Position numbers and translations under genes: made by a program. A model generated the notes under the pieces. That model did no database searches and was not told where the DNA came from. It saw only the letters and a list, made by a program, of their open reading frames with translations. This document shows, piece after piece, positions 1 to 64,000 of a stretch of 64,000 bases of DNA. The stretch's first letter is position 1. Every line of letters begins with the position of its first letter. Origin of the DNA: Paenibacillus sonchi (GTDB lineage Bacteria; Bacillota; Bacilli; Paenibacillales; Paenibacillaceae). Where the stretch lies: NCBI RefSeq assembly GCF_016772475.1, contig NZ_CP068595.1, forward strand, positions 1 through 64,000. The letters are read 5' to 3'.

Positions 1-19
1 TCATTGGATAAGAGAACTG

Positions 20-175
20 CCGTCCCACCACCAGAGGGCACCGCCCGATGGTGGTGGTGTAAAGGCAGGAATAGCAAAATGTCATTTTGCGAGAAAACAG
101 CGTGGAAGCAGAGCTTCCACCGACATTTTTAGTGATTTTCACCCGGCAAACGAATGTCGCTTAAGAGTACCCCAA
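20..175 (+). other. oriT: Predicted origin of transfer (oriT)
   Basis: This is a gene-free leader just before the relaxosome genes. It contains consecutive inverted repeats: CCACCA/TGGTGG (about 26-58), GCAAAATG/CATTTTGC (77-93) and GTGGAAGC/GCTTCCAC (102-120). A fourth pair, CGACATT (121-127) with AATGTCG (153-159), ends just before TAAGAGTACCCC (162-173). That last string resembles the TAAGTGCGCCCT-type nick region of MOBP/MOBQ plasmids. An inverted repeat directly 5' of a nick motif, beside mobC-like and relaxase genes, is the usual oriT layout. The structure is seen; the nick position is inferred. Confidence 0.6.
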
Positions 176-190
176 AGGGAAGGAGATGCC

Positions 191-673
191 ATGGCACAAG
201 CTGAGAAAACCATACAGATCACCGTCAAGCTCCCAAAGAAACAATATGAAGCATTGAAAAAGCATGCAGCTACCAAGCATCTCAGTATGGCAGATATCGT
301 ACGTGCCTTTATTCAAAAGGGGATGTCTGTAGATGCCTATACCGAAGAGATTGATTTCATCACTACTATTATCCGCCAGGAGATCACCATTGCCATCAAC
401 AGTTTGAGTAACCGGTTAGCCGGACTGGCTAGCAAAGACCTCATCATGTCCGCCGCCTCTTATTACTCCACCATTGCTATCATTGCGGATTTAATCGATG
501 TGAATCGTTATACAACTTTCCGGGAGATTGAGAAGAAGGCTCGGCAGCTTGCAGTGGAATACATGAAGATGAAGCTCACTGATGTGGAGAAGCTATTCCT
601 CTCCGGTGATGGTTTTGAGCAGGATGCTGAGCGACTGCGCGGAGGCGATACCGATGTCGGCTCTGATCTATAA
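191..673 (+). CDS. MobC-like relaxosome accessory protein (RHH type)
   Basis: A 160-residue protein likely to bind oriT and help the relaxase nick it. The N-terminus (about residues 8-48) has a beta strand with alternating K/T and hydrophobic residues (TIQITVKLPKKQYEAL), followed by two short helices. This is the ribbon-helix-helix pattern of plasmid accessory factors such as MobC or TraJ-like proteins. The rest is helical and charged. AAGGGAAGGAGA precedes the ATG with good spacing. The next gene, a relaxase, begins inside its last codons, so translation is probably coupled. The family assignment rests on fold pattern and position, not on a recognised signature. Confidence 0.65.
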   Translation: MAQAEKTIQITVKLPKKQYEALKKHAATKHLSMADIVRAFIQKGMSVDAYTEEIDFITTIIRQEITIAINSLSNRLAGLASKDLIMSAASYYSTIAIIADLIDVNRYTTFREIEKKARQLAVEYMKMKLTDVEKLFLSGDGFEQDAERLRGGDTDVGSDL

Positions 674-1889
674 GCAACGCTTCTTCCATCCCAATAAGTC
701 CAAAACTGCAGTCAGCAATTACTGTCATATTGGTTATATCGCCACCCGCCCCGGTGCAGTTCGGCATGATGCGAAAAACCATGGTCTATTCGGAAAACTA
801 AAGCCCGGCGAGATGCAAATATTTGATTCCTGGCAAGAAGTGGCGCGAACTGTCCGAGATATTTCGCAGCAAGGCAAAAACATGTATCGTTGCATTATTT
901 CTTTCCGCAGAGAAACTGCAATGGAACTAGGACTATCAAACTTCACGGCATGGCAGCAGTATATCGAACAACACATTACCACACTTGCAGCACAAAACCA
1001 GATTAAAACAGAGAACCTTTGTTGGGCTGCCGCCTTTCATAACGAAATAGATCACCCCCATCTTCATGTAGTGTTCTGGGATAAGAAACAAGAAATCATG
1101 AGGAACTACACTTCCCCCAAAATCCCCAACCGCATTCGCAAACAGCTGATTAAAGACACATTCGCTTATAAAATTAAACAGTTTATTGCCATGCGGGATC
1201 AGGCCAAATCTGGAGTATCCGAAATTACCGATCAATTGGTAGCAGAATTTGAGAACTATCTGAAACAGTTGAATCCAAAAGCATTTCGAGCATTCCAGCA
1301 GCGGTTCGAAATTGACGATGAAGACTCTCTTCTCCTCTTTCCTAAACATCATTTGGTGGAGCCCTCTTCTGTCAAGAAGTTGGCTGAACAGCTTTTTCAA
1401 TTGCGTCAACAAATGCCGAAATCCGGACGACTTGCGTACAAGCTGTTGCCTCCTGAATCGAAAGCACTGCTGGATAAGTTTGTACAGAACTTGTTGCAAG
1501 AGAATCGCTATCTGGCTCAGATGGTAGATGATTACGTTGAGGCCAAAATGAACCTGGCAATGCTTTATGACTCTAATCCAGATCATTTGAACAGGCAGCG
1601 TGCTAAGTATCAGGCTGAAGCAGAGAAACGTATCGCCAACCGCATCCTCTCCACGGTTCGCACCATCATCCAGCTAGAGGAGGATGCCAACTTTAACATC
1701 AAACAAGCTAATTGGCAGTATGCCATGACAGAGCAATTAGTGCTTGAGCTGCTTAACATGATGGAAGGCTTGGCGATGAATGCCCAAATGGATTACGACG
1801 ACAAAAGCAAGCTAATGGGCGGTGACTTATCGAAGCAGGCTAAGAAAGAATGGCTTTTTCGAAATAAGGATAAAGGATTCGATAGGTAA
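654..1889 (+). CDS. MOBP-type relaxase (MobP2/MobP3-like)
   Basis: The transesterase that nicks oriT, stays covalently bound to the 5' end and pilots the strand to the coupling protein. The chosen ATG gives 411 residues and has GGAGG eight bases upstream; a longer in-frame start at 582 lacks a ribosome site. Residues 129-138 contain the metal-binding signature H-N-E-I-D-H-P-H-L-H, typical of the HxDxxxHxH relaxase motif III. Candidate catalytic tyrosines lie at 23 and 28, in a stretch rich in H, Y and R. The C-terminal half is helical and probably contacts the secretion machine. It overlaps the preceding accessory gene by 20 bases, which supports a relaxosome operon. Confidence 0.88.
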   Translation: MSALIYKQRFFHPNKSKTAVSNYCHIGYIATRPGAVRHDAKNHGLFGKLKPGEMQIFDSWQEVARTVRDISQQGKNMYRCIISFRRETAMELGLSNFTAWQQYIEQHITTLAAQNQIKTENLCWAAAFHNEIDHPHLHVVFWDKKQEIMRNYTSPKIPNRIRKQLIKDTFAYKIKQFIAMRDQAKSGVSEITDQLVAEFENYLKQLNPKAFRAFQQRFEIDDEDSLLLFPKHHLVEPSSVKKLAEQLFQLRQQMPKSGRLAYKLLPPESKALLDKFVQNLLQENRYLAQMVDDYVEAKMNLAMLYDSNPDHLNRQRAKYQAEAEKRIANRILSTVRTIIQLEEDANFNIKQANWQYAMTEQLVLELLNMMEGLAMNAQMDYDDKSKLMGGDLSKQAKKEWLFRNKDKGFDR

Positions 1890-1924
1890 TGTGAGTCTCC
1901 AACCACATCGAAAGGAATGATCAA

Positions 1925-2092
1925 ATGTTTTTTACCAATGGAAAGCTGCAATCTTTTGAGAAACTGATGCGTCAAACTCCACGGAAACATCGACCATCTT
2001 CAGAAGACAAACCGAATCAACAATCTCAAGTAATTCCTTCTCAGGAGAGTCCATCTCAGCTCAAGGAACAATCGGCCAATGGAGATCAATAA
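1925..2092 (+). CDS. Small hydrophilic protein, unknown
   Basis: A 55-codon reading frame beginning MFFTNGKLQSFEK and ending in a Q/S/P-rich tail. GAAAGGAATGA lies just upstream of the ATG at good spacing. Its stop overlaps the start of the next gene by 14 bases, the usual sign of a translationally coupled small gene. No membrane segment or known motif is seen. It has a short basic stretch (MRQTPRKHR) that could bind DNA or the relaxase, but this is speculative. It is too short for confident homology. Confidence 0.5.
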   Translation: MFFTNGKLQSFEKLMRQTPRKHRPSSEDKPNQQSQVIPSQESPSQLKEQSANGDQ

Positions 2093-2729
2093 TCGAATGA
2101 ACGAGGTGCTAGAAGCAGAACTCTCCCGTTTGGGTTTGAATATCCAGCGCGAATCGTCCTCCGTTCTCTCCGTTCTTCATAAGAATGACCCTATCGCGTT
2201 TATCCATGATAATGGTGAAATTCATTATCCAGCTAATACCGAAGCTGCACTCGCTCACCAGATTTCGAGCATTCTCGGAAAGGTCTGGGAGATAGAGACT
2301 ACCTACCGTAATGCTACCCAGCTTGGAATCTCCAGTTTGAGCAGTTACCGCAGTATGCTGGAATATAACCATCATGTATTAGCCGGCCGCTACGATGGGG
2401 ACGGTGAGTTTCGCTTTGTTACGTGGGAGATGAATAACGAGCGGACTGGATTTGCCATGGGGCATTATTTTTATCGCAATGAATATGGGAAGGCAACAGA
2501 CGATTTTCTAATGCGAAGTGGATTACTCGACAAAGGTAGATTGTTCGATAGCGATCAGCTCAGTTCGCTTTACACCGCCCTTCTCTATCGCAGCATCAAT
2601 GATCCCACACTAGGATATAACGAAAAGCAATCCATCGACCTCCTTCTACAGAAAATCGAGTCATTGACTCCCCATTCTCCAAATCTCCTTCATTCGCCAC
2701 TTCAAGCTGAACTGGATCTCGAACAGTAG
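2079..2729 (+). CDS. Conserved element protein, paralogue of the next gene
   Basis: A 216-residue soluble protein of unknown function. There is no signal peptide or membrane helix. The C-terminal half has an aromatic motif (HYFYRNEYGKATDDFLMRSG) that aligns with QYFYDRNEAMENFAVRSG in the following protein. The downstream LFD...L, ND and LLLQKIE segments also align, so the two genes are tandem paralogues. It lies between the relaxase and the coupling-protein genes, so a role in relaxosome processing, entry exclusion or establishment is possible but unproven. A second in-frame ATG at 2097 could also be the start. Confidence 0.7.
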   Translation: MEINNRMNEVLEAELSRLGLNIQRESSSVLSVLHKNDPIAFIHDNGEIHYPANTEAALAHQISSILGKVWEIETTYRNATQLGISSLSSYRSMLEYNHHVLAGRYDGDGEFRFVTWEMNNERTGFAMGHYFYRNEYGKATDDFLMRSGLLDKGRLFDSDQLSSLYTALLYRSINDPTLGYNEKQSIDLLLQKIESLTPHSPNLLHSPLQAELDLEQ

Positions 2730-2734
2730 CCTTT

Positions 2735-3460
2735 TTGATAGGAGTGATTCGAACGAAAAGTAAAAGTGAATTTTATAAAAGCTTCTTTGCTGCCCTATCC
2801 CAACAAGGGATTGAGGTTCGGCGTTCCACATCTGCGGACTATTTAGCAGATTTGTATCAGAAGAATCAGATCATTGCCTTTTATACGAGGATGGACAGTA
2901 TTGAACGCAATCCTTTTGTTACTGTCCCGGATCGGCTTATGAGCAGTATTTCAGACCTAGCAAGGAAAACAGCCTTGCAGCTGGGTGTTTGTACTGAAAA
3001 GCCATACACCGATAAGGAAGAGAAGATCACAAACGGTGTCTACAAGCTTAGTGAATACGGGGATGTCATTCTGGCTTGCAAACATCATCCTCTATTCGAA
3101 TATGTATTTTCGACCTACCGTCTCGCTCCAGAGAATGGAATACCGGTACAACGCCAATATTTCTATGACAGAAATGAGGCGATGGAGAACTTTGCCGTCC
3201 GCAGCGGCCTGGTAGATGGTAAGAAACTATTCAACCAAAATGAGCTTATTCTCATTCATGATGAGATGGTCAAATTCCTCATCAGTCCCAACGACAAGAC
3301 GATGGACCAATTCGAACAGGTCCAGATCCTGATCGACCGATTGGAGGAACTACTGCCCGAGCTTAAAGATCGAGAAATCCACCTGAACTACGAACAAGAA
3401 TTTAGCCATGACTTTGACGGTAACTCGGAGACGCTTGAAATTACCGAAGAAGGTCGGTAA
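2735..3460 (+). CDS. Conserved element protein, paralogue of the previous gene
   Basis: A protein of up to 241 residues, unknown function, homologous over its C-terminal half to its upstream neighbour. The shared elements are Y-F-Y-x-R-N-E, FAVRSGLVD and LFNQNEL, followed by a helix ending LIDRLEELLP. It has no membrane segment and is predicted cytoplasmic. The start is uncertain: the open frame begins with TTG at 2735. A GGAG lies at 2741-2744, too close to the GTG at 2744, so a slightly later non-ATG start is possible. It is followed after 33 bases by another unknown gene with a clear ribosome site. Confidence 0.68.
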   Translation: MIGVIRTKSKSEFYKSFFAALSQQGIEVRRSTSADYLADLYQKNQIIAFYTRMDSIERNPFVTVPDRLMSSISDLARKTALQLGVCTEKPYTDKEEKITNGVYKLSEYGDVILACKHHPLFEYVFSTYRLAPENGIPVQRQYFYDRNEAMENFAVRSGLVDGKKLFNQNELILIHDEMVKFLISPNDKTMDQFEQVQILIDRLEELLPELKDREIHLNYEQEFSHDFDGNSETLEITEEGR

Positions 3461-3493
3461 CAACTCATCTTTATTATAGAAGGAAGTGAGTCC

Positions 3494-4333
3494 ATGCCTC
3501 AGCCCGAAAGCTCGATATGGGGTAATATTTTAACCTGCGCGGAAATTGGCTTGCATGTGTACGGCATGATGGCCGAACACAATAGCGGCATTGTTGTGGA
3601 TGCTGATTATGCCAAAGAAGTACTCAGTGAAGAAGCGTTGCAAGCTGGAGAGTCACAAGGTGATCATATCTATTTCGACGATGCCAAAAGTATCATCCCT
3701 GCCTATGAACTGCTCAAGAAGGATGCAATTACGGATCCGGAATTTAAAGAATGGTGCGGATCGCCAGAAAAACTGGCCCAGGATGGAGAGTTTTTTGCTC
3801 CGGAGTATTTTGGTGGAATGACCCCACCAGCAACTACACCTTGGGGAGACATTACGGAAAGCCAAGAGTTCTACAATGGTATTTCCATGGTGAATCATGA
3901 CGGAGAGTGGGCACTCGCGGTACATCAAACGATCGCAAATCATTGTCTATCGGAGATGGCACAGGAAGTAGCAGCTGGTCAAGAAAACTATCTCTTTTTT
4001 CCACTCGATGCTTGCTCCATTCCGGTTTATGAATTATCTGCTTCTCACCCCGCTATACTGGAACAAATTATCAACGAGGATAGTTTGGTGCACACACTAT
4101 GTGAGGATCATCCCGTCTATGTAACGATGCATAATCTTCATGTTGAAGAATGGGGCCGTATTTATGATCAGCCGGCACCAAGATCACTCTTTCTACAAAT
4201 ACAGCTGGATCAGGAAGCGCGTTTCCCTGTTACGGAACAATACGAAAAATCCCCACAATTCCATCAAGATTCTACCTCCCTGAGAGAACGACCTGATAAT
4301 TTTTTTGAACCCACAGAGGAGCCGGAGTGGTGA
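3494..4333 (+). CDS. Conserved element protein with internal duplication
   Basis: A 279-residue acidic soluble protein of unknown function. It appears to hold two copies of one module, about residues 9-95 and 115-207. Each starts with a W-G-[ND]-I motif and continues through a helical part. Each then has a D/E-rich strand before I-P-[AV]-Y-E-L (SIIPAYELLKKD and SIPVYELSASHP). The tail is disordered and rich in E and P. AGAAGGAAGTGAG precedes the ATG. It overlaps the next gene by seven bases. Position suggests a role linked to substrate docking at the coupling protein; this is only inference. Confidence 0.68.
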   Translation: MPQPESSIWGNILTCAEIGLHVYGMMAEHNSGIVVDADYAKEVLSEEALQAGESQGDHIYFDDAKSIIPAYELLKKDAITDPEFKEWCGSPEKLAQDGEFFAPEYFGGMTPPATTPWGDITESQEFYNGISMVNHDGEWALAVHQTIANHCLSEMAQEVAAGQENYLFFPLDACSIPVYELSASHPAILEQIINEDSLVHTLCEDHPVYVTMHNLHVEEWGRIYDQPAPRSLFLQIQLDQEARFPVTEQYEKSPQFHQDSTSLRERPDNFFEPTEEPEW

Positions 4334-4845
4334 AAACGAAACAAAAGCTGCTGCTTTGCACGCTTTTAATAACCAACGGTTCCATCTTTAATCTCTTCTT
4401 CTCTACGGCCCTGCATGGTGCCTTATCCGGTTCAACTTCAACCCTCACTGTCCCCTCCCTAAATGCAAGCCTGGGTAGTCTTATTTCTAGCAGAGTTCAC
4501 TTTCTGCTTTTTCTTTGTCTTCAAGGATTTACTCTACTGCTATCCACTCTCTTTTTCGTCTCCAATAACCGGCCATATCAAAGTAAACTTAAGCAAATTG
4601 CACCCGGGATTGAAACACCAGTAAAGGTGGGACAAAATCAGCATGGTTCCGCACGATGGCTCCTAGAAGAGGAATGGGCTCATGCCTTCGACTGCGAATT
4701 GCTCGATTTGCAGCATCCCTATATTCGCCAATTGATTCAATCCGGTTACGACGACCTGCATTTCCGACGAACCGATCAGAAGGAGGACTTTCACCGTGAG
4801 GATGCTTCATCCGAAGTCTATTCCGAAAGTGAACGCCGTGATTAA
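4327..4845 (+). CDS. Membrane part of split VirD4/TraG coupling protein
   Basis: A 172-residue protein with two hydrophobic helices (about residues 8-26 and 56-78) on either side of an extracellular loop. A cytoplasmic part follows, containing V-G-x-N-Q-H-G-S-A-R-W. In one-piece VirD4/TraG proteins this HGSARW motif lies just after the membrane helices and before the P-loop domain. The ATPase part is encoded by the following overlapping gene in another frame. Each part has its own translation start, so this looks like a genuine two-subunit coupling protein. A one-base insertion in a fused ancestor cannot be excluded. GTG is the likely start codon, with GAGGAGCCGGA upstream. Confidence 0.65.
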   Translation: MVKTKQKLLLCTLLITNGSIFNLFFSTALHGALSGSTSTLTVPSLNASLGSLISSRVHFLLFLCLQGFTLLLSTLFFVSNNRPYQSKLKQIAPGIETPVKVGQNQHGSARWLLEEEWAHAFDCELLDLQHPYIRQLIQSGYDDLHFRRTDQKEDFHREDASSEVYSESERRD

Positions 4846-6400
4846 CCATCCTCACCGAGCTGCAGCACCACCTCTGATCCAATCGGGTGGTATTGTCCTA
4901 GGATTACAACAAGCACGAAACCAGGAGCGTCTTTTCTTTATAGGGGACGATGTTCATTCTCTCTGTATCGGCGCGACGCGCAGTGGGAAATCTCGAACAG
5001 TGGTCCTTCAATCCATCGGACTCTTGGCTTTAGCCGGAGAATCATTGGTTATCTCTGATCCGAAAGCAGAGCTGTTTCATTATAGTAGCGTACTGCTGGA
5101 GAAGCTGGGTTATGAAGTATTTGCTCTCGATTTCCGCCATCCTGAAAAGAGTCACCATTACAATCTGCTTCAGCCTATCATTGACGCGACGCTGGCTGGA
5201 GACCAAGAGCAAGCAGAAATGCTCGCTTGGGATATGACGAACGTGCTGGTAGGCAAAGCTCAGGGTGAAAAAATCTGGACCAACGGAGAAATGTCGGTCA
5301 TCGCCGCCTCGATCCTAAGTGTCGTGTGGGATAACGTCAAGCGCCCGGAGTTTCAAAATATGACCAATGTCTACTGGTTTCTAGCGGAGATGAACAAACA
5401 AATCGGCAACAAAACACCGATGCAGGAGTACATTAAGCGGTTGCCTCAGAACCATCCTGCTCGGGCTCTGCTCAGCATCTCCGACATTGCTCCCTCCCGC
5501 ACCAAAGGTAGTTTCTATACCTCAGCGTTGACCACATTGCGCCTCTTCACCTCCAAATCCATTTATGCCATCACACACAAAAGCGACTTTTCTTTAGCCG
5601 ACATCGGCAATAAGAAACAGGTGCTTTTTATTATCCTCCCCGATGAGAAGACAACCTTTTATCCTGTGGCTTCGCTTATGGTATCCCAGTTGTACGAACT
5701 GTTAACTACCGAAGCAGACAAACGTGGAGGACGCTTAAAACAACGGGTCAATTTTATCCTTGATGAGTTTGGTAACTTTACGCCTATTGCCGATTTCACA
5801 AATAAGTTGACGGTCGGCGGAGGGCGTGGAATGCGCTTTAACCTATTTCTACAGAGTTTCGAACAATTGAAAGAAAAATACGACGACCATGTAGCCAATA
5901 CGATCAAATCCAATTGTCAGACTTGGATATATCTACAGGCTGACGATTTAGAGACGCTGCGGGAAGTCAGTGAGAAGCTTGGGACATATACAACGTCCAG
6001 TTACCAGCTATCTGCATCACATGGCAAATATTCGACGCCCAGCACTTCACACAGCTTGAATCTGCTTGAGCGCAAGTTGTTAACGGTAGACGAGGTGCAC
6101 CGTGTCTCACGCCCTTATCAGATTGTACTTTCTCGTTCCCATCCAGCAATGATGTATTCTCCCGATCTATCCTCCTGGGCGTTTAACGCAATGATGGGCC
6201 TTGGGGACAAGGAGCATAATCGCCAAGTAAGAGAAGAACGAGAAATGCGGCGAATCGTACGAACGAATACCGCTGAGGAGGTGAAACTTTGGAATATTTG
6301 GATCTACTATCAGAAAGACATTACCCGGCAGATGGCCGAACAACGGCAACAAGCAACCGCTCAAAGCGGATTCTTCCCTCCAGGTTCAGACGACGATTAA
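4796..6400 (+). CDS. virD4: VirD4/TraG-type coupling ATPase (T4CP)
   Basis: The hexameric motor that recruits the relaxase-DNA complex to the secretion channel. The sequence has GGIVLG (31-36), a Walker A G-A-T-R-S-G-K-S (about 59-66) and a DPKAEL motif. The Walker B region is FILDEFGNF near 320, and the C-terminal part has the usual GxRxQxxxQS-like pattern (GGGRGMRFNLFLQSFEQL). At 534 residues it lacks membrane helices, which are in the preceding gene. The GTG start at 4796 has AGGAGG nine bases upstream, which supports an independent translation start. The C-terminus is overlapped by the start of the VirB2-like gene. Confidence 0.9.
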   Translation: MRMLHPKSIPKVNAVINHPHRAAAPPLIQSGGIVLGLQQARNQERLFFIGDDVHSLCIGATRSGKSRTVVLQSIGLLALAGESLVISDPKAELFHYSSVLLEKLGYEVFALDFRHPEKSHHYNLLQPIIDATLAGDQEQAEMLAWDMTNVLVGKAQGEKIWTNGEMSVIAASILSVVWDNVKRPEFQNMTNVYWFLAEMNKQIGNKTPMQEYIKRLPQNHPARALLSISDIAPSRTKGSFYTSALTTLRLFTSKSIYAITHKSDFSLADIGNKKQVLFIILPDEKTTFYPVASLMVSQLYELLTTEADKRGGRLKQRVNFILDEFGNFTPIADFTNKLTVGGGRGMRFNLFLQSFEQLKEKYDDHVANTIKSNCQTWIYLQADDLETLREVSEKLGTYTTSSYQLSASHGKYSTPSTSHSLNLLERKLLTVDEVHRVSRPYQIVLSRSHPAMMYSPDLSSWAFNAMMGLGDKEHNRQVREEREMRRIVRTNTAEEVKLWNIWIYYQKDITRQMAEQRQQATAQSGFFPPGSDDD

Positions 6401-6744
6401 GGTCAGGCCGCTTCTCTTCGGTTATACGAACTGCAGCAGCCGTACTATTTACGCTTTACTACAATTGGGTTGAATCCACATCCGTTTATGCTTCCGGCGA
6501 CATTAAAGGTAGTAAGCTGGTGACCGGGACTGAGAAATTAATCGGTGATGTTACAACTTGGCTGATGATTCTGGCTCCGGTTGTTTCCGGTTTGCTCATT
6601 GTTTATTTTAGTATCCGGCGCTCTGCCGCTGATGAGATGGACACCAAAAAGTGGAACAACCGTATCATTGTTGCCGTTGTATCCTGCATTGGTGCAGTAC
6701 TCGGCGCAGCCACTCTTAATATCATTATTGGCTACTACAAGTAA
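6289..6744 (+). CDS. VirB2/TrbC-like pilin candidate
   Basis: Probably the major conjugative pilin or a small channel subunit. The C-terminal 80 residues have two strong membrane helices (about 90-108 and 128-147) separated by a short polar K/N/R loop. This is the VirB2/TrbC layout. A basic segment plus a hydrophobic stretch ending in VYASG at about 70 could be a long signal peptide. The TTG start at 6289 has GAGGAGGTG upstream and overlaps the coupling ATPase by 112 bases; no other good in-frame start exists. A terminator-like hairpin follows the stop. The assignment rests on topology and position. Confidence 0.6.
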   Translation: MEYLDLLSERHYPADGRTTATSNRSKRILPSRFRRRLRSGRFSSVIRTAAAVLFTLYYNWVESTSVYASGDIKGSKLVTGTEKLIGDVTTWLMILAPVVSGLLIVYFSIRRSAADEMDTKKWNNRIIVAVVSCIGAVLGAATLNIIIGYYK

Positions 6745-6749
6745 ATGGG

Positions 6750-6775
6750 GCTTGCTAACCACAGCAGGCTTTTTT
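6750..6775 (+). terminator. Intrinsic terminator or attenuator
   Basis: GCTTGCT and AGCAGGC form a seven-pair stem with one G-T pair and a six-base loop, followed directly by TTTTTT. It lies between the VirB2-like and the next small membrane gene inside the transfer operon. Partial read-through could set unequal dosage of the genes on each side. Confidence 0.6.
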
Positions 6776-6809
6776 CTATGCTCACATTGAATTCTGGAGG
6801 TTATGAACA

Positions 6810-7040
6810 ATGAAAAAAATGATGAAGGCTATAGCGAAGAAATTTGCTCACATGGGGAGCAATGCAAAGAGAGTACTTAGCAACCGAAGCGGGGAAGGTT
6901 TCGTGGATACGGCTGTAAAGATCCTGATGGCTGTTGTGATCGGAGCACTCGTGTTAGGCGGTCTGTATCTGCTGTTTGAAGGAACCATCCTGCCCACACT
7001 TACTCAGCGGATCAAGGAAATGTTCAACTACAAAGGTTAA
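6810..7040 (+). CDS. Small pilin-like membrane protein (DUF6133-like)
   Basis: A 76-residue protein with a basic N-terminus, then R-S-G-E-G-F-V-D-T-A and one hydrophobic helix (about 37-60). The Gly-Glu-Gly before a membrane helix resembles the cleavage site of type IV / Flp prepilins. A near-identical pattern (K-R-G-E-G-Y-V-D-V-V) recurs in the TadE-like protein at 14753-15145. The element also encodes an A24 prepilin peptidase. I recall similar small proteins in clostridial conjugative elements filed as DUF6133, but could not verify this. It could therefore be the processed pilin of the machine. GGAGG precedes the ATG. Confidence 0.6.
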   Translation: MKKMMKAIAKKFAHMGSNAKRVLSNRSGEGFVDTAVKILMAVVIGALVLGGLYLLFEGTILPTLTQRIKEMFNYKG

Positions 7041-7049
7041 GCAGCCTTC

Positions 7050-7078
7050 AGAGGAAGCGGCGGTCACGCCGCTTCTCT
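7050..7078 (+). other. Strong hairpin between operon genes
   Basis: AGAGGAAGCGGCG and CGCCGCTTCTCT pair with one bulge around a GTCA loop. There is no T-run, so it is not a classical terminator. It sits directly before the ribosome site (AGAAAGGAGG) of the VirB6-like gene and may stabilise or process the transcript. Confidence 0.5.
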
Positions 7079-7094
7079 TAGAAAGGAGGAACAG

Positions 7095-7931
7095 ATGGAG
7101 AAGATCTTGCTGCTGCTCGTCGTTGCTCTGCTTAACGGGGCGCTAATCTATATGGACACCTTGTTAAAAGATATCCTTCCCATCTCCTTATATGCAGAGA
7201 AATACATGACCCTTACAACTGGCACGAATCTACTGGAAAGCTTGTACGATATTTTGTTTGGCTTTGGAGTTGCAGTGATGATTCTCAAATTTCTGAAAAA
7301 GGGCTTTGAGATTTATGTACTGTGGACCGATGGCGATCCGGATGAAGAACCGCTATTTCTACTGACCAATTTTTTCAGGGCAATGGCTGTTGCCATTTGT
7401 TTTCCCACTATCTATACCTGGATCGGTCAAATGGTTGAAGAGCTAACCAATCAGTTACTGGTCGTCATCGGACAATCGACCGACTACAACTGGCAGGCCT
7501 GGGTTAACAGCATCAGCTCACTCGGACTTGTGACAGCACTGTTCGGATTGGTCTTTGTGGTTTGTTTCTTTATTCTATATTTCCAGTTTCTCATGCGCGG
7601 ACTCGAGATGTTCATCCTTCGTGTTGGCATTCCGCTGGCCTGCGCTGGTTTACTGGATAATGACCGCGGTGTGTTCCTGGCGTATACCCAGAAATTTATG
7701 CAATCCATGTTGACGGTAGTCATTCAAATCTCCTTAGCCAAATTAGGTGTGGGGTTGATGCTGCAATCCCATGTCTTCTGGGGACTAGCCTGTATGATGC
7801 TCGCGATCAAGACACCACGCTTCCTCTCTGATTTCTTAATTACAACAGGTGGCGGTGGCGGGGTTGTAAACAATGTCTATCACTCCGTCAAACTCGTAGG
7901 GATGGCCCGCAAAATGACGAAGGCCGGGTGA
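7095..7931 (+). CDS. VirB6/TrbL-like channel protein
   Basis: A 278-residue polytopic membrane protein, the likely inner-membrane channel component of the secretion apparatus. Hydrophobic segments are visible near residues 1-20, 48-75, 95-115, 140-175, 180-200 and 215-240. They surround an extracellular loop containing YTWIGQMVEELTNQ. The C-terminus has a Gly-rich GGGGGV stretch and a basic tail. This matches VirB6/TrbL proteins of Firmicute conjugative elements (I recall DUF6102-type names). AGAAAGGAGGAACAG precedes the ATG. The next gene starts four bases after its stop. Confidence 0.72.
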   Translation: MEKILLLLVVALLNGALIYMDTLLKDILPISLYAEKYMTLTTGTNLLESLYDILFGFGVAVMILKFLKKGFEIYVLWTDGDPDEEPLFLLTNFFRAMAVAICFPTIYTWIGQMVEELTNQLLVVIGQSTDYNWQAWVNSISSLGLVTALFGLVFVVCFFILYFQFLMRGLEMFILRVGIPLACAGLLDNDRGVFLAYTQKFMQSMLTVVIQISLAKLGVGLMLQSHVFWGLACMMLAIKTPRFLSDFLITTGGGGGVVNNVYHSVKLVGMARKMTKAG

Positions 7932-7935
7932 CTGA

Positions 7936-8145
7936 ATGGATACACTGGAGGAGCTTGCACAAGCTCTTATCGCCTTAATCCGACTTGGCAGTGCCTGTCG
8001 CTTGGTATATTGCATGGTACGTCTGGCTGGAGCTGACGAGGAAGCGGCGAAATACAAGAAACGCAGCCGGAACGTTGTACTGTTTTACATACTTGCCGAA
8101 AGCATCTGGCAGGTAAAAGATATCATTTTGTTCTATTACCAGTAG
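7936..8145 (+). CDS. Small membrane-associated element protein
   Basis: A 69-residue protein with a hydrophobic central part (IALIRLGSACRLVYCMVRLAG) and a second weaker hydrophobic stretch (NVVLFYILAESIW) near the C-terminus. It sits four bases after the VirB6-like gene and ten before the VirB3-like gene, so it is almost certainly translated with them. It contains two Cys but no recognisable domain. It may be a small accessory channel subunit; no function can be assigned from sequence. Confidence 0.6.
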   Translation: MDTLEELAQALIALIRLGSACRLVYCMVRLAGADEEAAKYKKRSRNVVLFYILAESIWQVKDIILFYYQ

Positions 8146-8155
8146 GAGGTCTGAG

Positions 8156-8494
8156 ATGACTCAAGAATCGCAAAGTTTGTATATTCCGATGGGTGTGAAG
8201 CCGGAAGCCGAGTGGTTTCAGGGTTTTGGCAAACAGCAATTAGGTCAGGCTTTTCTCGGTTCGCTGCTCACTGTACTTCTGGCGCTATTACTTTGGTTGA
8301 TCAATGGCAGCGTGCCGATGGCCTTAGTTACTTTCTTAACCGGTGTTTCCGCCTCAGTGATGATGACCACGAAAGACCGAAATAATCTGTCCGTTCTCGA
8401 TCAAGTACACTTTATGATTCGCTTCGCCAAAAGCCAAAAGGTATATCCCTACAGAAGTCTACCTGAATGGCCGTGGCAGGAGAAACAACCTTGA
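8156..8494 (+). CDS. PrgI/VirB3-like membrane protein
   Basis: A 112-residue protein with two close membrane helices (about 33-50 and 53-68) and a short cytoplasmic C-terminus containing KSQKVYPYRS. This is the layout of PrgI/VirB3 proteins, which anchor the VirB4 ATPase to the membrane in Gram-positive conjugation systems. A TAGGAGGTCTGAG ribosome site precedes the ATG. Its TGA overlaps the TTG start of the prepilin peptidase gene (TTGA at 8491-8494). Confidence is limited because the family is short and defined mainly by topology. Confidence 0.62.
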   Translation: MTQESQSLYIPMGVKPEAEWFQGFGKQQLGQAFLGSLLTVLLALLLWLINGSVPMALVTFLTGVSASVMMTTKDRNNLSVLDQVHFMIRFAKSQKVYPYRSLPEWPWQEKQP

Positions 8495-8931
8495 GTCTGT
8501 CCCTAAATATCATCCTTCTGAAAGGTTTACTTCTTACCTTCCTCCTGACTTATGCCAGCTTTCAAGATGTGAAAACTCGCCAGATCCCTGATTCTCTTTC
8601 CGTAGCTATTACCGCTCTAGGATTCATACACTTCTCTCCTCTTTTCTCCTTATCTGGGATGCTCCTGACTGGCATACCGTACCTTGTTGCGGCTGTAATC
8701 TCCAAAGGCAAGCTTGGAGGCGGTGATATCAAACTTATGGCGGCCTGTGGATTTGTGCTAGGTCCTGTAGGTGGCACCATTCAAAGCATCATTGGATTAA
8801 CACTTGTTCTATTCACTGCTGCAGGTATCGGCATCAAATCCGGTTATCAATCTGCTAAACAAACTTCTCTGCCGCTGGCTCCCTTTTTATCTGCCGGCGG
8901 TCTTTTTGCGTTTATCATGCTCCAACTCTAA
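8491..8931 (+). CDS. A24-type prepilin peptidase
   Basis: A membrane aspartyl protease that trims prepilin leader peptides. The two catalytic aspartate motifs are present: FQDVKTRQIPD at about residues 24-34 and K-L-G-G-G-D-I-K near 77. They lie between hydrophobic helices, as in CpaA/TadV. At about 146 residues it has the small archaeal/Tad-type size and no N-methylase domain. The TTG start at 8491 is chosen because CAGGAGA lies seven bases upstream and it overlaps the previous stop. Its presence in a conjugative operon implies that at least one element protein is a prepilin; the Gly-Glu-Gly proteins are the best candidates. Confidence 0.85.
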   Translation: MSLSLNIILLKGLLLTFLLTYASFQDVKTRQIPDSLSVAITALGFIHFSPLFSLSGMLLTGIPYLVAAVISKGKLGGGDIKLMAACGFVLGPVGGTIQSIIGLTLVLFTAAGIGIKSGYQSAKQTSLPLAPFLSAGGLFAFIMLQL

Positions 8932-8958
8932 ACCCTTCCTCAGGAGGTCTTGTCTTTT

Positions 8959-9708
8959 ATGCACAGATTTAAAAATCGTTCTGTATTAGGAGCAGTTTGT
9001 ATTATACTCTCCCTCATCATTTGTTTTGGTGTTGCACCACTCTTAAACCGTGCAGCCAGCGATACCACTCAAATCATCCGTATTACCAAGGATGTTGCCA
9101 AAGGTTCGATAATTCAGTCTGAACAGGTAGAAACCGTTGAGGTAGGAAAGCTCCATTTGCCTGAAGCTGTTCTCAAAGCGACGGAGACCGTCGTTGGACA
9201 ATATGCGGCGGTGGATCTCAAAAGCGGCGACTATTTGCTCCCTGCCAAGTTATCTGCTGATCCACTAGATGCTTACCTCAATCGACTGGATGGGCACAAA
9301 CAAGCCTTGTCCGTCACAATTAAAAGTCTTGCAGCAGGCTTATCCGGGAAACTTCAACCTGGAGATATCGTGACCTTAATCGCTTCAGATTACGGAGAAA
9401 TGCGTACGACTACCATGCCTCCAGAGCTGCAATATGTTGAAGTATTGGCTGTCACTGCAAGCAGCGGACTGGACGCCCAAACAGGTACTAACGTCACCGC
9501 TGAAGACGATGAGGAAAATGAACTCCCTTCGACCCTAACCCTACATGTCCAACCGCAGCAGGCTCAACTTTTAGCCGATCTTGAGAATAAAGCTAAGCTG
9601 CATACTTCCCTCGTGTACCGCGGCGACCCTGCTACCGCCAAAGCTTTTACCGACAAACAAGATGCTTACTTTACAGCCCAGCAAAAGAAAGGAGAGGCAA
9701 ATGAGTAA
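8959..9708 (+). CDS. CpaB/RcpC-like SAF-domain pilus assembly protein
   Basis: A 249-residue protein with one N-terminal membrane helix and a SAF domain. The domain begins at TKDVAKGSIIQSEQVETVEV (about 42-61) and continues through VGQYAAVDLKSGDYLLPAKL. A second beta-rich domain has the LQPGDIVTLIAS motif. This is the order found in CpaB/RcpC of Tad pilus systems, where the protein lies outside the membrane and guides the pilus or secretin. Firmicutes have no outer membrane, so here it probably acts in the wall. CAGGAGGT lies ten bases before the ATG; an in-frame TTG at 8950 is less likely. It overlaps the next gene by eight bases. Confidence 0.82.
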   Translation: MHRFKNRSVLGAVCIILSLIICFGVAPLLNRAASDTTQIIRITKDVAKGSIIQSEQVETVEVGKLHLPEAVLKATETVVGQYAAVDLKSGDYLLPAKLSADPLDAYLNRLDGHKQALSVTIKSLAAGLSGKLQPGDIVTLIASDYGEMRTTTMPPELQYVEVLAVTASSGLDAQTGTNVTAEDDEENELPSTLTLHVQPQQAQLLADLENKAKLHTSLVYRGDPATAKAFTDKQDAYFTAQQKKGEANE

Positions 9709-10566
9709 TAAACCGTTGATCGCTGTTTGGGGCAATCCCGGTAGCGGCAAGACTGTAACGACGATCAAGCTGGCGAAAGCCTTTGCCGCTAAAAAGAAAA
9801 ATGTTCTGATACTTTGCTGCGATGCCCTTTGCCCCTCCGCTTCCACAATCCTGCCGCAAGCCGCCAAGCAACAACGCTCCCTAGGCGAACTGCTCAGTCT
9901 GCCTGCGTTAACCCAAGATGAATTACTACGGTTTGCTCTACCACTGGAAGGTTCTCCTAATATTGCTCTGATTGGTTACAAAAAGGGGACACCGCTTTTA
10001 TGTATGCTTCTTACGACAGAGAACGAGCTGTCGATCTTCTAACGTTGGCAAGACATCTAGCTGATGTGATATTGGTCGACTGCTCCAGCTATCTGTCCGC
10101 TGACCCCCTTTCCACGGTAGCACTGGAACTGGCCGATACCGTCTATCGGTTACACAGTTGTGAGCTGAAAAGCCTCATGTTCTATGCTTCCTATTTACCA
10201 TTGTTGACGGATTTACGGTTTCGCCGTTCATTGAATGTCTCTGTACTATCCAATGTTAAAGCAGGGCAAGACGAACGGGAATACAGTCAAGTTTTCGGAG
10301 GTATTGAGGTAACCCTTCCCTATGTGACTGAGCTTGAGCAACAAACGGCAGATGCCCGGCTGCTCGATGACCTATCTGGCAAAGAAGCAAAAACCTATCT
10401 CAGTGGTGTGGAACATTTGATTCAACTGGCTTTACCGGAAGAACACCCGCATGTAGCGAAGTCAAAAGATAAATCCTCTACAACTCCAATCCATAATTCG
10501 ACAACTTTAAATCTCCTCAATTGGCTGAAATCATTCCTACCAAAACGCCGAGGTGATGGTCAATGA
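9701..10566 (+). CDS. CpaE/TadZ-like ATPase, frame broken at 9980-9988
   Basis: A MinD/ParA-like P-loop ATPase thought to place or assemble the pilus. The N-terminal frame starts at 9701 after AAAGGAGAGGCAA and contains the Walker A G-N-P-G-S-G-K-T. The second frame gives the C-terminal part, with V-I-L-V-D-C-S-S as the Walker B-like strand. The frames join after KK at AAAAAGGGG; a minus-one shift yields KKGDTAFMYASYD, a coherent sequence of about 288 residues. Both parts lack internal stops. One base is therefore missing from the run, either through a sequencing error, a mutation or, less likely, programmed frameshifting. The gene overlaps cpaF by ATGA. Confidence 0.72.
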
Positions 10567-11912
10567 ATCAAGCTTCTTCTCTATTTTTCTCTGCCACCCA
10601 GTCCAAGCCCTTTACAGATGTGTTAAAGGAAGTTCAGACTTATCTTTCCGGGAAATATGCCACACTAATGAGCCGCCATCCTGAGGAACAAAAACAGCAG
10701 ATCATTTCCTATATGAGTCAATATCTAACCGACCAACGGCTACATGTGCCAGGACTGACATTCGATGAACTAATCAATCGACTGTATGCCGAGATGGTGG
10801 AGTATTCCTTTTTAACCCGTTACCTTTTTTCAAGAGATGTCGAAGAAATCAATATCAATAGCTACAATGACGTGAAAATCAGCTATACGGATGGACGCAT
10901 ACTCCCCGCTGAAGAACAGTTTTCTTCACCAGAGCATGCGGTGGATGTCATTCGGCGACTTCTGCATCAATCCGGTATGATCCTCGACTATTCTCAGCCC
11001 ATTGTCCGGGGCCATCTGGCCAACAATATTCGCATTACCGTGTTCGGTGCTCCCATTACAGATAAAGATAAAGGGATTGCTGCTTCTATACGGATCATTA
11101 ACCCTCAGAAGTTAGCCCGAGAGGATTTTATTCAGAATGAAACAGCGACCGCGGAAATGCTGGACTTCCTTAGCATCTGTCTAAGGTATGGGTTATCCAT
11201 GTGCGTCACTGGAGCCACCGGCAGCGGGAAAACAACCTTGATGAGCTGGCTGCTCTCAACGATCCCCTATGACAAGCGTATATTCACTATTGAAAATGAT
11301 TGCCGTGAGTTTGATCTGGTCATTACCGACGAAAACGACCGCGTTCTGAACAATGTGGTGCATACGGTGACACGCTCCAGCGAAGACTCCCGCCAGCATA
11401 TCGATCAGGAAAAACTTCTGGAATTTGCCCTGACTGCCAACCCGGATATTATTTGCGTCGGGGAAATGAAATCCGCTGAAGCTTTTGCCTCTCAAGAAGC
11501 AGCTCGAACCGGTCATACTGTGATTACCACTACCCATGCGAATTCTTGTTTTGCTACCTACTACCGCATGGTAACGCTCTGTACCCAGAAATATGATATG
11601 AATGATCAGACCCTGTACAACCTGGTAACAGAAGCTTTTCCACTCATTTTGTTTGTGAAGAAACTTGAGGACAATACCCGCAGGATGATGGAAATCACAG
11701 AATGCTGCATCCTGCCAGATGGTCAGCGTGTCATTCATACGCTATTCCGGTTTGCCGTCCATGCTACTTACGAAAGAGCCGGCCATATTTGCATCGACGG
11801 CGCTTATGAGAAGGTTAGTGACATTTCCATCGGCCTACAAAAACGTTTGCTCGAAAACGGTTTACCCTTATCTTCATTGCAACGCTTGCTATCTGGAGGT
11901 GAAGCCTCATGA
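10563..11912 (+). CDS. cpaF: CpaF/TadA-type secretion ATPase
   Basis: The hexameric motor of Tad pilus assembly, related to VirB11. The 449-residue protein has an N-terminal all-alpha/beta domain ending near 130. It is followed by the Walker A G-A-T-G-S-G-K-T-T near 217, an Asp box (ENDCREFDL), a Walker B (PDIICVGEMKSAEA) and a His box (TGHTVITTTHANS). All key motifs are intact. In canonical CpaF the Walker B Glu pair is often GE-x-R; here it is GEMKS. Its start overlaps the TadZ-like stop (ATGA). In most Gram-positive conjugation systems no VirB11 homologue exists, so this gene is notable in the operon. Confidence 0.92.
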   Translation: MNQASSLFFSATQSKPFTDVLKEVQTYLSGKYATLMSRHPEEQKQQIISYMSQYLTDQRLHVPGLTFDELINRLYAEMVEYSFLTRYLFSRDVEEININSYNDVKISYTDGRILPAEEQFSSPEHAVDVIRRLLHQSGMILDYSQPIVRGHLANNIRITVFGAPITDKDKGIAASIRIINPQKLAREDFIQNETATAEMLDFLSICLRYGLSMCVTGATGSGKTTLMSWLLSTIPYDKRIFTIENDCREFDLVITDENDRVLNNVVHTVTRSSEDSRQHIDQEKLLEFALTANPDIICVGEMKSAEAFASQEAARTGHTVITTTHANSCFATYYRMVTLCTQKYDMNDQTLYNLVTEAFPLILFVKKLEDNTRRMMEITECCILPDGQRVIHTLFRFAVHATYERAGHICIDGAYEKVSDISIGLQKRLLENGLPLSSLQRLLSGGEAS

Positions 11913-12846
11913 CGTTTATGCTGCTGTTAGCTTCTATCGGTTTAACTGTAGGCTGCATGTTGATCCTGCAATTCACTCCTTACACATTAGCCCAAGAACT
12001 TTCCGAACTACTCTCCCATTTGTCTATTCGAAATCAATCCTTAACAAAACGGATCCGTGCTGTTCAGCATCCAAAGAAACTTAAAGGCTGGCAAGCTACA
12101 GTTCATGAAGCTCATGCCATTCTAGAACAGACGGGTCATAGTCAACGTTTTGGATTACTCATCACCGGTTCTCTATCCTTAGCAATTATAGGAGCTATGC
12201 TGGCAATCCTCATGAACAACTTGTGGCTGTTGCCCGTAATGGCTGGGGGATTTGCCCTACTCCCTTTTGGGGTGTCTTGTTCAGCTCTACCTTCTACAAG
12301 AAGCGGCTTGGTAGTGAACTAGAAACGGCTCTCTCCGTCATTACCACCTCCTACCTGCGTAACGAGAATATTCTGGCAGCGATTGAAGAAAATCTCCCTT
12401 ATTTGAATCCTCCCGTAGCAGATGTGTTTCAAGCATTCCTAGCTGAAATGAAACTGATTCATGCCAACCTCAGACTGGCGATTCTACAGCTTAGAGGCCG
12501 GATTAACAACACTGTTTTTCAGGAGTGGTGTGATGCACTGATTGCCTGTCAGTATGACCGAACGTTGAAATCCACACTCATGCCCATTGTTGCCAAATTG
12601 TCCGATATGCGCGTTGTCTCGGCGGAGCTTGACTATTTGCTCTATGAGCCCTTAAAAGAATATCTGACCATGGCTATTCTACTCGTCGGCAATATTCCCA
12701 TACTTTATTTTCTGAATCATGACTGGTTCCATACATTGACTACGAGTACTCCTGGGCATGTTGTGCTTTCAATCTGCGCGTTGACGTTGTTTGTCTCACT
12801 GGCAGCAGTAATCCGGTTTACACGTCCTCTGGAATACAAACGGTAA
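11909..12846 (+). CDS. tadB: TadB-like pilus membrane protein, frame broken at 12262-12272
   Basis: An inner-membrane platform protein of the Tad pilus (GspF/T2SF relative). The first frame gives an N-terminal helix, a cytoplasmic stretch and two membrane helices around residues 90-125. The second frame continues with LFSSTFYKKRLGSELETALS, the typical T2SF helical bundle, and ends in two more membrane helices. Joining at CCCTTTTGGGG by re-reading one T gives LPFWGVLFSST, a continuous protein of about 312 residues. One base appears to be missing from the T run. It overlaps cpaF by ATGA. TadC, usually next, is displaced by a small gene and a radC-like gene. Confidence 0.75.
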
Positions 12847-12861
12847 GAAGGGAGAATGCAA

Positions 12862-13098
12862 ATGCACGATTCTATTCGGTTACTATGCAATTTGATTGAG
12901 GCATCCCCGCAAGAGCGGATCATCTTACAATCCCTGATTGAGGAACACGGGTTCCGTAACTTTTGGGACCGGTTCGAGGAAAAGGAACTGTCTGGTGATT
13001 TAAAAATCAAGCTGCAGGCAGTAAAGAAGATCCTACTTGCATTGGAGCCAGTCCCATCTCCTGAAAGGAGCGAATCCAATGGGCCAAGACTCTCTTGA
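12862..13098 (+). CDS. Small element protein, unknown
   Basis: A 78-residue soluble, helical protein starting MHDSIRLLCNLIEASPQE. The ATG at 12862 lies seven bases after GAAGGGAG and is preferred to the ATG at 12856, which is too close. It overlaps the following RadC-like gene by 20 bases. It has no recognised motif. Its place between tadB and the RadC-like gene makes it a possible partner of the latter. Confidence 0.5.
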   Translation: MHDSIRLLCNLIEASPQERIILQSLIEEHGFRNFWDRFEEKELSGDLKIKLQAVKKILLALEPVPSPERSESNGPRLS

Positions 13099-13828
13099 TA
13101 AGAGAATGGTCAAGGAATATATCCAATCCCTTCATCAGTTAACGGGAATTCCACTCGATAAATTAGAGAACTATGGAAATACCAATAACCTAATGAATGC
13201 TCTGGAGCATCCCCATTCCCTGGAACTCACTTCAACGCAATTACAGAAAGTAGAGCAGCTTAATGAATTCCTCATCTCCCATCGTGTTCTGCAGTGGGAA
13301 GTGGAGAATACACAGCAAAAAATCACCTCTCCAGAGCTGGCAGGAAGCTACTTTTCAGCATTTTTACAAGGGCTACGGGACCGAGAACGCTTCATGGTCG
13401 CCTTCTTAGATAATGGGAATCATGTGATTGAAACTCGGATTATTTCTGAAGGTGGTCTCACTGAAGCTCCTGTGTACCCCCGCAATATCTTAAAGGCTGC
13501 GCTGAATTGTGACTGCACTTCCATCATTATGGCGCATAACCATCCGGGCGGAAGCCTAAAGCCATCTCGGGAAGATATAGAGATGACCAAACGAATGGTT
13601 GCGATCTTCGAACCGCTTCATATTAGTATTTTGGATCACATCATTATTGGTAATGCTGGCTTTACTTCATTGACACAGACGGGGCAATTACCGAAAGCAG
13701 CTGAAGAGGCGATTAGTTATGAGGCCATCACCCTCAAAAGTCTGGAGGAAGTCGAACGTTATATTCCCGCTCCTTACCCGGAGCCTGTATGGGATGGTGT
13801 AATCCGTGAGGAAGAATGGGAGCGCTAA
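13079..13828 (+). CDS. RadC-like JAMM-domain protein
   Basis: A 249-residue protein with a C-terminal RadC/MPN domain. The zinc-binding JAMM motif is complete: H-N-H-P-G-G-S near residue 152, followed by a conserved Asp (SREDIEMT) ten residues later. The FLDNGNHVIETRIISEGGL stretch supplies the upstream conserved Glu and strand. The N-terminal 80 residues are helical and unlike the helix-hairpin-helix of chromosomal RadC. RadC-like proteins are common on mobile elements, but their biochemical role is unsettled. Its insertion between tadB and tadC is unusual. GAAAGGAGCG precedes the ATG at 13079; an earlier frame start has no ribosome site. Confidence 0.85.
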   Translation: MGQDSLDKRMVKEYIQSLHQLTGIPLDKLENYGNTNNLMNALEHPHSLELTSTQLQKVEQLNEFLISHRVLQWEVENTQQKITSPELAGSYFSAFLQGLRDRERFMVAFLDNGNHVIETRIISEGGLTEAPVYPRNILKAALNCDCTSIIMAHNHPGGSLKPSREDIEMTKRMVAIFEPLHISILDHIIIGNAGFTSLTQTGQLPKAAEEAISYEAITLKSLEEVERYIPAPYPEPVWDGVIREEEWER

Positions 13829-13843
13829 AGGAGATGACGGTCT

Positions 13844-14718
13844 ATGATGTCCGGATTACTATTGTTCATTGGTTTGTTTTTCGCTGCTGGAACTTATCTC
13901 GTATTAGCGGATCTGATTAAACTTCCTACCCTTGCTGCTACAAAGGCTGTCATTCGGGTCGCCCGAACTGGGAAGAAAAGCAGTTCTACATTCGATGCTC
14001 TCATCTTTCGTATGTCTTCCTGGCTAGCTCCTAAACTTCCACTAAGCGATTACTATAAACGCAAAACGGCTGCAACCCTTCAGTCAGCTGGCATTCCACT
14101 AACCCCACAAGCCTATGTAGCTCATTCCATTGTAAAAGCAGGTCTTATTTTTGGTGGAGGATTAGTCAGCCTGCCAATTCTACCGCTGATTTCACCACTC
14201 TTTATCTTTTTGGCGATCGCTGTGTTCTTCAAAAATATAAGTACGGCAAGTGAATCTGTTCGCAAAAAAGAGAAGAAATTGAAGCCGAACTCCCCCGGTT
14301 TGTAGCCACTATCGCGCAAGAACTTAAAGCCACCAGAGACGTGCTGCGGATGCTTGAGGTCTACGCCAAGAATGCTGGGAGCAGTTTGCAGAGCGAATTA
14401 TTTATCACTATAGCGGATATAAAGAGCGGCAATCAGGAGACGGCCCTGCTGAGGCTCGAGACACGTATTGGCAGCACGATGTTATCCGATATTGTACGGG
14501 GGTTGCTAGCCGTATTACGCGGGGATCAGGGAGTTGTCTATTTTGAAATGCTCGCACATGACTTCAAATTGGTAGAGATTCAGCGACTCAAGCTTATTGC
14601 AATGAAGCGTCCAGGCAAAGTACGTAAGTATTCATTCTATATGCTCGGCTGCTTTATGCTGATGTACATTGTCATTTTGGGCATGGAGATCATGCGGGCA
14701 ATGGGCAAGTTATTCTGA
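13844..14718 (+). CDS. tadC: TadC-like pilus membrane protein, frame broken at 14264-14269
   Basis: The second T2SF-type platform protein of the Tad pilus. The first frame gives an N-terminal helix, a basic segment (YYKRKTAATLQSAG) and two membrane helices up to about residue 130. The second frame supplies ELPRFVATIAQELKATRDV and the cytoplasmic bundle with a final membrane helix (FYMLGCFMLMYIVILGM). The junction is CGC followed by six A: adding one A gives KKREEIEAELPRF and restores about 291 continuous residues. Both halves are otherwise free of stops. The most economical reading is a missing A in a homopolymer. It is followed by the TadE-like genes. Confidence 0.75.
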
Positions 14719-14752
14719 TGCATACCATCCAGAAGGAAAGGGGGAATGCTTG

Positions 14753-15145
14753 GTGTCCATCCTCCGAAGTAAGCGCGGAGAAGGTTACGTCGATGTGGTG
14801 GTGCTAGTATTGGCCGCCATGTTATGCGTAGCTCTGGCGATTAAGGTGTTTCCAGTCTTTGTTGTGAAGCATCAGTTGGACACTTTCGCCGCCGAACTAG
14901 TACGAGAAGCTGAGATATCCGGCAGAGTTGGCAGTGAGACAACAGAACGGGCTAATGAATTACACACACAAACTGGTCTATATCCTACAATAACGTGGAA
15001 CAGAACCGGACAAATTCAAATTAATGAAGAAGTAACGGTAACTTTGAAAACCACTGTTAATATCGGACTATTTGGGGATTTTGGCTCCTTCCCCATTGAA
15101 CTCTCCGCTAGAGCTCAAGGAAAGTCTGAGGTGTATTGGAAATGA
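14753..15145 (+). CDS. tadE: TadE-like minor pseudopilin
   Basis: A 130-residue protein with a short basic leader (R-S-K-R), then G-E-G-Y-V-D, then one hydrophobic helix and an exported beta-rich domain. This is the architecture of TadE/TadF pseudopilins, which are cleaved by the prepilin peptidase at the Gly before the helix. The pattern is shared with the small protein at 6810-7040. The GTG at 14753, eight bases after AAAGGGGG, is the likely start. The stop overlaps the next gene's ATG (ATGA). Confidence 0.75.
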   Translation: MSILRSKRGEGYVDVVVLVLAAMLCVALAIKVFPVFVVKHQLDTFAAELVREAEISGRVGSETTERANELHTQTGLYPTITWNRTGQIQINEEVTVTLKTTVNIGLFGDFGSFPIELSARAQGKSEVYWK

Positions 15146-15690
15146 AGTGGCTGACTAACAAATCCGGTAATGGCTTTCCGTTAGTTGTTGCCATTGTGTT
15201 GGCAATACTGATGTTTTCCTGTGTAATTTTTGAATATATGCGACTAACAATTATCGCCAGTAGTGTACGAGATGCCGTGCAAAGCTCCATTATTGCCGTG
15301 GTTGCTGAAAACTACAGTAATGTATACAGCAGCCTGCGGCAAAGTTACTCCGGCGGTTATTTACGGTCCGGAAACGAATGGCAGGAGCAGGTCTCCATAG
15401 GGCATATCTATCCTCGGCTACAACAGAATTTGGGACTGATCGAACAAGGGACACGATATGCCAAGCTAATTGGAGATCAAGCAGAATATAGTGTATCTGG
15501 ATTAACCGTAACACTTATCAATGCACCGTTCGCCCCTTCCTCACCGAACACCATAGAGCAATTAACCGCTGAAGCAGTAATTCAGCTAGAGGTACCACTT
15601 TCCTTTGGCTGGGGGCATCTACCTTCTATGAAGGCAGAATTACATGTTAAAGCAGTATATATGCCTCGGTTCAACTCACAAACTCATTAA
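15142..15690 (+). CDS. TadF/TadG-like pseudopilin
   Basis: A 182-residue protein with the same plan: a short basic N-terminus (MKWLTNKSGNGFP), one long hydrophobic helix (about 14-36) and an exported domain that ends in a beta-rich segment. KSGNGF just before the helix is a plausible prepilin cleavage site. The ATG at 15142 follows GAGGTG at eight bases and overlaps the TadE stop. Together with TadE it probably forms a minor pilin pair that starts pilus assembly. Sequence homology is weak; the call depends on topology and gene order. Confidence 0.65.
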   Translation: MKWLTNKSGNGFPLVVAIVLAILMFSCVIFEYMRLTIIASSVRDAVQSSIIAVVAENYSNVYSSLRQSYSGGYLRSGNEWQEQVSIGHIYPRLQQNLGLIEQGTRYAKLIGDQAEYSVSGLTVTLINAPFAPSSPNTIEQLTAEAVIQLEVPLSFGWGHLPSMKAELHVKAVYMPRFNSQTH

Positions 15691-15714
15691 ATATTTATGA
15701 GTTTGCTGATTTCA

Positions 15715-15743
15715 TTGGAATTTACAGATTTATACAGTAAAAT
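15715..15743 (+). promoter_or_regulatory. Predicted sigma-A promoter
   Basis: TTGGAA (15715-15720) and TAAAAT (15738-15743) are separated by 17 bases, upstream of the gene at 15798. It lies in one of the few intergenic gaps of the element. A hairpin AAACTCAT/ATGAGTTT (15680-15704) precedes it. Confidence 0.45.
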
Positions 15744-15797
15744 AGAAGAACGGGAGCCTCTTGTAGAACACTAATATGCTATAAGGAGTCGAGAACA

Positions 15798-16373
15798 ATG
15801 AAGCGAAAGATATGGGCTTTTGCCGGAGGAATTGTGATTGTTGGCCTTATTGTCACTTTGGCAGCATGGCCAAATCAAGACAGTAGTCAGATTCCTGATT
15901 CAACAAATACTATAACCGCAGCAGATCCTTCTAAGATCAATGTTCCTGAAAAAGAGCCAAGCCCTACTAACTTCTCCCAGAATCCACGCCCAAGTTCATC
16001 CCCCATCTCTGTTACCGAAATCACCCCTCAGCCTACTATATCTGAAACTCCCATACTTCAACCGGAAAAGGAAAAGAAGAATGTTGAAGTACCTATTACC
16101 CAACCTGCAAAAACACCAAAACCTACCCAGCCTCCTAAGCCCAAAGTTAAGGCATCTACAAAACCACAATCTCCTGCTTCTACTCCAGCTTATGAGGAAA
16201 AGACAACTCAGCCTAATAGACAAAAAGATGAACCAAAGGCTGGAGCTAAAAATAATGATGGGAAGGTTTACGTTCCTGGCTTCGGATGGGTTGAGGACCA
16301 AGGGGGAGGAACTCAAGTTGTTGAAACTGGAAATGATGGTGATTTGAATAAGCAAGTTGGAGACATGGATTAA
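15798..16373 (+). CDS. Membrane-anchored Pro/Thr-rich protein (DUF6550-like)
   Basis: A 191-residue protein with an N-terminal membrane anchor (about 5-24) and a long Pro/Thr/Ser/Lys-rich region (30-145) suited to crossing the cell wall. It ends in a conserved tail containing VYVPGFGWVEDQGGG. I recall this tail in clostridial element proteins named DUF6550, though I could not check it. It may be a wall-spanning component of the transfer apparatus. It has its own predicted promoter, and an intrinsic terminator follows 17 bases after its stop. ATAAGGAGTCGAG precedes the ATG. Confidence 0.65.
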   Translation: MKRKIWAFAGGIVIVGLIVTLAAWPNQDSSQIPDSTNTITAADPSKINVPEKEPSPTNFSQNPRPSSSPISVTEITPQPTISETPILQPEKEKKNVEVPITQPAKTPKPTQPPKPKVKASTKPQSPASTPAYEEKTTQPNRQKDEPKAGAKNNDGKVYVPGFGWVEDQGGGTQVVETGNDGDLNKQVGDMD

Positions 16374-16389
16374 AATCACAAAACATGAG

Positions 16390-16421
16390 AAAAGACGCGG
16401 CGTGTTGCTGCGTCTTTTTCT
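16390..16421 (+). terminator. Intrinsic terminator
   Basis: AAAAGACGC and GCGTCTTTTT form a nine-pair stem around an eleven-base loop, followed by TTTTTCTTTTT. It lies between the Pro-rich gene and the large exported protein; the ribosome site (GGAGG) of the latter starts directly after the T tract. Confidence 0.75.
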
Positions 16422-16438
16422 TTTTGGAGGCATTGGTT

Positions 16439-18181
16439 ATGAGTAGATTCTTAAAATGTATGTTTATCCTATTACTTACGATGACCATTTTCATGCCGTA
16501 TAGTATAAACGCTGATGGTACTGGTGATGGGAATATCGACATTGGTGGTGGGGGTTTAGGTAGCGGTAGTGGGGATAACTTTTGGAATACAAACGATGAA
16601 GGAGTCAGGGTGACTGTAATAAGAGCAGCTGATCAAATTGCTGTATCTGCCTCTATTGATTTTACAAATCGCACTCCTCCAAACTCACTTATTCATTTCG
16701 GAAAAGTCAGTAAACTACAATACAGCAAAGAGACAACCTTAAAACCATCAACTGCCCCTTACACATATGTACAGCCTGGAGAACGTCTACCTTTCATTAT
16801 TAAGTCGAGTAAAGCTGAACCGAGTTTAGAGCTTATCAAAAGATATTTTTGTTCCGAGTACATGGCAATGCGCATTGCGAACGCAACAAATATTGATTAC
16901 GAGACCTTAATAAATGGTAACTACAAACTCCTTATAGAACCCATCGCTTATATCACCTTTCAAGGTGTGCAGATGGCGATGACTGCACATGAAGCCGCTT
17001 TGTATGATCAAATTCTAAATGGTGGCTTACGTTCGAAAATGGTTAGCCTCACTCATCAAAACCTACCATTATCCATATTTCTAGAGACCTCCGATCTTGG
17101 CTTCCCCGCTTGGAATGGTTCTACCACCAGTCGTGTCAGTAACGATCAAATTATTACTTCCCTTGGTTTGGGCATCGTCCGCTTTAATAACGCCCCTACT
17201 ATCCCTTCCCCCAGTCAGACCAGCTACCAATACCGGACAGATACCGATGTGATTACCTCCGTACATCTTTCCACCTCTGCTGAAATCACACCCGATAATT
17301 CTGCACGAGTTACATTTTCGATTATGGGCAGCACTTACACAGTGACGAATATCGTCATTCCGGAAGGCGACAGTCAGTTGGTTTGGATAAAATGGCATAC
17401 ACCTAGCACACCACAATCAATCTCTATTCAGGTGCGCTCAACAAACGGCTCTCTTAATGTTTCTTCTATAACAGCTTCTATTGTCGATCTAAACCAGAAT
17501 CCCCCGCCCAATCCTACTGCCACAGATCGTAACGATTCATTTCATCTCCCTCCAGTTCCTAACTATCCATCAAAAACTACTTCTTCCTGGGGAATCTGGT
17601 CGGCTAGTTGGCATGCATACTGGGTCTGGATTTCTAACTGGCAATGGCACAGTACCGGAAAGGATACCGGTTATTGGATAGACTATGGATATTGGAATGA
17701 TCGAGGTTGGTGGGATTATATCTGGACTAGTTATTTCGCTTCCCTCTCTGCCACTCAATCAGTCATCCCCGATACTAAATCACCATCTCTTTCCTCCAGT
17801 AGGATGAAATCAGGCTATGGCATTGAGATAACCAGCAACAGCACTACCTCTTCTAATGCTCCTAGTAGTCACATCACCGGTGCCCAGCACGCCGTCACCT
17901 ATTTCCCAGAGTTTTCTTATCAAACCTACTGGCGGCTTCATGACCTTAAATCAGGTGGAGTGAACGCCAGTTTTTGGTTAAAGAGAAATGAATACTCTTC
18001 CTACCAGAGTCGAGTTCATTTTACGCCAGTTTGGTTCCCTGATGGACCCTATATTCCAATTACACGCATTCTGGATGCCTGGACACCTGAAGGCATGTTG
18101 ACTCTTCAACTGCAAGAAACGATTACGATCTCCGGGAACCTATTCTCTGATTGGCATATTGCACCGAAAAAAACAAAATAG
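16439..18181 (+). CDS. Large exported element protein, Gly- and Trp-rich
   Basis: A 580-residue secreted protein, perhaps a surface adhesin or pilus-associated factor. It has a signal peptide (about 1-24, ending in INADG). It is followed by a Gly/Asp/Ser-rich linker and the motif NDEGVRVTVI, which I associate with large surface proteins of Firmicute conjugative elements. Residues about 383-433 form a segment extremely rich in Trp and Tyr (WGIWSASWHAYWVWISNW continues similarly). The C-terminus is beta-rich. GGAGG lies eight bases before the ATG. A frameshifted copy of its C-terminal 85 residues exists at 36738-36999. Function is inferred only from export and position. Confidence 0.72.
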   Translation: MSRFLKCMFILLLTMTIFMPYSINADGTGDGNIDIGGGGLGSGSGDNFWNTNDEGVRVTVIRAADQIAVSASIDFTNRTPPNSLIHFGKVSKLQYSKETTLKPSTAPYTYVQPGERLPFIIKSSKAEPSLELIKRYFCSEYMAMRIANATNIDYETLINGNYKLLIEPIAYITFQGVQMAMTAHEAALYDQILNGGLRSKMVSLTHQNLPLSIFLETSDLGFPAWNGSTTSRVSNDQIITSLGLGIVRFNNAPTIPSPSQTSYQYRTDTDVITSVHLSTSAEITPDNSARVTFSIMGSTYTVTNIVIPEGDSQLVWIKWHTPSTPQSISIQVRSTNGSLNVSSITASIVDLNQNPPPNPTATDRNDSFHLPPVPNYPSKTTSSWGIWSASWHAYWVWISNWQWHSTGKDTGYWIDYGYWNDRGWWDYIWTSYFASLSATQSVIPDTKSPSLSSSRMKSGYGIEITSNSTTSSNAPSSHITGAQHAVTYFPEFSYQTYWRLHDLKSGGVNASFWLKRNEYSSYQSRVHFTPVWFPDGPYIPITRILDAWTPEGMLTLQLQETITISGNLFSDWHIAPKKTK

Positions 18182-18199
18182 AAAGTTGGTGCTGCTTTT

Positions 18200-18880
18200 A
18201 TGTTGCTGCCCATTATTGTGCTGCTCCTCTGCCTTCTTGGCGGAGGAGCTGTTTTATTTCGCCTCATGAAAAGTAAATCAAAATCCAACATCACCACTGA
18301 TCTTGCCATGCAAACAGCACAAGAATTCGTCCAAGTACAAGACATTCATGGAAACTTCCTTCATACTCAAGACGGTTGGCTGATGAGCTATTTACGGATC
18401 TTCCCGATTAGCCTGGATTTATTGAGCACCTCTGAAAAGCGGATGCTTATTAGCAAGCTGACAGCCGAATTATCCTCTTTCAACTATCCATTTAAGTTTC
18501 TTGCAGTAAGCCGCCCTGTAGATATTTCCCCTCTAATTTCAGAACTCAGTGCCTTACTCTCTACCGCAGACCCTAAGCAGAAAGAACTGCTTCGACAAGA
18601 AATGCTGGAGATGAACACGCTCACTCTCTCAGGTGAAGTAGTTGAGCGACAATTTTATTTAATCCTCTGGCAGCGTCAAAATGACGGGACTGAACGGGAT
18701 CTCTTGGACAAAGTTAAACGGCTTGCCCAGCATTTTGAAGAGGGCCAAGTACAGACCCAACTTTTAAAACAGCAAGACATCGTTCAGTTATGCAACCTAG
18801 TTAACAATCCCTCCTACACCCACCTCGAAACGACAGAACCTGAAAATGTGATTCCTTTTCTTGCGAAGTTGGAGGTGTAG
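18200..18880 (+). CDS. Stand-alone VirB4 N-terminal-domain-like protein
   Basis: A 226-residue protein with an N-terminal membrane helix (1-20). A soluble domain follows, with FLHTQDGWLMSYLRIFPISL and FKFLAVSRPVDISPL, resembling the N-terminal domain of VirB4/TrsE ATPases. There is no P-loop. The VirB4-like ATPase two genes downstream begins with a similar but separate region. This protein may therefore be an accessory subunit that tethers VirB4 to the membrane. A decayed homologue occurs at 37018-37593. It starts 18 bases after the exported protein gene, and the next gene begins three bases after its stop. Confidence 0.65.
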   Translation: MLLPIIVLLLCLLGGGAVLFRLMKSKSKSNITTDLAMQTAQEFVQVQDIHGNFLHTQDGWLMSYLRIFPISLDLLSTSEKRMLISKLTAELSSFNYPFKFLAVSRPVDISPLISELSALLSTADPKQKELLRQEMLEMNTLTLSGEVVERQFYLILWQRQNDGTERDLLDKVKRLAQHFEEGQVQTQLLKQQDIVQLCNLVNNPSYTHLETTEPENVIPFLAKLEV

Positions 18881-18883
18881 AAT

Positions 18884-19717
18884 TTGGATCCCTTCACCGC
18901 GAAGTTACTTTCCAAAATAGCCCTGAAAATCGCTTCCGACGAACAAGCTCGCAAACGAATGTTGATGCTGATTTTAGTTCCGGCAGCCACCTTGTTAGTT
19001 CTCATCGCTATGGTTCTACAACTGCTTACCTCCCCCTTAGAGTCACTCAAAATATGGCTCTCGGCAGATGAAACTCCCATTGTAAATGAAATGCGTATCG
19101 ACTATGGCTTCACCCAAATTCTACAAAATAACGACGAAGGATATGTGGAAAGTCAGGGACAGCAATATGAGGGAGTAACGTTTAAGGATGGAAGTCGTGA
19201 GGTTGTCTACTACAACCAAATGGACTCCCGTTGGGCAGATAAACCTTATGGTCCTAGGGATACCATTGGAGTATCCGGTTGCGGTCCAACTTCCTTATCA
19301 ATTGTCGTTTCGACCCTCACGAGTAAAAGGATCGATCCAGTCTCTATGGCTAAGTGGGCCTATGACAATGGTTATTTGGCAGAAGGAACCGGTAGCTACC
19401 ATAGCTTGATTCCTGATGGTGCACAGCATTTTGGTTTGAATGTGCAAGGGGCTGCTCAAAAAGACAAGCAAACCATCATTAATGCCTTATCCAGTGGAAA
19501 ACTCGTTGTTGCCATTATGGGTAAAGGTCACTTCACTTCCTCTGGTCATTTCATGGTACTTCGAGGCGTCACCACAGAAGGCAAAATTCTTGTCGCTGAT
19601 CCAGCCAGTCGAAAGCGAAGCGAGCAGGCATGGGATTTCTCCATTATTTTGAATGAAGCCCGAGAGAATGCAGCAGCAGGTGGCCCCTTCTGGATCATAA
19701 GCGGAAAGGAGAACTGA
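18884..19717 (+). CDS. C39-like peptidase, likely VirB1-type wall enzyme
   Basis: A 277-residue membrane-anchored protein (helix about 25-47) with an extracellular cysteine-peptidase domain of the Peptidase_C39_2 type. It begins at YYNQMDSRWADKPYG, has S-G-C-G-P-T-S near residue 131 (catalytic Cys) and G-H-F-M-V-L near 223 (His). The usual Asp appears in VADPAS. Conjugation systems need a local wall hydrolase or processing enzyme, and this takes the VirB1-like place. Whether it cuts peptides or modifies the wall is unknown. The TTG start follows GGAGGTG at six bases. Confidence 0.78.
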   Translation: MDPFTAKLLSKIALKIASDEQARKRMLMLILVPAATLLVLIAMVLQLLTSPLESLKIWLSADETPIVNEMRIDYGFTQILQNNDEGYVESQGQQYEGVTFKDGSREVVYYNQMDSRWADKPYGPRDTIGVSGCGPTSLSIVVSTLTSKRIDPVSMAKWAYDNGYLAEGTGSYHSLIPDGAQHFGLNVQGAAQKDKQTIINALSSGKLVVAIMGKGHFTSSGHFMVLRGVTTEGKILVADPASRKRSEQAWDFSIILNEARENAAAGGPFWIISGKEN

Positions 19718-19721
19718 TATT

Positions 19722-21536
19722 TTGAAACCCACATCTCCATCTTTATCTGTGAATCCTTCGCTTCTAAACGCAATCACTCCTATGGGCCTGGAGTTTTCTC
19801 GTAACGGCCTTGTGATTGGTGAACAAACAGCTAAAATGTATGGCGTCATTCAGTATCCTCCCAAAGCAGATGTCGGTTGGCTCTCCACTCTAACCAATAT
19901 GCCATCTACCATGGTATCTATCGGTTTTCAACCTATAGACAATAGCGCCTTAATCTCTGCAATATCCAAATCCATTACACAAAATCGCAGCATGGCTGAC
20001 AGTGCTAAAGATCCTCTAACCCGTCAACGAGCAGACAAGGCGGCTACGGACGGTGAGAATATTATGATGCAGATTGACCAAAACGGTGAAACGGTAGGTC
20101 TCATGAATGTAATGGTCATGCCATTTGCGGAAGATGATAAGCAGTTCACTCGCGCATGTAGACGTGTTGAAAACACCTTAAGTATGATGCGCTGCAAAAT
20201 TCGCAACCTGGCCCATCTTCAAAAAGAGGGCTTTCGTCACCTATCCCCCATGTACCCTGCACAAGATCAAATTGGGGATATCTTAAATAAAATCATGCCA
20301 ATGAGTACCTTCATTGGAGGCTTCCCTTTTGCAAGCTCTGGCTTCAACGACGGAACGGGTTATTATTTCGCTAAGGACGCTAGCGGCGGATTGGTCATCG
20401 TCGATACATGGAAACGTGGCGGCGACCGGACCAATTCAAACATCGTCATAATGGGCGTAGCCGGCGTAGGTAAATCTACAGCTGTAAAACATGTGGCACT
20501 TAGTGAATACATGAAGGGTACCAAAATTATTTTTATTGATCCAGAGTCGGAATATAAGGAGCTTTGCCAGAGGCTAAATGGCGACTGGATTAACGCCGGT
20601 GGTGGATCTAATGGTAGAATCAATCCTCTTCAAATTCGTCCAGCTCCACGCGATGAAGAGGATGAGGATTTTCCGCTTTATAAAGATGAAGGTAATGGTA
20701 TGTCCGATATGGCTCTGCATCTTAAGAATCTAGAAATCTTCTTTAACCTCTATATTCCTGATCTTACAATGATGCAAAAAGCTGTTCTCAAGCAGTGCTT
20801 GATTGAGTTATATAATCAGTTTCTAATTACGTGGACCACAGATATTACGAAACTAGCCAGCACCGACTTCCCTACTTTTTCTGACCTCTACGCTCTGATT
20901 GATGGCAAGGAAAAGAAGCTTGGAGATGATGTGTATAAAGAATTGTCCCTACTGTTGCATGATATTGCACATGGTGGGGACTCTTTTTTATGGAATGGTC
21001 ACAGCACGATCCAAACCCATAGCCGCTGCATTTGTTTGGACACCCATACTCTTCAAAATACTTCTGAGAATATCAAGCGAACTCAATACTTTAACCTCTT
21101 ATCCTGGTGCTGGGAGCAAATGTCTCAGGACCGAACAGAGCGGGTTCTGCTGATTTGTGATGAGTGTTATTTAATGATCGACCCTAACGTCCCGCAGAGC
21201 CTAGTATTTTTACGAAATGTTGAGAAACGCGCTCGAAAATATGAAGCCGGATTGGTAATCATTTCTCATAGTGTTGTCGACTTTCTAGCACCTGAAGTCA
21301 AGATGTACGGGCAAGCGCTTTTGGATATTCCTTGTATCAAAATACTGATGGGTACAGACGGAAAAAACCTACAAGAAACACGAGAGCTTTACAACCTAAC
21401 GGACGCGGAAGAAGAACTTCTGGCCAGCAAAAAGCGCGAGCATGCTTTGTTGATGATTGGCTCCAAGAGGCTGCATGTCCACTTTGATATCCCTGAATAT
21501 AAGTTTGCTTATATGGGAACAGCAGGAGGACGATGA
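19722..21536 (+). CDS. virB4: VirB4-like conjugation ATPase
   Basis: The main energising ATPase of the secretion channel. The 604-residue protein has an N-terminal VirB4-type domain (about 40-220). It is followed by a Walker A G-V-A-G-V-G-K-S-T near 245, the FIDPESEY strand after it and a Walker B LLICDECY near 475. The motif FLRNVEKRARKYEAGLVII and a final QALLDIPCIKILMGTD are also typical of the TraE/VirB4 family. The TTG start follows AAAGGAGA. It is co-transcribed with the C39 gene upstream and with a 29-residue membrane protein downstream. Confidence 0.9.
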   Translation: MKPTSPSLSVNPSLLNAITPMGLEFSRNGLVIGEQTAKMYGVIQYPPKADVGWLSTLTNMPSTMVSIGFQPIDNSALISAISKSITQNRSMADSAKDPLTRQRADKAATDGENIMMQIDQNGETVGLMNVMVMPFAEDDKQFTRACRRVENTLSMMRCKIRNLAHLQKEGFRHLSPMYPAQDQIGDILNKIMPMSTFIGGFPFASSGFNDGTGYYFAKDASGGLVIVDTWKRGGDRTNSNIVIMGVAGVGKSTAVKHVALSEYMKGTKIIFIDPESEYKELCQRLNGDWINAGGGSNGRINPLQIRPAPRDEEDEDFPLYKDEGNGMSDMALHLKNLEIFFNLYIPDLTMMQKAVLKQCLIELYNQFLITWTTDITKLASTDFPTFSDLYALIDGKEKKLGDDVYKELSLLLHDIAHGGDSFLWNGHSTIQTHSRCICLDTHTLQNTSENIKRTQYFNLLSWCWEQMSQDRTERVLLICDECYLMIDPNVPQSLVFLRNVEKRARKYEAGLVIISHSVVDFLAPEVKMYGQALLDIPCIKILMGTDGKNLQETRELYNLTDAEEELLASKKREHALLMIGSKRLHVHFDIPEYKFAYMGTAGGR

Positions 21537-21538
21537 GC

Positions 21539-21628
21539 ATGGACAAAAAGAAACAGCTCATTGAGCTTTTTTTCTATATGGGTCTAGTGGTGATCGGGAT
21601 CATTTTGTTATTCATGAAGGAAGGGTAA
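21539..21628 (+). CDS. 29-residue single-helix membrane protein
   Basis: A very small frame: MDKKKQLIELF followed by a hydrophobic helix ending in FMKEG. AGCAGGAGGACGATGAGC gives a good ribosome site nine bases before the ATG, and the gene starts three bases after the VirB4 stop. It ends four bases before the next start. The tight packing and charge pattern (KKK outside, E/K at the end) suggest a real small membrane subunit. Confidence 0.5.
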   Translation: MDKKKQLIELFFYMGLVVIGIILLFMKEG

Positions 21629-21632
21629 AATT

Positions 21633-22643
21633 ATGATTCTATATCTGACGAGTAGTGGCAAGAATAACTTGCTTGATTTTATCGAGGATGAATTGGAACT
21701 ACCGATAAAAAAGTTAATTGGGTCATTTTCTCTCAATTTCTTCGTGGTCAAAGATATGCGTTACTACAACCATGTTCGCTATGTAGTAATTGACCGAACA
21801 TCTATTCAAGAATCCGATGAAGAAACTATACAAGCCCTTTCATCCTATCGGATGATGTATGAAATGCGAATCATTTTAATTGATGAAGGACTGCCGACAA
21901 GCAGTCCTTTTCTGCAACAATTAATCCAATTGAATATACAAAACGTGGTTACAGCGGAGGGCTTTGAAGAAATACAGGATGAAATCCGAGAGTGTTTTTC
22001 TGAAGAGGGCATGCAGCGACATAACAACGTCCAACTTCAAAACTCTCCACTTGAACAAGGAGGCCTGTTTTCAACATTAGAACAAGAAGTGAAATACCGC
22101 TTTAACTGTACGAATCTCACAATAGCAATTGCTGGATGTGATCGACGTGTAGGTGTCACCACCACGGCATTTAACCTGGTATGCTGGATTAATTCTCATG
22201 GAGGAAAGGCATGTTATGTAGAGTCAAACAGTAACAACCACCTTGCTCACATAATTCAATTGTTTAAGCCGGAAAAGTCAGGAAATGCCTATACCATGGA
22301 GGGTTCTGATTTTTATTTTACAAAAGAGTTAAATCGAGACTATAACTTTATCATAGTTGACTGCGGCGTACTAAAAGATAAAGCGATCCAAACAGATTTC
22401 GTTGATTCAGACATCCGCTTAATCTGTAGTTCAGCCATGCCCTATGAATTGGCAGGATTCTACCGGGCTATGGAGCGGTGTAAAGCACTCTCTGTACAAG
22501 CCCTAGGATTATTTGTGCCTGATAATATTAAGACGTATTTGTCACAAACTATTAGTCAGGACATCATCTACTGCAATAATACTCATGATTTATTTGATTC
22601 TAAAGCCAACGAGACTGCATTTAGAAAGGTTCTTAATTTATGA
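21633..22643 (+). CDS. Second CpaE/TadZ-like ATPase with atypical P-loop
   Basis: A 336-residue protein with two parts. Residues 1-130 resemble a receiver-like domain: alternating strands such as VRYVVIDRTSI, MRIILIDEGLP and IQNVVTAEG. Residues 155-336 are a MinD/ParA-like ATPase. The P-loop reads C-D-R-R-V-G-V-T-T-T-A-F-N-L, lacking the usual Lys before Thr, so ATP turnover may be weak or absent. FIIVDCG is the Walker B-like strand. This is the second TadZ-like protein in the element. It is the last recognisable gene before the insertion-sequence cluster. Confidence 0.72.
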   Translation: MILYLTSSGKNNLLDFIEDELELPIKKLIGSFSLNFFVVKDMRYYNHVRYVVIDRTSIQESDEETIQALSSYRMMYEMRIILIDEGLPTSSPFLQQLIQLNIQNVVTAEGFEEIQDEIRECFSEEGMQRHNNVQLQNSPLEQGGLFSTLEQEVKYRFNCTNLTIAIAGCDRRVGVTTTAFNLVCWINSHGGKACYVESNSNNHLAHIIQLFKPEKSGNAYTMEGSDFYFTKELNRDYNFIIVDCGVLKDKAIQTDFVDSDIRLICSSAMPYELAGFYRAMERCKALSVQALGLFVPDNIKTYLSQTISQDIIYCNNTHDLFDSKANETAFRKVLNL

Positions 22644-22777
22644 AAATCCAATTAGCAAATTCAGACTGTTCAAATCCCTTATGATTTCTTCCTATAACGG
22701 CTCTTCGCTCTACTGGATGGGTAAAGCTGGCTAGAATAGGATCATAGATTTGTCTATTTTAATAGATTCCTAACCCC

Positions 22778-23098
22778 ATGAAGCTACCTCTTCAGGAACT
22801 CTGGACACAGCCTCATATTCTAGCCGATGTCTATTTACGGGAATGGATGGGCTGGGCTAGACGCTCCCAACTGAAACCTATGGTGGAATTGTCCAAAACC
22901 TTGAAGAGACACGAAGAGGGTATCCTGCAGTGGTTTCACAGTCGCATGACCAACGGCTTGCTTGAAGGGATAAACGGGCTGATCCAAGCGGCGAAGAGAA
23001 AGGCATGGGGCTACCATAATGTCCAAAACTTGATCGCGATGGTGTACATGACGGCGAACAAGCTTAGACTCCCAACGCTCGCAGCTCGTCGAGGATAG
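22778..23098 (+). pseudogene. ISL3-family transposase, C-terminal fragment
   Basis: The frame encodes the end of an ISL3 transposase, recognisable by ILQWFHSRMTNGLLEGINGL and AAKRKAWGYHNVQNLIAMVY. The N-terminal two thirds, including most of the DDE triad, are absent. It follows the end of the conjugative element after 134 bases with no coding content. Confidence 0.85.
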
Positions 23099-23120
23099 TC
23101 CCCCTCCCCTTTTATAAACG

Positions 23121-23276
23121 GTGTTGTTTGCAACCGAAGGAAAGAGTAAGGATACACTAGAGAAATTCAAACAACATCTGATGAGTAAAGGGGCTACGGC
23201 CACACAAATTCAAGAAATCTGCTGTGATATGTCTCCCGCATTCATTCGAGGCATTCAGGAACAATTCCCTGAAGTT
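23121..23276 (+). pseudogene. ISL3-family transposase, internal fragment
   Basis: A short stretch reading LFATEGKSKDTLEKFKQHL and DMSPAFIRGIQEQFPE, which is the central part of an ISL3 transposase. It lies after, not before, the C-terminal fragment, so the two pieces are out of order. They derive from rearrangement or from two copies. It ends abruptly at the junction with a minus-strand IS4-like gene. Confidence 0.75.
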
Positions 23277-23976
23277 CACGAAGCAGAGGCGCTTGCGTAA
23301 ACCAGCTATCCATGAGTACGTAGTCTGAGGTGAACCCTGCAAGCAAAGCCCGTTCTAGCAAAGCGACAACGGCCTGCGGCTTCCGAGAAAAGGCCTCCAT
23401 TCGACGTTTAAACCCGGCGCTACGCTTGGAAATACCCGAAGCTATTTCACAGATCCGATTGGCTGCCTTCGCCGAAGAAAGCATGACAAAGTCGAGTGGA
23501 GCGAAGCTGAAGCCGTCTGACCAGCCCTGAGTTAACATAGTGTAGCCTTTGGTGAATTTGCCTTCGGAATGGTCGAAGGCTCGTGCGAGTAGCTCTGCTT
23601 TTTTACTCCGGTTTCGGCTAAGTACCGAATCGTCAATAATGAATACTCGTACGCGCTGCGAGGAAATAAGCGATTCAAATTGGCGTACGATGCGAAGACT
23701 TAAAGTCTGTAAAAAGCGCCGCCAGGCAAAAGAGACCTGATTCAAAAAACGGTAGATCAGGTCTTTGCCGGGAAGATCTGCTGCGCGGTAACTTTCCAGA
23801 AGACGAAACCAGTTCTTCCCTTCGAAAACCAATGAGAAAACGATTTGGAAAATCGCTTAACTCGAAAGCCCGAAGGATTTAGAAATACTCGCTTGTCGCA
23901 ACGATTTTCCGATGTGAAGACTGGCAAAAAGTTTGGAAAAGCGAGACTGTTCAGACAGGGAATGTTGTTGTAACAT
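23277..23976 (-). pseudogene. IS4-like transposase, truncated with internal stop
   Basis: On the minus strand an ATG at 23976 opens MLQQHSLSEQSRFSKLFASL. An in-frame TAA at codon 40 (23857-23859) interrupts it, after which the frame is open as VFEGKNWFRLLESYRAADLP. The DDE-type features IIDDSVLSRNRSKK and LMDSWFTQAPLLREL are visible. The C-terminus is lost where ISL3-type sequence begins near 23277. Both the stop and the truncation show it is dead. Position 24000-24256 beyond its start holds no clear gene. Confidence 0.8.
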
Positions 23977-24256
23977 AGAGTTACGCACCTTTCTTGTTGG
24001 CATGGTGGCTCGACACTTCCATGATACCAAACAAGTGAGGTGTTTTTTGTCAATACGAGTAGGTCTATTGAATTCTTCTTACGCTCACAAGGTGTTACGC
24101 CATTTTTCCAGGTGGTCGAGTAAACATGAGCCTCACGGTTCATGCCCCTCACAGATCCGTACGTCAGGCTGTCTAACAATTATTGAAATCCCTTCTTTTT
24201 TGGCATGAAAATGGAAGACGCTTGTCGAATCTCTATATCAAAGGAGATGAGCGTAT

Positions 24257-25694
24257 ATGCCATATGTCGAAGGTGAAGATAGACATCTAATTTATTTACT
24301 GCCGAATACACTGGACGATTTTGTAGAAGAAGAGAACCCTGTCCGAGTCATCGATGCTTACGTCGATAGTTTGGTCCTGGATGAATTAGGGTTTCAGGTG
24401 TATTCAGGCACCCAAGCGGGACAAAAACCGTATCGCCGGGAAGATCTCAAGCTCTATCTTTACTGCTATATGAACGGCGTCCGTTCCTCTCGCAAGATGG
24501 AAACCGAAACGAAAAGAAACATTGAACTGATGTGGCTAGTTGGCAAGCTACAGCCGGACCATGGTACTTTATCTGCTTTCATGAAAAATAACCAAGCGGC
24601 TATAAAAAAGCTGTTTAAAGAGTTCACTTTAATGTTAAAAGGTTTCGGGTTAATCGAGGGTCAACTTGTCGCCATTGACGGCACGAAATTAAAGGCGAAC
24701 TGCTCTAAAAAGCAACACTATAATGCCAATATTGTTAGTGCGAAGTTAGAGTATATCGATGGAAAAATCGATGCATATTTGCGTGATTTTCTAGTGGAGG
24801 ACAATCGCCAAAAAAAACAGGAAATCACGGAAAAGTTAGAGGTCTATCAAGAGAGAATGCATAAGTTGCAGGTCATTCAACAAGAACTCAAGGAGACAGG
24901 TGAAAAACAGCTTTGTGTTACCGATCCGGATGCCAAATCCATGAAAAACAACGGAAAGCATGAAGTTTGTTTCAATGTTCAAACTGCGGTGGACAGTAAA
25001 TATAAACTAATCGTGGACTGCGATACGGTCAATGATGTCAACGATCAAGGGCAGCTGTCCAATATGGTGCAGAAAACAAAGCAAGTTTTTGTGATCAACA
25101 AATTACAATTGTGGCCGATACAGGCTATTATAACTACCTTGAAATCATTGACGTTGTCGACAAAATTACCGAACTCTTAATAAAGCCGCAAAAGGGAAAG
25201 AAAGACAAAGTGACAAGCGGATTTGATAAAGAGAACTTTACATATGATGCCATAAAAGATAAATATACCTGCCCGCTGAGTTATGAATTACCTTTCAAAT
25301 GGAAAGGAAAACAAGATGGCAAAGAGTATAAGCGTTCTACTTGCGAAGCCTTCGAGATTTGCGGACAAAAAGAGTCCTGTACTTCTGCCAAAGGTGGAAG
25401 GTCGGTAACCAGACTTAGTGACGAAGAAGTGATCGAACAGATTGCCGGAAATACGCGTAAACAAAGTAAAATTTATAAGCAAAGAGGACACATCGTTGAG
25501 CACCCTTTCGGTACGATAAAACGTCACTGGGGCTATACATACTTTTTAACACGAGGGTTGGCATCAGTAGGTACTGAAACCAATTTGATTTGTTCGCCTA
25601 TAATCTCAAGAGAATGATCAAAATAAACGGTGTGAAGGAGCTCATACGTCTCTTCGGAGACCGTGCTCGTTCGAAATTTAATATAAATCTATAA
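24257..25694 (+). pseudogene. IS1182-like transposase with two frame breaks
   Basis: The N-terminal frame (to about 25100) has the DDE-type parts of IS1182: QPDHGTLSAFMKNN, LVAIDGTKLKANCSKK and the NVQTAVDSKYKLIVDCD motif. At AACAAATT (25100-25102) a minus-one shift restores ITIVADTGYYN. At AATTTGATT (25584-25586) another restores NFDLFAYNLKRM. Both look like a single base missing from a short A or T run. The frame then ends at 25692-25694, inside the inverted repeat of the adjacent IS, so the 3' end of this element is truncated by it. Confidence 0.8.
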
Positions 25695-27061
25695 ATGAGC
25701 AAAAACGGATACAGAAAATACCAAAATAGGACTAGGCGATTTTAAATCGCTTACAGACAGCTTGAAATGAAATGTCCTTTTGGGCAGATTCGTAGACAAA
25801 CTGGAGGCGATCCCGCCGGACTTGCTTGCGTACAGAGCGCAGTCCATCACCAAAAGGACAAGTGTAACCCAAGCCGACCGTGCAATACAGATGAGTCCAA
25901 GCCAAGAGTATCCAAAGTCGGATAAAAGCTTTAACCGAGCGAACCTGATACGTGTCGAAGCCCAAATTATTCTTGGATTGGCGAAAGAAAATCTCAATGG
26001 GCCAGCGTTTAGCGTAGTACGATGCATTCATTTCCGTTTCCAATGAGCTATCAGTGCAACAAAAAGCGCGCAACGCCTTCGGCTCCCCGAACGCCTGCTT
26101 CGGCCAGCAAAGTAAAACCACGGCGTTGTCTATACCATTCAATGCCCCTTCGTAGCGACACATCCAGTACGACGAACCGTTCACGGTAACGAGGCGAACG
26201 TCTTCTTTCCGGACGTGCTGCGCGAAGTCTTGAATGGAGACTCGGATGCCTTGGGGTAGAAAATCCGATTGGTTTTCAGTGCACCGATGACGTGATAGCC
26301 CGCCGCTGCGTACGCATCCATGACGCGGGGACAGGTAAACCAGGAATTCACCAGACAATAGCCGCCATGAGGCGGGAGAGGCAAGGTTTGAGCCAGGTCA
26401 CAAACCCGGTCGATTTTCGTATATACGGTGCCGTCCGGGTGAGTGAATGTCTTGTCGTATAGGTCAATGGAATGAATCAAGCAGGTGTGAACAACCAAGA
26501 ACGGTGGCCTGTACTTGGTGCCCCCAGACGACCTTGCCTAACAAATGGGAGGGATGAAAACCCGTTTGCTCGATAGGAAAACGGGTCTGTGACGAAGGCT
26601 TTGTTTTCTGAGCAATCGTATCGTCGTGAATGACAAACAACGGCTCTACCGTGCGCCGGGAGGTCTCCAGGATCTGGCGAAGAGATTCTGTTTTGACTTT
26701 GTTTTGCAGCACCGTTTCATCCCAGACGCCTTCGGTGAGAAAATGGCCCAATGTGGTCCGATGACAGTCGCTGTATTCCGCCAAATCTGTCACTTTACCG
26801 CGAAATCCTTTAGCGGTTGCCGCCGTCATGTATGTTTCCACATGTGCTAAAACAGGCTTGGAAAAATACAAAGACAGCCGGTGCTGCAACAAATAGTTGT
26901 GGATCGCGTTGGATTCAGGTACGATGTCGGTATGGGACATAGCGATTTCTCCTTCGTTTAAAAGTGAGTTGTGGTGACTACTTTTTAACACAAGGAAAGC
27001 ACTTTGTCTCTATTCTTTTTGCTTTTTACAGTTTACTGGAAGCGAATTTGCTCATTTATAG
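25689..27061 (-). mobile_element. Insertion sequence with 15-bp inverted repeats
   Basis: CTATAAATGAGCAAA (25689-25703) and its exact reverse complement (27047-27061) bound a 1373-bp unit that contains one minus-strand transposase gene. No obvious target-site duplication is seen, partly because the left side abuts another decayed IS. The DDE transposase resembles IS4/IS701-type enzymes. Confidence 0.8.
25741..26940 (-). pseudogene. DDE transposase (IS4/IS701-like), two frame breaks
   Basis: The ATG at 26940 (MSHTDIVPESNAIHNYLLQH) opens the N-terminal frame, which contains the first Asp motif F-V-I-H-D-D-T. A change of frame near 26494 leads to VHTCLIHSIDLYDKTFTHP and VNSWFTCPRVMDAYAAAG (second Asp region). 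A second break at GGGG (26253-26256, plus strand) leads to GIRVSIQDFAQHVRKED and the C-terminal YAKRWPIEIFFRQSKNNLG, which holds the final Glu. Re-inserting or removing single bases joins all three parts. GAGAAATCG precedes the start at reasonable spacing. Confidence 0.78.
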
Positions 27062-27204
27062 TTGAAGATTTAACTTTCTCAACAAACTTGCAATTGAATA
27101 CGTCCGTTAACATTTCCTCATCAAAACCGCTTGAATCAAAAAACTCTCTCCTAATGTTCCCAATTATATTACCCTTTATCGCTTATAGAGTTCCTTGCTC
27201 CCTT

Positions 27205-27239
27205 AAAATAAAGAACTCGCGCCTCACGCGGGTTCTTTA
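27205..27239 (-). terminator. Intrinsic terminator of the biotin operon
   Basis: AAAGAAC and GTTCTTT flank a GC-rich stem (CGCG/CGCG with one wobble pair) and a five-base loop. On the minus strand it is followed by ATTTTAA. It lies 33 bases beyond the stop of the FabK-like gene, the last gene of the operon. Confidence 0.65.
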
Positions 27240-27271
27240 CGTACTATGCTCTTGTCCGCTTACACCAAAAT

Positions 27272-28237
27272 TCAGCTCAGGTTGCCCCATTTGCATCTTA
27301 TATTTTCCGCCTCTTGAATCATTCGTTCGATTAGGCCAGAGACAGTTGGAACATCTTTAATCAAACCAGCGACTTGCCCTGCCCATCCGAATCCTTCTTC
27401 TAGGGAGCCATCACGAATCAAGCGTAAATTGGCTTTCCCACTGATTTCGTTTTTTATCGCTTCCTGCCCTGGAGTGGTATGCTCGCTATTCACAATCTTC
27501 TCAGTCAAGGGGCTCCGCAACGCTCTGGCAGGCTGGCCTATGGAACGTTTGAGTACAATGGTATCTGAGGATTCCGATTCGAGCAGCGCATTCTTATAGA
27601 CGATCGAAGCGTTCCTGCACTCGCGGGTAGCGATAAACCTCGTCCCCATCTGGATTCCCTCAGCACCGAGAGCGTGTGCAGCCATCCAGCCGCGGCCGTC
27701 CCCGATTCCTCCCGAGGCGATGACAGGTATTCGAACCGCATCGACAACTTCCGGAACAAGCACGATCGTCCCTACCTCGTCACGGCCGACGTGGCCGCCT
27801 CCCTCATGTCCGACAACAATGACCGCAGAAGCACCAAGCTGTTCTGCTTTTTGCGCTTGTGCCCGGGACGAGACCAGCACCAGGGTATGAATCGGCGTAG
27901 AACTCAGCTGCTCCAATATAGGTGCTGGATTACCGCCTGAAATCGTAACCGCAGGTATTTCCTCTTCCATGCCGGCTTGAATCATCTGCAACTGGTCACT
28001 ACGAAACATGCCAATGGAAAAATTAACACCAAAAGGTTTGTCGGTTAACGCTCGTACACGCCGAATTTCCCTCCTTAAAGCCAGTGCATCCGGGAGGCTC
28101 ATCGCAGTAATCTGGCCGAAACCACCGGCATTGGAAACTGCAGCTGCAAGTTCGGCATATGCCAGATATGCTAGTCCGCCTTGAAGGATTGGATACTGGA
28201 TCTCCAGCAGTTCGGTTATTCTGGTATTCCAATTCAT
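27272..28237 (-). CDS. FabK/nitronate monooxygenase-family flavoprotein
   Basis: A 321-residue FMN-dependent TIM-barrel enzyme of the 2-nitropropane dioxygenase / FabK family. The start MNWNTRITELLEIQYPILQGG and the phosphate-binding segments VIASGGIGDGRG and GAEGIQMGTRFIATRE are diagnostic. The E-C-R-N/ H-E-G-G-G-H-V-G segment at the active site is kept. FabK members reduce enoyl thioesters; nitronate monooxygenases oxidise nitronates. Because the operon also encodes a ligase, thiolase, ketoreductase and dehydratases, an enoyl-thioester reductase role is the more economical guess. It is the last gene of the bioY operon, separated by about 40 bases from ecfT. Confidence 0.8.
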   Translation of the reverse strand: MNWNTRITELLEIQYPILQGGLAYLAYAELAAAVSNAGGFGQITAMSLPDALALRREIRRVRALTDKPFGVNFSIGMFRSDQLQMIQAGMEEEIPAVTISGGNPAPILEQLSSTPIHTLVLVSSRAQAQKAEQLGASAVIVVGHEGGGHVGRDEVGTIVLVPEVVDAVRIPVIASGGIGDGRGWMAAHALGAEGIQMGTRFIATRECRNASIVYKNALLESESSDTIVLKRSIGQPARALRSPLTEKIVNSEHTTPGQEAIKNEISGKANLRLIRDGSLEEGFGWAGQVAGLIKDVPTVSGLIERMIQEAENIRCKWGNLS

Positions 28238-28277
28238 ATATAATCCTCCGATATGGTGATCAAATTCGATAACTACG

Positions 28278-29023
28278 CTATAGGTATAGGATCAGTAGAA
28301 CAAATGCAAGCATAAATCCACCGGCTGCATAATCCATTCGCGAAAATTTCAGGACCCTATATGAAATGCGGCCCTTTCCGTTCCCGTAAGCCCTTGCATC
28401 AATCGTCATAGCCAGCTGCTCCGCCCGTTGAATCGTCGTTATGAGCAGCGGAACCACTAATAACAAATAGGCATATACCTGCCTATGACCTTTAGCAGAC
28501 TTGATATCATATCCTCTGGCCTTTTGTGCCAGAAGAATGCGGTCCAGTTCCTGGATAATCGTTGGGATGAAGCGGATTGCAATCATTAGCATCAGTGCAA
28601 AGGCTTCTACCGGAACCCCCCAGCCAGATAACGGCTTAAACAGTTGTTCCAGACCTTTTGCCAGATCCAGCGGTTTTGTTGTTAATGTCAGGACCAAAGC
28701 AAGCGAAATAAGCAATAGAATACGCCAGACAACGAAGGCTCCGGTTTCTATCCCGTTTTGGGTGACTAAAAGATGATAGACAAAGGTAAAGGACAAGATG
28801 AAAAGAATCGGTTGTAATCCTCTAAAAAACATACGAACTGGAACTCTGGACAACAGCAGTTGTCCTCCCACCAGGACAGTCGCCGCGACATATCCGCCAA
28901 ATGTGCGGAGTGTAAGACAGCAAAGTGTGAAAGCAAGGACGCTTAACAGCTTGGTTCGGGGTCAAGCCAGTGGATCATCGAGTCTGAATTGATATACTGT
29001 CCCCATATGATATTATCCTTCAT
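28278..29023 (-). CDS. ecfT: EcfT energy-coupling transmembrane protein, frame broken at 28958-28961
   Basis: The transmembrane coupling subunit of the ECF vitamin transporter. The ATG at 29023 begins MKDNIIWGQYINSDSMIHWL-DP. It follows AGAGG and overlaps the ecfA2 stop by nine bases. After DP the frame stops, but adding one C to the CCCC run (28958-28961) gives RTKLLSVLAFTLCC and joins to the long open frame. The two conserved cytoplasmic Ala-Arg-Gly motifs are present: Q-K-A-R-G-Y-D and D-A-R-A-Y-G. The restored protein has about 248 residues, normal for EcfT. The indel looks like a homopolymer error. Confidence 0.82.
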
Positions 29024-29873
29024 TTTGAAGACCTCTTGACTGCCAGGCCAACCTCACCTGCTGCATAATATCTTCTTCCCTACAGCTTACAGGCTCAAGA
29101 ATCCGGCCGGATAACGCCTCAATTATTCTTAGGAGCTGAATAGGCTCCGGCAAAGGCAGTCCGGCTTGCTCCATGAGCGCTGTACGCTTCAAAAAAAGTT
29201 CATTCGCATCCAAATGCACCAATAAACACCCCTCTTTAAAGATCATCACCTCGTCCGAATATTCGGCAACATCCTCGAGCTGATGAGAGATGAACAGCAC
29301 CGTCCGATTGTTCTCCCTCTGCCATGCTTTGAGCTGCTTCAGTAGCGCCATCCGACTTACAGGATCAAGACCGGCCGTCGGCTCATCGAGAATCAGCAGC
29401 TCAGGCTCTGCAAACAGCACGGAAGCGATAGCGACAAGCCGCTTAAGTCCCCCACTAAGCCGGAACGGGTTCTCCTGGAGAAGCTCTTCGGAGAGTCCCA
29501 TCCGTCCCATAACCATCTTGAGGGCTTCCTCCAGCCTTTCTGGTGACTCCCCCTTCATTTTAGGAGCAAAGGCTAGTTCTTTATAAACCGTCGTTTCGAA
29601 AATCTGGTGCTCTGGATACTGAAATACATAACCGATTTGCGGAACGATCTTCATTTTACCTTTACCGTCCCTCGGCAGAAGCTGCCGATTATGCGTATAT
29701 TTGCCTCTATAGAAAGGAATCAAACCTTTAATCATTTGAGCAAAGGTAGACTTTCCGGCTCCGGTTTGGCCAATGATCGAAATCCATTTTCCTTCCTGAA
29801 GGGTACAGCTTACCGCTTGCAGAATTTCTTTGCCGTTTATCCTCACACTTACGTCATTCAACTCATAGGCCAT
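29013..29873 (-). CDS. ecfA2: EcfA2 ATPase of the ECF transporter
   Basis: An ABC ATPase that with EcfA1 powers EcfT and the BioY substrate-binding subunit. It has Walker A G-Q-T-G-A-G-K-S-T near 36, a Q-loop FQYPEHQIFE, the signature L-S-G-G-L-K-R and Walker B LLILDEPTAGLD, then a switch His (FISHQLEDV). The ATG at 29873 gives MAYELNDVSVRI, matching the family; a GTG at 29906 has no ribosome site. It overlaps ecfA1 by 16 bases. It is likely specific for biotin here because bioY is in the same operon, although ECF modules are sometimes shared. Confidence 0.9.
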   Translation of the reverse strand: MAYELNDVSVRINGKEILQAVSCTLQEGKWISIIGQTGAGKSTFAQMIKGLIPFYRGKYTHNRQLLPRDGKGKMKIVPQIGYVFQYPEHQIFETTVYKELAFAPKMKGESPERLEEALKMVMGRMGLSEELLQENPFRLSGGLKRLVAIASVLFAEPELLILDEPTAGLDPVSRMALLKQLKAWQRENNRTVLFISHQLEDVAEYSDEVMIFKEGCLLVHLDANELFLKRTALMEQAGLPLPEPIQLLRIIEALSGRILEPVSCREEDIMQQVRLAWQSRGLQNEG

Positions 29874-30667
29874 AAGCTGATGATCGTCTCCTTCCAGTCC
29901 GCGCACAAAGGGGCGTTTAACCCGAGCGCTTGATGCAGTCTTACCGCAAAAGGAAGAGTGAGCTGATGTTCGGTCATGAATACGCTGCTGAACAAGGAGG
30001 ATGGTGGTCCGTCAAAAGCAATTTTTCCTTTGCTTAGAAGCAGAACGCGATCAGCTGAAAGAATTTCTTCCATATGATGAGTGATATGAATGATCGTCAG
30101 GCCTTGCTGGTGAAGGGTATGCATCACATCAAGGATGTCTCTTCTCCCCTGCGGATCCAGCATGGAGGTCGCTTCATCAAAAATCATAATGGGAGGTTCC
30201 ATCGCCACAACGGCCGCAATCGCAACCCGCTGTTTCTGACCGCCTGACAATTGATGCGGCATTGCTTTCGCATAATCTTCCATATGAACGGCTTGTAGTG
30301 CCTTCTTCACCCGATGGGTCATTTCATTTCTGGGTACGCGCAAATTCTCTAGTCCGAAGACGACTTCATCCAGAACAGATGTCGTGATGAATTGATCGTC
30401 AGGATTTTGAAAAACCAATCCGACCAGCTCACGAATCTTCCCGAGATCATCAGGGTTCAGGGTATTCAAATGCTCCAGCTTTACTTGTCCTTCTCTTGGC
30501 TGCAGCAGTCCGTTCATTAACTTGGCGAGCGTGGATTTTCCGCTTCCGTTCCCTCCAATGATGGAAATGAATTCACCTTGGTGAATTTCGAAGCTAAGCT
30601 GATGGAGAACGGGATGTTCCCGCTGGTAATGATAATCAACTTGATCAAAAACAAGCATCTTCCTCAT
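29858..30667 (-). CDS. ecfA1: EcfA1 ATPase of the ECF transporter
   Basis: The partner ABC ATPase. Motifs are complete: Walker A G-G-N-G-S-G-K-S-T near 38, Q-loop VFQNPDDQFI, signature L-S-G-G-Q-K-Q-R, Walker B PIMIFDEATSMLDP and switch His IHITHHMEEI. The 269-residue length is typical. The start overlaps the end of the ketoreductase gene by 23 bases. It ends inside the start of ecfA2. The gene order A1-A2-T is the canonical ECF module order. Confidence 0.92.
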   Translation of the reverse strand: MRKMLVFDQVDYHYQREHPVLHQLSFEIHQGEFISIIGGNGSGKSTLAKLMNGLLQPREGQVKLEHLNTLNPDDLGKIRELVGLVFQNPDDQFITTSVLDEVVFGLENLRVPRNEMTHRVKKALQAVHMEDYAKAMPHQLSGGQKQRVAIAAVVAMEPPIMIFDEATSMLDPQGRRDILDVMHTLHQQGLTIIHITHHMEEILSADRVLLLSKGKIAFDGPPSSLFSSVFMTEHQLTLPFAVRLHQALGLNAPLCADWKETIISLWPMS

Positions 30668-31481
30668 GCTCCTTCCGCTGCTTCCATAACTCGAAAAAAT
30701 CTTCCGGCCCGGAAGTAACAGGAGCAGAGGGCTGTGGTTTCTGCCAATGTGTAACCTGTCTTCCGTTAATGCCGAACACTTTACCGGTCAGTTCAGGGTC
30801 CTGTTGATCCAGAAGCGCACGAACGAATCGGGCCACATCATCAGCTTCTCCGAGCTTCCATGCATCCGGGAACGGCTCATTGCGTTGTGCGTATTTTTCT
30901 TTCAAATGTTGAATAACCGGCCGGGTCATGTCGGTCACGGCGGCGGGGGCAATGCCATTGACCCTGATCCGTTTGGGTTTCAGTTCATCGGCAAGCGTCC
31001 ACAACAACCCGAGAAGCCCAGCCTTGGCAGCGCTATAATTGACCTGTCCCGTCGATCCGGCAAGGCCCGCGGTTGAGGTCATCAACACAATATCGCCTTC
31101 GTGCTGGCTCAGATGAGATAAAGCCCGCTGAATACAGTAGAAAGCTCCGTTCAAATGAACGTCCAATACGGTCTGCCACTCTAGATCACTCATGGACTCG
31201 CATTTGCGGTCCTTAATGATCCCGGCGTTATGAATTAAAATCTCCATAGAACCCATCTTATCGATCACTTCGTTCATCATCGCAGTAACCGCAGCGGGAT
31301 CAGCGACACTGGCACAGAATCCCTCCGCCCGGCCACCTGTCCGGCGAATATCCTCAACTACTTGCCTAATCCTCTCATCATGCAAGCCATTAACGGCGAC
31401 CTGATAACCGCAGCGCCCCAGCTCTAAAGCTATACTGCGCCCGATCCCCCTGGTTGCCCCAGTAATCAGCACAGTTTTCAT
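30645..31481 (-). CDS. SDR ketoreductase (FabG-like)
   Basis: A 278-residue short-chain dehydrogenase/reductase, likely reducing a 3-ketoacyl thioester with NAD(P)H. The cofactor motif T-G-A-T-R-G-I-G-R lies at 7-15. N-A-G is near 87, a catalytic Ser lies in MTSTAG and the active-site Y-S-A-A-K lies near 152. A C-terminal extension of about 30 residues (after FGINGRQVTHW) is longer than in FabG. In the operon it follows the dehydratase pair with a four-base overlap, consistent with a chain-elongation cycle. Other SDR substrates cannot be excluded. Confidence 0.82.
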   Translation of the reverse strand: MKTVLITGATRGIGRSIALELGRCGYQVAVNGLHDERIRQVVEDIRRTGGRAEGFCASVADPAAVTAMMNEVIDKMGSMEILIHNAGIIKDRKCESMSDLEWQTVLDVHLNGAFYCIQRALSHLSQHEGDIVLMTSTAGLAGSTGQVNYSAAKAGLLGLLWTLADELKPKRIRVNGIAPAAVTDMTRPVIQHLKEKYAQRNEPFPDAWKLGEADDVARFVRALLDQQDPELTGKVFGINGRQVTHWQKPQPSAPVTSGPEDFFELWKQRKEHEEDACF

Positions 31482-31831
31482 ATATCGGTTATCCCCTCTA
31501 CCACGCTAAAGGAACCTTTAGCAATGATTTTTCCGTGATCCGACGTGACCATTACCTGGATTTGATCATCGTTCCAAGTGTTATACCGGAAGTATACGGT
31601 CGAGCCTTGAACACACGGTTTTTCAAACCTCATGCTAAAGGATTGAATCCAATGAGAACGATGTTCTTTCATATATAGAGACTGCGCTAGCCCCATGATG
31701 TACATTCCATGTGCTATGGGGGCTTCAAAACCCGCTTTTCTTGCAGCTGCGGCATCCAGATGAATGGCTGCCTCATCCTTGGTGACAGAGGCATAATGCT
31801 GGATGTCCGCCTCAGAGATCTCGATTATCAT
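31478..31831 (-). CDS. MaoC-like hydratase/dehydratase
   Basis: A 117-residue hotdog-fold protein of the MaoC/R-hydratase type. The catalytic Asp and His are seen in the motif D-x-A-A-A-R-K-A-G-F-E-A-P-I-A-H-G at about 26-42. It probably pairs with the next, non-catalytic hotdog protein to form one active dehydratase, as in two-subunit enzymes of this family. The genes overlap by four bases. It would dehydrate a 3-hydroxyacyl thioester made by the SDR enzyme. Confidence 0.8.
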   Translation of the reverse strand: MIIEISEADIQHYASVTKDEAAIHLDAAAARKAGFEAPIAHGMYIMGLAQSLYMKEHRSHWIQSFSMRFEKPCVQGSTVYFRYNTWNDDQIQVMVTSDHGKIIAKGSFSVVEGITDI

Positions 31832-32208
31832 TTCATTTCACCTATCCCGATCAGGACGGTTTCTGCTACAGCTATGGGGTTGCCCTGGTGATAGCAGATA
31901 AGAGAATGGGTATATAAGGTCAGCACACCTTGCCTGCCGTTTTTCGGCTCCGCCTTAAGCAAGGATAGCTCACAATTTAGGTCCATACCGGCCATCAGCG
32001 GCGCATGATAATAAAACTTCTGCGTTCCGTGAATCATTGTTGTCTCCTTATGGAGCCAGGGGGCATCCTCCATTGTCCAGAATGTTACCGGCATCGTTGA
32101 AGGAGCAACGGCAACTCCCCCTATTCTCTGTAAAGGTGAACTGATGCTGTTTGCATACTGCGCAATACTGTCCGGTGTGAGCTGAATCTGAAACCGGATG
32201 CTATTCAT
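31828..32208 (-). CDS. FAS1-type hotdog dehydratase partner
   Basis: A 126-residue hotdog-fold protein resembling the N-terminal, non-catalytic domain of MaoC-type dehydratases. It carries ETTMIHGTQKFYYHAPLMAG (a beta-hairpin seen in FAS1-like dehydratase domains) but no D-x-H catalytic motif. It overlaps both neighbours by four bases. It most likely forms a heterodimer with the MaoC-like protein and shapes the acyl pocket. Confidence 0.7.
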   Translation of the reverse strand: MNSIRFQIQLTPDSIAQYANSISSPLQRIGGVAVAPSTMPVTFWTMEDAPWLHKETTMIHGTQKFYYHAPLMAGMDLNCELSLLKAEPKNGRQGVLTLYTHSLICYHQGNPIAVAETVLIGIGEMK

Positions 32209-33356
32209 AAGGCCGCCTCTATCAGAACCGCCAGCCCCATTCCACCGCCGATGCCAAGCGTTGCCAGCCCTCTTTGGTAGGGGTTTTGCAGCATTTCCGA
32301 ATATAGGCGCGTCATAAGGATCGCACCGGATGCTCCATAGGGATGGCCCAGAGCCAATGCGCCACCGCCAGGATTGACCTTATCCAGTGGAAGATGAAGC
32401 TCACGCAGCGAGGCTAATACCTGGGAGGCAAAAGCCTCATTAAATTCAACGATATCCAAAGCGTCTATATGCAGATGCTGACGGCTCAGCATTTTCCGAA
32501 CCGCCGGCACTGGCCCAATCCCTGGATAACGGGGATCAACTCCGACAGCTTGCGAGTCAACAAAACGGAGGACGGGAGTTAGATTAAGCTGTTCGCATTT
32601 GTCACGCGACATCATGAGCACCAGAGCGGCGCCATCGTTAATGGGACAAGCATTACCGGCTGTAACGGTGCCATGTTCCGCAAAAACAGGCCGCAGGCTG
32701 AGTAGCTTCTCCAAGCTCGTATCCGGTCTCGGACATTCGTCGTCTGTGATCCAGAGTCCGTTGACTTGAAGTGGTACAAGTTCCGGTGCATACTTGCTGG
32801 TGCGCTTAGCGTGGACTGCTTTTTGATGGCTCTCAAGCGCATATCGGTCTTGTGCCTCCCGCGAAATACCGTATTTGTCCGCCACATACTCTGCGGCAAG
32901 CCCCATGTCGGGATCTCCAAAAGCAAGGGGTGTAAACGGCGCGCGTGTATATAGCGTTGGTATGTCGATCAGCGTGTCAGGTCTGAACATTTTCCAAGGT
33001 GCCCGGCTTGCGCTTTCGACTCCGCCTGCCAGGAATATCTCTCCCGCACCACTCTGAATGAAGCGTGCCGCCATGATGATGGCTTCAAGCCCTGAACCAC
33101 ACTGCCGGTCGATCGTAACCCCCGGAACTGTAACGGGTAGTCCTGCTTCAAGCACAGACTTACGGGCAATATTCCCGCCCGGGCCCACTACGTTGCCTAT
33201 GATGACATCATCGATCCATTCCAAAGGCACCTGTGCTTCAGCAACCAGGAGGCGAATCAGCGGTGCAAGCAGTTCTTCCGGTTCTAGCGTACTTAACTGT
33301 CCCCCGACTTTTCCGATAGGGGTACGTCTAGCCATGACCAGAACGGCCTCTTTCAT
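32205..33356 (-). CDS. Thiolase (YhfS-like) with altered C-terminal motif
   Basis: A 383-residue thiolase-family enzyme. The nucleophilic Cys is in D-R-Q-C-G-S-G-L-E near 88, and the His motif is G-H-P-Y-G-A-S-G-A near 339. In classic thiolases the last catalytic Cys lies in a C-x-G-G-G motif near the end; here the codon is GGC (Gly), giving T-L-G-I-G-G-G-M-G. This may change the reaction toward condensation or non-canonical acyl transfer. In Bacillus subtilis a thiolase (yhfS), an acyl ligase (yhfT) and bioY (yhfU) are clustered under BirA control, the same association as here. The substrate is unknown. Confidence 0.8.
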   Translation of the reverse strand: MKEAVLVMARRTPIGKVGGQLSTLEPEELLAPLIRLLVAEAQVPLEWIDDVIIGNVVGPGGNIARKSVLEAGLPVTVPGVTIDRQCGSGLEAIIMAARFIQSGAGEIFLAGGVESASRAPWKMFRPDTLIDIPTLYTRAPFTPLAFGDPDMGLAAEYVADKYGISREAQDRYALESHQKAVHAKRTSKYAPELVPLQVNGLWITDDECPRPDTSLEKLLSLRPVFAEHGTVTAGNACPINDGAALVLMMSRDKCEQLNLTPVLRFVDSQAVGVDPRYPGIGPVPAVRKMLSRQHLHIDALDIVEFNEAFASQVLASLRELHLPLDKVNPGGGALALGHPYGASGAILMTRLYSEMLQNPYQRGLATLGIGGGMGLAVLIEAAL

Positions 33357-33357
33357 T

Positions 33358-34842
33358 TCATCCCTTCTCTCCTATCGTCTTCATCTCTTGGCGTGCTATT
33401 TTCCCCGAACTTGTATAAATGAATCGTTCCACAGTAACGAGCTGCTTAGGTGCCTTAAAGCTTGCAAGATAGGGGCGGCAGTAATTTCTGATTTCATCCA
33501 GACTGAGCCGCTGTTCTCCGTTCCACTCAATCAGCGCCGTTACTTGCTCCCCCCATCGGTCATCCGGTTTGCCGAATATCATGACCTCCCGAATAGCCGG
33601 AATGCGGAGCAGTACAGCCTCTACCTCTTCGGGAAATACCTTAAGGCCCCCGCTTTTGATCATATTGCTGGCGCGGCCAGCCAAGTGTAAATGCATGTCT
33701 TGATCAAGGAGCATGTAATCCCCCGTACGCAGCCAGCCGTCGCGAAATACACTTCCCGTCTCTTCAGGCAGTTGGTGATACCCGGCGAACATCATTTCGC
33801 TTCGGATGTACAGCTCACCAATCGTACCTGGAGAGACCTCGCGGAACTGCTCGTCGCGGATCGAAATGTGTACCCCGTCGAACGGTTTGCCCAACGAATC
33901 CGGCTGCTCCTCCCCGGTTATCTCAAGATAACTGATGTAACTGGCCTCCGACGAACCGTAATACTCATAAAGCTTCGTTTCCTTGAACATCGCGCGGCAC
34001 CTCTGTTTCGAGGACTCGGGCCATTTGCCGCCAGAGCTGATCAGGGTCTGGATGGATATCTGCACGGTGCTTGAAGCCGCTTGCCGAAGCAAAGCGTCAA
34101 TCATCGTAGGCACAACGAATAGGATCATATCCGATTCGCGGGAGCAGAGGTTCAGTACGCTCTCGGCATCGAATTCCGGGAGCAGATGAAAAGTCGCCAT
34201 ACTGTATAGGGATTGCATCATGGCGAACAGCGACAGAGAATGCACGAGCGGCCCAGGTGCAAGCACGTGCTTTATACGGTTCAGCCTAAATGCCTTCTCC
34301 GTCGCCTCGAAGCTTCTTAACCACGACAAATGAGTCCGCATGTACCCCTTAGGGAAGCCGGTTGTGCCTGAAGTATACCCGATGAACAGCAGCTCGGGGT
34401 TCTCCTCCGCTATGGCATTCGGCTCGAAGGCAGCCAGCCAAGAGCTATAGCTGCCGACTTTCTGATCCTCATCGAAGTATAACTGCGGAATCTCGTTATA
34501 ACGTTCTGCGAGATCAGCCGCAAAGCGCCCTTCACTAGCGATCAGCCCGGGCTCGCACTGCCGGATCACCTTATCCATTTCACCCGGATGCCATTTGGGG
34601 TCCAGCATTACGGGAACGCATCCCGCGTAGATGGCGCCGAGAACAAACTCGGCGAATTCCATGCGGTTTCCGGACAGGATAGCAATGTTGCACTTCGTAT
34701 GTCCGCCATGCCGCAATCCGTTTGAAACCTGTTGAACCAGCCTCATGAACTGAGCGTATGTACGTTCTTCGCGGCCGTCCGAGACAGCGATACGATGAGG
34801 GTCAATCTGTGCACGTTTTAGAATGTGCTGTATCAGGTTCAT
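33358..34842 (-). CDS. Acyl-CoA ligase (YhfT-like, AMP-forming)
   Basis: A 494-residue ANL-superfamily enzyme that activates a carboxylic acid through an acyl-AMP. The P-loop Y-T-S-G-T-T-G-F-P-K-G is near 160 and Y-Y-G-S-S-E-A is near 292. The hinge/core motif L-R-T-G-D-Y is near 368, and the C-terminal catalytic Lys is probably in the S-S-G-K-I-A-R segment. The ATG at 34842 follows GTGAGGAT; an earlier in-frame ATG gives only four more residues. It stands second in the bioY operon. A dicarboxylic or pimelate-type substrate is an inference from context. Confidence 0.85.
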   Translation of the reverse strand: MNLIQHILKRAQIDPHRIAVSDGREERTYAQFMRLVQQVSNGLRHGGHTKCNIAILSGNRMEFAEFVLGAIYAGCVPVMLDPKWHPGEMDKVIRQCEPGLIASEGRFAADLAERYNEIPQLYFDEDQKVGSYSSWLAAFEPNAIAEENPELLFIGYTSGTTGFPKGYMRTHLSWLRSFEATEKAFRLNRIKHVLAPGPLVHSLSLFAMMQSLYSMATFHLLPEFDAESVLNLCSRESDMILFVVPTMIDALLRQAASSTVQISIQTLISSGGKWPESSKQRCRAMFKETKLYEYYGSSEASYISYLEITGEEQPDSLGKPFDGVHISIRDEQFREVSPGTIGELYIRSEMMFAGYHQLPEETGSVFRDGWLRTGDYMLLDQDMHLHLAGRASNMIKSGGLKVFPEEVEAVLLRIPAIREVMIFGKPDDRWGEQVTALIEWNGEQRLSLDEIRNYCRPYLASFKAPKQLVTVERFIYTSSGKIARQEMKTIGEKG

Positions 34843-34850
34843 GGGTATCC

Positions 34851-35402
34851 TCACACCTGCGCTTTTTCTTCAATAGGACTGATTGCTTTAAGCTGCATCG
34901 TTATCACGGCTGCAATAACGGCTTTGATGATGTCTCCCGGAAGAAAGGCAGACGCACCGGCAAGTCCGGCCCAGACCGGCGTATTCGTTATCCATGCCAT
35001 GATGGATGCGCCAATCAGATTCACAAGCAATACGCCAAAGATCAAATTGACGACTACGAGCTTCCATGTTTGGACCTTCGGCCAGATTTTTTCGGAATAC
35101 CAGCCTATGAGGCCGGCCGCGACCGGCCAGCTGAATATGTATCCTGCGGACGGTCCAACGAGCACCGCCAGCCCACCGCGTCCGCCGGTCAGCACCGGCA
35201 GGCCAAGCGCTATGAGAATAATGAAAACGACTAGACTGAGAGCACCCATCCGTTTACCCAGAAAACATCCGGTGAGCATGACGCCAAGCGTCTGGGCAGT
35301 TATCGGAACGGGGATAAAGCCGAGGGGCAAGGGCGGAATCAAGCCGAGCACCGTGATGAGAGCTGCGAATAATGCGGCATAAACAAGTTCTTTTGTTTTC
35401 AA
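34851..35402 (-). CDS. bioY: BioY biotin ECF S-component
   Basis: The substrate-capture membrane subunit of the biotin ECF transporter. The 183-residue protein has six hydrophobic helices and BioY features: PPLPLGFIPVPITAQTLGVM near residue 25 and GRGGLAVLVGPSAGYIFSWP near 80. The TTG at 35402 (MKTKELVYAALFAAL) is preferred because GGAGGTCATTGTT lies upstream; the ATG at 35417 would place the ribosome site inside the gene. It is the first gene of a ten-gene operon that also encodes EcfA1, EcfA2 and EcfT. A predicted BirA operator overlaps its promoter. Confidence 0.92.
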   Translation of the reverse strand: MKTKELVYAALFAALITVLGLIPPLPLGFIPVPITAQTLGVMLTGCFLGKRMGALSLVVFIILIALGLPVLTGGRGGLAVLVGPSAGYIFSWPVAAGLIGWYSEKIWPKVQTWKLVVVNLIFGVLLVNLIGASIMAWITNTPVWAGLAGASAFLPGDIIKAVIAAVITMQLKAISPIEEKAQV

Positions 35403-35435
35403 AACAATGACCTCCATTGGTAAGATATAAGCTGA

Positions 35436-35464
35436 ATTATAATGGAGGCAGACTTTATTGTAAA
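35436..35464 (-). promoter_or_regulatory. Sigma-A promoter of the bioY operon
   Basis: On the minus strand TTTACA (35464-35459) and TATAAT (35441-35436) are separated by exactly 17 bases. The minus-35 hexamer lies inside the left half of the predicted BirA operator, so binding of BirA would block RNA polymerase. Confidence 0.75.
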
Positions 35465-35489
35465 CCTAAATAATTATATAAGTTCACAA
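35458..35489. promoter_or_regulatory. BirA operator (biotin box)
   Basis: TTGTAAACC (35458-35466) and AGTTCACAA (35481-35489) form an inverted repeat with 14 bases between. The known bacterial BirA consensus is TTGTAAACC-N14/15-GGTTTACAA: the left half matches fully, the right half at seven of nine. It lies between divergent bioY and birA-type genes, as expected for autorepression by biotinoyl-AMP-bound BirA. Confidence 0.85.
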
Positions 35490-35593
35490 TAGAGATGAAA
35501 TAAAACACGTGAGTTTTCCTATTGTTAGAGAAGCATGTTAATATATTCGAAGAGGTTTGGTCGGAAAGTTATACTTTTGGAGGGTTATGTCCC

Positions 35594-36569
35594 ATGACAG
35601 TTAAAGAACATATTCTAACCTTGCTCGATGGTAACAAAGGTGGATATATTTCCGGTGAAGAAATAGCCGGACGCTTATCCGTGACGCGCAGCGCTGTCTG
35701 GAAAGCCATAAAATCGCTGCAGATGGACGGATATTCTATACAGGCTGTGACCAATAAAGGATATTCCCTGTCGCCCCATACGGATATCTTGTCTGCCGGT
35801 TCCATTTCAAAATATCTGGATACACAGGGTCAAAAGCTGCGTGTTGAAGTCTTTAAGACAATATCTTCAACGAACGAAGCCGTAAAAGCCCTGGCCTCAA
35901 ATGGAGAGGCAGAAGGCAAAGTGATCCTTTCGGAAGAGCAGACCGCCGGCCGCGGAAGAAAGGGTCGGAAATTTTTTCTCCCCGGGAACGGGTATCTATA
36001 TGAGCATTCTGCTGCGTCCAAAACTATCAGCGGTAGAATCCATTCTTTTGACGACTTCCGCCGCAGTCGCTGTTGCTCTTGCCATCGAAAGTGTATCTGG
36101 TAAAGACACACAAATAAAATGGGTTAATGACGTATTCATGGATGGGAAAAAGGTCTGCGGGATCCTTACCGAAGCTTCCATGTCACTGGAAAACGGTTGG
36201 CTCGATTATGCCGTTCTCGGCATTGGTATCAATGTGTCACTGCCGACGGGCGGCTTTCCTAACGATCTTACCGGGATTGCAACATCCGTATTTTCTGAAG
36301 GAAATCATCATGGTGATCTCCGCAACCGGCTCGTAGCAGAAGTGCTAAACCATTTTATGGGATATTATGAGTATTTAGCGGATAGAATGTTTCTTTCCGA
36401 ATATCGAGAACGAATCATGTTACTTGGCAAACCCGTAACGGTGATGAAGGATAATAAACAATGTGAGGCAACAGCCATCGATATCGATAACGATTGTCGT
36501 CTGAAAGTAAGATATAAGAATGGTGATGAGGAATATCTTTCAAGCGGAGAAGTCAGCATTAAAATTTAG
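35594..36569 (+). CDS. birA: BirA bifunctional biotin ligase/repressor, frame broken at 35972-35977
   Basis: A biotin-protein ligase with an N-terminal winged helix (SGEEIAGRLSVTRSAVWKAI) that binds the biotin operator. The catalytic domain has the biotin-adenylate motif G-R-G-R-K-G-R. The ATG at 35594 is preferred because GGAGGG lies nine bases upstream. Six T at 35972-35977 push the frame off after RKFF. Removing one T gives KFFSPGTGIYMSILLRP, the family's conserved G-T-G-I-Y-M-S, and joins to KWVNDVFMDGKKVCGIL in the second frame. The restored protein has about 325 residues, full length for BirA. An extra T, as an error or mutation, is the simplest cause. Confidence 0.82.
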
Positions 36570-36670
36570 CTGGTGACTCTTTTTAAATAGGGATTTACAT
36601 TGAAGATGCATTGGGCTTTCAAATTATTCATGAGTATCATGTTAATGGTAAATAGAATAAGGATTCTCAG

Positions 36671-36702
36671 GCTGTCGAGAAAGTTTCGACAGCTATTTTT
36701 AA
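36671..36702 (+). terminator. Intrinsic terminator after birA
   Basis: GCTGTCGA (36671-36678) and TCGACAGC (36686-36693) form an eight-pair stem with a seven-base loop, followed by TATTTTTAA. It lies about 100 bases after the birA stop. Confidence 0.7.
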
Positions 36703-36737
36703 TCCAATTAATTTCACTCGTACCCGCGTTAATGTTG

Positions 36738-36999
36738 TATAACTACTGGCGGTTGCATGATATAAAATCCTCAGGATATAGCGTCAGCTTCTGGCTTAAG
36801 CCTAACGAATACTCCACTTATCAAAGCCGCGTGCATTTTACCCCCATCTGGTTCCCTAACGGGTCCTATACGCCAATCACTCGAATTCTCAGACGCATAG
36901 ACGCCCGAAGGAATGCTTACGATCCAACTGCAAAATTCCATCACCATCTCCGGAAATTTGTTCTCTGATTGGCATATTGCTCCGGAAGATCCTAAATAG
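36738..36999 (+). pseudogene. Remnant of exported element protein (C-terminal part)
   Basis: Reads YWRLHDIKSSGYSVSFWLK and NEYSTYQSRVHFTPIWFPNG, clearly homologous to the C-terminus of the large exported protein at 16439-18181. After TRIL the frame shifts and carries a TAG where the intact copy has Trp (DAW becomes DA-stop), then TPEGMLTIQLQNS returns and ends before a TAG at 36997. It is the 5' part of a decayed second conjugative element, with an abrupt left boundary near 36738. Confidence 0.85.
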
Positions 37000-37017
37000 A
37001 AAGATGGTGCCGCTCTA

Positions 37018-37593
37018 ATGCTGCTCCCTATCGTCATGTTGCTCCTCTGCCTAATCGGTGGAGGAGCTGTTTTATTTTACTTAAAAACAAGCAAACCTGG
37101 CTCTAAAACTCCCCTCAACTTAAGTGAGCAGACTGCCCAGCAATTCGTAAACGTCCAAGATATCCGAGACTACTTTCTGTATACCCAGGATGGTTGGCTG
37201 CTCTGCTATCTTCGCGTTTTCCCTATCAGCCTGGATTTACTCAATAGCTCTGAGAAAAAGCTCCTTATCAATAAACTAACAGCCGAATTATCCTCCATCC
37301 GCTTTCCCTTCAAGTTTTTGGCGGTTAGTCGCCCAGTTGATATTTCCCCACTTATCTCTGAACTTGTCACGGCAACCCCCACTGCAGACTCCAAACAAAA
37401 AGAGCTTTTGCGGCAAGAAATTGCAGAAATGAACACCTTGGCTTTGTCCGGAGAAGTGGTGGAACGGCAATTTCATTTAATTCTATGGCAGCAGCAAGAA
37501 AATGGAGAAGGCTAAACGGCTTGTTCAGCATTTTGAAGATGGACAAGTACAAGCTCATGTTTTAAAACTGCATGAAATCGTTCTTATGAGCTA
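37018..37593 (+). pseudogene. Remnant of VirB4-N-like element protein
   Basis: Residues MLLPIVMLLLCLIGGGAVLF and FLYTQDGWLLCYLRVFPISL match the protein at 18200-18880 almost motif for motif, but with many substitutions. The frame stops at 37515 after WQQQENGEG. About a codon group is lost there, and homology resumes as AKRLVQHFEDGQVQAHVLKL until near 37593. Sequence beyond shows no similarity. Gene order and spacing to the preceding remnant equal those of the intact element, so this is one continuous remnant of about 850 bases. Confidence 0.85.
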
Positions 37594-38041
37594 TTTATGT
37601 TGTTTATTTTTTTCTTAGTAATGGTAAGAAGATATGTTATTGTGTTTAAACGTCAAGCTTTAATCCTCTACATTAGAACTTCCTCAAACTACTTAAGTGG
37701 ACAGTGGAAAGCGACTTGCGTTGAGAGCGTTGAGAGCATCAATAGCCATAAATCCCCTAAATAATTAATACTTTTGTCGTAAAATTCAACTTTTGGATAT
37801 AGTAAACATCACCTTTAATTGTAATAATAAATTGAGTATCAAGGCTTATTATGTCGTATTCAAAAAAAGCTCTCATCAGAGGTATGTTTGTACAACAAAA
37901 AAAGGTGAGTGAATTCCCACCTTTTCCTGTATTAAAATTTTCAGAGCCCAGCATAATCTAGCCTAGACTTCAAGCGAAATCCCAATTCATTATAATATCA
38001 TTATCTTCAATTAAAAACATCTCTTCGACAGATCTCATTTC
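37594..38041. other. Gene-poor AT-rich stretch
   Basis: No supportable gene is seen between the element remnant and mgtC. A 65-codon minus-strand frame (37757-37954) has no ribosome site or recognisable content. The stretch holds only the minus-strand terminator of the mgtC side. Confidence 0.6.
37895..37926 (-). terminator. Intrinsic terminator after mgtC
   Basis: On the minus strand AAAAGGTG pairs with CACCTTTT around a ten-base loop and is followed by a run of T. It lies about 115 bases past the mgtC stop. Confidence 0.6.
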
Positions 38042-38749
38042 CTATAGAGCCTCAACCTCTACTTTCAGCACATGATTTGTTCTTTTTATCAATTCATAAA
38101 TTTCGGTCATGTATTTCTTTTCAAATGCGGACAAAATCATATCAATCTGCCGCTCCCCTGTATCCAGATCTTTTAATTTAATATGCCTAATTTCTACCTG
38201 ATCCTTTTTCGGCTCCCCTTTGCTTCTGCTCCCTTCAATCACCTTCATGACTTCCGTCAGTTCGCAGGATTGAGATACAATGAACCGTACAGAAATATCT
38301 TTACGGCTTAATTTGGCTGGCCCCAAAAATTTAATTGCAAAAGGTAAAATGTTAACTGCTACGATCAATGCAAATACAGTGACGAAAGCTTCACTATAAA
38401 ATCCTGCACCCACAGCAATTCCCATACCAGATGCAGCCCAAATCATCGCAGCGGTAGTTAAGCCTGAGATCGCATCATTGCTTCTCCGCAAAATGACACC
38501 TGCCCCTAAAAAGCCAACGCCACTGACGATTTGCGCTGCCAATCGCATCGGGTCCCGGTTAGTGGACAAGATTGCTCCAGACAATTCTTCCACAGATTCT
38601 ATAGAGATGACCGTAATAAGACAACTGGTTACCGAAATCACCATGCATGTTTTTAAGCCTAATGGTTTGTGCTTGAGCTGCCGATCGATACCGATCAACA
38701 GACCTAAGAATAAAGACAAGGTCACCTTCAAACAGAAGTCTATGTGCAT
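38042..38749 (-). CDS. MgtC/SapB-family membrane protein
   Basis: A 235-residue protein with five hydrophobic helices in its N-terminal half. It includes the family's LGLLIGIDRQLKHKPLGLKT segment and G-V-G-F-L-G-A-G-V-I-L. A cytoplasmic C-terminal regulatory domain follows, rich in charged residues. MgtC proteins affect magnesium homeostasis and ATP synthase activity in several bacteria; the direct role in Firmicutes is unclear. The gene overlaps no neighbour and ends about 115 bases before a terminator. It has no visible link with the element remnant next to it. Confidence 0.88.
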   Translation of the reverse strand: MHIDFCLKVTLSLFLGLLIGIDRQLKHKPLGLKTCMVISVTSCLITVISIESVEELSGAILSTNRDPMRLAAQIVSGVGFLGAGVILRRSNDAISGLTTAAMIWAASGMGIAVGAGFYSEAFVTVFALIVAVNILPFAIKFLGPAKLSRKDISVRFIVSQSCELTEVMKVIEGSRSKGEPKKDQVEIRHIKLKDLDTGERQIDMILSAFEKKYMTEIYELIKRTNHVLKVEVEAL

Positions 38750-38758
38750 GCGGTCCTC

Positions 38759-39433
38759 CTAGTCTCTTACCTCGCCGAACTTGAACATATTATTAAATAG
38801 TACTAACCGCGGAACTGGTGGCTCAAAACTGCCAAATAACCTTCCAAATTCAACATCCATTTTCTCTTTAAATACTTGTAGTTCTAGCTTTTCCTCATCA
38901 GTCAGGTGGTAAATTTGATAAGCAAGTGAAATATGAAATACGTAACGATCATGATCAGGAAAACGCAAGCCAAGATGATAAGATACGTCTTCTCTAAACC
39001 TTGTCAATTCTAATGCATCCTTTAAGTCTTGCGGCCGAAGACTTACTTTGATCACATGATGATTGAGATCGAGGAAGTCAAAATTCATTTTAACCGGTTC
39101 CAGTTGACGCACATACTTATATTTCTCTTTGAAAAACGTATCAACTTCTTCTAATGGTGTATCTAATGAAAGATATCTGCTCCAAAGCTCCGCTTTTCGA
39201 TCCACATCACAAATCCCTTGAATCAGAGTCATATGAAAGCTTGATGGAGGAAGTACCGTAAACTTGCCAGCAGACTTTAATAATAAAAACTGTTCACGCA
39301 GTTTGTTTAAGGCAGCAAAGGTTTCGGATGAAGGATCAACACAGCTGATAATTGTATTTCCCGGAAATTCTTTGACTGATCCATCCTGATTGAATTTGCG
39401 CCCCACATTAGATGTTGTATTCTGATTTAACAT
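38759..39433 (-). CDS. 2H phosphoesterase-like protein (DUF1868 type)
   Basis: A 224-residue protein with the two H-x-[ST] motifs of the 2H phosphoesterase superfamily: F-H-M-T-L near residue 69 and F-H-I-S-L near 172. The GCxGCxLG-like spacing and a conserved opening (GNTIISCVDPSSE) suggest the DUF1868 subgroup, related to 2'-5' RNA ligases and cyclic phosphodiesterases. The substrate is unknown. It is separated from mgtC by nine bases and probably shares its transcript. A complete IS sits immediately upstream of its start. Confidence 0.78.
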   Translation of the reverse strand: MLNQNTTSNVGRKFNQDGSVKEFPGNTIISCVDPSSETFAALNKLREQFLLLKSAGKFTVLPPSSFHMTLIQGICDVDRKAELWSRYLSLDTPLEEVDTFFKEKYKYVRQLEPVKMNFDFLDLNHHVIKVSLRPQDLKDALELTRFREDVSYHLGLRFPDHDRYVFHISLAYQIYHLTDEEKLELQVFKEKMDVEFGRLFGSFEPPVPRLVLFNNMFKFGEVRD

Positions 39434-39460
39434 GTTATTTGCTCCTTATCACTAATTGAC

Positions 39461-40914
39461 TTGAGTCTTGCAAAATCAACCTGAAAGATCCTGAAATGGA
39501 CAGAGTTGTAGTGTGTTAGGGTACTAGACGCTTTAGGCAGACAACCGAAATAACTGGAGAATGTCGAAAAGAGGCTTCTTTTCCAGGGCTTGTTGATACA
39601 CATAGACGATCATTTGCCCGAAATGCTCTTCTCGAATGCGGCGCACTACATCACCCAGCGTGAGCTTGGAGGTTGGTGTCATCCACTCTTGCCGCTGACA
39701 CTCCAAGAAATTCTGCGTCAAGAACTGGATCGCCCAAAAGCGCTCAATGCCATGAAGCGAAAGCAATTGATATTGGTCAAAGCCAAGCAGTTCCTTGAAG
39801 TATCGATATCCCGTCTCGATATTCCACCGCACGTGATAATACCTTTGGATCGTAACGAGATCCAGAGACAGATCCGTGCACAGGAGACAAACCTGTGGTT
39901 TGCTCGAAGCGGTGTATTCGTCCTTCCAGGACAGCAACAATTTGACGTTTTCGATGTCGCTCACCGGTCCCTCGTACGGGTAGACCCAGTACTTTCCCTG
40001 ATCCTCTACCGTAACGGAGTGGAGGTCAGACTTGCGAATGTACTGCTGGGCGAAATCATCTAAAGGCATGCTAATCCCCGCCGGACGAATCCGGCGATTG
40101 GTTTTGACGGCGGCAATGACATGAAATCCTTTGCGGTTACACGCGTTAATCACTTTTTCGCTGGTGTACCAGCTATCTATGAGGACGTAGACCCGTTCGT
40201 CTTGGGGATTGGGAAACGCCTCGACCATCTCTAACGCTAAATCATTTTTGCTCTTAAAAGGCAGACGCTGAGCCTGGCAGTACTTCTTGGGATAGTAGGG
40301 GCGATAATCCCAGGCATAGGAGCCCTCTGCAGCAACCACATGCGTAGTGACCAAGCAATGGCACCATACCGTTTTCCCGGCTTCATGAGCATACTGAAAG
40401 CTGAGCCCCTCCATTTTCTTCGTCGACTTGTCTTTCTTGCAACACGTGTCGTCCACGATGAGGAATACGGGAGCTCGCTTATCGCCAGCTTTGGCAGAAA
40501 TAAGTTTCATGACCCTTTCCATGCGCCGACGCTGCATGCGGTTCACACACCACGGCGAATGATTCAGGAAATTCGTCGCGCTGCTTAAATGACGATTGCC
40601 TTTGGCCGCATGCTGAATTTGAGTGATATTCTTCCGTCCGGCACAGAGAATGATGCCTTGAACGAGCGTAAACAGATGGCCGAGCTGTGGCTTAGACATT
40701 TGCAAATGGAGGGCCAAAATAAACTTGACGATGGGCAGGTAGAGGGATAACATAATAGTGGGACATCTCCTTTATCTGGAAATTGTGGTCTGGTAAACGA
40801 CAATTTCTCCAACAAGGCTGGATGTCCTTCTTCTGTCTGCCTGTTCGACAAAGGTTCTAACGATTTGACTTTGATTCCATTTGTCCGACAGCACGTTTTT
40901 TACAAGACTCAAGT
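39461..40914 (-). mobile_element. Complete insertion sequence with 5-bp target duplication
   Basis: The ends ACTTGAGTCTTGCAAAA (39461-39477) and the reverse complement of TTTTTACAAGACTCAAGT (40897-40914) form imperfect 17-bp inverted repeats. AATTG occurs just outside both ends (39456-39460 and 40915-40919) as a 5-bp target-site duplication. One intact transposase gene fills the 1454-bp unit. The perfect duplication and intact frame indicate a recent insertion. Confidence 0.9.
39533..40753 (-). CDS. DDE transposase (IS4/IS701-like)
   Basis: An intact 406-residue transposase. The DDE motifs are visible: F-L-I-V-D-D-T-C-C-K-K near 96 (first Asp), V-L-I-D-S-W-Y-T near 192 (second Asp) and W-N-I-E-T-G-Y-R-Y-F-K near 310 (Glu with the Y-x-x-x-K helix). 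The coding region lies between the inverted repeats with short flanks. The family name is uncertain; a 5-bp duplication and the overall layout fit IS4-related groups. Confidence 0.88.
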   Translation of the reverse strand: MLSLYLPIVKFILALHLQMSKPQLGHLFTLVQGIILCAGRKNITQIQHAAKGNRHLSSATNFLNHSPWCVNRMQRRRMERVMKLISAKAGDKRAPVFLIVDDTCCKKDKSTKKMEGLSFQYAHEAGKTVWCHCLVTTHVVAAEGSYAWDYRPYYPKKYCQAQRLPFKSKNDLALEMVEAFPNPQDERVYVLIDSWYTSEKVINACNRKGFHVIAAVKTNRRIRPAGISMPLDDFAQQYIRKSDLHSVTVEDQGKYWVYPYEGPVSDIENVKLLLSWKDEYTASSKPQVCLLCTDLSLDLVTIQRYYHVRWNIETGYRYFKELLGFDQYQLLSLHGIERFWAIQFLTQNFLECQRQEWMTPTSKLTLGDVVRRIREEHFGQMIVYVYQQALEKKPLFDILQLFRLSA

Positions 40915-40921
40915 AATTGAT

Positions 40922-41737
40922 TTATTTCACTCCACTATCCACCATGCCACGCACAAAGTACTTTTGCAAAAACAAATAAAGTAAAGTTGCTGGAATGATC
41001 GCTAATAATGCCGCAGCTGCAGCCGCGTGTAAGTTCACATTATCCTGACTAAAGAAAGAAGAAATGGCTAATGTAACCGTCCGCTTTAACGGAGATTGCA
41101 AAAAGTATAAGGAAAATGAATAATCATTCCATATGGCAACACCATTCAGTATAATAACTGTCGCAGTGACGGGCTTAAGTGAAGGGAGTACAATTCGAAA
41201 GAAAACACTGTATCTGCTGCATCCATCGATCATAGCTGCTTCATCCAACGCTTTTGGAATAGTGCTCATAAATTTACTGTATAGAAAAATACAGGCAGGT
41301 AATTTATATGTTAGAAAGAGTAGGGTAATAGCCCAATACGTACTGATTCCGCCCATTTTTGCAACCAAACTGTACAGTGGAACTAATATCGTCAATTTAG
41401 GAACAATCATCATAGCAAGAATAAAACCCATCATCATCTCATTAAATCTACTTTTCACTCGTGCTAACGGGTAGGCGGCCATGGCCCCGAGTATAGCAAT
41501 CAAAACTACAGATATTAAGGTAACAATGAGGCTGTTGGACATGGCTTGCAGTAGATGCCCTTTATCCAAAGCGATATGAAAATTACTGAAATCCAAATAA
41601 TTCGGCAATACCCATCGGGAAGAGGTATCTGTTTGTTTTTTTAGAGCAGATACGATCAATATATAGAAAGGGATGAAATGAAAAACTACAACCACAAGAC
41701 CGGTTAAGTTTATCAATATTTTATTGTAGCTCTTCAA
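40922..41737 (-). CDS. Carbohydrate ABC permease (MalG type)
   Basis: A 271-residue inner-membrane permease with six hydrophobic helices and the cytoplasmic E-A-A-M-I-D-G-C-S-R-x-x-V-F-F-R-I-V-L-P loop that docks the ATPase. It overlaps the upstream permease gene by four bases. With the other permease and lipoprotein it forms a CUT1-type sugar importer. No ATPase is nearby, so a shared MsmX-like ATPase elsewhere is expected. The stop lies just inside the right flank of the IS (about seven bases from its end). Confidence 0.9.
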   Translation of the reverse strand: MKSYNKILINLTGLVVVVFHFIPFYILIVSALKKQTDTSSRWVLPNYLDFSNFHIALDKGHLLQAMSNSLIVTLISVVLIAILGAMAAYPLARVKSRFNEMMMGFILAMMIVPKLTILVPLYSLVAKMGGISTYWAITLLFLTYKLPACIFLYSKFMSTIPKALDEAAMIDGCSRYSVFFRIVLPSLKPVTATVIILNGVAIWNDYSFSLYFLQSPLKRTVTLAISSFFSQDNVNLHAAAAAALLAIIPATLLYLFLQKYFVRGMVDSGVK

Positions 41738-42627
41738 TGATAATCCACCTCTCGCTTGTTAAAGAATTTCAATGTTGCGATGCTGATTGACATCATAAAG
41801 ATGAAAGTCACAATCCCGATGGCCGCGGCATAACCTGCATCCTGATTGGAGAAATAAAAGTAGTTAATCAACGTAGAAAGGGAATGGGAGGCATAGCCCG
41901 GACCTCCGCCGGTCAAAGAAAGAATCGTAGCAAACAGTCCTAAACCGCCAATTAAATTCAGCGTAAAGCTAGTGGTAATCGAAGGCATCAATAAAGGGAA
42001 AGTGATGAACCGTAATCGTTTCAAACTATTGGCACCGTCTATAATCGCAGCTTCGTTAAGGGATTGCGGAATGCCTTGTAAGCCAGCTAAATAAATGATC
42101 ATGGAAGACCCTACAAATTGTATAGCATTGATAACGGTGATGATGATAACTGCACGAACTTTCTCACCCATCCAGTCTATTGGCTCTCCATGGAATAGAG
42201 CAACAATCTCATTAAGAGCCCCCCCATCATATTGAACGAGAAAATACCAAACATAACCCATAATCAATTGAGCGACGATTACAGGCATGTACACAATCGT
42301 TCTAACCAACACCCTAATTTTAAATTTCATATTTAACAACAATGCATATAAAAGCCCGAATACATTCTGTAAAATGGCGCTTCCGAAGCCGTAAATTAAC
42401 GTATTTATAAAGGCTGTCTTAAATCGCTGATCTGTAAGCATCTTTTGATAATTGTCAAACCCTACATAGTTATATTTTTGAGAATAACCATTCCAATTGG
42501 TAAAAGAAAGATTGATTCCCGAAAACAGTGGATAGATGACAAACACTATAAATAAAAGTACGGCGGGCAAATACAATAAAGATAAACCCCTATTCGAATT
42601 CAAAAACAGACGAATCTTCGCGTTCAT
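41734..42627 (-). CDS. Carbohydrate ABC permease (MalF/UgpA type)
   Basis: A 297-residue permease with six hydrophobic segments and the E-A-A-I-I-D-G-A-N-S-L-K-R-L-R-F-I-T-F-P-L-L docking loop. It starts MNAKIRLFLNSNRGLSLLYL, with the N-terminal extension common in UgpA/LacF proteins. It follows the solute-binding protein gene by about 80 bases and overlaps the second permease by four. Together they import an unidentified oligosaccharide. Confidence 0.9.
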   Translation of the reverse strand: MNAKIRLFLNSNRGLSLLYLPAVLLFIVFVIYPLFSGINLSFTNWNGYSQKYNYVGFDNYQKMLTDQRFKTAFINTLIYGFGSAILQNVFGLLYALLLNMKFKIRVLVRTIVYMPVIVAQLIMGYVWYFLVQYDGGALNEIVALFHGEPIDWMGEKVRAVIIITVINAIQFVGSSMIIYLAGLQGIPQSLNEAAIIDGANSLKRLRFITFPLLMPSITTSFTLNLIGGLGLFATILSLTGGGPGYASHSLSTLINYFYFSNQDAGYAAAIGIVTFIFMMSISIATLKFFNKREVDYH

Positions 42628-42709
42628 TTTAATTCCCCATTTAAATTTTTAATCAGGATCAGCGGAGCGAATATCTTCTCAGTCTCCTCTGATCCTGTTA
42701 GTGGTCTGT

Positions 42710-43993
42710 TTACTTTTGCTGTGCGCGGAACTTCATGTAGTCTTCCTTCATTAAGTCGGAAACCTGCTCAACACTTAGTCCGCCAGATACCAGGAGACTG
42801 GAGCCCGCAACCTGCAGCGTACTCCACATGCCACTCGGCAAATATTCCCGATCAAATACAGGGATTGTTCTCAGATCGGCATATTTCGCATAATCTCCGG
42901 AAAGATCGCCCAGTTTGTTCTCCACACCATTAAAGGCGGCCGGAAGCCCGCTTGCTGTTGAGACCGCTTGAACGTTTTCCGGTTTAGACATAAACGTCAA
43001 CAGCTTAAGTGCTTCCTCGATATGCTTGGAGTCTTTGCCAATACCGTAAGCTTCCTTCTCGCCGCCATTCAGAATAGGTTCATCTCCTTCATAGAAAGCG
43101 GGTATAGGCATCATGCCCAGCTTTGCATCGGGATTCGTTTTTAGGGCTTGGGCTATAACACCGTTGCTTTCAAAAGCAAAGGCCGCTTTTCCCTGAGCTA
43201 ACTTCTCTGCCGTCGTGACTGGATCAGCTGTCAGAATATCTTTGTTTATAAATTCTTGGCTGTATAGATCAAGCAGCAGTTGGGAAACCTGATTCCACTT
43301 GCTCCAATCAAATGTGCCGTCTTTCAGCGCATCTCCGTAGTTATGATCCTTGTCTGTAATTAAGAATACCGGAGCTACTTTATCCAGGAAAGATGCCAAC
43401 TTAGTAGGATCCTTGTCCCCCATTTGTACAGGAGTGATCCCAGCAGCTTTTATGACTTTACTCGCCGCTATAAATTCATCCCAATTATTAGGGATTTCCA
43501 GATTTAGATCCTCAAGCACCTTGCGGTTGTAAACGAACCCGGATTGATCCAAATTCATCGGTAGCACGTAAATATGCCCAGCCTCATCAGTAATCGTAGA
43601 TTTTAAAGAATCGACAATATTCTTCGACCAAGCTTGATCTTCCAGAGGACGCAGGTACTCTTTGTAGCGATTAACCGACCAGCCATGTGTAGCAAATACA
43701 TCCGGTAGATCGTTTGCTGCCATCTTGGCTTTCATAAGCTGCTCGTAATCTTTGCCCTGCGTGCTGAAATCCACTTCAATATTCGGATTCTCCTTCATAA
43801 AATTCGCAATAATGCCTTGTTCCGCTTCAAAAACTGCCCCCGTTGCATTCGTCAGCATGACCAACTTTACTTTATCTTGCGTTTTTTCTGTCTCTGACGA
43901 CTGGTCGGACGAGTTTGGCGTATTTGAAGAACATGCGGATAGAATTGCGCCTATCGTTAACACCGTGATCATAACCAAAATCAGTTTTTTCAT
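42710..43993 (-). CDS. Sugar-binding lipoprotein of ABC importer
   Basis: An extracellular solute-binding protein of family 1. The signal peptide ends in the lipobox L-S-A-C (about residue 21), followed by an S/N/T-rich linker. The ATG at 43993 (MKKLILVMITVL) is chosen because AAAGGGG lies upstream; the frame could start three codons earlier. Conserved substrate-binding features such as WSVNRYKEYLRPL and AKMAANDLPDVFATHG fit a carbohydrate ligand. A cre-like site lies about 30 bases upstream of the start, consistent with catabolite repression. A sensor kinase pair is divergent. Confidence 0.9.
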   Translation of the reverse strand: MKKLILVMITVLTIGAILSACSSNTPNSSDQSSETEKTQDKVKLVMLTNATGAVFEAEQGIIANFMKENPNIEVDFSTQGKDYEQLMKAKMAANDLPDVFATHGWSVNRYKEYLRPLEDQAWSKNIVDSLKSTITDEAGHIYVLPMNLDQSGFVYNRKVLEDLNLEIPNNWDEFIAASKVIKAAGITPVQMGDKDPTKLASFLDKVAPVFLITDKDHNYGDALKDGTFDWSKWNQVSQLLLDLYSQEFINKDILTADPVTTAEKLAQGKAAFAFESNGVIAQALKTNPDAKLGMMPIPAFYEGDEPILNGGEKEAYGIGKDSKHIEEALKLLTFMSKPENVQAVSTASGLPAAFNGVENKLGDLSGDYAKYADLRTIPVFDREYLPSGMWSTLQVAGSSLLVSGGLSVEQVSDLMKEDYMKFRAQQK

Positions 43994-44023
43994 GTTGAGC
44001 ACCCCTTTGAAATAAATAATATT

Positions 44024-44037
44024 TGATATCGCTTACA
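44024..44037 (+). promoter_or_regulatory. cre-like catabolite-response site
   Basis: TGATATCGCTTACA matches 12 of 14 positions of the CcpA consensus TGWAARCGYTWNCW. It lies just upstream of the sugar-binding protein gene (minus strand), in the divergent region shared with the sensor kinase. Confidence 0.5.
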
Positions 44038-44192
44038 TACTTAAAGATACATGTAAAATCAGCAGTCTGCGTATTTCATAACTACACTAGAAGTGTTGTT
44101 TTCTATGATACCTTAAACTTTAAAGGAGGATGGCTGTAGTTAAGCGAATACTACCCATACTCTAATCACACTTTGAAAGCGAGAGATACGGC

Positions 44193-45970
44193 ATGGACAA
44201 AAAGCATCGCTCTTATCATCCCTACCGCTCATTAAATTTCAAGCTGCTTTTTATCTTTTTTATTGCGACATTGATTCCTGTCATGGGAACCACCTATATT
44301 ATTGCCAAACTTTATATTGCGAATTACAGTAAAGATCAAGACATTTTAGTTCGCAACACCCTAGTGTCGATTTCGCAAAATATTACCACCTATTTAAAGG
44401 AGCTGGATCAACTGACCCTGACTCCTTACTTTAACGATGATTTCATTTACGCGCTTAAGGTGAAAGCAAACGATTCTTTTGATACATCAACCGATAAATA
44501 TCAAGTCGTACGGATCAACAATTTATTAAGTTCACAGCTTAGCTTTGTTAGAAATATCCGTAAAGATATACTAAGCACTCTGATGGTCTCCCATAACAAA
44601 ATACTTTTTTATTCGTCCAATAACCCTGAGGATAGTATCGCAGATAATTTCGCCTTTCAAGATCAGGAGTGGTATCACAAAGCGCTCCAAGCTAGAGGAA
44701 ACGCAGTATTTATAGAGCCGCATAGGCTGGATTATCTGAAGAATGAACAGAGCATTACAGCCTTCTCCGTTGTTCGAGCAATCAATGATCTCAAAACACA
44801 TAAACCAATAGGTATTATTAAGTCGGATGCCAATACAATCATTTTTGATAAAATGTTTGAAGAGCTTCAGTTCCATGTATCATCCAATATCATCTTGATG
44901 GATCAAAACAAGCATGTGATTTACGCCAAAAATAGGGTATCTGACTCCTTGTTGCAACAAATCAATGACCATCCTGACGGCAGCGTTCAAGATAACAAAG
45001 AATCGTATCGCGTTATTTCCAAAAGTCTTGAAACCTATGATTGGCGGTTGTATATTCTGCTTTCTTCCACGGAAATTCAACAGAAAGCAAATTGGATTTA
45101 TCTCATTTCTCTCTCTTTTTTGCGCTTTGCTTGATCATCGCTTTTATCTGTTATAAATGGCTTTCAAAAAAAATCACAAAACCCGTCAAAGAGATTATTA
45201 CTACAATGAGGCATGTGAAAAATGGAGATTTTAACGCGAGGTATCGCTCTAAAACCAAGGACGAATTCGAATTTATCGGCACCTCATTAAATTCAATGAT
45301 CGCTGAGCTTAAACAGAAAATAGACAAGGAGTATATCCTTGTCCTGAAACAGCGAGAATCGGAATACAAAGCTTTACAATCCCAAATCCAACCACATTTT
45401 ATTTTTAATACGTTAAACGGATTTATCACGCTTAACCAAATCGGCGAAACCACGCTTCTTGAGAAATCTATTTTTGATTTGACCATTATGCTACGGTTTA
45501 TTTTAAATCATCAAGACATGACTACTCTTGAAGAAGAATTTTCTTTTATAGAAAATTACTGTTCCTTGCAAAAGCTTCGCTTCGGTTCCCGATTGAATAC
45601 CTCCATTGTTTGTGAGGAAGCTATTAAAAAGGGCCTAATTCCTAAATTGCTGCTGCAACCATTGGTTGAGAATGCCATCATCCATGGCATTGAACCTTTA
45701 AATCAGCCGTGTTTGCTAATCATTTCTGCCAGTAAAATAACAAGGGACGAAATCGTTTATATTCGAATCCGCATAGAAGACGATGGGCATGGTTTTGATG
45801 CGACTCGGCCTCTAACTGGTGAAAACATCGGCATTTCAAATACAAAAGACAGATTGAGACTTTGTTATCCAAATCATATTTTCCAATTTGAAAGCAGCCC
45901 GATGAATGGAACTCGTATCCTTATAGACATACCGGAGGTAGAATTGAACTATGAACATTCTAATAGCTGA
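44193..45970 (+). CDS. YesM-type sensor histidine kinase, frame broken at 45116-45121
   Basis: A membrane kinase that senses extracellular sugar or envelope signals and phosphorylates the next gene's regulator. The first frame has an N-terminal helix (about 19-42) and a large extracellular sensor. It stops after LISLSFLRFA at a six-T run; one added T gives FFALCLIIAFICYKWLSKK. This joins to the second frame with the HAMP-like linker, His box (LQSQIQPHFIFNTLNG) and ATPase motifs (VENAIIHGIE, DDGHGF). The restored length is about 592 residues. It overlaps the response-regulator gene by 20 bases and lies divergently from the sugar importer. Confidence 0.83.
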
Positions 45971-47441
45971 CGATGAGCATCTGGTTCGTTTATCACTTAA
46001 AAACGCTCTCCTAAAAATGAATTGGAACGAAAATAATATCCATGAAGCAACGGATGGCACCGAATTCCTGCACATGCTTTCAGAGTTGTGTCCGGAGATC
46101 GCTTTCGTGGATATCAAGATGCCCTATATTAACGGTCTGGAGGCAATAGAAAAGGGACAGCGTCTATCGCCGAATACCGAGTTTATCATCATTACCGGAT
46201 TTTCCGAATTTGAATATGCCAAAAAAGCCATTGAGCTTCAAGTTACCGATTTTTTGTTGAAACCCGTAAGCTTTGAACAGTTAATGCTTTTAATTGATAA
46301 AATTTCTGATAAGGTTCACAAAAAAAACCTAACTCTAAATCGTACCTTTACCTCACAAATCACTTCCTTCCTTTCAGGAGACAAAAGCCAATTCAATAGT
46401 GATGATTTAATAGATAACGAAACTTCACATTATAAATTGGTTTGGATTAGTATTCATGAGCACGCGCTTTCGGGAGGCAATACCCTTGAAGAAGACAACT
46501 TATTCAGAAAGGTGAAGGCCTGTGCAGATCGATACATTTCAGCTCAATACCGTGCGGCTCTTATCTACGTATCCACAACTGAACGTCTGCTGATCTGCTC
46601 CCATGATAAAAGATATGAAGCAGACAGCCGGGCTTCTATAGATGCATTAGTCAATGACGTGAAGACGCTCTCGCTTCAATATTTCAACCAAGATAAAAAA
46701 ATCGTATCTCTCATTACAAGTGAAACGTTTGAAAGTAACTTGAATTTATTAAACAATTACGCAAAGCTCACTAAACTTAGCTGCTTAAGAGCGGTGCTTG
46801 GCATCCAGCAAAGTTATGCTTTGTCTTTTCTGGAACATATGGACCGTGAATTTCCTTCTTATCTAGCCTTAAGTCAGCTATCGCTCCAAATCTCAAATAT
46901 GTATAGGGAGAAGAAATTTATTGAGTTCCATCTACTAATCGACAGATGGATAAAGATGATGGAGCAAAACAAGCTTTATGAGAAAAAAAAGCTACTCGAA
47001 GCGACGATTATCTACTTTCGATATACCATCGGCATTCAAGCAGCCACTAACGCAAGTTTTTTGGAGCTGAGTGATGCATTACAGCACTTGAGTATAAATG
47101 TACTTAGAGCCCATACGAATAAAACAAATTATATGGATGCGATCCTTGAATTTATTAACCATAATTTTATGCATAACATCAGCATAGCTATGCTTGCAGA
47201 AATGTTCGACTTAAGTCCGAATTATATCAGCACTATTTTTCATAAAACGATCGGTCAAAAATTTATTGAGTATATCACGCAATTGCGAATCGCTGAAGCA
47301 AAAAAGCTGCTTTTAGAAACCGATCTATCCATACAAGAAATTTCCCACAAAGTCGGATATTACAGCAAAAGCCACTTTATTAAGCTATTTTCAAAGCACT
47401 GCAAAATCACGCCGATGGAATATAAGAAAATGAAGCTTTAA
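45951..47441 (+). CDS. YesN-type AraC response regulator
   Basis: A 496-residue regulator with an N-terminal receiver. D-D-E lies at 7-9, the phospho-accepting Asp is in A-F-V-D-I-K-M-P near 55 and the conserved Lys is in L-L-K-P-V near 104. The middle is helical and of unknown function. Two AraC helix-turn-helix units lie at the C-terminus (IAMLAEMFDLSPNYISTIF and IQEISHKVGYYSKSHFIKLF). It likely activates the divergent sugar importer in response to its cognate kinase. The stop is followed by a bidirectional terminator. Confidence 0.92.
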   Translation: MNILIADDEHLVRLSLKNALLKMNWNENNIHEATDGTEFLHMLSELCPEIAFVDIKMPYINGLEAIEKGQRLSPNTEFIIITGFSEFEYAKKAIELQVTDFLLKPVSFEQLMLLIDKISDKVHKKNLTLNRTFTSQITSFLSGDKSQFNSDDLIDNETSHYKLVWISIHEHALSGGNTLEEDNLFRKVKACADRYISAQYRAALIYVSTTERLLICSHDKRYEADSRASIDALVNDVKTLSLQYFNQDKKIVSLITSETFESNLNLLNNYAKLTKLSCLRAVLGIQQSYALSFLEHMDREFPSYLALSQLSLQISNMYREKKFIEFHLLIDRWIKMMEQNKLYEKKKLLEATIIYFRYTIGIQAATNASFLELSDALQHLSINVLRAHTNKTNYMDAILEFINHNFMHNISIAMLAEMFDLSPNYISTIFHKTIGQKFIEYITQLRIAEAKKLLLETDLSIQEISHKVGYYSKSHFIKLFSKHCKITPMEYKKMKL

Positions 47442-47443
47442 AA

Positions 47444-47479
47444 AAAGAAATCATCCCAGCGATTTCTTTGGAGTTTTTT
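47444..47479. terminator. Bidirectional intrinsic terminator
   Basis: AAAGAAATC (47444-47452) pairs with GATTTCTTT (47461-47469) around an eight-base loop. A T run follows on the plus strand and another on the minus strand. It ends both the plus-strand yesN-type gene and the minus-strand RpiR gene, whose stops are within 40 bases. Confidence 0.75.
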
Positions 47480-48340
47480 CTAAATGTATTCATTCTTCCA
47501 GAATTGGCTACTCTCGATCACGGCATCGCTGCTCAGCTTCTTCTTCATGTAACGGCTGTCGGATTTCAGCAGCGTGCCGAAGATGAGATCAATGACGAAC
47601 AGGAAGGTAATATGCTCCGACAGGAGGGCATTGTTCTTGACGGACAGCTTGTCCGACGCAATGAGCTTGATATCCGAGTATTCGGTGATAGCGGTTGAAT
47701 TATAACTGGTAATGGTAATAATCTTCGCATTGTTCTGGCTGGCCAGGTTGAGGGCGTCAATAATCTCTCTGACCGAACCAGACCGGGTAATGGCAATCAC
47801 TACATCGTCAGGCGTTGATTGCGAAGCTGAAAGCTTCATATTATAACTATCATTATAGGCAAAAGCGTTAATACCGACGAGACTCAGCTTCTGCTTCAGC
47901 TCCAGTGCCGCCATCCATGAGCTCAGCACCCCGAATATATGAATCGTTTTGGCTTTTACTATTATCTTCACTGCATTACTGATATCCTCTTCTTCAATCA
48001 TAGCAGAGGTATTCATAATTAGGTCGTTATAATCGAAGGCTAGCGAGTCGGCGAAAGAGATATTCTCCCTTTGCTGCACCTTGCTGTTCATATTACGGTA
48101 ATGGGTGTCTTGGGCAATAGCAATCTTGAAATCATTGAAGCCTTTGAAGCCTACCTTCTTGCAGAAGCGGTTAATGCTCGTTTCCGAAACGCCAACCTCC
48201 TGAGCTATCGCTGTAATGGTATTCTTCGTAAAAAACTCTGGATTGTTCATCACGAATTGCGCAATTTCGTTCTCGATAAACGTTAAGTTTCCTTTATTGG
48301 AAATAATCTTGGCGATCACTGCATTCGCTTGATTACTCAT
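47480..48340 (-). CDS. RpiR/MurR-family regulator
   Basis: A 286-residue sugar-responsive transcription factor. The N-terminal helix-turn-helix (NTITAIAQEVGVSETSINRF) is typical of RpiR. A SIS domain (about 115-250) includes the phosphosugar-binding IHIFGVLSSWMA and VVIAITRSGSVREI strands. The start at 48340 is chosen because AAGGAGGCACCA lies directly upstream; ten more residues are possible upstream but lack a ribosome site. It stands downstream of the HExxH and hydantoinase genes and may regulate that operon in response to a sugar phosphate or similar anion. Confidence 0.88.
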   Translation of the reverse strand: MSNQANAVIAKIISNKGNLTFIENEIAQFVMNNPEFFTKNTITAIAQEVGVSETSINRFCKKVGFKGFNDFKIAIAQDTHYRNMNSKVQQRENISFADSLAFDYNDLIMNTSAMIEEEDISNAVKIIVKAKTIHIFGVLSSWMAALELKQKLSLVGINAFAYNDSYNMKLSASQSTPDDVVIAITRSGSVREIIDALNLASQNNAKIITITSYNSTAITEYSDIKLIASDKLSVKNNALLSEHITFLFVIDLIFGTLLKSDSRYMKKKLSSDAVIESSQFWKNEYI

Positions 48341-48467
48341 TGGTGCCTCCTTGCTAACCTCAGTATTCATTCCTACAGCTTATCAAAATTCAATAACAAA
48401 TGATAGTAACTTCCAACTACCTTGTCATAGAGTTCATAAGCCGTCCTGAAGAAGAGCGTAAAGGGGC

Positions 48468-49142
48468 TTAGCAATAATTATCAAGTTCAGCGGACCAGTC
48501 CTCCACCAGCTTCCAGAAGTCCTCCCTTGACAGAGCACCACTGTGAATCATGTGCGCATAATCGAGCAGATTGGGGAGATACGGGAGACCAAGAAGATGA
48601 CGGCTGAAGGCATGTGCAGCAATCTCTGAGGTTTTGGTCACACTGGCTCGGATGCGGAATGGCCCAAGTGAAAGGCTGCTGATATAATCCAATCTCTCAT
48701 TAGTATAGCCAATTTCGCTGAACTCCAGATCATGAAACAGCTCATGCGCGAGATGAATATCCATGATCTCCTCAAGACTGAAAGCGCGGCCTGGAAGCAA
48801 TACACCCGCGCACTGCTGCAGCTCCTCCATGGATGATTTATACAGTGTAATAACCCGTTCTTCGGCAGAGAGCTCAATTTGTGCACGAAAACGGATCTGT
48901 CCGAGCTTTCCCGAACGTTCGTTCATGACCACCTTGATGCCCCGGTTTCTGCAGATCGCTTGGATATCTGTGCCGAATTTAGCTTTGTACTCTCCTGCCT
49001 TTGCCGTGCCAATAGCCAGAGGCTGCTCAATGTAATAGATCATCTTGTCCTTTGGTATTTTATGAAAAAGGAGGTCATTTTTTAATTCAGAATACGCCAG
49101 AACCTTGTCCCCCAGCCGGGTTGTTGCAGCTGTCCTGTTCAT
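48468..49142 (-). CDS. HExxH putative zinc peptidase
   Basis: A 225- to 228-residue protein containing H-L-A-H-E-L-F-H-D-L-E (HExxH at about 138-142). About 30 residues later comes T-S-E-I-A-A-H-A-F-S-R-H-L-L-G-L, which resembles the ImmA/IrrE-type third ligand helix. The N-terminal half has alpha/beta character with no clear family. It is encoded between hydantoinase and RpiR genes in the same direction, so a regulatory or maturation role for the operon is possible. The start could be the ATG at 49151 or 49142; AGGAGGTG lies upstream of both. Functional assignment is uncertain. Confidence 0.6.
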   Translation of the reverse strand: MNRTAATTRLGDKVLAYSELKNDLLFHKIPKDKMIYYIEQPLAIGTAKAGEYKAKFGTDIQAICRNRGIKVVMNERSGKLGQIRFRAQIELSAEERVITLYKSSMEELQQCAGVLLPGRAFSLEEIMDIHLAHELFHDLEFSEIGYTNERLDYISSLSLGPFRIRASVTKTSEIAAHAFSRHLLGLPYLPNLLDYAHMIHSGALSREDFWKLVEDWSAELDNYC

Positions 49143-49162
49143 CTCTAACACCTCCTACAGGC

Positions 49163-51307
49163 TTATTGATAGACAACAGCGAGCATTTCGTTGTTGTCCT
49201 CCAACATCTGCGTCTCCACTTCCAGAATAGAGAACAGTTGCTCCTTCGTCTGCATACCGGTCAAATCCAGCATTTTTTCCTTATAAAAGATAAAAGCTTT
49301 GGGTATAGTAGCGTTTGCATCCGAATAGATCGTGTTCTCATCCAGAAAGGAGGCAAAGCGGCTGTACATATCCTTTTTCACAAAAGCCAAATGAAATGCA
49401 TTCGCTTTCTTGAAGCGCACTACACCCTGACGGTCCAGCACACTAACATGATTCAGCTTCTTCTTCACCAGTCCGAACATCGATTTCTTCACCTCACTTG
49501 CCTCAAACAGAAACCAGCGGCCGGATGCGGCTTTCAATTCGGTCTGGCCCTCCGGCTGATTTAACGCCTGTGCCGCCGTAAGCAAAAGTTCGTTCACCGG
49601 CACCTCGCGGCTGCCAAGATCCTTCGAGCGCAGCTCCGTCGAGCCAGTGGCAATAGCCCGTAGAATATTGCGCTGGGCGTCGATTTCGATTGTAACGTCA
49701 ACGGTCGATTCATTGGCACCCGATTGTACGATTTTCTCGATAATCTCCATGCGGATCAGCTTGATGTCCCGTTCTGTAGCGCCAACGACTGTCTTTTCGA
49801 TCTGCTCCCGGACCATCGCCATGCCCACACCGATGGTAGAGATATAAGGTGCGTTGTTAGCAATCTGGTGCTTGAAGCCCTCCTTGGCCGCCATGGCTGG
49901 AACCAGAACGGCTCCACTGCCGCCGCCGCCAACCAGTGTAACAAATCCGGTGTCCAGCTCATAATCAGTAATCATCTGGCTCACCACCACCATCACCTTT
50001 TGGATGGCGATATCCATTGCCGATCTTGCAGCTTCCTCAGCGCTAATTCCAAGGTGGGCGCCAAGCGTATCCCAAGCTATGCGGTCACTTTCCACATTAC
50101 CACGAGCATAATCATCCTCAGGTACTAAATTCAGCAGATTAGCAGCACCCGCCAAGGTTAGTGCATATTCGTGGCCTTCGGCACAGCGGACCGTCACGTA
50201 ATCCGGATCCCCTTCACGGGGGCTGACGAGGCCGATAGAAGGCTCTGCCAGATTCGCAGATTCAGCGAAGCATTCATACTCCAGCCCGGCAATATGGGCA
50301 CTGCGTGGACCAACATCCGTAATTTTGCCGCCTCCGATCTGAATCATACTGCCTCCGGCAACAGCCAGCGTTCGCACATCCAGAGAGCGCAGATAGGTTT
50401 TGTGTCCTCCGACCTGGGCATTCTCAATCATCACCTTACCGTTCTTGATTACGGAGATATCGACGCTCGTCCCCCCGACCTCGAAGAAAATGCCGTCAGA
50501 TATCTTCTCGTACATCAGGGCTCCCGCTACACCTGCCGCTAGCCCTGAAAGCATAGTAAGAATCGGACGTTTGCGCACCTCGTCGATACTCATCACACCG
50601 CCGTCACAGCGCATTATCATCAGTTGGGAGGAAATACCAGCCTCCTTGACTGCCTGCTCTGTCATATTGGCGGTCTCCATCATCTTTGGGATCAAACTGG
50701 CATTTACCACTGCCGTGCGGGTTCTGGTCTTAAGACCATATAACTGGGATATCTCATGCCCTCCGGTAGCGTATACCCCCCTGCTGCGTGCCGCTTCAAT
50801 TACACGTAGCTCGTTCGAGGGATCATCCACACTATAAGCTTCTGAAGCAACAATAACTTCTGCTCCCTGATCTAGTAGCTGTTCGATGGCATCGTTTATC
50901 ACCTCATGGGTCAGCTCCTTGGAATCGATAAAGCGATGATAGGTTTTCAGATATTTCCCTGTAGCCAGTTCGATGTCTGCTACATTGGTTTCAGAACGGG
51001 CACTGCGAGCATCCATGCCGGTGCCCATTCCCAGGATGCCGACACGAGCAACGTCGCCCTCTGAGCAGAGCATTGGTTGCCTGCGTGGTTCCATGGGCGA
51101 TAAACTTAATATCCGGGGAAGAATTCCATTTTCACTCATGATTCGCTGAATAATCGTTACAATTCCACTGGCGACACCCCGTTTATCGTGATGTGTAGTA
51201 GGAATTTTGACCTTGGATAGGACCTCAAAGGTTTCATTGTCGATGGCTACCGCATCCGTAAAAGTACCACCAACATCAATGCCAATTCTAATTTGTTTAT
51301 TGCCCAT
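49163..51307 (-). CDS. Hydantoinase/oxoprolinase-family protein (HyuA-like)
   Basis: A 714-residue member of the ATP-dependent hydantoinase/oxoprolinase group. The actin-like nucleotide motif I-G-I-D-V-G-G-T-F-T-D is at 8-18, and the FFEVGGTSVDISVI segment near 280 is also typical. Residues about 66-89 read oddly (LSLSPMEPRRQPMLC). The alternative frame gives IKFIAHGTTQATNALL, the usual conserved H-G-T-T motif, so two compensating indels (near 51115 and 51062) are likely. It lacks the HyuB subunit seen in two-subunit enzymes. It lies between a permease and an HExxH protein. The substrate is unknown; cyclic amides or imides are possible. Confidence 0.8.
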   Translation of the reverse strand: MGNKQIRIGIDVGGTFTDAVAIDNETFEVLSKVKIPTTHHDKRGVASGIVTIIQRIMSENGILPRILSLSPMEPRRQPMLCSEGDVARVGILGMGTGMDARSARSETNVADIELATGKYLKTYHRFIDSKELTHEVINDAIEQLLDQGAEVIVASEAYSVDDPSNELRVIEAARSRGVYATGGHEISQLYGLKTRTRTAVVNASLIPKMMETANMTEQAVKEAGISSQLMIMRCDGGVMSIDEVRKRPILTMLSGLAAGVAGALMYEKISDGIFFEVGGTSVDISVIKNGKVMIENAQVGGHKTYLRSLDVRTLAVAGGSMIQIGGGKITDVGPRSAHIAGLEYECFAESANLAEPSIGLVSPREGDPDYVTVRCAEGHEYALTLAGAANLLNLVPEDDYARGNVESDRIAWDTLGAHLGISAEEAARSAMDIAIQKVMVVVSQMITDYELDTGFVTLVGGGGSGAVLVPAMAAKEGFKHQIANNAPYISTIGVGMAMVREQIEKTVVGATERDIKLIRMEIIEKIVQSGANESTVDVTIEIDAQRNILRAIATGSTELRSKDLGSREVPVNELLLTAAQALNQPEGQTELKAASGRWFLFEASEVKKSMFGLVKKKLNHVSVLDRQGVVRFKKANAFHLAFVKKDMYSRFASFLDENTIYSDANATIPKAFIFYKEKMLDLTGMQTKEQLFSILEVETQMLEDNNEMLAVVYQ

Positions 51308-51360
51308 AACAGCATATCCTCCCCGTAAAGCTTCTAATTAAACACAGTGCTGAACGCCTC

Positions 51361-52653
51361 TTAAAAGGCTACAACGCTGGCGATAATCATAGAAATCAGC
51401 ACAGCCACAAACATCCATGGCAATGTCTTTCTGAGGGTCTCGACAATATCCGTCTTGGTGAAATCAGCCACCCAGACATTATGTGAGTTGGTCGGATCGC
51501 TAACAGCCTGCAAATTGCTGACGATGCGCAGTGCCAACATGGCCGCAACAGGCGACATGCCTCCGGCTACAATCAGAGCAGCGACACCGCTCCCCAGCCC
51601 CCACACATTTAGCGGACCGCGGTAAATCGCCAGCGGCGACAGCAGGGTAAAAATCACAATGTACATCAACGGACTGGTTGGAATAATCCCTTCTATTAAA
51701 GGCTGGATCAACGCAGAGACTTGCGGGGCCGTCACGGCACTCAGCAGCATGCCAATTCCAATCATCAGTCCCAGCGCACCGGCGATATCTTGAATGCCTT
51801 CAACAAGCGCACTGGACAACACATGGATTGGCCGTTTAGGTGTGGCGAGCAGCAGTGTAACAAGAGCACCGATAAAGACAGCGGATACAATATCAATTTT
51901 CAGAAAAAATACAAGGAGGACAGGAACCAGCGGGCTAATTAAAGCGATCGACCGCACATTTTTAGAATCTTGACTCTGAAATTCCGGCTTCAGCGGCATT
52001 GCCCATGCTCTTCTGACCTTGCCGTCTTTTTTGGTATAATACACAATCATAAGAAGTGCGATGACAATAAGAGGTACCGCACAGATTAACGAATAGGAGG
52101 CAATGACATCTGTAGGAACTTTAAGTACATCCGTGTAAATTGCCCAAGTTGATACGTTGAAGACAACACCCACTGCATTGGCCAGTAGAACAACAAGTCC
52201 GCTTACAAAAGGCTTCATTCCAGCAGTGAGCATAATAGGAATGGTAATTGTACCGACAAGAATTACCATGCCCAATCCGTTGGCGGCAGAGAAAATTACA
52301 GAGGCGGCGAGAAAGAAGATAATGGCAATCGCAAGCGGCTTATCCCCCGCGAGCTCTGCTGCTTTACGGATAATGGTTTTGGTAATTCCTACTTTACTTA
52401 AAATTTGTCCGAACCAGGCCCCAAAGATCAGTCCAGCAATGGCTGTGGACAGTTTCATGGCTCCGCCCGCCAGTACTCCTTTTGTAATAGTAAAGGTATC
52501 CGGGTTGCTGGACAGAAGCGGAATACCCGCTATGGCAGCCAACAGAATTGCCATGATCGGTAACGCAAGCAGCGTCGTCAGCTTCCGTGTCATCATAAGC
52601 GCGACAAAGAAAATAAATACAAGGAATATTCCGATAATTTGTACGGTTTCCAC
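51361..52653 (-). CDS. Ion-transporter superfamily permease (GntP/CitM-like)
   Basis: A 430-residue membrane protein with about eleven hydrophobic helices arranged as two halves, as in the GntP/CitM/IT superfamily of anion symporters. Conserved elements include a Gly-rich AGGAMKLSTAIAGLIFGAWF hairpin and the second-half SDPTNSHNVWVADFTKTDI loop. It probably imports the organic anion or cyclic compound used by the neighbouring hydantoinase and oxidoreductase. It starts 31 bases after the FAD oxidoreductase. AAGGGGGAATTAGT precedes the start. Confidence 0.8.
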   Translation of the reverse strand: METVQIIGIFLVFIFFVALMMTRKLTTLLALPIMAILLAAIAGIPLLSSNPDTFTITKGVLAGGAMKLSTAIAGLIFGAWFGQILSKVGITKTIIRKAAELAGDKPLAIAIIFFLAASVIFSAANGLGMVILVGTITIPIMLTAGMKPFVSGLVVLLANAVGVVFNVSTWAIYTDVLKVPTDVIASYSLICAVPLIVIALLMIVYYTKKDGKVRRAWAMPLKPEFQSQDSKNVRSIALISPLVPVLLVFFLKIDIVSAVFIGALVTLLLATPKRPIHVLSSALVEGIQDIAGALGLMIGIGMLLSAVTAPQVSALIQPLIEGIIPTSPLMYIVIFTLLSPLAIYRGPLNVWGLGSGVAALIVAGGMSPVAAMLALRIVSNLQAVSDPTNSHNVWVADFTKTDIVETLRKTLPWMFVAVLISMIIASVVAF

Positions 52654-52683
52654 ACTAATTCCCCCTAAGGTATGAATGCACCA

Positions 52684-54035
52684 TCATTTAAGCTCCAAAT
52701 AAGCTCCCTGTTCTTGAAGTGTCCGTTGCAGCCTTGGAATATCCACTTGCTGCACGGGGATTCTTTGCTTCACAGCTTGAGCTGCTGCTGCTCCACCCGC
52801 CTGTCCGATCGCTCCAACGGTGGGTGTGGTACGCACGGCTGCTTGTGCCTCAAAGGTCGCGGAGAGACATCTTCCGACAACGATCAGATTGTCGATTTCA
52901 TTCGTAATCAGTGAACGGTAAGGAATCCCGTACATACTTCCCCATTCAAGGCTATCTGTTTTGGTGCCTTCACCGTCCGGGCTGTGGATATCTATAGGAT
53001 AGCCCGAGTGGGCGATGACGTCCTCAAAATACTTCATCGTCAAAATATCCTGCGCCGTCAAAGTATAAACCCCCTTAATCTGCCGTGAGCCACGTACTCC
53101 GATGGAGGGTCCCGTGGAAATTACAACAGAATTTTCGAACCCGGGGATATAATTCTTGAGGAACACCTCCAGCTCCCGGCACTGTCTGCGGCCTTCAATC
53201 TCCGCAAGGCTAAGGCTCCATGGATTAGTGCTATCCTTGCCAAGGATACGGGTGGTGTTCATAATTACCTCTCCTGGATTATTGGTCTCGAAAAACAAAA
53301 CATCCTCCCGAGGAATGCTCACCTCACCGCGTTCCTTCGCTTCACGAAACTGCTTGTCGAAGCCTACAACAGACATTCTGGCCGCCGTATTCATCTGGGA
53401 TATGTCAATGTTCATGCGGGGAAATTCCTCACGATGTTCCTTGATATAATCCTTGATTCGGCCGATGTCGACGCCCCGCATCCTCATCTTCAGTGTCATC
53501 GGCTGCGACATTTCATCCGCATCACGCCCTTTACTAAACGGGACTCCAGACCAGGCGGCCAGATCACCATCTCCGGTAGCGTCAATATATACCTCAGCAG
53601 ACATTTGACTCAGACCAGCTTTATTACACAGGGTCAACGATTTAATTCTTCTGTCTGATACCTCGGCTCCGGCCAGCATGGTGTGATACAGCACTTCGCC
53701 ACCGCTCTCCTGCAGCATTAAATCCAGCTCGTATTTCATCGCCTCGGCATCAAACGGCGTGACCGAATATGTATAATTGGTCGCGTCAGCAATGTGCCCG
53801 GGTGATTTACCAATGGAGCGTAATCTTTGGATCAGCTCATCGGTTATTCCTTGAATTGCTTGCTTGCTACCCGCATGAAAGGTCATCATCGGCCCTACAC
53901 CCGCAGCTGTCAGCGTTCCGCCCATGAATCCACCCGATTCCACAATAAGCGTTTTTGCACCCGCCCGTGCCGCCGCAATCGCTGCAATGGAACCTGAAAC
54001 CCCGCCCCCGCAACAATAACCTCGTAGTTTAACAT
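52684..54035 (-). CDS. FAD-dependent oxidoreductase, N-terminus mis-framed
   Basis: A flavoprotein of the FAD-dependent oxidoreductase (PF12831-like) family. The true start is the ATG at 54035 (MLNYEVIVAG). It has AAGGAGA nine bases upstream and would give the dinucleotide motif G-G-G-V-S-G-S if one G were added to the GGGGG run (54005-54009). As written, the frame reads from an upstream ATG and loses that N-terminus. Later FAD motifs are intact: TLIVESGGFMGGTL and VYIDATGDGDLAAWSGVPFS. A strong promoter and a cre-like site lie upstream. It is the first gene of the permease-hydantoinase set. Its substrate is unknown. Confidence 0.82.
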
Positions 54036-54053
54036 GCTTTTTCATCTCCTTAT

Positions 54054-54067
54054 TGTTAGCGATTACA
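54054..54067 (+). promoter_or_regulatory. cre-like site in FAD oxidoreductase leader
   Basis: TGTTAGCGATTACA matches 12 of 14 positions of the CcpA consensus. It lies just downstream of the predicted promoter start point and about 20 bases before the gene start, so CcpA could act as a roadblock. Confidence 0.55.
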
Positions 54068-54079
54068 TTGAACAATTAA

Positions 54080-54108
54080 AGAATAGCACGCCATCCAAAA
54101 ATCATCAA
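54080..54108 (-). promoter_or_regulatory. Sigma-A promoter of the FAD oxidoreductase operon
   Basis: On the minus strand TTGATG (54108-54103) and TATTCT (54085-54080) are separated by exactly 17 bases. The expected start of transcription, near 54073, precedes the cre-like site and the ribosome site AAGGAGA. Confidence 0.65.
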
Positions 54109-54169
54109 CATTTTTGTTTATTTTTTTCATATACATTCTTTTATTTTGGATTTTATTTTCAGAGAAAGC

Positions 54170-55468
54170 TTATTTCATATTTGCATTGACTTCGGTCTCC
54201 ATTTGCTTCAGAACCTTCTCTACTGAGCTGCTCTGTGTATAGATATGGTCTAACAGCGTTTGAATTTTCACATCAATCTCCTGCCAGTTCCTGTGTCCCG
54301 GTGCGATCCTTGCCTCGCTCATCTGATCGAGTACGGCAAGCTGGATACTCTCGGCAGAAGGCTGTGAGGCCGAATTCATAAAAACATCGGAGTCAAGCAC
54401 CGATTTTCTGGATGGAACAAAATATTGTGAGGTCACGCCCATAGAGGTCGGATTTGTAATGTACTTCAGGAATTCCACCGCTTCCAGGGAGTTCTCCGTG
54501 TCAAATACGGAATAACCAGCATAGCCCAAGGAGGTGCCTCTACCCGTTACCCCTTCCGGCATCGGCGCAATATCCCATTCAAATTCCGTAATAGCCCTCG
54601 CCTTTGACATATAGCTGTAGCGGTCGGAATACATACCGATGTTGCCTGACTCGAATCCAATCTCATCCCCCGGCTGCGGATGCACCCCGTCCTTGAACAT
54701 TAGGTCACTATATAATTGGAGCGCTTCCCTTCCTTCCGCAGAGTTCAGCGCAAATGCATTCCCGTCCTTCGTGAAGAGATCTGCGCCATGCGACCAGATT
54801 AGCGGTAGTAACGCATCCGACCAATTATTCCAATCCCGGACAAGCTTGACCCCATACACGCCGCTGTCCGGTTCCGCAATGGCTTTGGCAGCATGGATAA
54901 ACTGCTCGTAAGTCCACTTTCCCTCCTTGTACAGCTCCGTTGGTGTCTTCAATCCTTTATCCCTGAACAGGCTCATGTTGTAATACATCATGACCGGCGG
55001 TGTGGAGAACGGGATACCGTACAATCGATCGTCTCTCCGGAACAAACTAAGCGTGGAGGGATTTATATCGGAAAGGTTATAGTCGTTATCGTTCATCACG
55101 CTGGGCGAAATATCGGCCAGTTGGCCGGATTCGATCAACTGTGGTATCATGCGGTCCGCCAGCCAGCCCACATCAGGTGCTGTTCTGGATGCCAGCATGA
55201 TAGAGAGCTTTTGCTGATAATCGGCGAAAGGAATGACCACTATCTCGATATCAATATTAGAATGTGTCTTTTTAAATTCAGTGATAAGATCCTCATACAT
55301 CATTTTTTGCGCATCATTGCCCCACATGCTGAACTTCAGCTTGACCGGCTCCAACAGCTCCGCCCCGACTGCTTCGCTTGCCGCCGAGCTGCCCGCATAC
55401 CGGGAACAGCCCGGAAGTACGGTAGTCATGATCACAAGAGCCAGCAGTAGAAATTTTAACTTTCGCAA
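54170..55468 (-). CDS. Solute-binding lipoprotein (carbohydrate type)
   Basis: A 432-residue extracellular binding protein. The signal peptide ends in the lipobox V-L-P-G-C near residue 20. Family-1 features such as ELLEPVKLKFSMWGNDAQKM and LASRTAPDVGWLADRMIPQL follow. The TTG at 55468 (MRKLKFLLLALVIM) has AGGAGGAGAGG just upstream; a longer frame from 55528 overlaps the previous gene. No permease gene adjoins it, so it may serve a permease elsewhere. It could also act as the ligand sensor for the two-component pair it follows by 25 bases. Confidence 0.87.
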   Translation of the reverse strand: MRKLKFLLLALVIMTTVLPGCSRYAGSSAASEAVGAELLEPVKLKFSMWGNDAQKMMYEDLITEFKKTHSNIDIEIVVIPFADYQQKLSIMLASRTAPDVGWLADRMIPQLIESGQLADISPSVMNDNDYNLSDINPSTLSLFRRDDRLYGIPFSTPPVMMYYNMSLFRDKGLKTPTELYKEGKWTYEQFIHAAKAIAEPDSGVYGVKLVRDWNNWSDALLPLIWSHGADLFTKDGNAFALNSAEGREALQLYSDLMFKDGVHPQPGDEIGFESGNIGMYSDRYSYMSKARAITEFEWDIAPMPEGVTGRGTSLGYAGYSVFDTENSLEAVEFLKYITNPTSMGVTSQYFVPSRKSVLDSDVFMNSASQPSAESIQLAVLDQMSEARIAPGHRNWQEIDVKIQTLLDHIYTQSSSVEKVLKQMETEVNANMK

Positions 55469-55493
55469 TAGACCTCTCCTCCTTAGAACACGG

Positions 55494-56267
55494 TTAATAA
55501 GAATCGCTGTTACTCCACCTGTCTTCATCCGGCTGCTCCCTGAACTGCGACGGAGTTTTGCCGGAATACCCCTTAAATACGGCCATGAAATGTTTGGAAC
55601 TTAAATAGCCGGACAGTTTGCCCACCTCATAAATTTTTAGATTCGTCTCCTTCAGCAGCTGCTTAGCTCTGTTCATCCTGCTATGGGTAACATAGTCCGT
55701 AAAGGTATGTCCTGTCTCCGACTTGAAAAGAACGGACAAGTATTGATGATTGAGATGTACCTGTTCAGCCATATATTGCAGCGATATTTCCTGATCCAGC
55801 CGTTCAGCGACCAGCTCCTTCACCTTGCGAATCAACTGTCTGCCTTGGCTCTCGGCTTCACCTTCGTCCGAATCGCCTGAGGGTGCATCGCGCAATGTGC
55901 GCTTGCGCTTAAAATCCTCCAGTGCCTGGGCCAGCTCTGTGCGGTCAACAGGCTTCAGCAGATAATCGCTTATTCCGTACTTAATCGCCTGCTTCGCATA
56001 TTCAAATTCGGCAAAACCGCTTAATATTACAATATACAAGTCGGGATAGCGATCCCGAATCCGCTTAATCATTTCAATTCCATTCATCTCATTCATGCGT
56101 ATATCCGTAATCAGCATATCCGGCATGACGCTTTTAAGCGCTTCCAGGGCAAGTCTTCCGTTTTCAGCTTCGCCAACAACCCGATATCCACCAATTACCT
56201 CCTCAACCAAATGCCTTAAGCCTGTACGAATAAGTGCTTCATCCTCAACCAGAAACAGCTTGTACAT
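55494..56267 (-). CDS. YesN-type AraC response regulator
   Basis: A 257-residue regulator with an N-terminal receiver. E-D-E lies at 8-10, the Asp is in L-I-T-D-I-R-M near 55 and Lys-Pro is near 105. One C-terminal AraC DNA-binding region follows (ISLQYMAEQVHLNHQYLSVLF and GYLSSKHFMAVFKGYSGKTP). It overlaps no gene but starts one base before the sensor kinase stop. It likely controls the PL8 lyase and alpha-mannosidase operon above it. It is shorter than the other YesN-type protein in the window. Confidence 0.9.
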   Translation of the reverse strand: MYKLFLVEDEALIRTGLRHLVEEVIGGYRVVGEAENGRLALEALKSVMPDMLITDIRMNEMNGIEMIKRIRDRYPDLYIVILSGFAEFEYAKQAIKYGISDYLLKPVDRTELAQALEDFKRKRTLRDAPSGDSDEGEAESQGRQLIRKVKELVAERLDQEISLQYMAEQVHLNHQYLSVLFKSETGHTFTDYVTHSRMNRAKQLLKETNLKIYEVGKLSGYLSSKHFMAVFKGYSGKTPSQFREQPDEDRWSNSDSY

Positions 56268-56268
56268 C

Positions 56269-58044
56269 CTAGTCCCTCCAGTGTATGGGAAGTCGAAGAT
56301 ACACCGTTACGCCGCGCTCTGCCGTATCGTCTATATATAGTCCATAGGGCGCGTTATAGTGCAGTTGGATACGCTGGTGCACATTACGCAGGGCCAAACC
56401 CTTCTTAATCCTGCCAAAGCCGCCGGGCTCTTCTTCATTCAGCGCCAAACTGTGATCACGCGCATACAGCCACTCTTCGAGCCAGCTCTTCCGCTCACCG
56501 GTCATTCCGATTCCGTCATCTTTAACGGATAATATCAGATCATCCCCATCGACATGGGCTGACAGCGTCAGCCGTACCGTTCCCGTTCCCGTTCCCGTTC
56601 CCGTTCCCGTTCCCGTTCCCGTTCCCAGAGCATGCTCGATGACATTCTCAATAAGCGGCTGCAAAATCAGCTTTGGCACAAGACAATAGTCATAGGAGGC
56701 ATCAATATGAATGGCCGATTGCAGCCTGTCACCCAGCCGCAGCTCCTGAATCTCCAAATACGCTTCGACGAATCTCACCTCATCCTGGATATATACCAAA
56801 CGTTCCTGCCTCTCGGCCGTATACCGCAGCAGCTTCGCAAGACTGCTTACAATGCGTGACATCTTCAGGCTATTGCCCTGAAGTGCCAGCATGTTCACCA
56901 TCTCCAGCGTATTGTAGAGGAAATGGGGCTGAATTTGGTTCTGCAGCGCCGAGAGCTCCGCTTCCTTCTCTTTTAACCTGGTCTCATAGACTTCTTTGAC
57001 CAAACGGTCGATTTCGCCAACCATCATGTTGAAGCCCTCCGTCAGTTGTCCAATCTCATCATGGGATGCAACAATGGCTCTTTCCTGCAGCTGGCCCTGT
57101 TGAACCTGCCTCATCTTGGACTGCAAATGGGCAATCGGTCTTGTCAGGCGATTTGACAGCACCAAGGCGGCTGCATAGGCGGTCATTAGGGCAATTAAAG
57201 AAACCATAAGTGTGTAGCTGGTTAATTCATGGGCTTCCTCACGAAGTTCTCCGCGCGAAATGAGCGCAGTTACCTTCAGTCCCGTGTACTTGGAGTGTGC
57301 GGAAGCGCGTATGAAGGAACCCTGCGCACGGGAAGTGCCACCAGAAGCAACGTATAGTACTTCATCCTTGGAATCGGTAATGCGCAGCTCGCTGCTGCTG
57401 CCCATATGGACCGAAGAGAGCATCGCTCCAAATCCCTCCGGAGTAAGGTCGAGCTTGACAAGTCCCAGCATTTTATTCGTATAAGGCTCTCGAATCACCC
57501 TGGAAAGCGAGACGATTTGCGGTTTGGTCTGGGCGTAATAGCTTGCATCATGCGGAGGAAGAATCGTTAATCCCCCATCCTTCTCCTTCACCGCCTTCAT
57601 CCATTGCGCCATGCTCCAATCCCACTTTTTCCTTACGCTTTGGTCCAGATTGCTGAAAATGCCGCCGTCATTTGTAAAGATCAGAATGCTCTCGATTTCG
57701 GCTTTGTCGAACGCCAAAGAGGAAATGAACAGATTCATCTTGTTCGTCTCGTCCGTTGTGACATAAGCAGCCCGTTGATCTGCATGGCTGTGACTCTTCA
57801 GAATACTCATAACTTCTTCATCGTACAGGGGCATGAGCGTAAGCCGGTCCAGCTCCTTTACATAACGTTCAAGGTTTATATTGATCTGGTTCACAATCTG
57901 ATAAGACAGCTCTGCGGTGTTCCGCTCCACGCCCGCCGTATATTTAATATAAGTAATCGTACCGATGACAAGAAACGGAATGGTAATAAGCAGGCAGAAT
58001 ATGATGATTAACTTCCTGCGGAGCGGTATATACATTGATCCCAT
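56269..58044 (-). CDS. YesM-type sensor histidine kinase with Gly-Thr repeat
   Basis: A membrane sensor with an N-terminal helix (about 13-32), a large extracellular sensor, a second helix (near 285-307), HAMP-like linker and His box (LQNQIQPHFLYNTLEM). The ATPase domain has LIENVIEHAL and DDGIGM. Between these two motifs lies an in-frame Gly-Thr repeat encoded by eight GGAACG units (56579-56626). The start at 58044 (MGSMYIPLRRKL) is preferred; the ribosome site is weak. The kinase and its regulator probably respond to oligosaccharides released by the PL8 lyase. Confidence 0.88.
   Translation of the reverse strand: MGSMYIPLRRKLIIIFCLLITIPFLVIGTITYIKYTAGVERNTAELSYQIVNQININLERYVKELDRLTLMPLYDEEVMSILKSHSHADQRAAYVTTDETNKMNLFISSLAFDKAEIESILIFTNDGGIFSNLDQSVRKKWDWSMAQWMKAVKEKDGGLTILPPHDASYYAQTKPQIVSLSRVIREPYTNKMLGLVKLDLTPEGFGAMLSSVHMGSSSELRITDSKDEVLYVASGGTSRAQGSFIRASAHSKYTGLKVTALISRGELREEAHELTSYTLMVSLIALMTAYAAALVLSNRLTRPIAHLQSKMRQVQQGQLQERAIVASHDEIGQLTEGFNMMVGEIDRLVKEVYETRLKEKEAELSALQNQIQPHFLYNTLEMVNMLALQGNSLKMSRIVSSLAKLLRYTAERQERLVYIQDEVRFVEAYLEIQELRLGDRLQSAIHIDASYDYCLVPKLILQPLIENVIEHALGTGTGTGTGTGTGTGTVRLTLSAHVDGDDLILSVKDDGIGMTGERKSWLEEWLYARDHSLALNEEEPGGFGRIKKGLALRNVHQRIQLHYNAPYGLYIDDTAERGVTVYLRLPIHWRD
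56579..56626. repeat. Hexanucleotide tandem repeat (GTTCCC x8)
   Basis: Eight perfect GTTCCC units (48 bases, plus strand) lie inside the sensor kinase gene and encode eight Gly-Thr pairs on the minus strand. The six-base unit keeps reading frame, so unit number can vary without stopping the protein. It falls in a loop between the N-box and the next strand of the ATPase domain. Confidence 0.95.
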
Positions 58045-58093
58045 ATTCCCTTTCTGACCCGTATCCGGAGCCGGAGCACGGAAGTGCCGCCCA

Positions 58094-60886
58094 TTACGGG
58101 ATACGCACAAATTTGACCGCATCGGCGGCAACATATCCGCTTGTGCCACTATTGCGAATCGTCACACTGCCGGAAGTGCCGGCGGTGAAAGTGTAAGTTC
58201 CGATTAAATTCCATACCCCACCGTTTGAGGTCTGGTCGATGCTGAGCGTTGCCGTCCCGCCGGCATGAACGACTTCAAGGGGAATCGCAGTGGCCCGGTT
58301 AAAATGTTCCGGCCACATCATATATACACTATATGTGGCGGTGACGGGCAAGACGGGTGTAAAAGCAATACTTTTGCTGCCTTTGCCGCTGTTGTCATCA
58401 TGCAAATAGTTGATACCGTACCGGTCCGTCTGTACCGCAGAGGTCTTCCAGCTTCCCGTCTTTAACACTCCTGTGGTGTCGTTATTGTCCACAATAACTT
58501 CTTCCCCAGGGACGGTTGGGGGCGTGCCGCTGCCCAGTTCAAAGGAGGCCTTGAATGTCTTGCCTTTGGCTGCGCTGACATTCACCATTAATTTGATTGT
58601 CGGGCTGAGCTGTGTCACAGTAATTCCGGAATCAGCGGTATATCCGCTTGCCGAACGGTCAAGTTCAACCTCAATAACACCGGTGTTGGCCTGTGTCGGA
58701 TCGCTGATTGATAGTTCCAAAGTTCTCTCATCAGCTTCTCTGGTCATAACCGACGCTTTCTTGCTGACTGTTATCAGATCGACGGAGCTTGCTCCATCTT
58801 CCCAGAAATTTGCCCCAATGATGCCCAGTTCCGTTTCTTTTACCGCTTGAACACTGGATGAGTTCGCAAGCACTTCAATGTCAGGAGCAGCGGCATAAGC
58901 GGCCACTTGAGCAGCTGTCTTGCCCGGCAGCAGGACATATTGATATTCCCCGCTACTCGGATTCATACCATGATTCAGCCATAAGGTCATATAATTGCGG
59001 GTTATAGGCGTGGAGGGTGTCACCGGGCGGGGGTTGATTTGCTTCCAGTTGCCCGTTCTGGCCTCTCTCATTGCTGCAAGCGATACATTCTGCGGAAAAT
59101 AATATCCGGTATCTGCACCGGCAGTGCTGCCGGACAGGTGAGCCCAGTCTACCAGGTCTATAGTGTCTGACCATCCCAAAGAGGAAGGCTGCACTTCACC
59201 ATTTACAGTGAGCGTATTGCTGCCCGCCGTGTTCAGCTTCCGGTTCTCCATGATGGTTTCAACTGCAATATTGTCCGTGCTGGTGATGCCTGCACCCAGG
59301 GAAACCATTTCATCATCAAACATGAACCATGATTTTTTTGCTCCGAGCGTATGATCCGCATATTGCAAATCCATACCTGAGATTCCGTATAAATTATGGA
59401 TGTCGGTGCCGCCTGTCCACGTATTTGCACTGGTTTGGCTGCTTGAGGAGGTCTGGGACAGCACGGTTGTTCCCGGCAGGCGGTAATTATCGACGGTTGG
59501 CCAGAAATCATTGCTGTATTGTCCAAGGTCACTGTTATACAAGCTGGTCATACCGGCCGAGGTATACCAGGCTTTGGCGTTCTCGCTGTTGATCGCTTCA
59601 AAACTGCTGATACGGTTGGAATACATAGCAAGTCCGAAACTGTAGCCCGGCCGGTGCTGGACCGCCCGATCCATCGCCGAGAATTGTTTATAGACCATAA
59701 GCTCTTCCGCCGGCTCAATCAACGGGTCCCCGCTTATGGTCTTGGCCAGAACGATAGATGGAACGGGTGCACTGGCATAGAAGGACTTAAAGGTATCTGA
59801 CAACATCCAGCCCTTAAGCATCCGCTTAAAGTCGGCCGCTTGCGTGGGCGGCGCGATCTCGGACAACAGAAGGATGCCCTGCATCGCTCTATGTCCCGCG
59901 TCATGATCCTGATTATAATTTCTGGAGATTTCTCTGCCGCGCACCATATCCATCATCGCACCTTTATACATAAGCGGCTGATAGGTGTTGTACACCCATT
60001 CCCAGACATTGGACTTGTTCGGATCGGTGATCTGCCATGAAGAGCCGTGAAGCATTACCATCAAATCACTTACAGCAAGCAGCAGGTCGAGTCCATAACC
60101 TCCGGTATAGGGGATATTGCCATGCTGAATAAATGAACCATCACGATAGAAGCCGTCTCCGCTGAGCGTGTAATTAAAGATGGAGGAAAGTCCATTGCAG
60201 GCAGCGGCAATCTTGGCACCGTCTTTGACGAGGATGCCCCGAACTCCGACAACCATCGCTTTCCAGGAGCGGTTGGCTCCTGTTAAGGTGACTGTTGGCG
60301 AGAAGCGTTCAACGGCTTTCATATAATTCGTAAGTTGAGCCGGGCTTAAGGAGTCATACACCAACACTGCCGTATCGTTCAGCTGCATCGGAATGCCGAT
60401 TTGCCAATCCCACCAATTGCTGGTTCCGCTGGCGGTCGTCGTTACCGTCTCATGGTATCTGGTTGTGTACATATAATCGAGTGCAGCAACGATATCGCTC
60501 CCAAGCAGACTATCTTCGTACAACATCGAACCGGCGGTTGCATAAGCAAGCGCCATGGTCTTCAACCTTTCATAGGTCACCCGGATGTGAATCGAATTCC
60601 CGATACCAGGGTTATCGCTCCAAAGATAGGTACGGTTGGGCGAGGTGTTCATCGTCTGCCAATAGCCGTTCGCTTCGTTCGTCAGCTTGGTGATTGCTGC
60701 GGCAATATCTACATCCGCAGTATTCAGGGAGGCTCCTCCTGTCAGCATAATCTTTCGATTCTCCCTCATCCCATCGTATTCATCCGCAGCGCGGGCACGC
60801 TCCGTTATTCCTCCCATTTCCAAGCCACTGAAGCACAGCAGCAGAGTTAACCCTATCATGCAGCATTTCATCATCATTCTTCTCAT
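58094..60886 (-). CDS. PL8-family polysaccharide lyase with golvesin-type CBM
   Basis: A 930-residue secreted lyase of the hyaluronate/chondroitin/xanthan type. A signal peptide (about 1-33) is followed by a helical catalytic domain with NWWDWQIGIPMQLNDTAVLV near 160 (active Asn) and DGSFIQHGNIPYTGGYG near 250 (His and Tyr). A beta-sandwich follows. The last 130 residues (from VIVDNNDTTG) resemble the golvesin/xanthan-lyase carbohydrate-binding module. AGGAGGAG precedes the ATG. A cre-like site lies about 30 bases upstream. With the GH38 alpha-mannosidase next door, xanthan-type side chains are a plausible substrate, but hyaluronan or chondroitin is not excluded. Confidence 0.9.
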   Translation of the reverse strand: MRRMMMKCCMIGLTLLLCFSGLEMGGITERARAADEYDGMRENRKIMLTGGASLNTADVDIAAAITKLTNEANGYWQTMNTSPNRTYLWSDNPGIGNSIHIRVTYERLKTMALAYATAGSMLYEDSLLGSDIVAALDYMYTTRYHETVTTTASGTSNWWDWQIGIPMQLNDTAVLVYDSLSPAQLTNYMKAVERFSPTVTLTGANRSWKAMVVGVRGILVKDGAKIAAACNGLSSIFNYTLSGDGFYRDGSFIQHGNIPYTGGYGLDLLLAVSDLMVMLHGSSWQITDPNKSNVWEWVYNTYQPLMYKGAMMDMVRGREISRNYNQDHDAGHRAMQGILLLSEIAPPTQAADFKRMLKGWMLSDTFKSFYASAPVPSIVLAKTISGDPLIEPAEELMVYKQFSAMDRAVQHRPGYSFGLAMYSNRISSFEAINSENAKAWYTSAGMTSLYNSDLGQYSNDFWPTVDNYRLPGTTVLSQTSSSSQTSANTWTGGTDIHNLYGISGMDLQYADHTLGAKKSWFMFDDEMVSLGAGITSTDNIAVETIMENRKLNTAGSNTLTVNGEVQPSSLGWSDTIDLVDWAHLSGSTAGADTGYYFPQNVSLAAMREARTGNWKQINPRPVTPSTPITRNYMTLWLNHGMNPSSGEYQYVLLPGKTAAQVAAYAAAPDIEVLANSSSVQAVKETELGIIGANFWEDGASSVDLITVSKKASVMTREADERTLELSISDPTQANTGVIEVELDRSASGYTADSGITVTQLSPTIKLMVNVSAAKGKTFKASFELGSGTPPTVPGEEVIVDNNDTTGVLKTGSWKTSAVQTDRYGINYLHDDNSGKGSKSIAFTPVLPVTATYSVYMMWPEHFNRATAIPLEVVHAGGTATLSIDQTSNGGVWNLIGTYTFTAGTSGSVTIRNSGTSGYVAADAVKFVRIP

Positions 60887-60906
60887 AAATTACTCCTCCT
60901 TTTTTG

Positions 60907-60920
60907 GTGAAGCGCTTTCA
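60907..60920 (-). promoter_or_regulatory. cre-like site upstream of the PL8 lyase
   Basis: The minus strand reads TGAAAGCGCTTCAC, matching 12 of 14 CcpA consensus positions. It lies 20-35 bases before the lyase start, next to TATACT, which may be a minus-10 element. Confidence 0.5.
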
Positions 60921-61007
60921 TCATTAAGTATAGATATAGGAGGGTAGCAAAAGAAACTCCGGGCATTCGAGAAAAGGTATGATATTTTGAGCTTTTCTGA
61001 AGACATT

Positions 61008-61038
61008 CGTTTCCGGAGAACGTCACTCTCCGGAAACG
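61008..61038. other. Perfect 12-bp hairpin between GH38 and PL8 genes
   Basis: CGTTTCCGGAGA (61008-61019) and TCTCCGGAAACG (61027-61038) pair fully around a seven-base loop, 32 bases after the GH38 stop. No T run follows on either strand. It may stabilise mRNA or serve as an operator. Confidence 0.6.
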
Positions 61039-61069
61039 GATATATGAGAAGTGTAAACCCTAATTTCGC

Positions 61070-64000
61070 CTATCGAAAGGCTGCACTTGACGAGAGTTTT
61101 ACGAAAAAAGTGCTAATTTCATAAGGTTTCATTTCATATTTAATCTCAATACTCTGAATCGCATCTTCCAGCGGACGCTCCATTAGATCACATAATTGCC
61201 ATGACCCAATTTTATAATCGCTTCTAAGGGTTATCATGCTGCGGCTGCCCATATATTCGTGCATCCTAACAATAAAACCATCTCCCAGTTCGGACATTTT
61301 GATGGCATCAATGGCAATGCCAGTTGCCTCCGTCCGGATTAATGATTTCCCGGTTCCACTGGAATATGCACCTTCCACCGCAATTAATGGGTTGTTCAGT
61401 GACCATGCTTCCTCAACCGTCCTTCCAGTTGCCCAATCCCCCATATGCGGCAACAATGCATAAGTAAAGCGATGCTCACCTTGATCAGCCGACCAGTCAG
61501 GCTCTGTTGCTGACTTGATAAGTGAAAGCCGCATGACATGATCCTTGATGTCGTAACCATATTTACAATCGTTAAGCAAGCTTACTCCATAATAACGTTC
61601 TGACAAGTCAGCCCATTGATGGCCTACACTTTCGAATCGGGCATAATCCCAGCTTGTATTCCAGTGAGTCGGGCGCTTCACATTACCGAATTGAATATCA
61701 TAGGTCGCCTCTGTAGCCCGTACGGCAATCGGAAATGCCGTTTTCAACAATTGGTGTTGCTCATGCCAATCGACCAGCGTCTCGAAATCAATCCGTCCGC
61801 TCATGGAATAGACCTTGACCTTCTGAACAATGCTTGAGTCCATATATCGCCATGTAAATTGTAGAACCGCAGCTACTGGTCCGCATTCGACGAATTGAAC
61901 TGAACAAAGGTCCGTTATCTCCTGTTTCTTCTCAAGGTAATATAAATCAATATCCCATGCGTCGTACATTTTCGGCTTATCTTCGAATACCTGCAGCACA
62001 TTCCCATATTCGCCTGCCGCGAGCACTTCCCGCTCTGCCTTGCGGTCATAGATCCGAACCAATTGGCCAGCTGCATTCCATTCCAGAATATACAGCGGTG
62101 TGGTCAGAACAGAATCCTTCCAAACAAATGGAATATCCTCTTCACAGACATCCATTGCATTTGCCTTAATTAAAGTTGTCCCCATCATTGGCACCGCAGG
62201 AACCTCGATTAACCATTCATTTCCTAGGCGCTGGGAGCGCAAGACGCGGCCCGCTTCGTCCCTCCATTGCTTATTCTCTGTATCCGCACAGACTACAGTT
62301 ACCAGATCAGTCCGATCAAAAAAGGCACTATTACAGACTGTATACTCTGTATCACAAGGTTCGCCGGACAAAGCTATAAGTCCCTTCAACGCCTCATTAG
62401 CAGCACTTCTGCCTATCCGCTCTGCTTCCGCATACTCGATTCGGCTATCCTCATACACCTCCCGGATGGAAGAGCCGGGAATAATATCGTGAAACTGGTT
62501 GCGCAAGATAATCTTCCATCCTTCAAACAGTTCCTGTGCCGGATACTTGGTGAAAGTACCTGATTCAGCCGCCATCATCACCTGCAGCCATTCCGCTTCA
62601 CGGAACAACAATTCCAGCTTCCGATTCATTCTTTTGTTGTAGGCCTGGCTGGTATAGGTACCTCTGTGGTATTCCAGATACAGCTCTCCATCCCAAGTAT
62701 GGACATACTGGTCAGTGTGCTTGATTGTTTCATTTAACCTTTCAAAATACTCGTCGGCCCGGCCTGTTTTTACATTTGGGATTCCAGGAATATATTCCAG
62801 ACGACGGCGCATTTCAAGCATTTCCCGGTTCACTCCACCACCACCGTCGCCGTACCCATAAGAGAGCAGCAACTCACGATTCAGGTTTTTGTCACGGTAT
62901 TTATCCCAGATTCCCTGGATGGAGTATGGCTCGATCGTACCATTGTAAGTGTAATAAGAGGCACTTGATTCTGGCCCTTCCGGAGTGGTAATGAAATGGG
63001 TCAATACCTCGCTGCCGTCAATCCCTCTCCACTGGAACGTATCATGCGGCATGCGGTTGTACTGGTTCCAGCTTATCTTTGTTGTCATGAAAGTGTCGAT
63101 GCCCGATTTGCGCAGAATCTGTGGCAAGGCCCAACTGTATCCGAAGACATCCGGCAGCCACAGGTATTTGCATTCCACGCCCAACTCTTCCCTGAAGAAC
63201 TTCGTCCCGTACAGAATCTGGCGAACAAGTGACTCTCCGCTAGTCAGGTTGCAATCTGCTTCCAGCCACATCGCTCCGCCAGCTTCCCAGCGTCTCTCAC
63301 TAACCCGCTCGACGATTTCCGCGAACAATTCGGGGTAATCCTGCTTGATATATTCATAGAGCTGCGGTTGTGTCTGCAGGAAGATATATTCAGGGAATTG
63401 CTTCATCAGCCGAAGCACGGTGGAGAAGGAGCGGGCTGCTTTCTCCCGTGTATGGGTTAGCCGCCACAGCCAGGCAACATCAATATGCGTATGTCCGACG
63501 GCAGTCACCGTTACCGGATGCTCCTTCTTCAGTTCGGCCATCTGTGTTCGCAATAGTACGTCTGCTTCCAGAATGGAGGAATAGAAAGCTTCACTACCGG
63601 GCTTCGACCAATCCAGTATGTTAAACGCTCTGTTTAGAAGCATTAACAGCTCGTGCTTCTCCGTCTGATTGTCTGCAAGCTGTCTGCAAACCGCCAGCGC
63701 CGCCCGGCCGGTATAATACAAATTGTCCGCCGCTTCATCCAGATAAGTCAGTTCCGCCCGATGGAAGCGGTGCTCTTGGGAAGCCGGTTTTCCGCCGCCC
63801 TCAAGTCCTGACCACAGCCGGAAAGTTAATTCCAGGGTGCAGCCTGCCGTATCGCTCTCCAGAAATACTTCCTGATGGTTGCTATCCACCCCCTGATACG
63901 GTTTGCCGTTCAGGAACAATAGAGACTCGAAGCCGCTATTGTTACCCGCTCCGGTTCTGCCGAAGTCGAAGCGTGCAACAATCCTTCTGCCTTCCCATTC
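61070..64000 (-). CDS. GH38 alpha-mannosidase (partial, runs past the window)
   Basis: The open frame continues to the window end, reading EWEGRRIVARFDFGRTGAG before the first in-frame start candidate, so the N-terminus lies outside. At least 976 residues are present. GH38 signatures include the zinc-binding G-H-T-H-I-D-V-A-W-L near 150, the nucleophile region WLPDVFGYSWALPQILRKSG near 255, and FTYALLPHMGDW with a C-terminal beta domain. These enzymes remove alpha-mannose from oligosaccharides. It sits immediately upstream of the PL8 lyase, with 183 bases between, and probably works on products of that enzyme. Confidence 0.9.
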   Translation of the reverse strand, partial: EWEGRRIVARFDFGRTGAGNNSGFESLLFLNGKPYQGVDSNHQEVFLESDTAGCTLELTFRLWSGLEGGGKPASQEHRFHRAELTYLDEAADNLYYTGRAALAVCRQLADNQTEKHELLMLLNRAFNILDWSKPGSEAFYSSILEADVLLRTQMAELKKEHPVTVTAVGHTHIDVAWLWRLTHTREKAARSFSTVLRLMKQFPEYIFLQTQPQLYEYIKQDYPELFAEIVERVSERRWEAGGAMWLEADCNLTSGESLVRQILYGTKFFREELGVECKYLWLPDVFGYSWALPQILRKSGIDTFMTTKISWNQYNRMPHDTFQWRGIDGSEVLTHFITTPEGPESSASYYTYNGTIEPYSIQGIWDKYRDKNLNRELLLSYGYGDGGGGVNREMLEMRRRLEYIPGIPNVKTGRADEYFERLNETIKHTDQYVHTWDGELYLEYHRGTYTSQAYNKRMNRKLELLFREAEWLQVMMAAESGTFTKYPAQELFEGWKIILRNQFHDIIPGSSIREVYEDSRIEYAEAERIGRSAANEALKGLIALSGEPCDTEYTVCNSAFFDRTDLVTVVCADTENKQWRDEAGRVLRSQRLGNEWLIEVPAVPMMGTTLIKANAMDVCEEDIPFVWKDSVLTTPLYILEWNAAGQLVRIYDRKAEREVLAAGEYGNVLQVFEDKPKMYDAWDIDLYYLEKKQEITDLCSVQFVECGPVAAVLQFTWRYMDSSIVQKVKVYSMSGRIDFETLVDWHEQHQLLKTAFPIAVRATEATYDIQFGNVKRPTHWNTSWDYARFESVGHQWADLSERYYGVSLLNDCKYGYDIKDHVMRLSLIKSATEPDWSADQGEHRFTYALLPHMGDWATGRTVEEAWSLNNPLIAVEGAYSSGTGKSLIRTEATGIAIDAIKMSELGDGFIVRMHEYMGSRSMITLRSDYKIGSWQLCDLMERPLEDAIQSIEIKYEMKPYEISTFFVKLSSSAAFR

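Follow-up and report, generated by a model that had tools for sequence, protein, structure and literature searches.

In Paenibacillus sonchi, the genes of a conjugative type IV secretion system (T4SS) and those of a Tad (type IVc) pilus were found in a single co-directional run, in which the Tad block is nested among the channel genes. We consider it likely that an integrated conjugative element has its transfer module here, where a co-inherited Tad block embedded in the T4SS would supply a pilus or pseudopilus for donor-recipient contact, a reading drawn from gene content and sequence comparison. The DNA analyzed, here called the window, comprises 64,000 nucleotides (assembly GCF_016772475.1, contig NZ_CP068595.1, positions 1-64,000, forward strand), with the gene run at 191-22,643.

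Gene content of the transfer region

The first-pass annotation had described a full set of Tad and T4SS genes, tightly packed on one strand, and this set was indeed present, with all named genes on the plus strand in the open reading frame list and profile searches (Table 1). In this MobP3/VirD4/TrbL system, the Tad block, comprising A24 peptidase, CpaB, TadZ, CpaF, TadB, TadC, DUF4320, and TadE-like genes, separates the VirB3-like gene from the VirB4-like gene, and overlapping starts and stops join it to the channel genes. It was also noted that a RadC gene sits within the block. Visual inspection of those flanking ORFs that were read showed no integrase gene or att sites, and the contig begins at window base 1.

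Table 1. Genes of the transfer region in the window, with the profile matches or comparisons behind each assignment.
Position	Strand	Gene or product	Evidence
191-673	+	Ribbon-helix-helix accessory protein, putatively of relaxosome type	PF01402 21.8 bits, cut-off 20.5
582-1889	+	MobP3-family relaxase	NCBIfam NF041499 242 bits, cut-off 150; PF18555 MobL 45.5 bits
2079-2729, 2735-3460, 3494-4333	+	Three genes without assigned function	Third is DUF7007, PF22653 28.1 bits; kept in Paenibacillus relatives
4796-6400	+	VirD4 coupling ATPase; ORF 4327-4845 precedes	PF02534 189.7 bits
6289-6744	+	VirB2-like T4SS pilin, internal start likely	PF18895 (T4SS_pilin) E 8e-4, under cut-off; profile matches at 34/42 loci
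6810-7040	+	DUF6133, Flp-like prepilin	PF19629 98.4 bits
7095-7931	+	TrbL_4 (VirB6-like) channel protein	PF19597 384.6 bits
7936-8145	+	Small membrane protein, also matched by VirB2-like pilin profile	PF18895 E 0.041, under cut-off; conserved next to TrbL
8156-8494	+	VirB3/PrgI-like protein	PF12666 E 0.061, under cut-off; position conserved
8467-8931	+	A24 prepilin peptidase, TadV size	PF01478 50.7 bits
8950-9708	+	CpaB/RcpC	PF16976 59.3 bits; TIGR03177 79.1, cut-off 71
9701-10566	+	TadZ-like ATPase gene, frameshifted (ORFs 9581-10042 and 10000-10566)	Comparison with intact L120 copy
10563-11912	+	CpaF/TadA motor ATPase	PF00437 (T2SSE) 93.7 bits
11909-12846	+	TadB platform protein gene, frameshifted	
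13037-13828	+	RadC-like gene; small ORF 12856-13098 before	PF04002 133.4 bits
13844-14718	+	TadC platform protein gene, frameshifted	Comparison with L120; L182 homologue
14669-15145	+	DUF4320, TadE-like pseudopilin, prepilin-like start	PF14208 127.9 bits
15136-15690	+	Second TadE-like protein	No Pfam match; present in 52/52 full-flank loci
15798-16373	+	DUF6550 protein	PF20187 66 bits
16385-18181	+	Secreted beta-rich protein, ~585 aa; candidate surface/tip protein	
18200-18880	+	Conserved protein adjoining VirB4	Found in 38/42 loci; no Pfam match
18884-19717	+	C39-like peptidase, occupying wall-hydrolase place	PF13529 73.7 bits
19722-21536	+	VirB4 ATPase	PF19044 (P-loop_TraG) 46.2 bits, cut-off 25.8; NF045975 360 bits, under its cut-off 590
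21633-22643	+	MinD/TadZ-like P-loop protein	PF13614 E 0.0015, under cut-off

On the conjugation side, profile matches identified the relaxase, VirD4, VirB4, and VirB6/TrbL expected of a Gram-positive conjugative T4SS. The proposed VirB2-like gene recurs by profile and the VirB3-like gene by position, with window matches that fall under the Pfam cut-offs, and the product of the gene first labeled VirB1-like resembles C39-like peptidases by profile rather than lytic transglycosylases. On the pilus side, the features of a Tad system found were the CpaF/TadA motor, CpaB/RcpC, and a TadV-type peptidase with two conserved Asp residues. When 15 of 18 A24 proteins (the window and 17 others) were aligned, both Asp residues were invariant in all 15; we take these to be the catalytic residues.

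The conserved prepilin-like protein was assessed among 17 small DUF6133 proteins (the window and 16 others). Gly at -1 and Asp at +5 were present in all 14 that were aligned and in 16/17 seen, where a second copy in L135 and the protein of L146 fit the motif by eye and that of L194 was the only one without the cleavage motif. The Flp prepilin motif consists of Gly at -1, an acidic residue at +5, and Tyr at +6, as given in the available part of PMC3244431. Tyr +6 is missing from DUF6133, which is therefore termed Flp-like only; from its sequence the protein looks like a Flp-type prepilin. DUF4320 and the second TadE-like protein are TadE-like by gene place and start motif, and neither gave a profile match to canonical TadE.

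The Pfam profile search returned no match for TadB or TadC in the window, and the TadC homologue in L182 matched T2SSF at E 1.6e-4, under the cut-off. For TadZ, the intact copy of L120 gave no more than weak Pfam matches of MinD/ParA type, and a profile comparison gave 26% probability to a Rhizobium protein in the TadZ place. The TadB fold in relatives was counted in support of the Tad reading.

The TadZ-like, TadB, and TadC genes named by the first-pass annotation are present, each broken in the window by one single-base frameshift in a homopolymer run; in the nearest relative (L120) they are intact single ORFs of 328, 312, and 291 aa. A second chromosomal copy of the region (C1:7,338,440-7,361,051; 92% and 89% identity over two stretches) is also damaged, with breaks in TadZ, TadC, TrbL, DUF6550, and VirB4. 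Because of the three frameshifts, the window copy is probably itself defective and no longer able to build a pilus.

Pairing of Tad and T4SS genes across Bacillota

We assessed how often the two gene sets occur together in 119 Bacillota genomes. CpaB genes lay within 40 kb of VirD4 in 17/103 cases compared to 1.7 expected, with all 17 pairs on the same strand, and a nearby CpaB was found at 16 of the 35 VirD4 loci (39 rows merged). Two of the 17 pairs are the copies of P. sonchi itself, and the counts with its genome left out were 15/100 CpaB genes and 14/33 VirD4 loci. The pairs were confined to CpaB genes scoring below 70 bits (17/46, compared to 0/57 at 70 bits or more), a split that was picked after seeing the data. 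Counting against the favored reading, T4SS loci that lack Tad genes do occur: of the 19 VirD4 loci with no CpaB close by, 12 were inspected across as much as 40 kb to one side or to both, several of them on short contigs, and no Tad block was seen.

The first-pass annotation had suggested looking for the same gene order in other Firmicutes, and this order recurs in many genera. The nested arrangement VirB3-[A24-CpaB-TadZ-CpaF-TadB-TadC-DUF4320-TadE-DUF6550-secreted protein]-VirB4 was found in Paenibacillus, Clostridium, Desulfosporosinus, Oscillospiraceae, and others. The best 80 of 388 CpaF relatives were read. Among the CpaF matches listed, a T4SS core gene was present at 49/52 full-flank loci of the CpaF clade (at least 9 kb of sequence on both sides of CpaF), and none of the 81 CpaF loci had a T4SS core gene on the opposite strand. 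The A24 peptidase, CpaB, and a prepilin-type protein (DUF6133 and DUF4320 counted together) were kept in 52/52 full-flank loci. CpaF distances track VirB4 (r 0.91) about as closely as TadB (r 0.93) in the 29 of the 81 loci where all seven proteins were found.

The pairing of Tad and T4SS genes is not due to chance, given the excess of observed over expected pairs and an order kept across many genera. The conserved order, the shared strand, the near-constant presence of T4SS core genes, and the correlation with VirB4 further support the view that both sets of genes are inherited together as a unit. To this extent the earlier proposal of one machine held up; however, the position of the Tad block varies (between VirB3 and VirB4, upstream by up to ~37 kb, or downstream), and therefore a separable accessory fits as well as a single machine. 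Co-inheritance alone does not distinguish between a pilus for mating and one carried as cargo.

Close relatives lacking the Tad genes, which would have counted against the first-pass proposal, were mostly not encountered. Tad genes were found at 27 of 40 TrbL_4 loci, these being the 40 fetched out of 60 rows after exclusion of the P. sonchi genome, secondary hits, fragmentary rows, and weak ones; of the other 13, 10 have less than 20 kb of upstream contig and 3 lack Tad genes in the sequence read. Some elements with a TrbL_4 channel are here given the family name Tn1549-like. They share the channel order VirD4-pilin-TrbL-VirB3-VirB4-peptidase with the window. Tad blocks were found upstream of their TrbL loci, and most of those read with at least 20 kb of upstream contig carry a Tad block; no Tad block was seen in the sequence scanned at loci G187, G326, and G077. 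Unlike in the window, their Tad block lies upstream or downstream and is not nested, and their CpaF falls in other clades of the tree. Tad genes also accompany other channel backbones, namely a pLS20-type T4SS on Terrisporobacter and C. difficile plasmids, the channel of pLS20 itself, and a VirB4-like/M23 cluster within the same genome.

Possible role of the Tad block in transfer

Alternatively, CpaF, TadB, and TadC might work intracellularly in the DNA channel in a VirB11-like manner, with a short pseudopilus as piston and no surface pilus. We regard this as unlikely. It would be consistent with pLS20 of Bacillus subtilis, which like the window carries tadA, TadB-like, TadC-like, and DUF4320-like genes. 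On pLS20 these are flanked by VirD4 and the gene for a thioester adhesin, and the parts that were read contained no annotated A24 or CpaB gene; the channel type of pLS20 differs (pLS20_p028, CD1115-type VirD4). The NCBIfam models also score CpaF higher for VirB11 (134 bits) than for TadA (118 bits), both under cut-off. Against this, the A24 peptidase, CpaB, and prepilin-type protein are retained throughout the full-flank loci, and the best match of the CpaF profile in the PDB was solved CpaF (135 bits), compared to 82 bits for VirB11. In the tree, CpaF fell outside the VirB11/TrbB clade; the element clade has 100/100 support, and VirB11 and TrbB grouped apart (96/91).

It is quite improbable, in our assessment, that the Tad block is cargo that serves the host in adhesion or biofilm formation without contributing to transfer. 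Tad pili are described in the literature, in the portions available, as adhesion organelles, the variable Tad position would suit such cargo, and the authors of a Cutibacterium acnes study leave the link to conjugation open in the text available (PMC5696575). However, the block is nested among channel genes, with starts that overlap stops, is co-directional in every pair counted, co-varies with VirB4, and occurs beside several unrelated channels. A juxtaposition of two unrelated operons by chance or assembly, which the first-pass annotation had itself raised, found nothing in its favor and has a negligible probability, being refuted by 17 pairs compared to 1.7 expected, by the 49/52 loci, and by a gene order shared among many genera and contigs.

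Under the favored reading of a co-inherited contact pilus, the A24 peptidase would mature DUF6133 and the TadE-like proteins, and CpaF would work with TadB/TadC, positioned by TadZ and CpaB, to build a thin pilus or a short pseudopilus that crosses the wall. The CpaF-driven pilus may also retract, and the conserved secreted protein may form its tip. The pilus would draw donor and recipient together, or open a path, while MobP3, VirD4, VirB4, and TrbL would process and pass the DNA strand. Because Tad blocks adjoin several different Gram-positive channels, the block appears to be a mating device of general use rather than a quirk of one element.

Relation to known systems and implications

Pilus-aided conjugation is already known. 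On IncI plasmids (R64, TP114), one element likewise encodes a T4SS together with a type IV pilus, which aids donor-recipient contact, according to the parts available of PMC12857230 and PMC9045228. Their T4SS is Dot/Icm-like and Gram-negative, however, and the pilus genes are of the Pil type, with PilV minor pilins, instead of Tad and form a separate cluster rather than being nested between channel genes. The PAPI-1 island also combines T4SS ATPases with a type IV pilus, there needed for transfer (PMC12857230, in part), but possesses only VirB4 and VirD4 homologues, compared to the fuller channel set and Gram-positive host here.

The first-pass annotation knew of no description of the combination, yet it is already in print, with tad and transfer genes noted on Cutibacterium and Sulfobacillus plasmids. 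In the linear plasmids of the Gram-positive C. acnes, tad genes adjoin FtsK, VirB4, and TcpC-like genes, and a putative pilin was detected on the surface (PMC5696575, in part); these are Actinobacteria with different channel genes, likened here by published description. Sulfobacillus thermotolerans pL15/pY0017 carry CpaF/TadA and TadB/TadC-like genes with a relaxase, coupling protein, and VirB4 in the plasmid backbone, a set interpreted there as a putative T2SS with no prepilin or peptidase named in the text available (PMC6803676); this likeness too follows the published description.

Gram-positive conjugation systems are described as seemingly without pili in the available parts of PMC8092201 and PMC11730352, and universally without VirB11 homologues in those of a 2025 review (PMC12857230). 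VirB11-like genes have already been named on pAW63 (PMC9673590) and pLS20 (PMC11730352, in part). The first-pass statement that such systems usually lack both a VirB11-type ATPase and a prepilin peptidase agrees with the literature available (PMC12857230), but not with these genomes, and the pairing of Tad and T4SS genes is more widespread than the cited literature recognizes.

These results bear on how Gram-positive donors find and hold recipients, and they suggest a possible functional home for the DUF6133, DUF4320, and DUF6550 families of unknown function. The reduced Tad set on the genetically easy pLS20 makes the question of donor-recipient contact tractable by a few gene deletions. We tentatively raise the possibility that a Tad pilus or Tad-driven pseudopilus is the main contact device for a large share of Bacillota conjugation, with pLS20-type plasmids of Bacillus, Listeria, Enterococcus, and Lactococcus using a stripped form. 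If this is true, Gram-positive conjugation would often be pilus-aided, contrary to current reviews.

Gene content of the element and its copies in the genome

C1, of which the window comprises bases 1-64,000, accounts for 7.48 Mb of the 7.78-Mb genome. All genes of the earlier finding were located on the plus strand with short gaps or overlaps, and the first-pass annotation was right in observing a joint Tad and type IV secretion system (T4SS) gene set. Pfam and NCBIfam matches were obtained for the MobP3 relaxase, VirD4, TrbL_4, the A24 peptidase, CpaB, CpaF, DUF4320, DUF6550, RadC, a C39-like peptidase, and VirB4. The VirB2-, VirB3-, and TadZ-like calls had weak scores and were based on position and conservation, while the Pfam search returned no match for TadB or TadC of the window. 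The Tad block was flanked by the VirB3-like and VirB4 genes. A RadC-like gene was noted inside this block, as in Paenibacillus and some other elements, and a terminator-like stem, detected by pattern match only directly 5' of the DUF6133 prepilin gene, may control pilin dosage.

Among the best 80 of 388 CpaF relatives, the closest kin were from Paenibacillus, and CpaF of the element in Paenibacillus sp. S150 (L120) was 98% identical to that of the window. The window relaxase, VirD4, TrbL, VirB3-like, and VirB4 genes each aligned to L120 in a single frame, whereas a one-base frameshift within a homopolymer run interrupted each of TadZ, TadB, and TadC. These frameshifts may reflect either decay or assembly error; the window copy is probably dead, and relatives hold intact versions.

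A second copy (L007/L008) shared 92% and 89% nucleotide identity with the window over two matched stretches. Its TadZ break was common with the window and its other breaks were in TadC, TrbL, DUF6550, and VirB4, the broken-gene sets of the two copies being partly different. A third related element was a broken remnant with 59-80% identity to L120, comprising a secreted-protein gene end and part of the next conserved gene. Upstream of each copy was a DUF3991/Toprim primase-like gene, split in the window-side locus (L009); if C1 is circular, other genes lie between this gene and window base 1. Elsewhere in the genome, locus L214 joined a VirB4/HerA-like ATPase and M23 peptidase to genes resembling CpaF, DUF4320, and RcpC and, more weakly, TadZ and T2SSF. 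Two Tad modules that are close relatives of each other and include large surface proteins were encountered at L211, which is chromosomal, and at L213, on the 256-kb contig C2 with a Replic_Relax protein upstream.

Coordinates of the element, its copies, and associated features
Feature	Sequence	Position
T4SS-Tad gene run, plus strand	Window	191-22,643
Terminator-like stem	Window	6,747-6,772
RadC-like gene	Window	13,037-13,828
Remnant of third element	Window	36,705-37,597
Second copy	C1	7,338,440-7,361,051
Primase-like gene, window side	L009	15,880-16,877
Primase-like gene, second copy	L007	2,427-3,431
VirB4/HerA-like and CpaF-like locus (L214)	C1	4,373,000-4,388,999
Tad module (L211)	C1	3,393,000-
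Tad module (L213)	C2	50,000-
Tandem DUF6133 pair, Terrisporobacter plasmid	L115	2,356-2,885
Tandem DUF6133 pair, Clostridium element	L135	5,342-5,849
Reduced tad set of pLS20 (L271)	NC_015148.1	9,839-12,971

Tad and channel genes across the Bacillota

A profile of 12 CpaF proteins recovered 388 relatives among contigs from one genome per species (84,980 species according to the tool description). We read the best 80, together with at most 10 kb of either flank, and one viral contig. A T4SS core gene was found on the same strand at 64 of these 81 loci and on the opposite strand at none. Where at least 9 kb was available on both sides, 49 of 52 loci carried a T4SS core gene. The exceptions (L183, L194, L197) had the arrangement in which channel genes come downstream; by eye, two of them showed a small secreted VirB2-like ORF and then unrelated genes. 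All 52 possessed A24, CpaB, TadZ, TadB, TadC, a TadE-like protein, a DUF6133/DUF4320-type protein, and a secreted protein, and 44 possessed DUF6550. Tandem pairs of DUF6133 prepilin genes were observed on one Terrisporobacter plasmid and in one Clostridium element.

Of the 398 Bacillota genomes searched, 47 contained TrbL_4 (PF19597); the 14 control genomes contained none. Forty loci were read out of 60 rows. Tad genes occurred at 27 of the 40, lying downstream of TrbL in G384, G253, and G371 and upstream, in the same orientation, in G250, G343, G261, G390, G121, G112, G098, G111, G047, G038, and G037; they were also found in G386, and at the remaining positive loci in the stretches read first. 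Some positives were thin, with CpaF alone in G305, just CpaF plus CpaB in G047, and, beside a contig end, just CpaB plus TadZ in G253. The upstream blocks, at distances of as much as about 37 kb from TrbL, are likely members of the same element. At ten of the 13 negative loci, the contig extended less than 20 kb upstream (G229, G212, G351, G289, G191 twice, G381, G108, G391, G033). The first-pass annotation had held that close relatives lacking Tad genes but still capable of transfer would count against a single machine; Tad genes were found at the 27 loci but not in the stretches read of G187 (split TrbL), G326, and G077.

We also examined a sample chosen independently of the element: 119 Bacillota genomes, own genome included, with 103 CpaB (PF16976) rows and 39 VirD4 (PF02534) rows merged into 35 loci. 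Seventeen of the 103 CpaB genes were within 40 kb of VirD4, all on the same strand, against 1.7 expected from random placement (Poisson P = 4e-12, ignoring clustering of the 17 in 11 genomes, with four in G086 and two in the own genome). With a 70-bit split set post hoc, 0 of 57 stronger and 17 of 46 weaker CpaB genes were near VirD4. This pattern suggests a difference in kind between chromosomal Tad loci and those linked to transfer genes. CpaB occurred within 40 kb at 16 of the 35 VirD4 loci. Of the 19 CpaB-less loci, 12 were scanned in one or both directions to a maximum distance of 40 kb, several of them on short contigs; no Tad block appeared at any of the 12, and this counts against the generality of the pairing.

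Evidence on co-inheritance and ATPase identity

All seven proteins were present at 29 loci. Over these, the distances between pairs of CpaF sequences correlated with those of VirB4 (0.91), TrbL (0.81), and VirD4 (0.76), compared with 0.93 for CpaF-TadB within the Tad set and 0.85 and 0.91 for TrbL-VirB4 and TrbL-VirD4 within the channel. Host descent accounts for part of these correlations. The Tad module also moves between backbones: Terrisporobacter plasmid pTPHSE1, with a MobP2 relaxase, and C. difficile plasmid pCd5_2 (CpaF 58% and 46% identical, respectively) both carry A24-CpaB-TadZ-CpaF-TadB-TadC-DUF4320-TadE beside a pLS20-type channel.

Because the 51-sequence tree carried a long-branch warning, only well-supported splits were used. 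Element CpaFs formed one clade (100/100; 22 rows) including both plasmids and adjoining further Tad ATPases from plasmids. VirB11 and TrbB formed a separate clade (96/91), and the Tad ATPases of Tn1549-like loci were scattered over several other positions. NCBIfam scored CpaF at 134 bits for VirB11 and 118 for TadA, both below cut-off, while its profile scored higher against solved CpaF than VirB11 structures (135 and 82 bits). It is very likely that the T4SS and Tad genes are one co-inherited unit.

Plasmid relatives and published systems

The annotated tadA of pLS20 lies 3' of the thioester adhesin gene and 5' of VirD4; one paper names a pLS20 gene virB11 (PMC11730352). The pLS20 relative pLDW-15 has identical protein accessions for these genes. 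In pLDW-15, a TadB/TadC profile aligned with both proteins that follow tadA, at hhalign probabilities of 91% and 92%, and the third protein aligned with DUF4320 (76%; Pfam E 0.006, below cut-off), with nothing above 10% for two control proteins of the plasmid. Of the 141 plasmids on which the TadB-like protein was found, 94 are typed as conjugative; 51 of the 141 belong to Bacillus, 45 to Listeria, 31 to Enterococcus, 5 to Lactococcus, and the rest to others. Model plasmid pLS20 carries a reduced tad set, and related ATPases matched on 151 plasmids (E 1e-30 or better). A CpaF-DUF4320 module was observed on a Paenibacillus peoriae plasmid, and two different adjacent Tad modules near FtsK- and replication-relaxation-type genes on Thermoanaerobacterium plasmid pMU3262 (L118).

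In the literature, the pili of IncI and PAPI-1 are known conjugation-linked pili (PMC12857230), Gram-positive systems seemingly are without pili (PMC8092201, PMC11730352), and pAW63 has a VirB11 homologue (PMC9673590); related papers are PMC5770547, PMC6540685, and PMC8194271. Gram-positive tad loci with no pilin found, in C. bolteae and others, are described in PMC3244431, and our E. bolteae locus (L194) is of the element type. PMC5696575 and PMC6803676 place tad-like and transfer genes together on plasmids. Among the papers listed by a full-text search of the open literature, none was seen to describe or test a Bacillota-wide T4SS-Tad link. The pairing on plasmids is already in print, and the link is more widespread than these papers recognise; a contact role of a Tad pilus or pseudopilus in mating would be the most likely reading, held with fair confidence.
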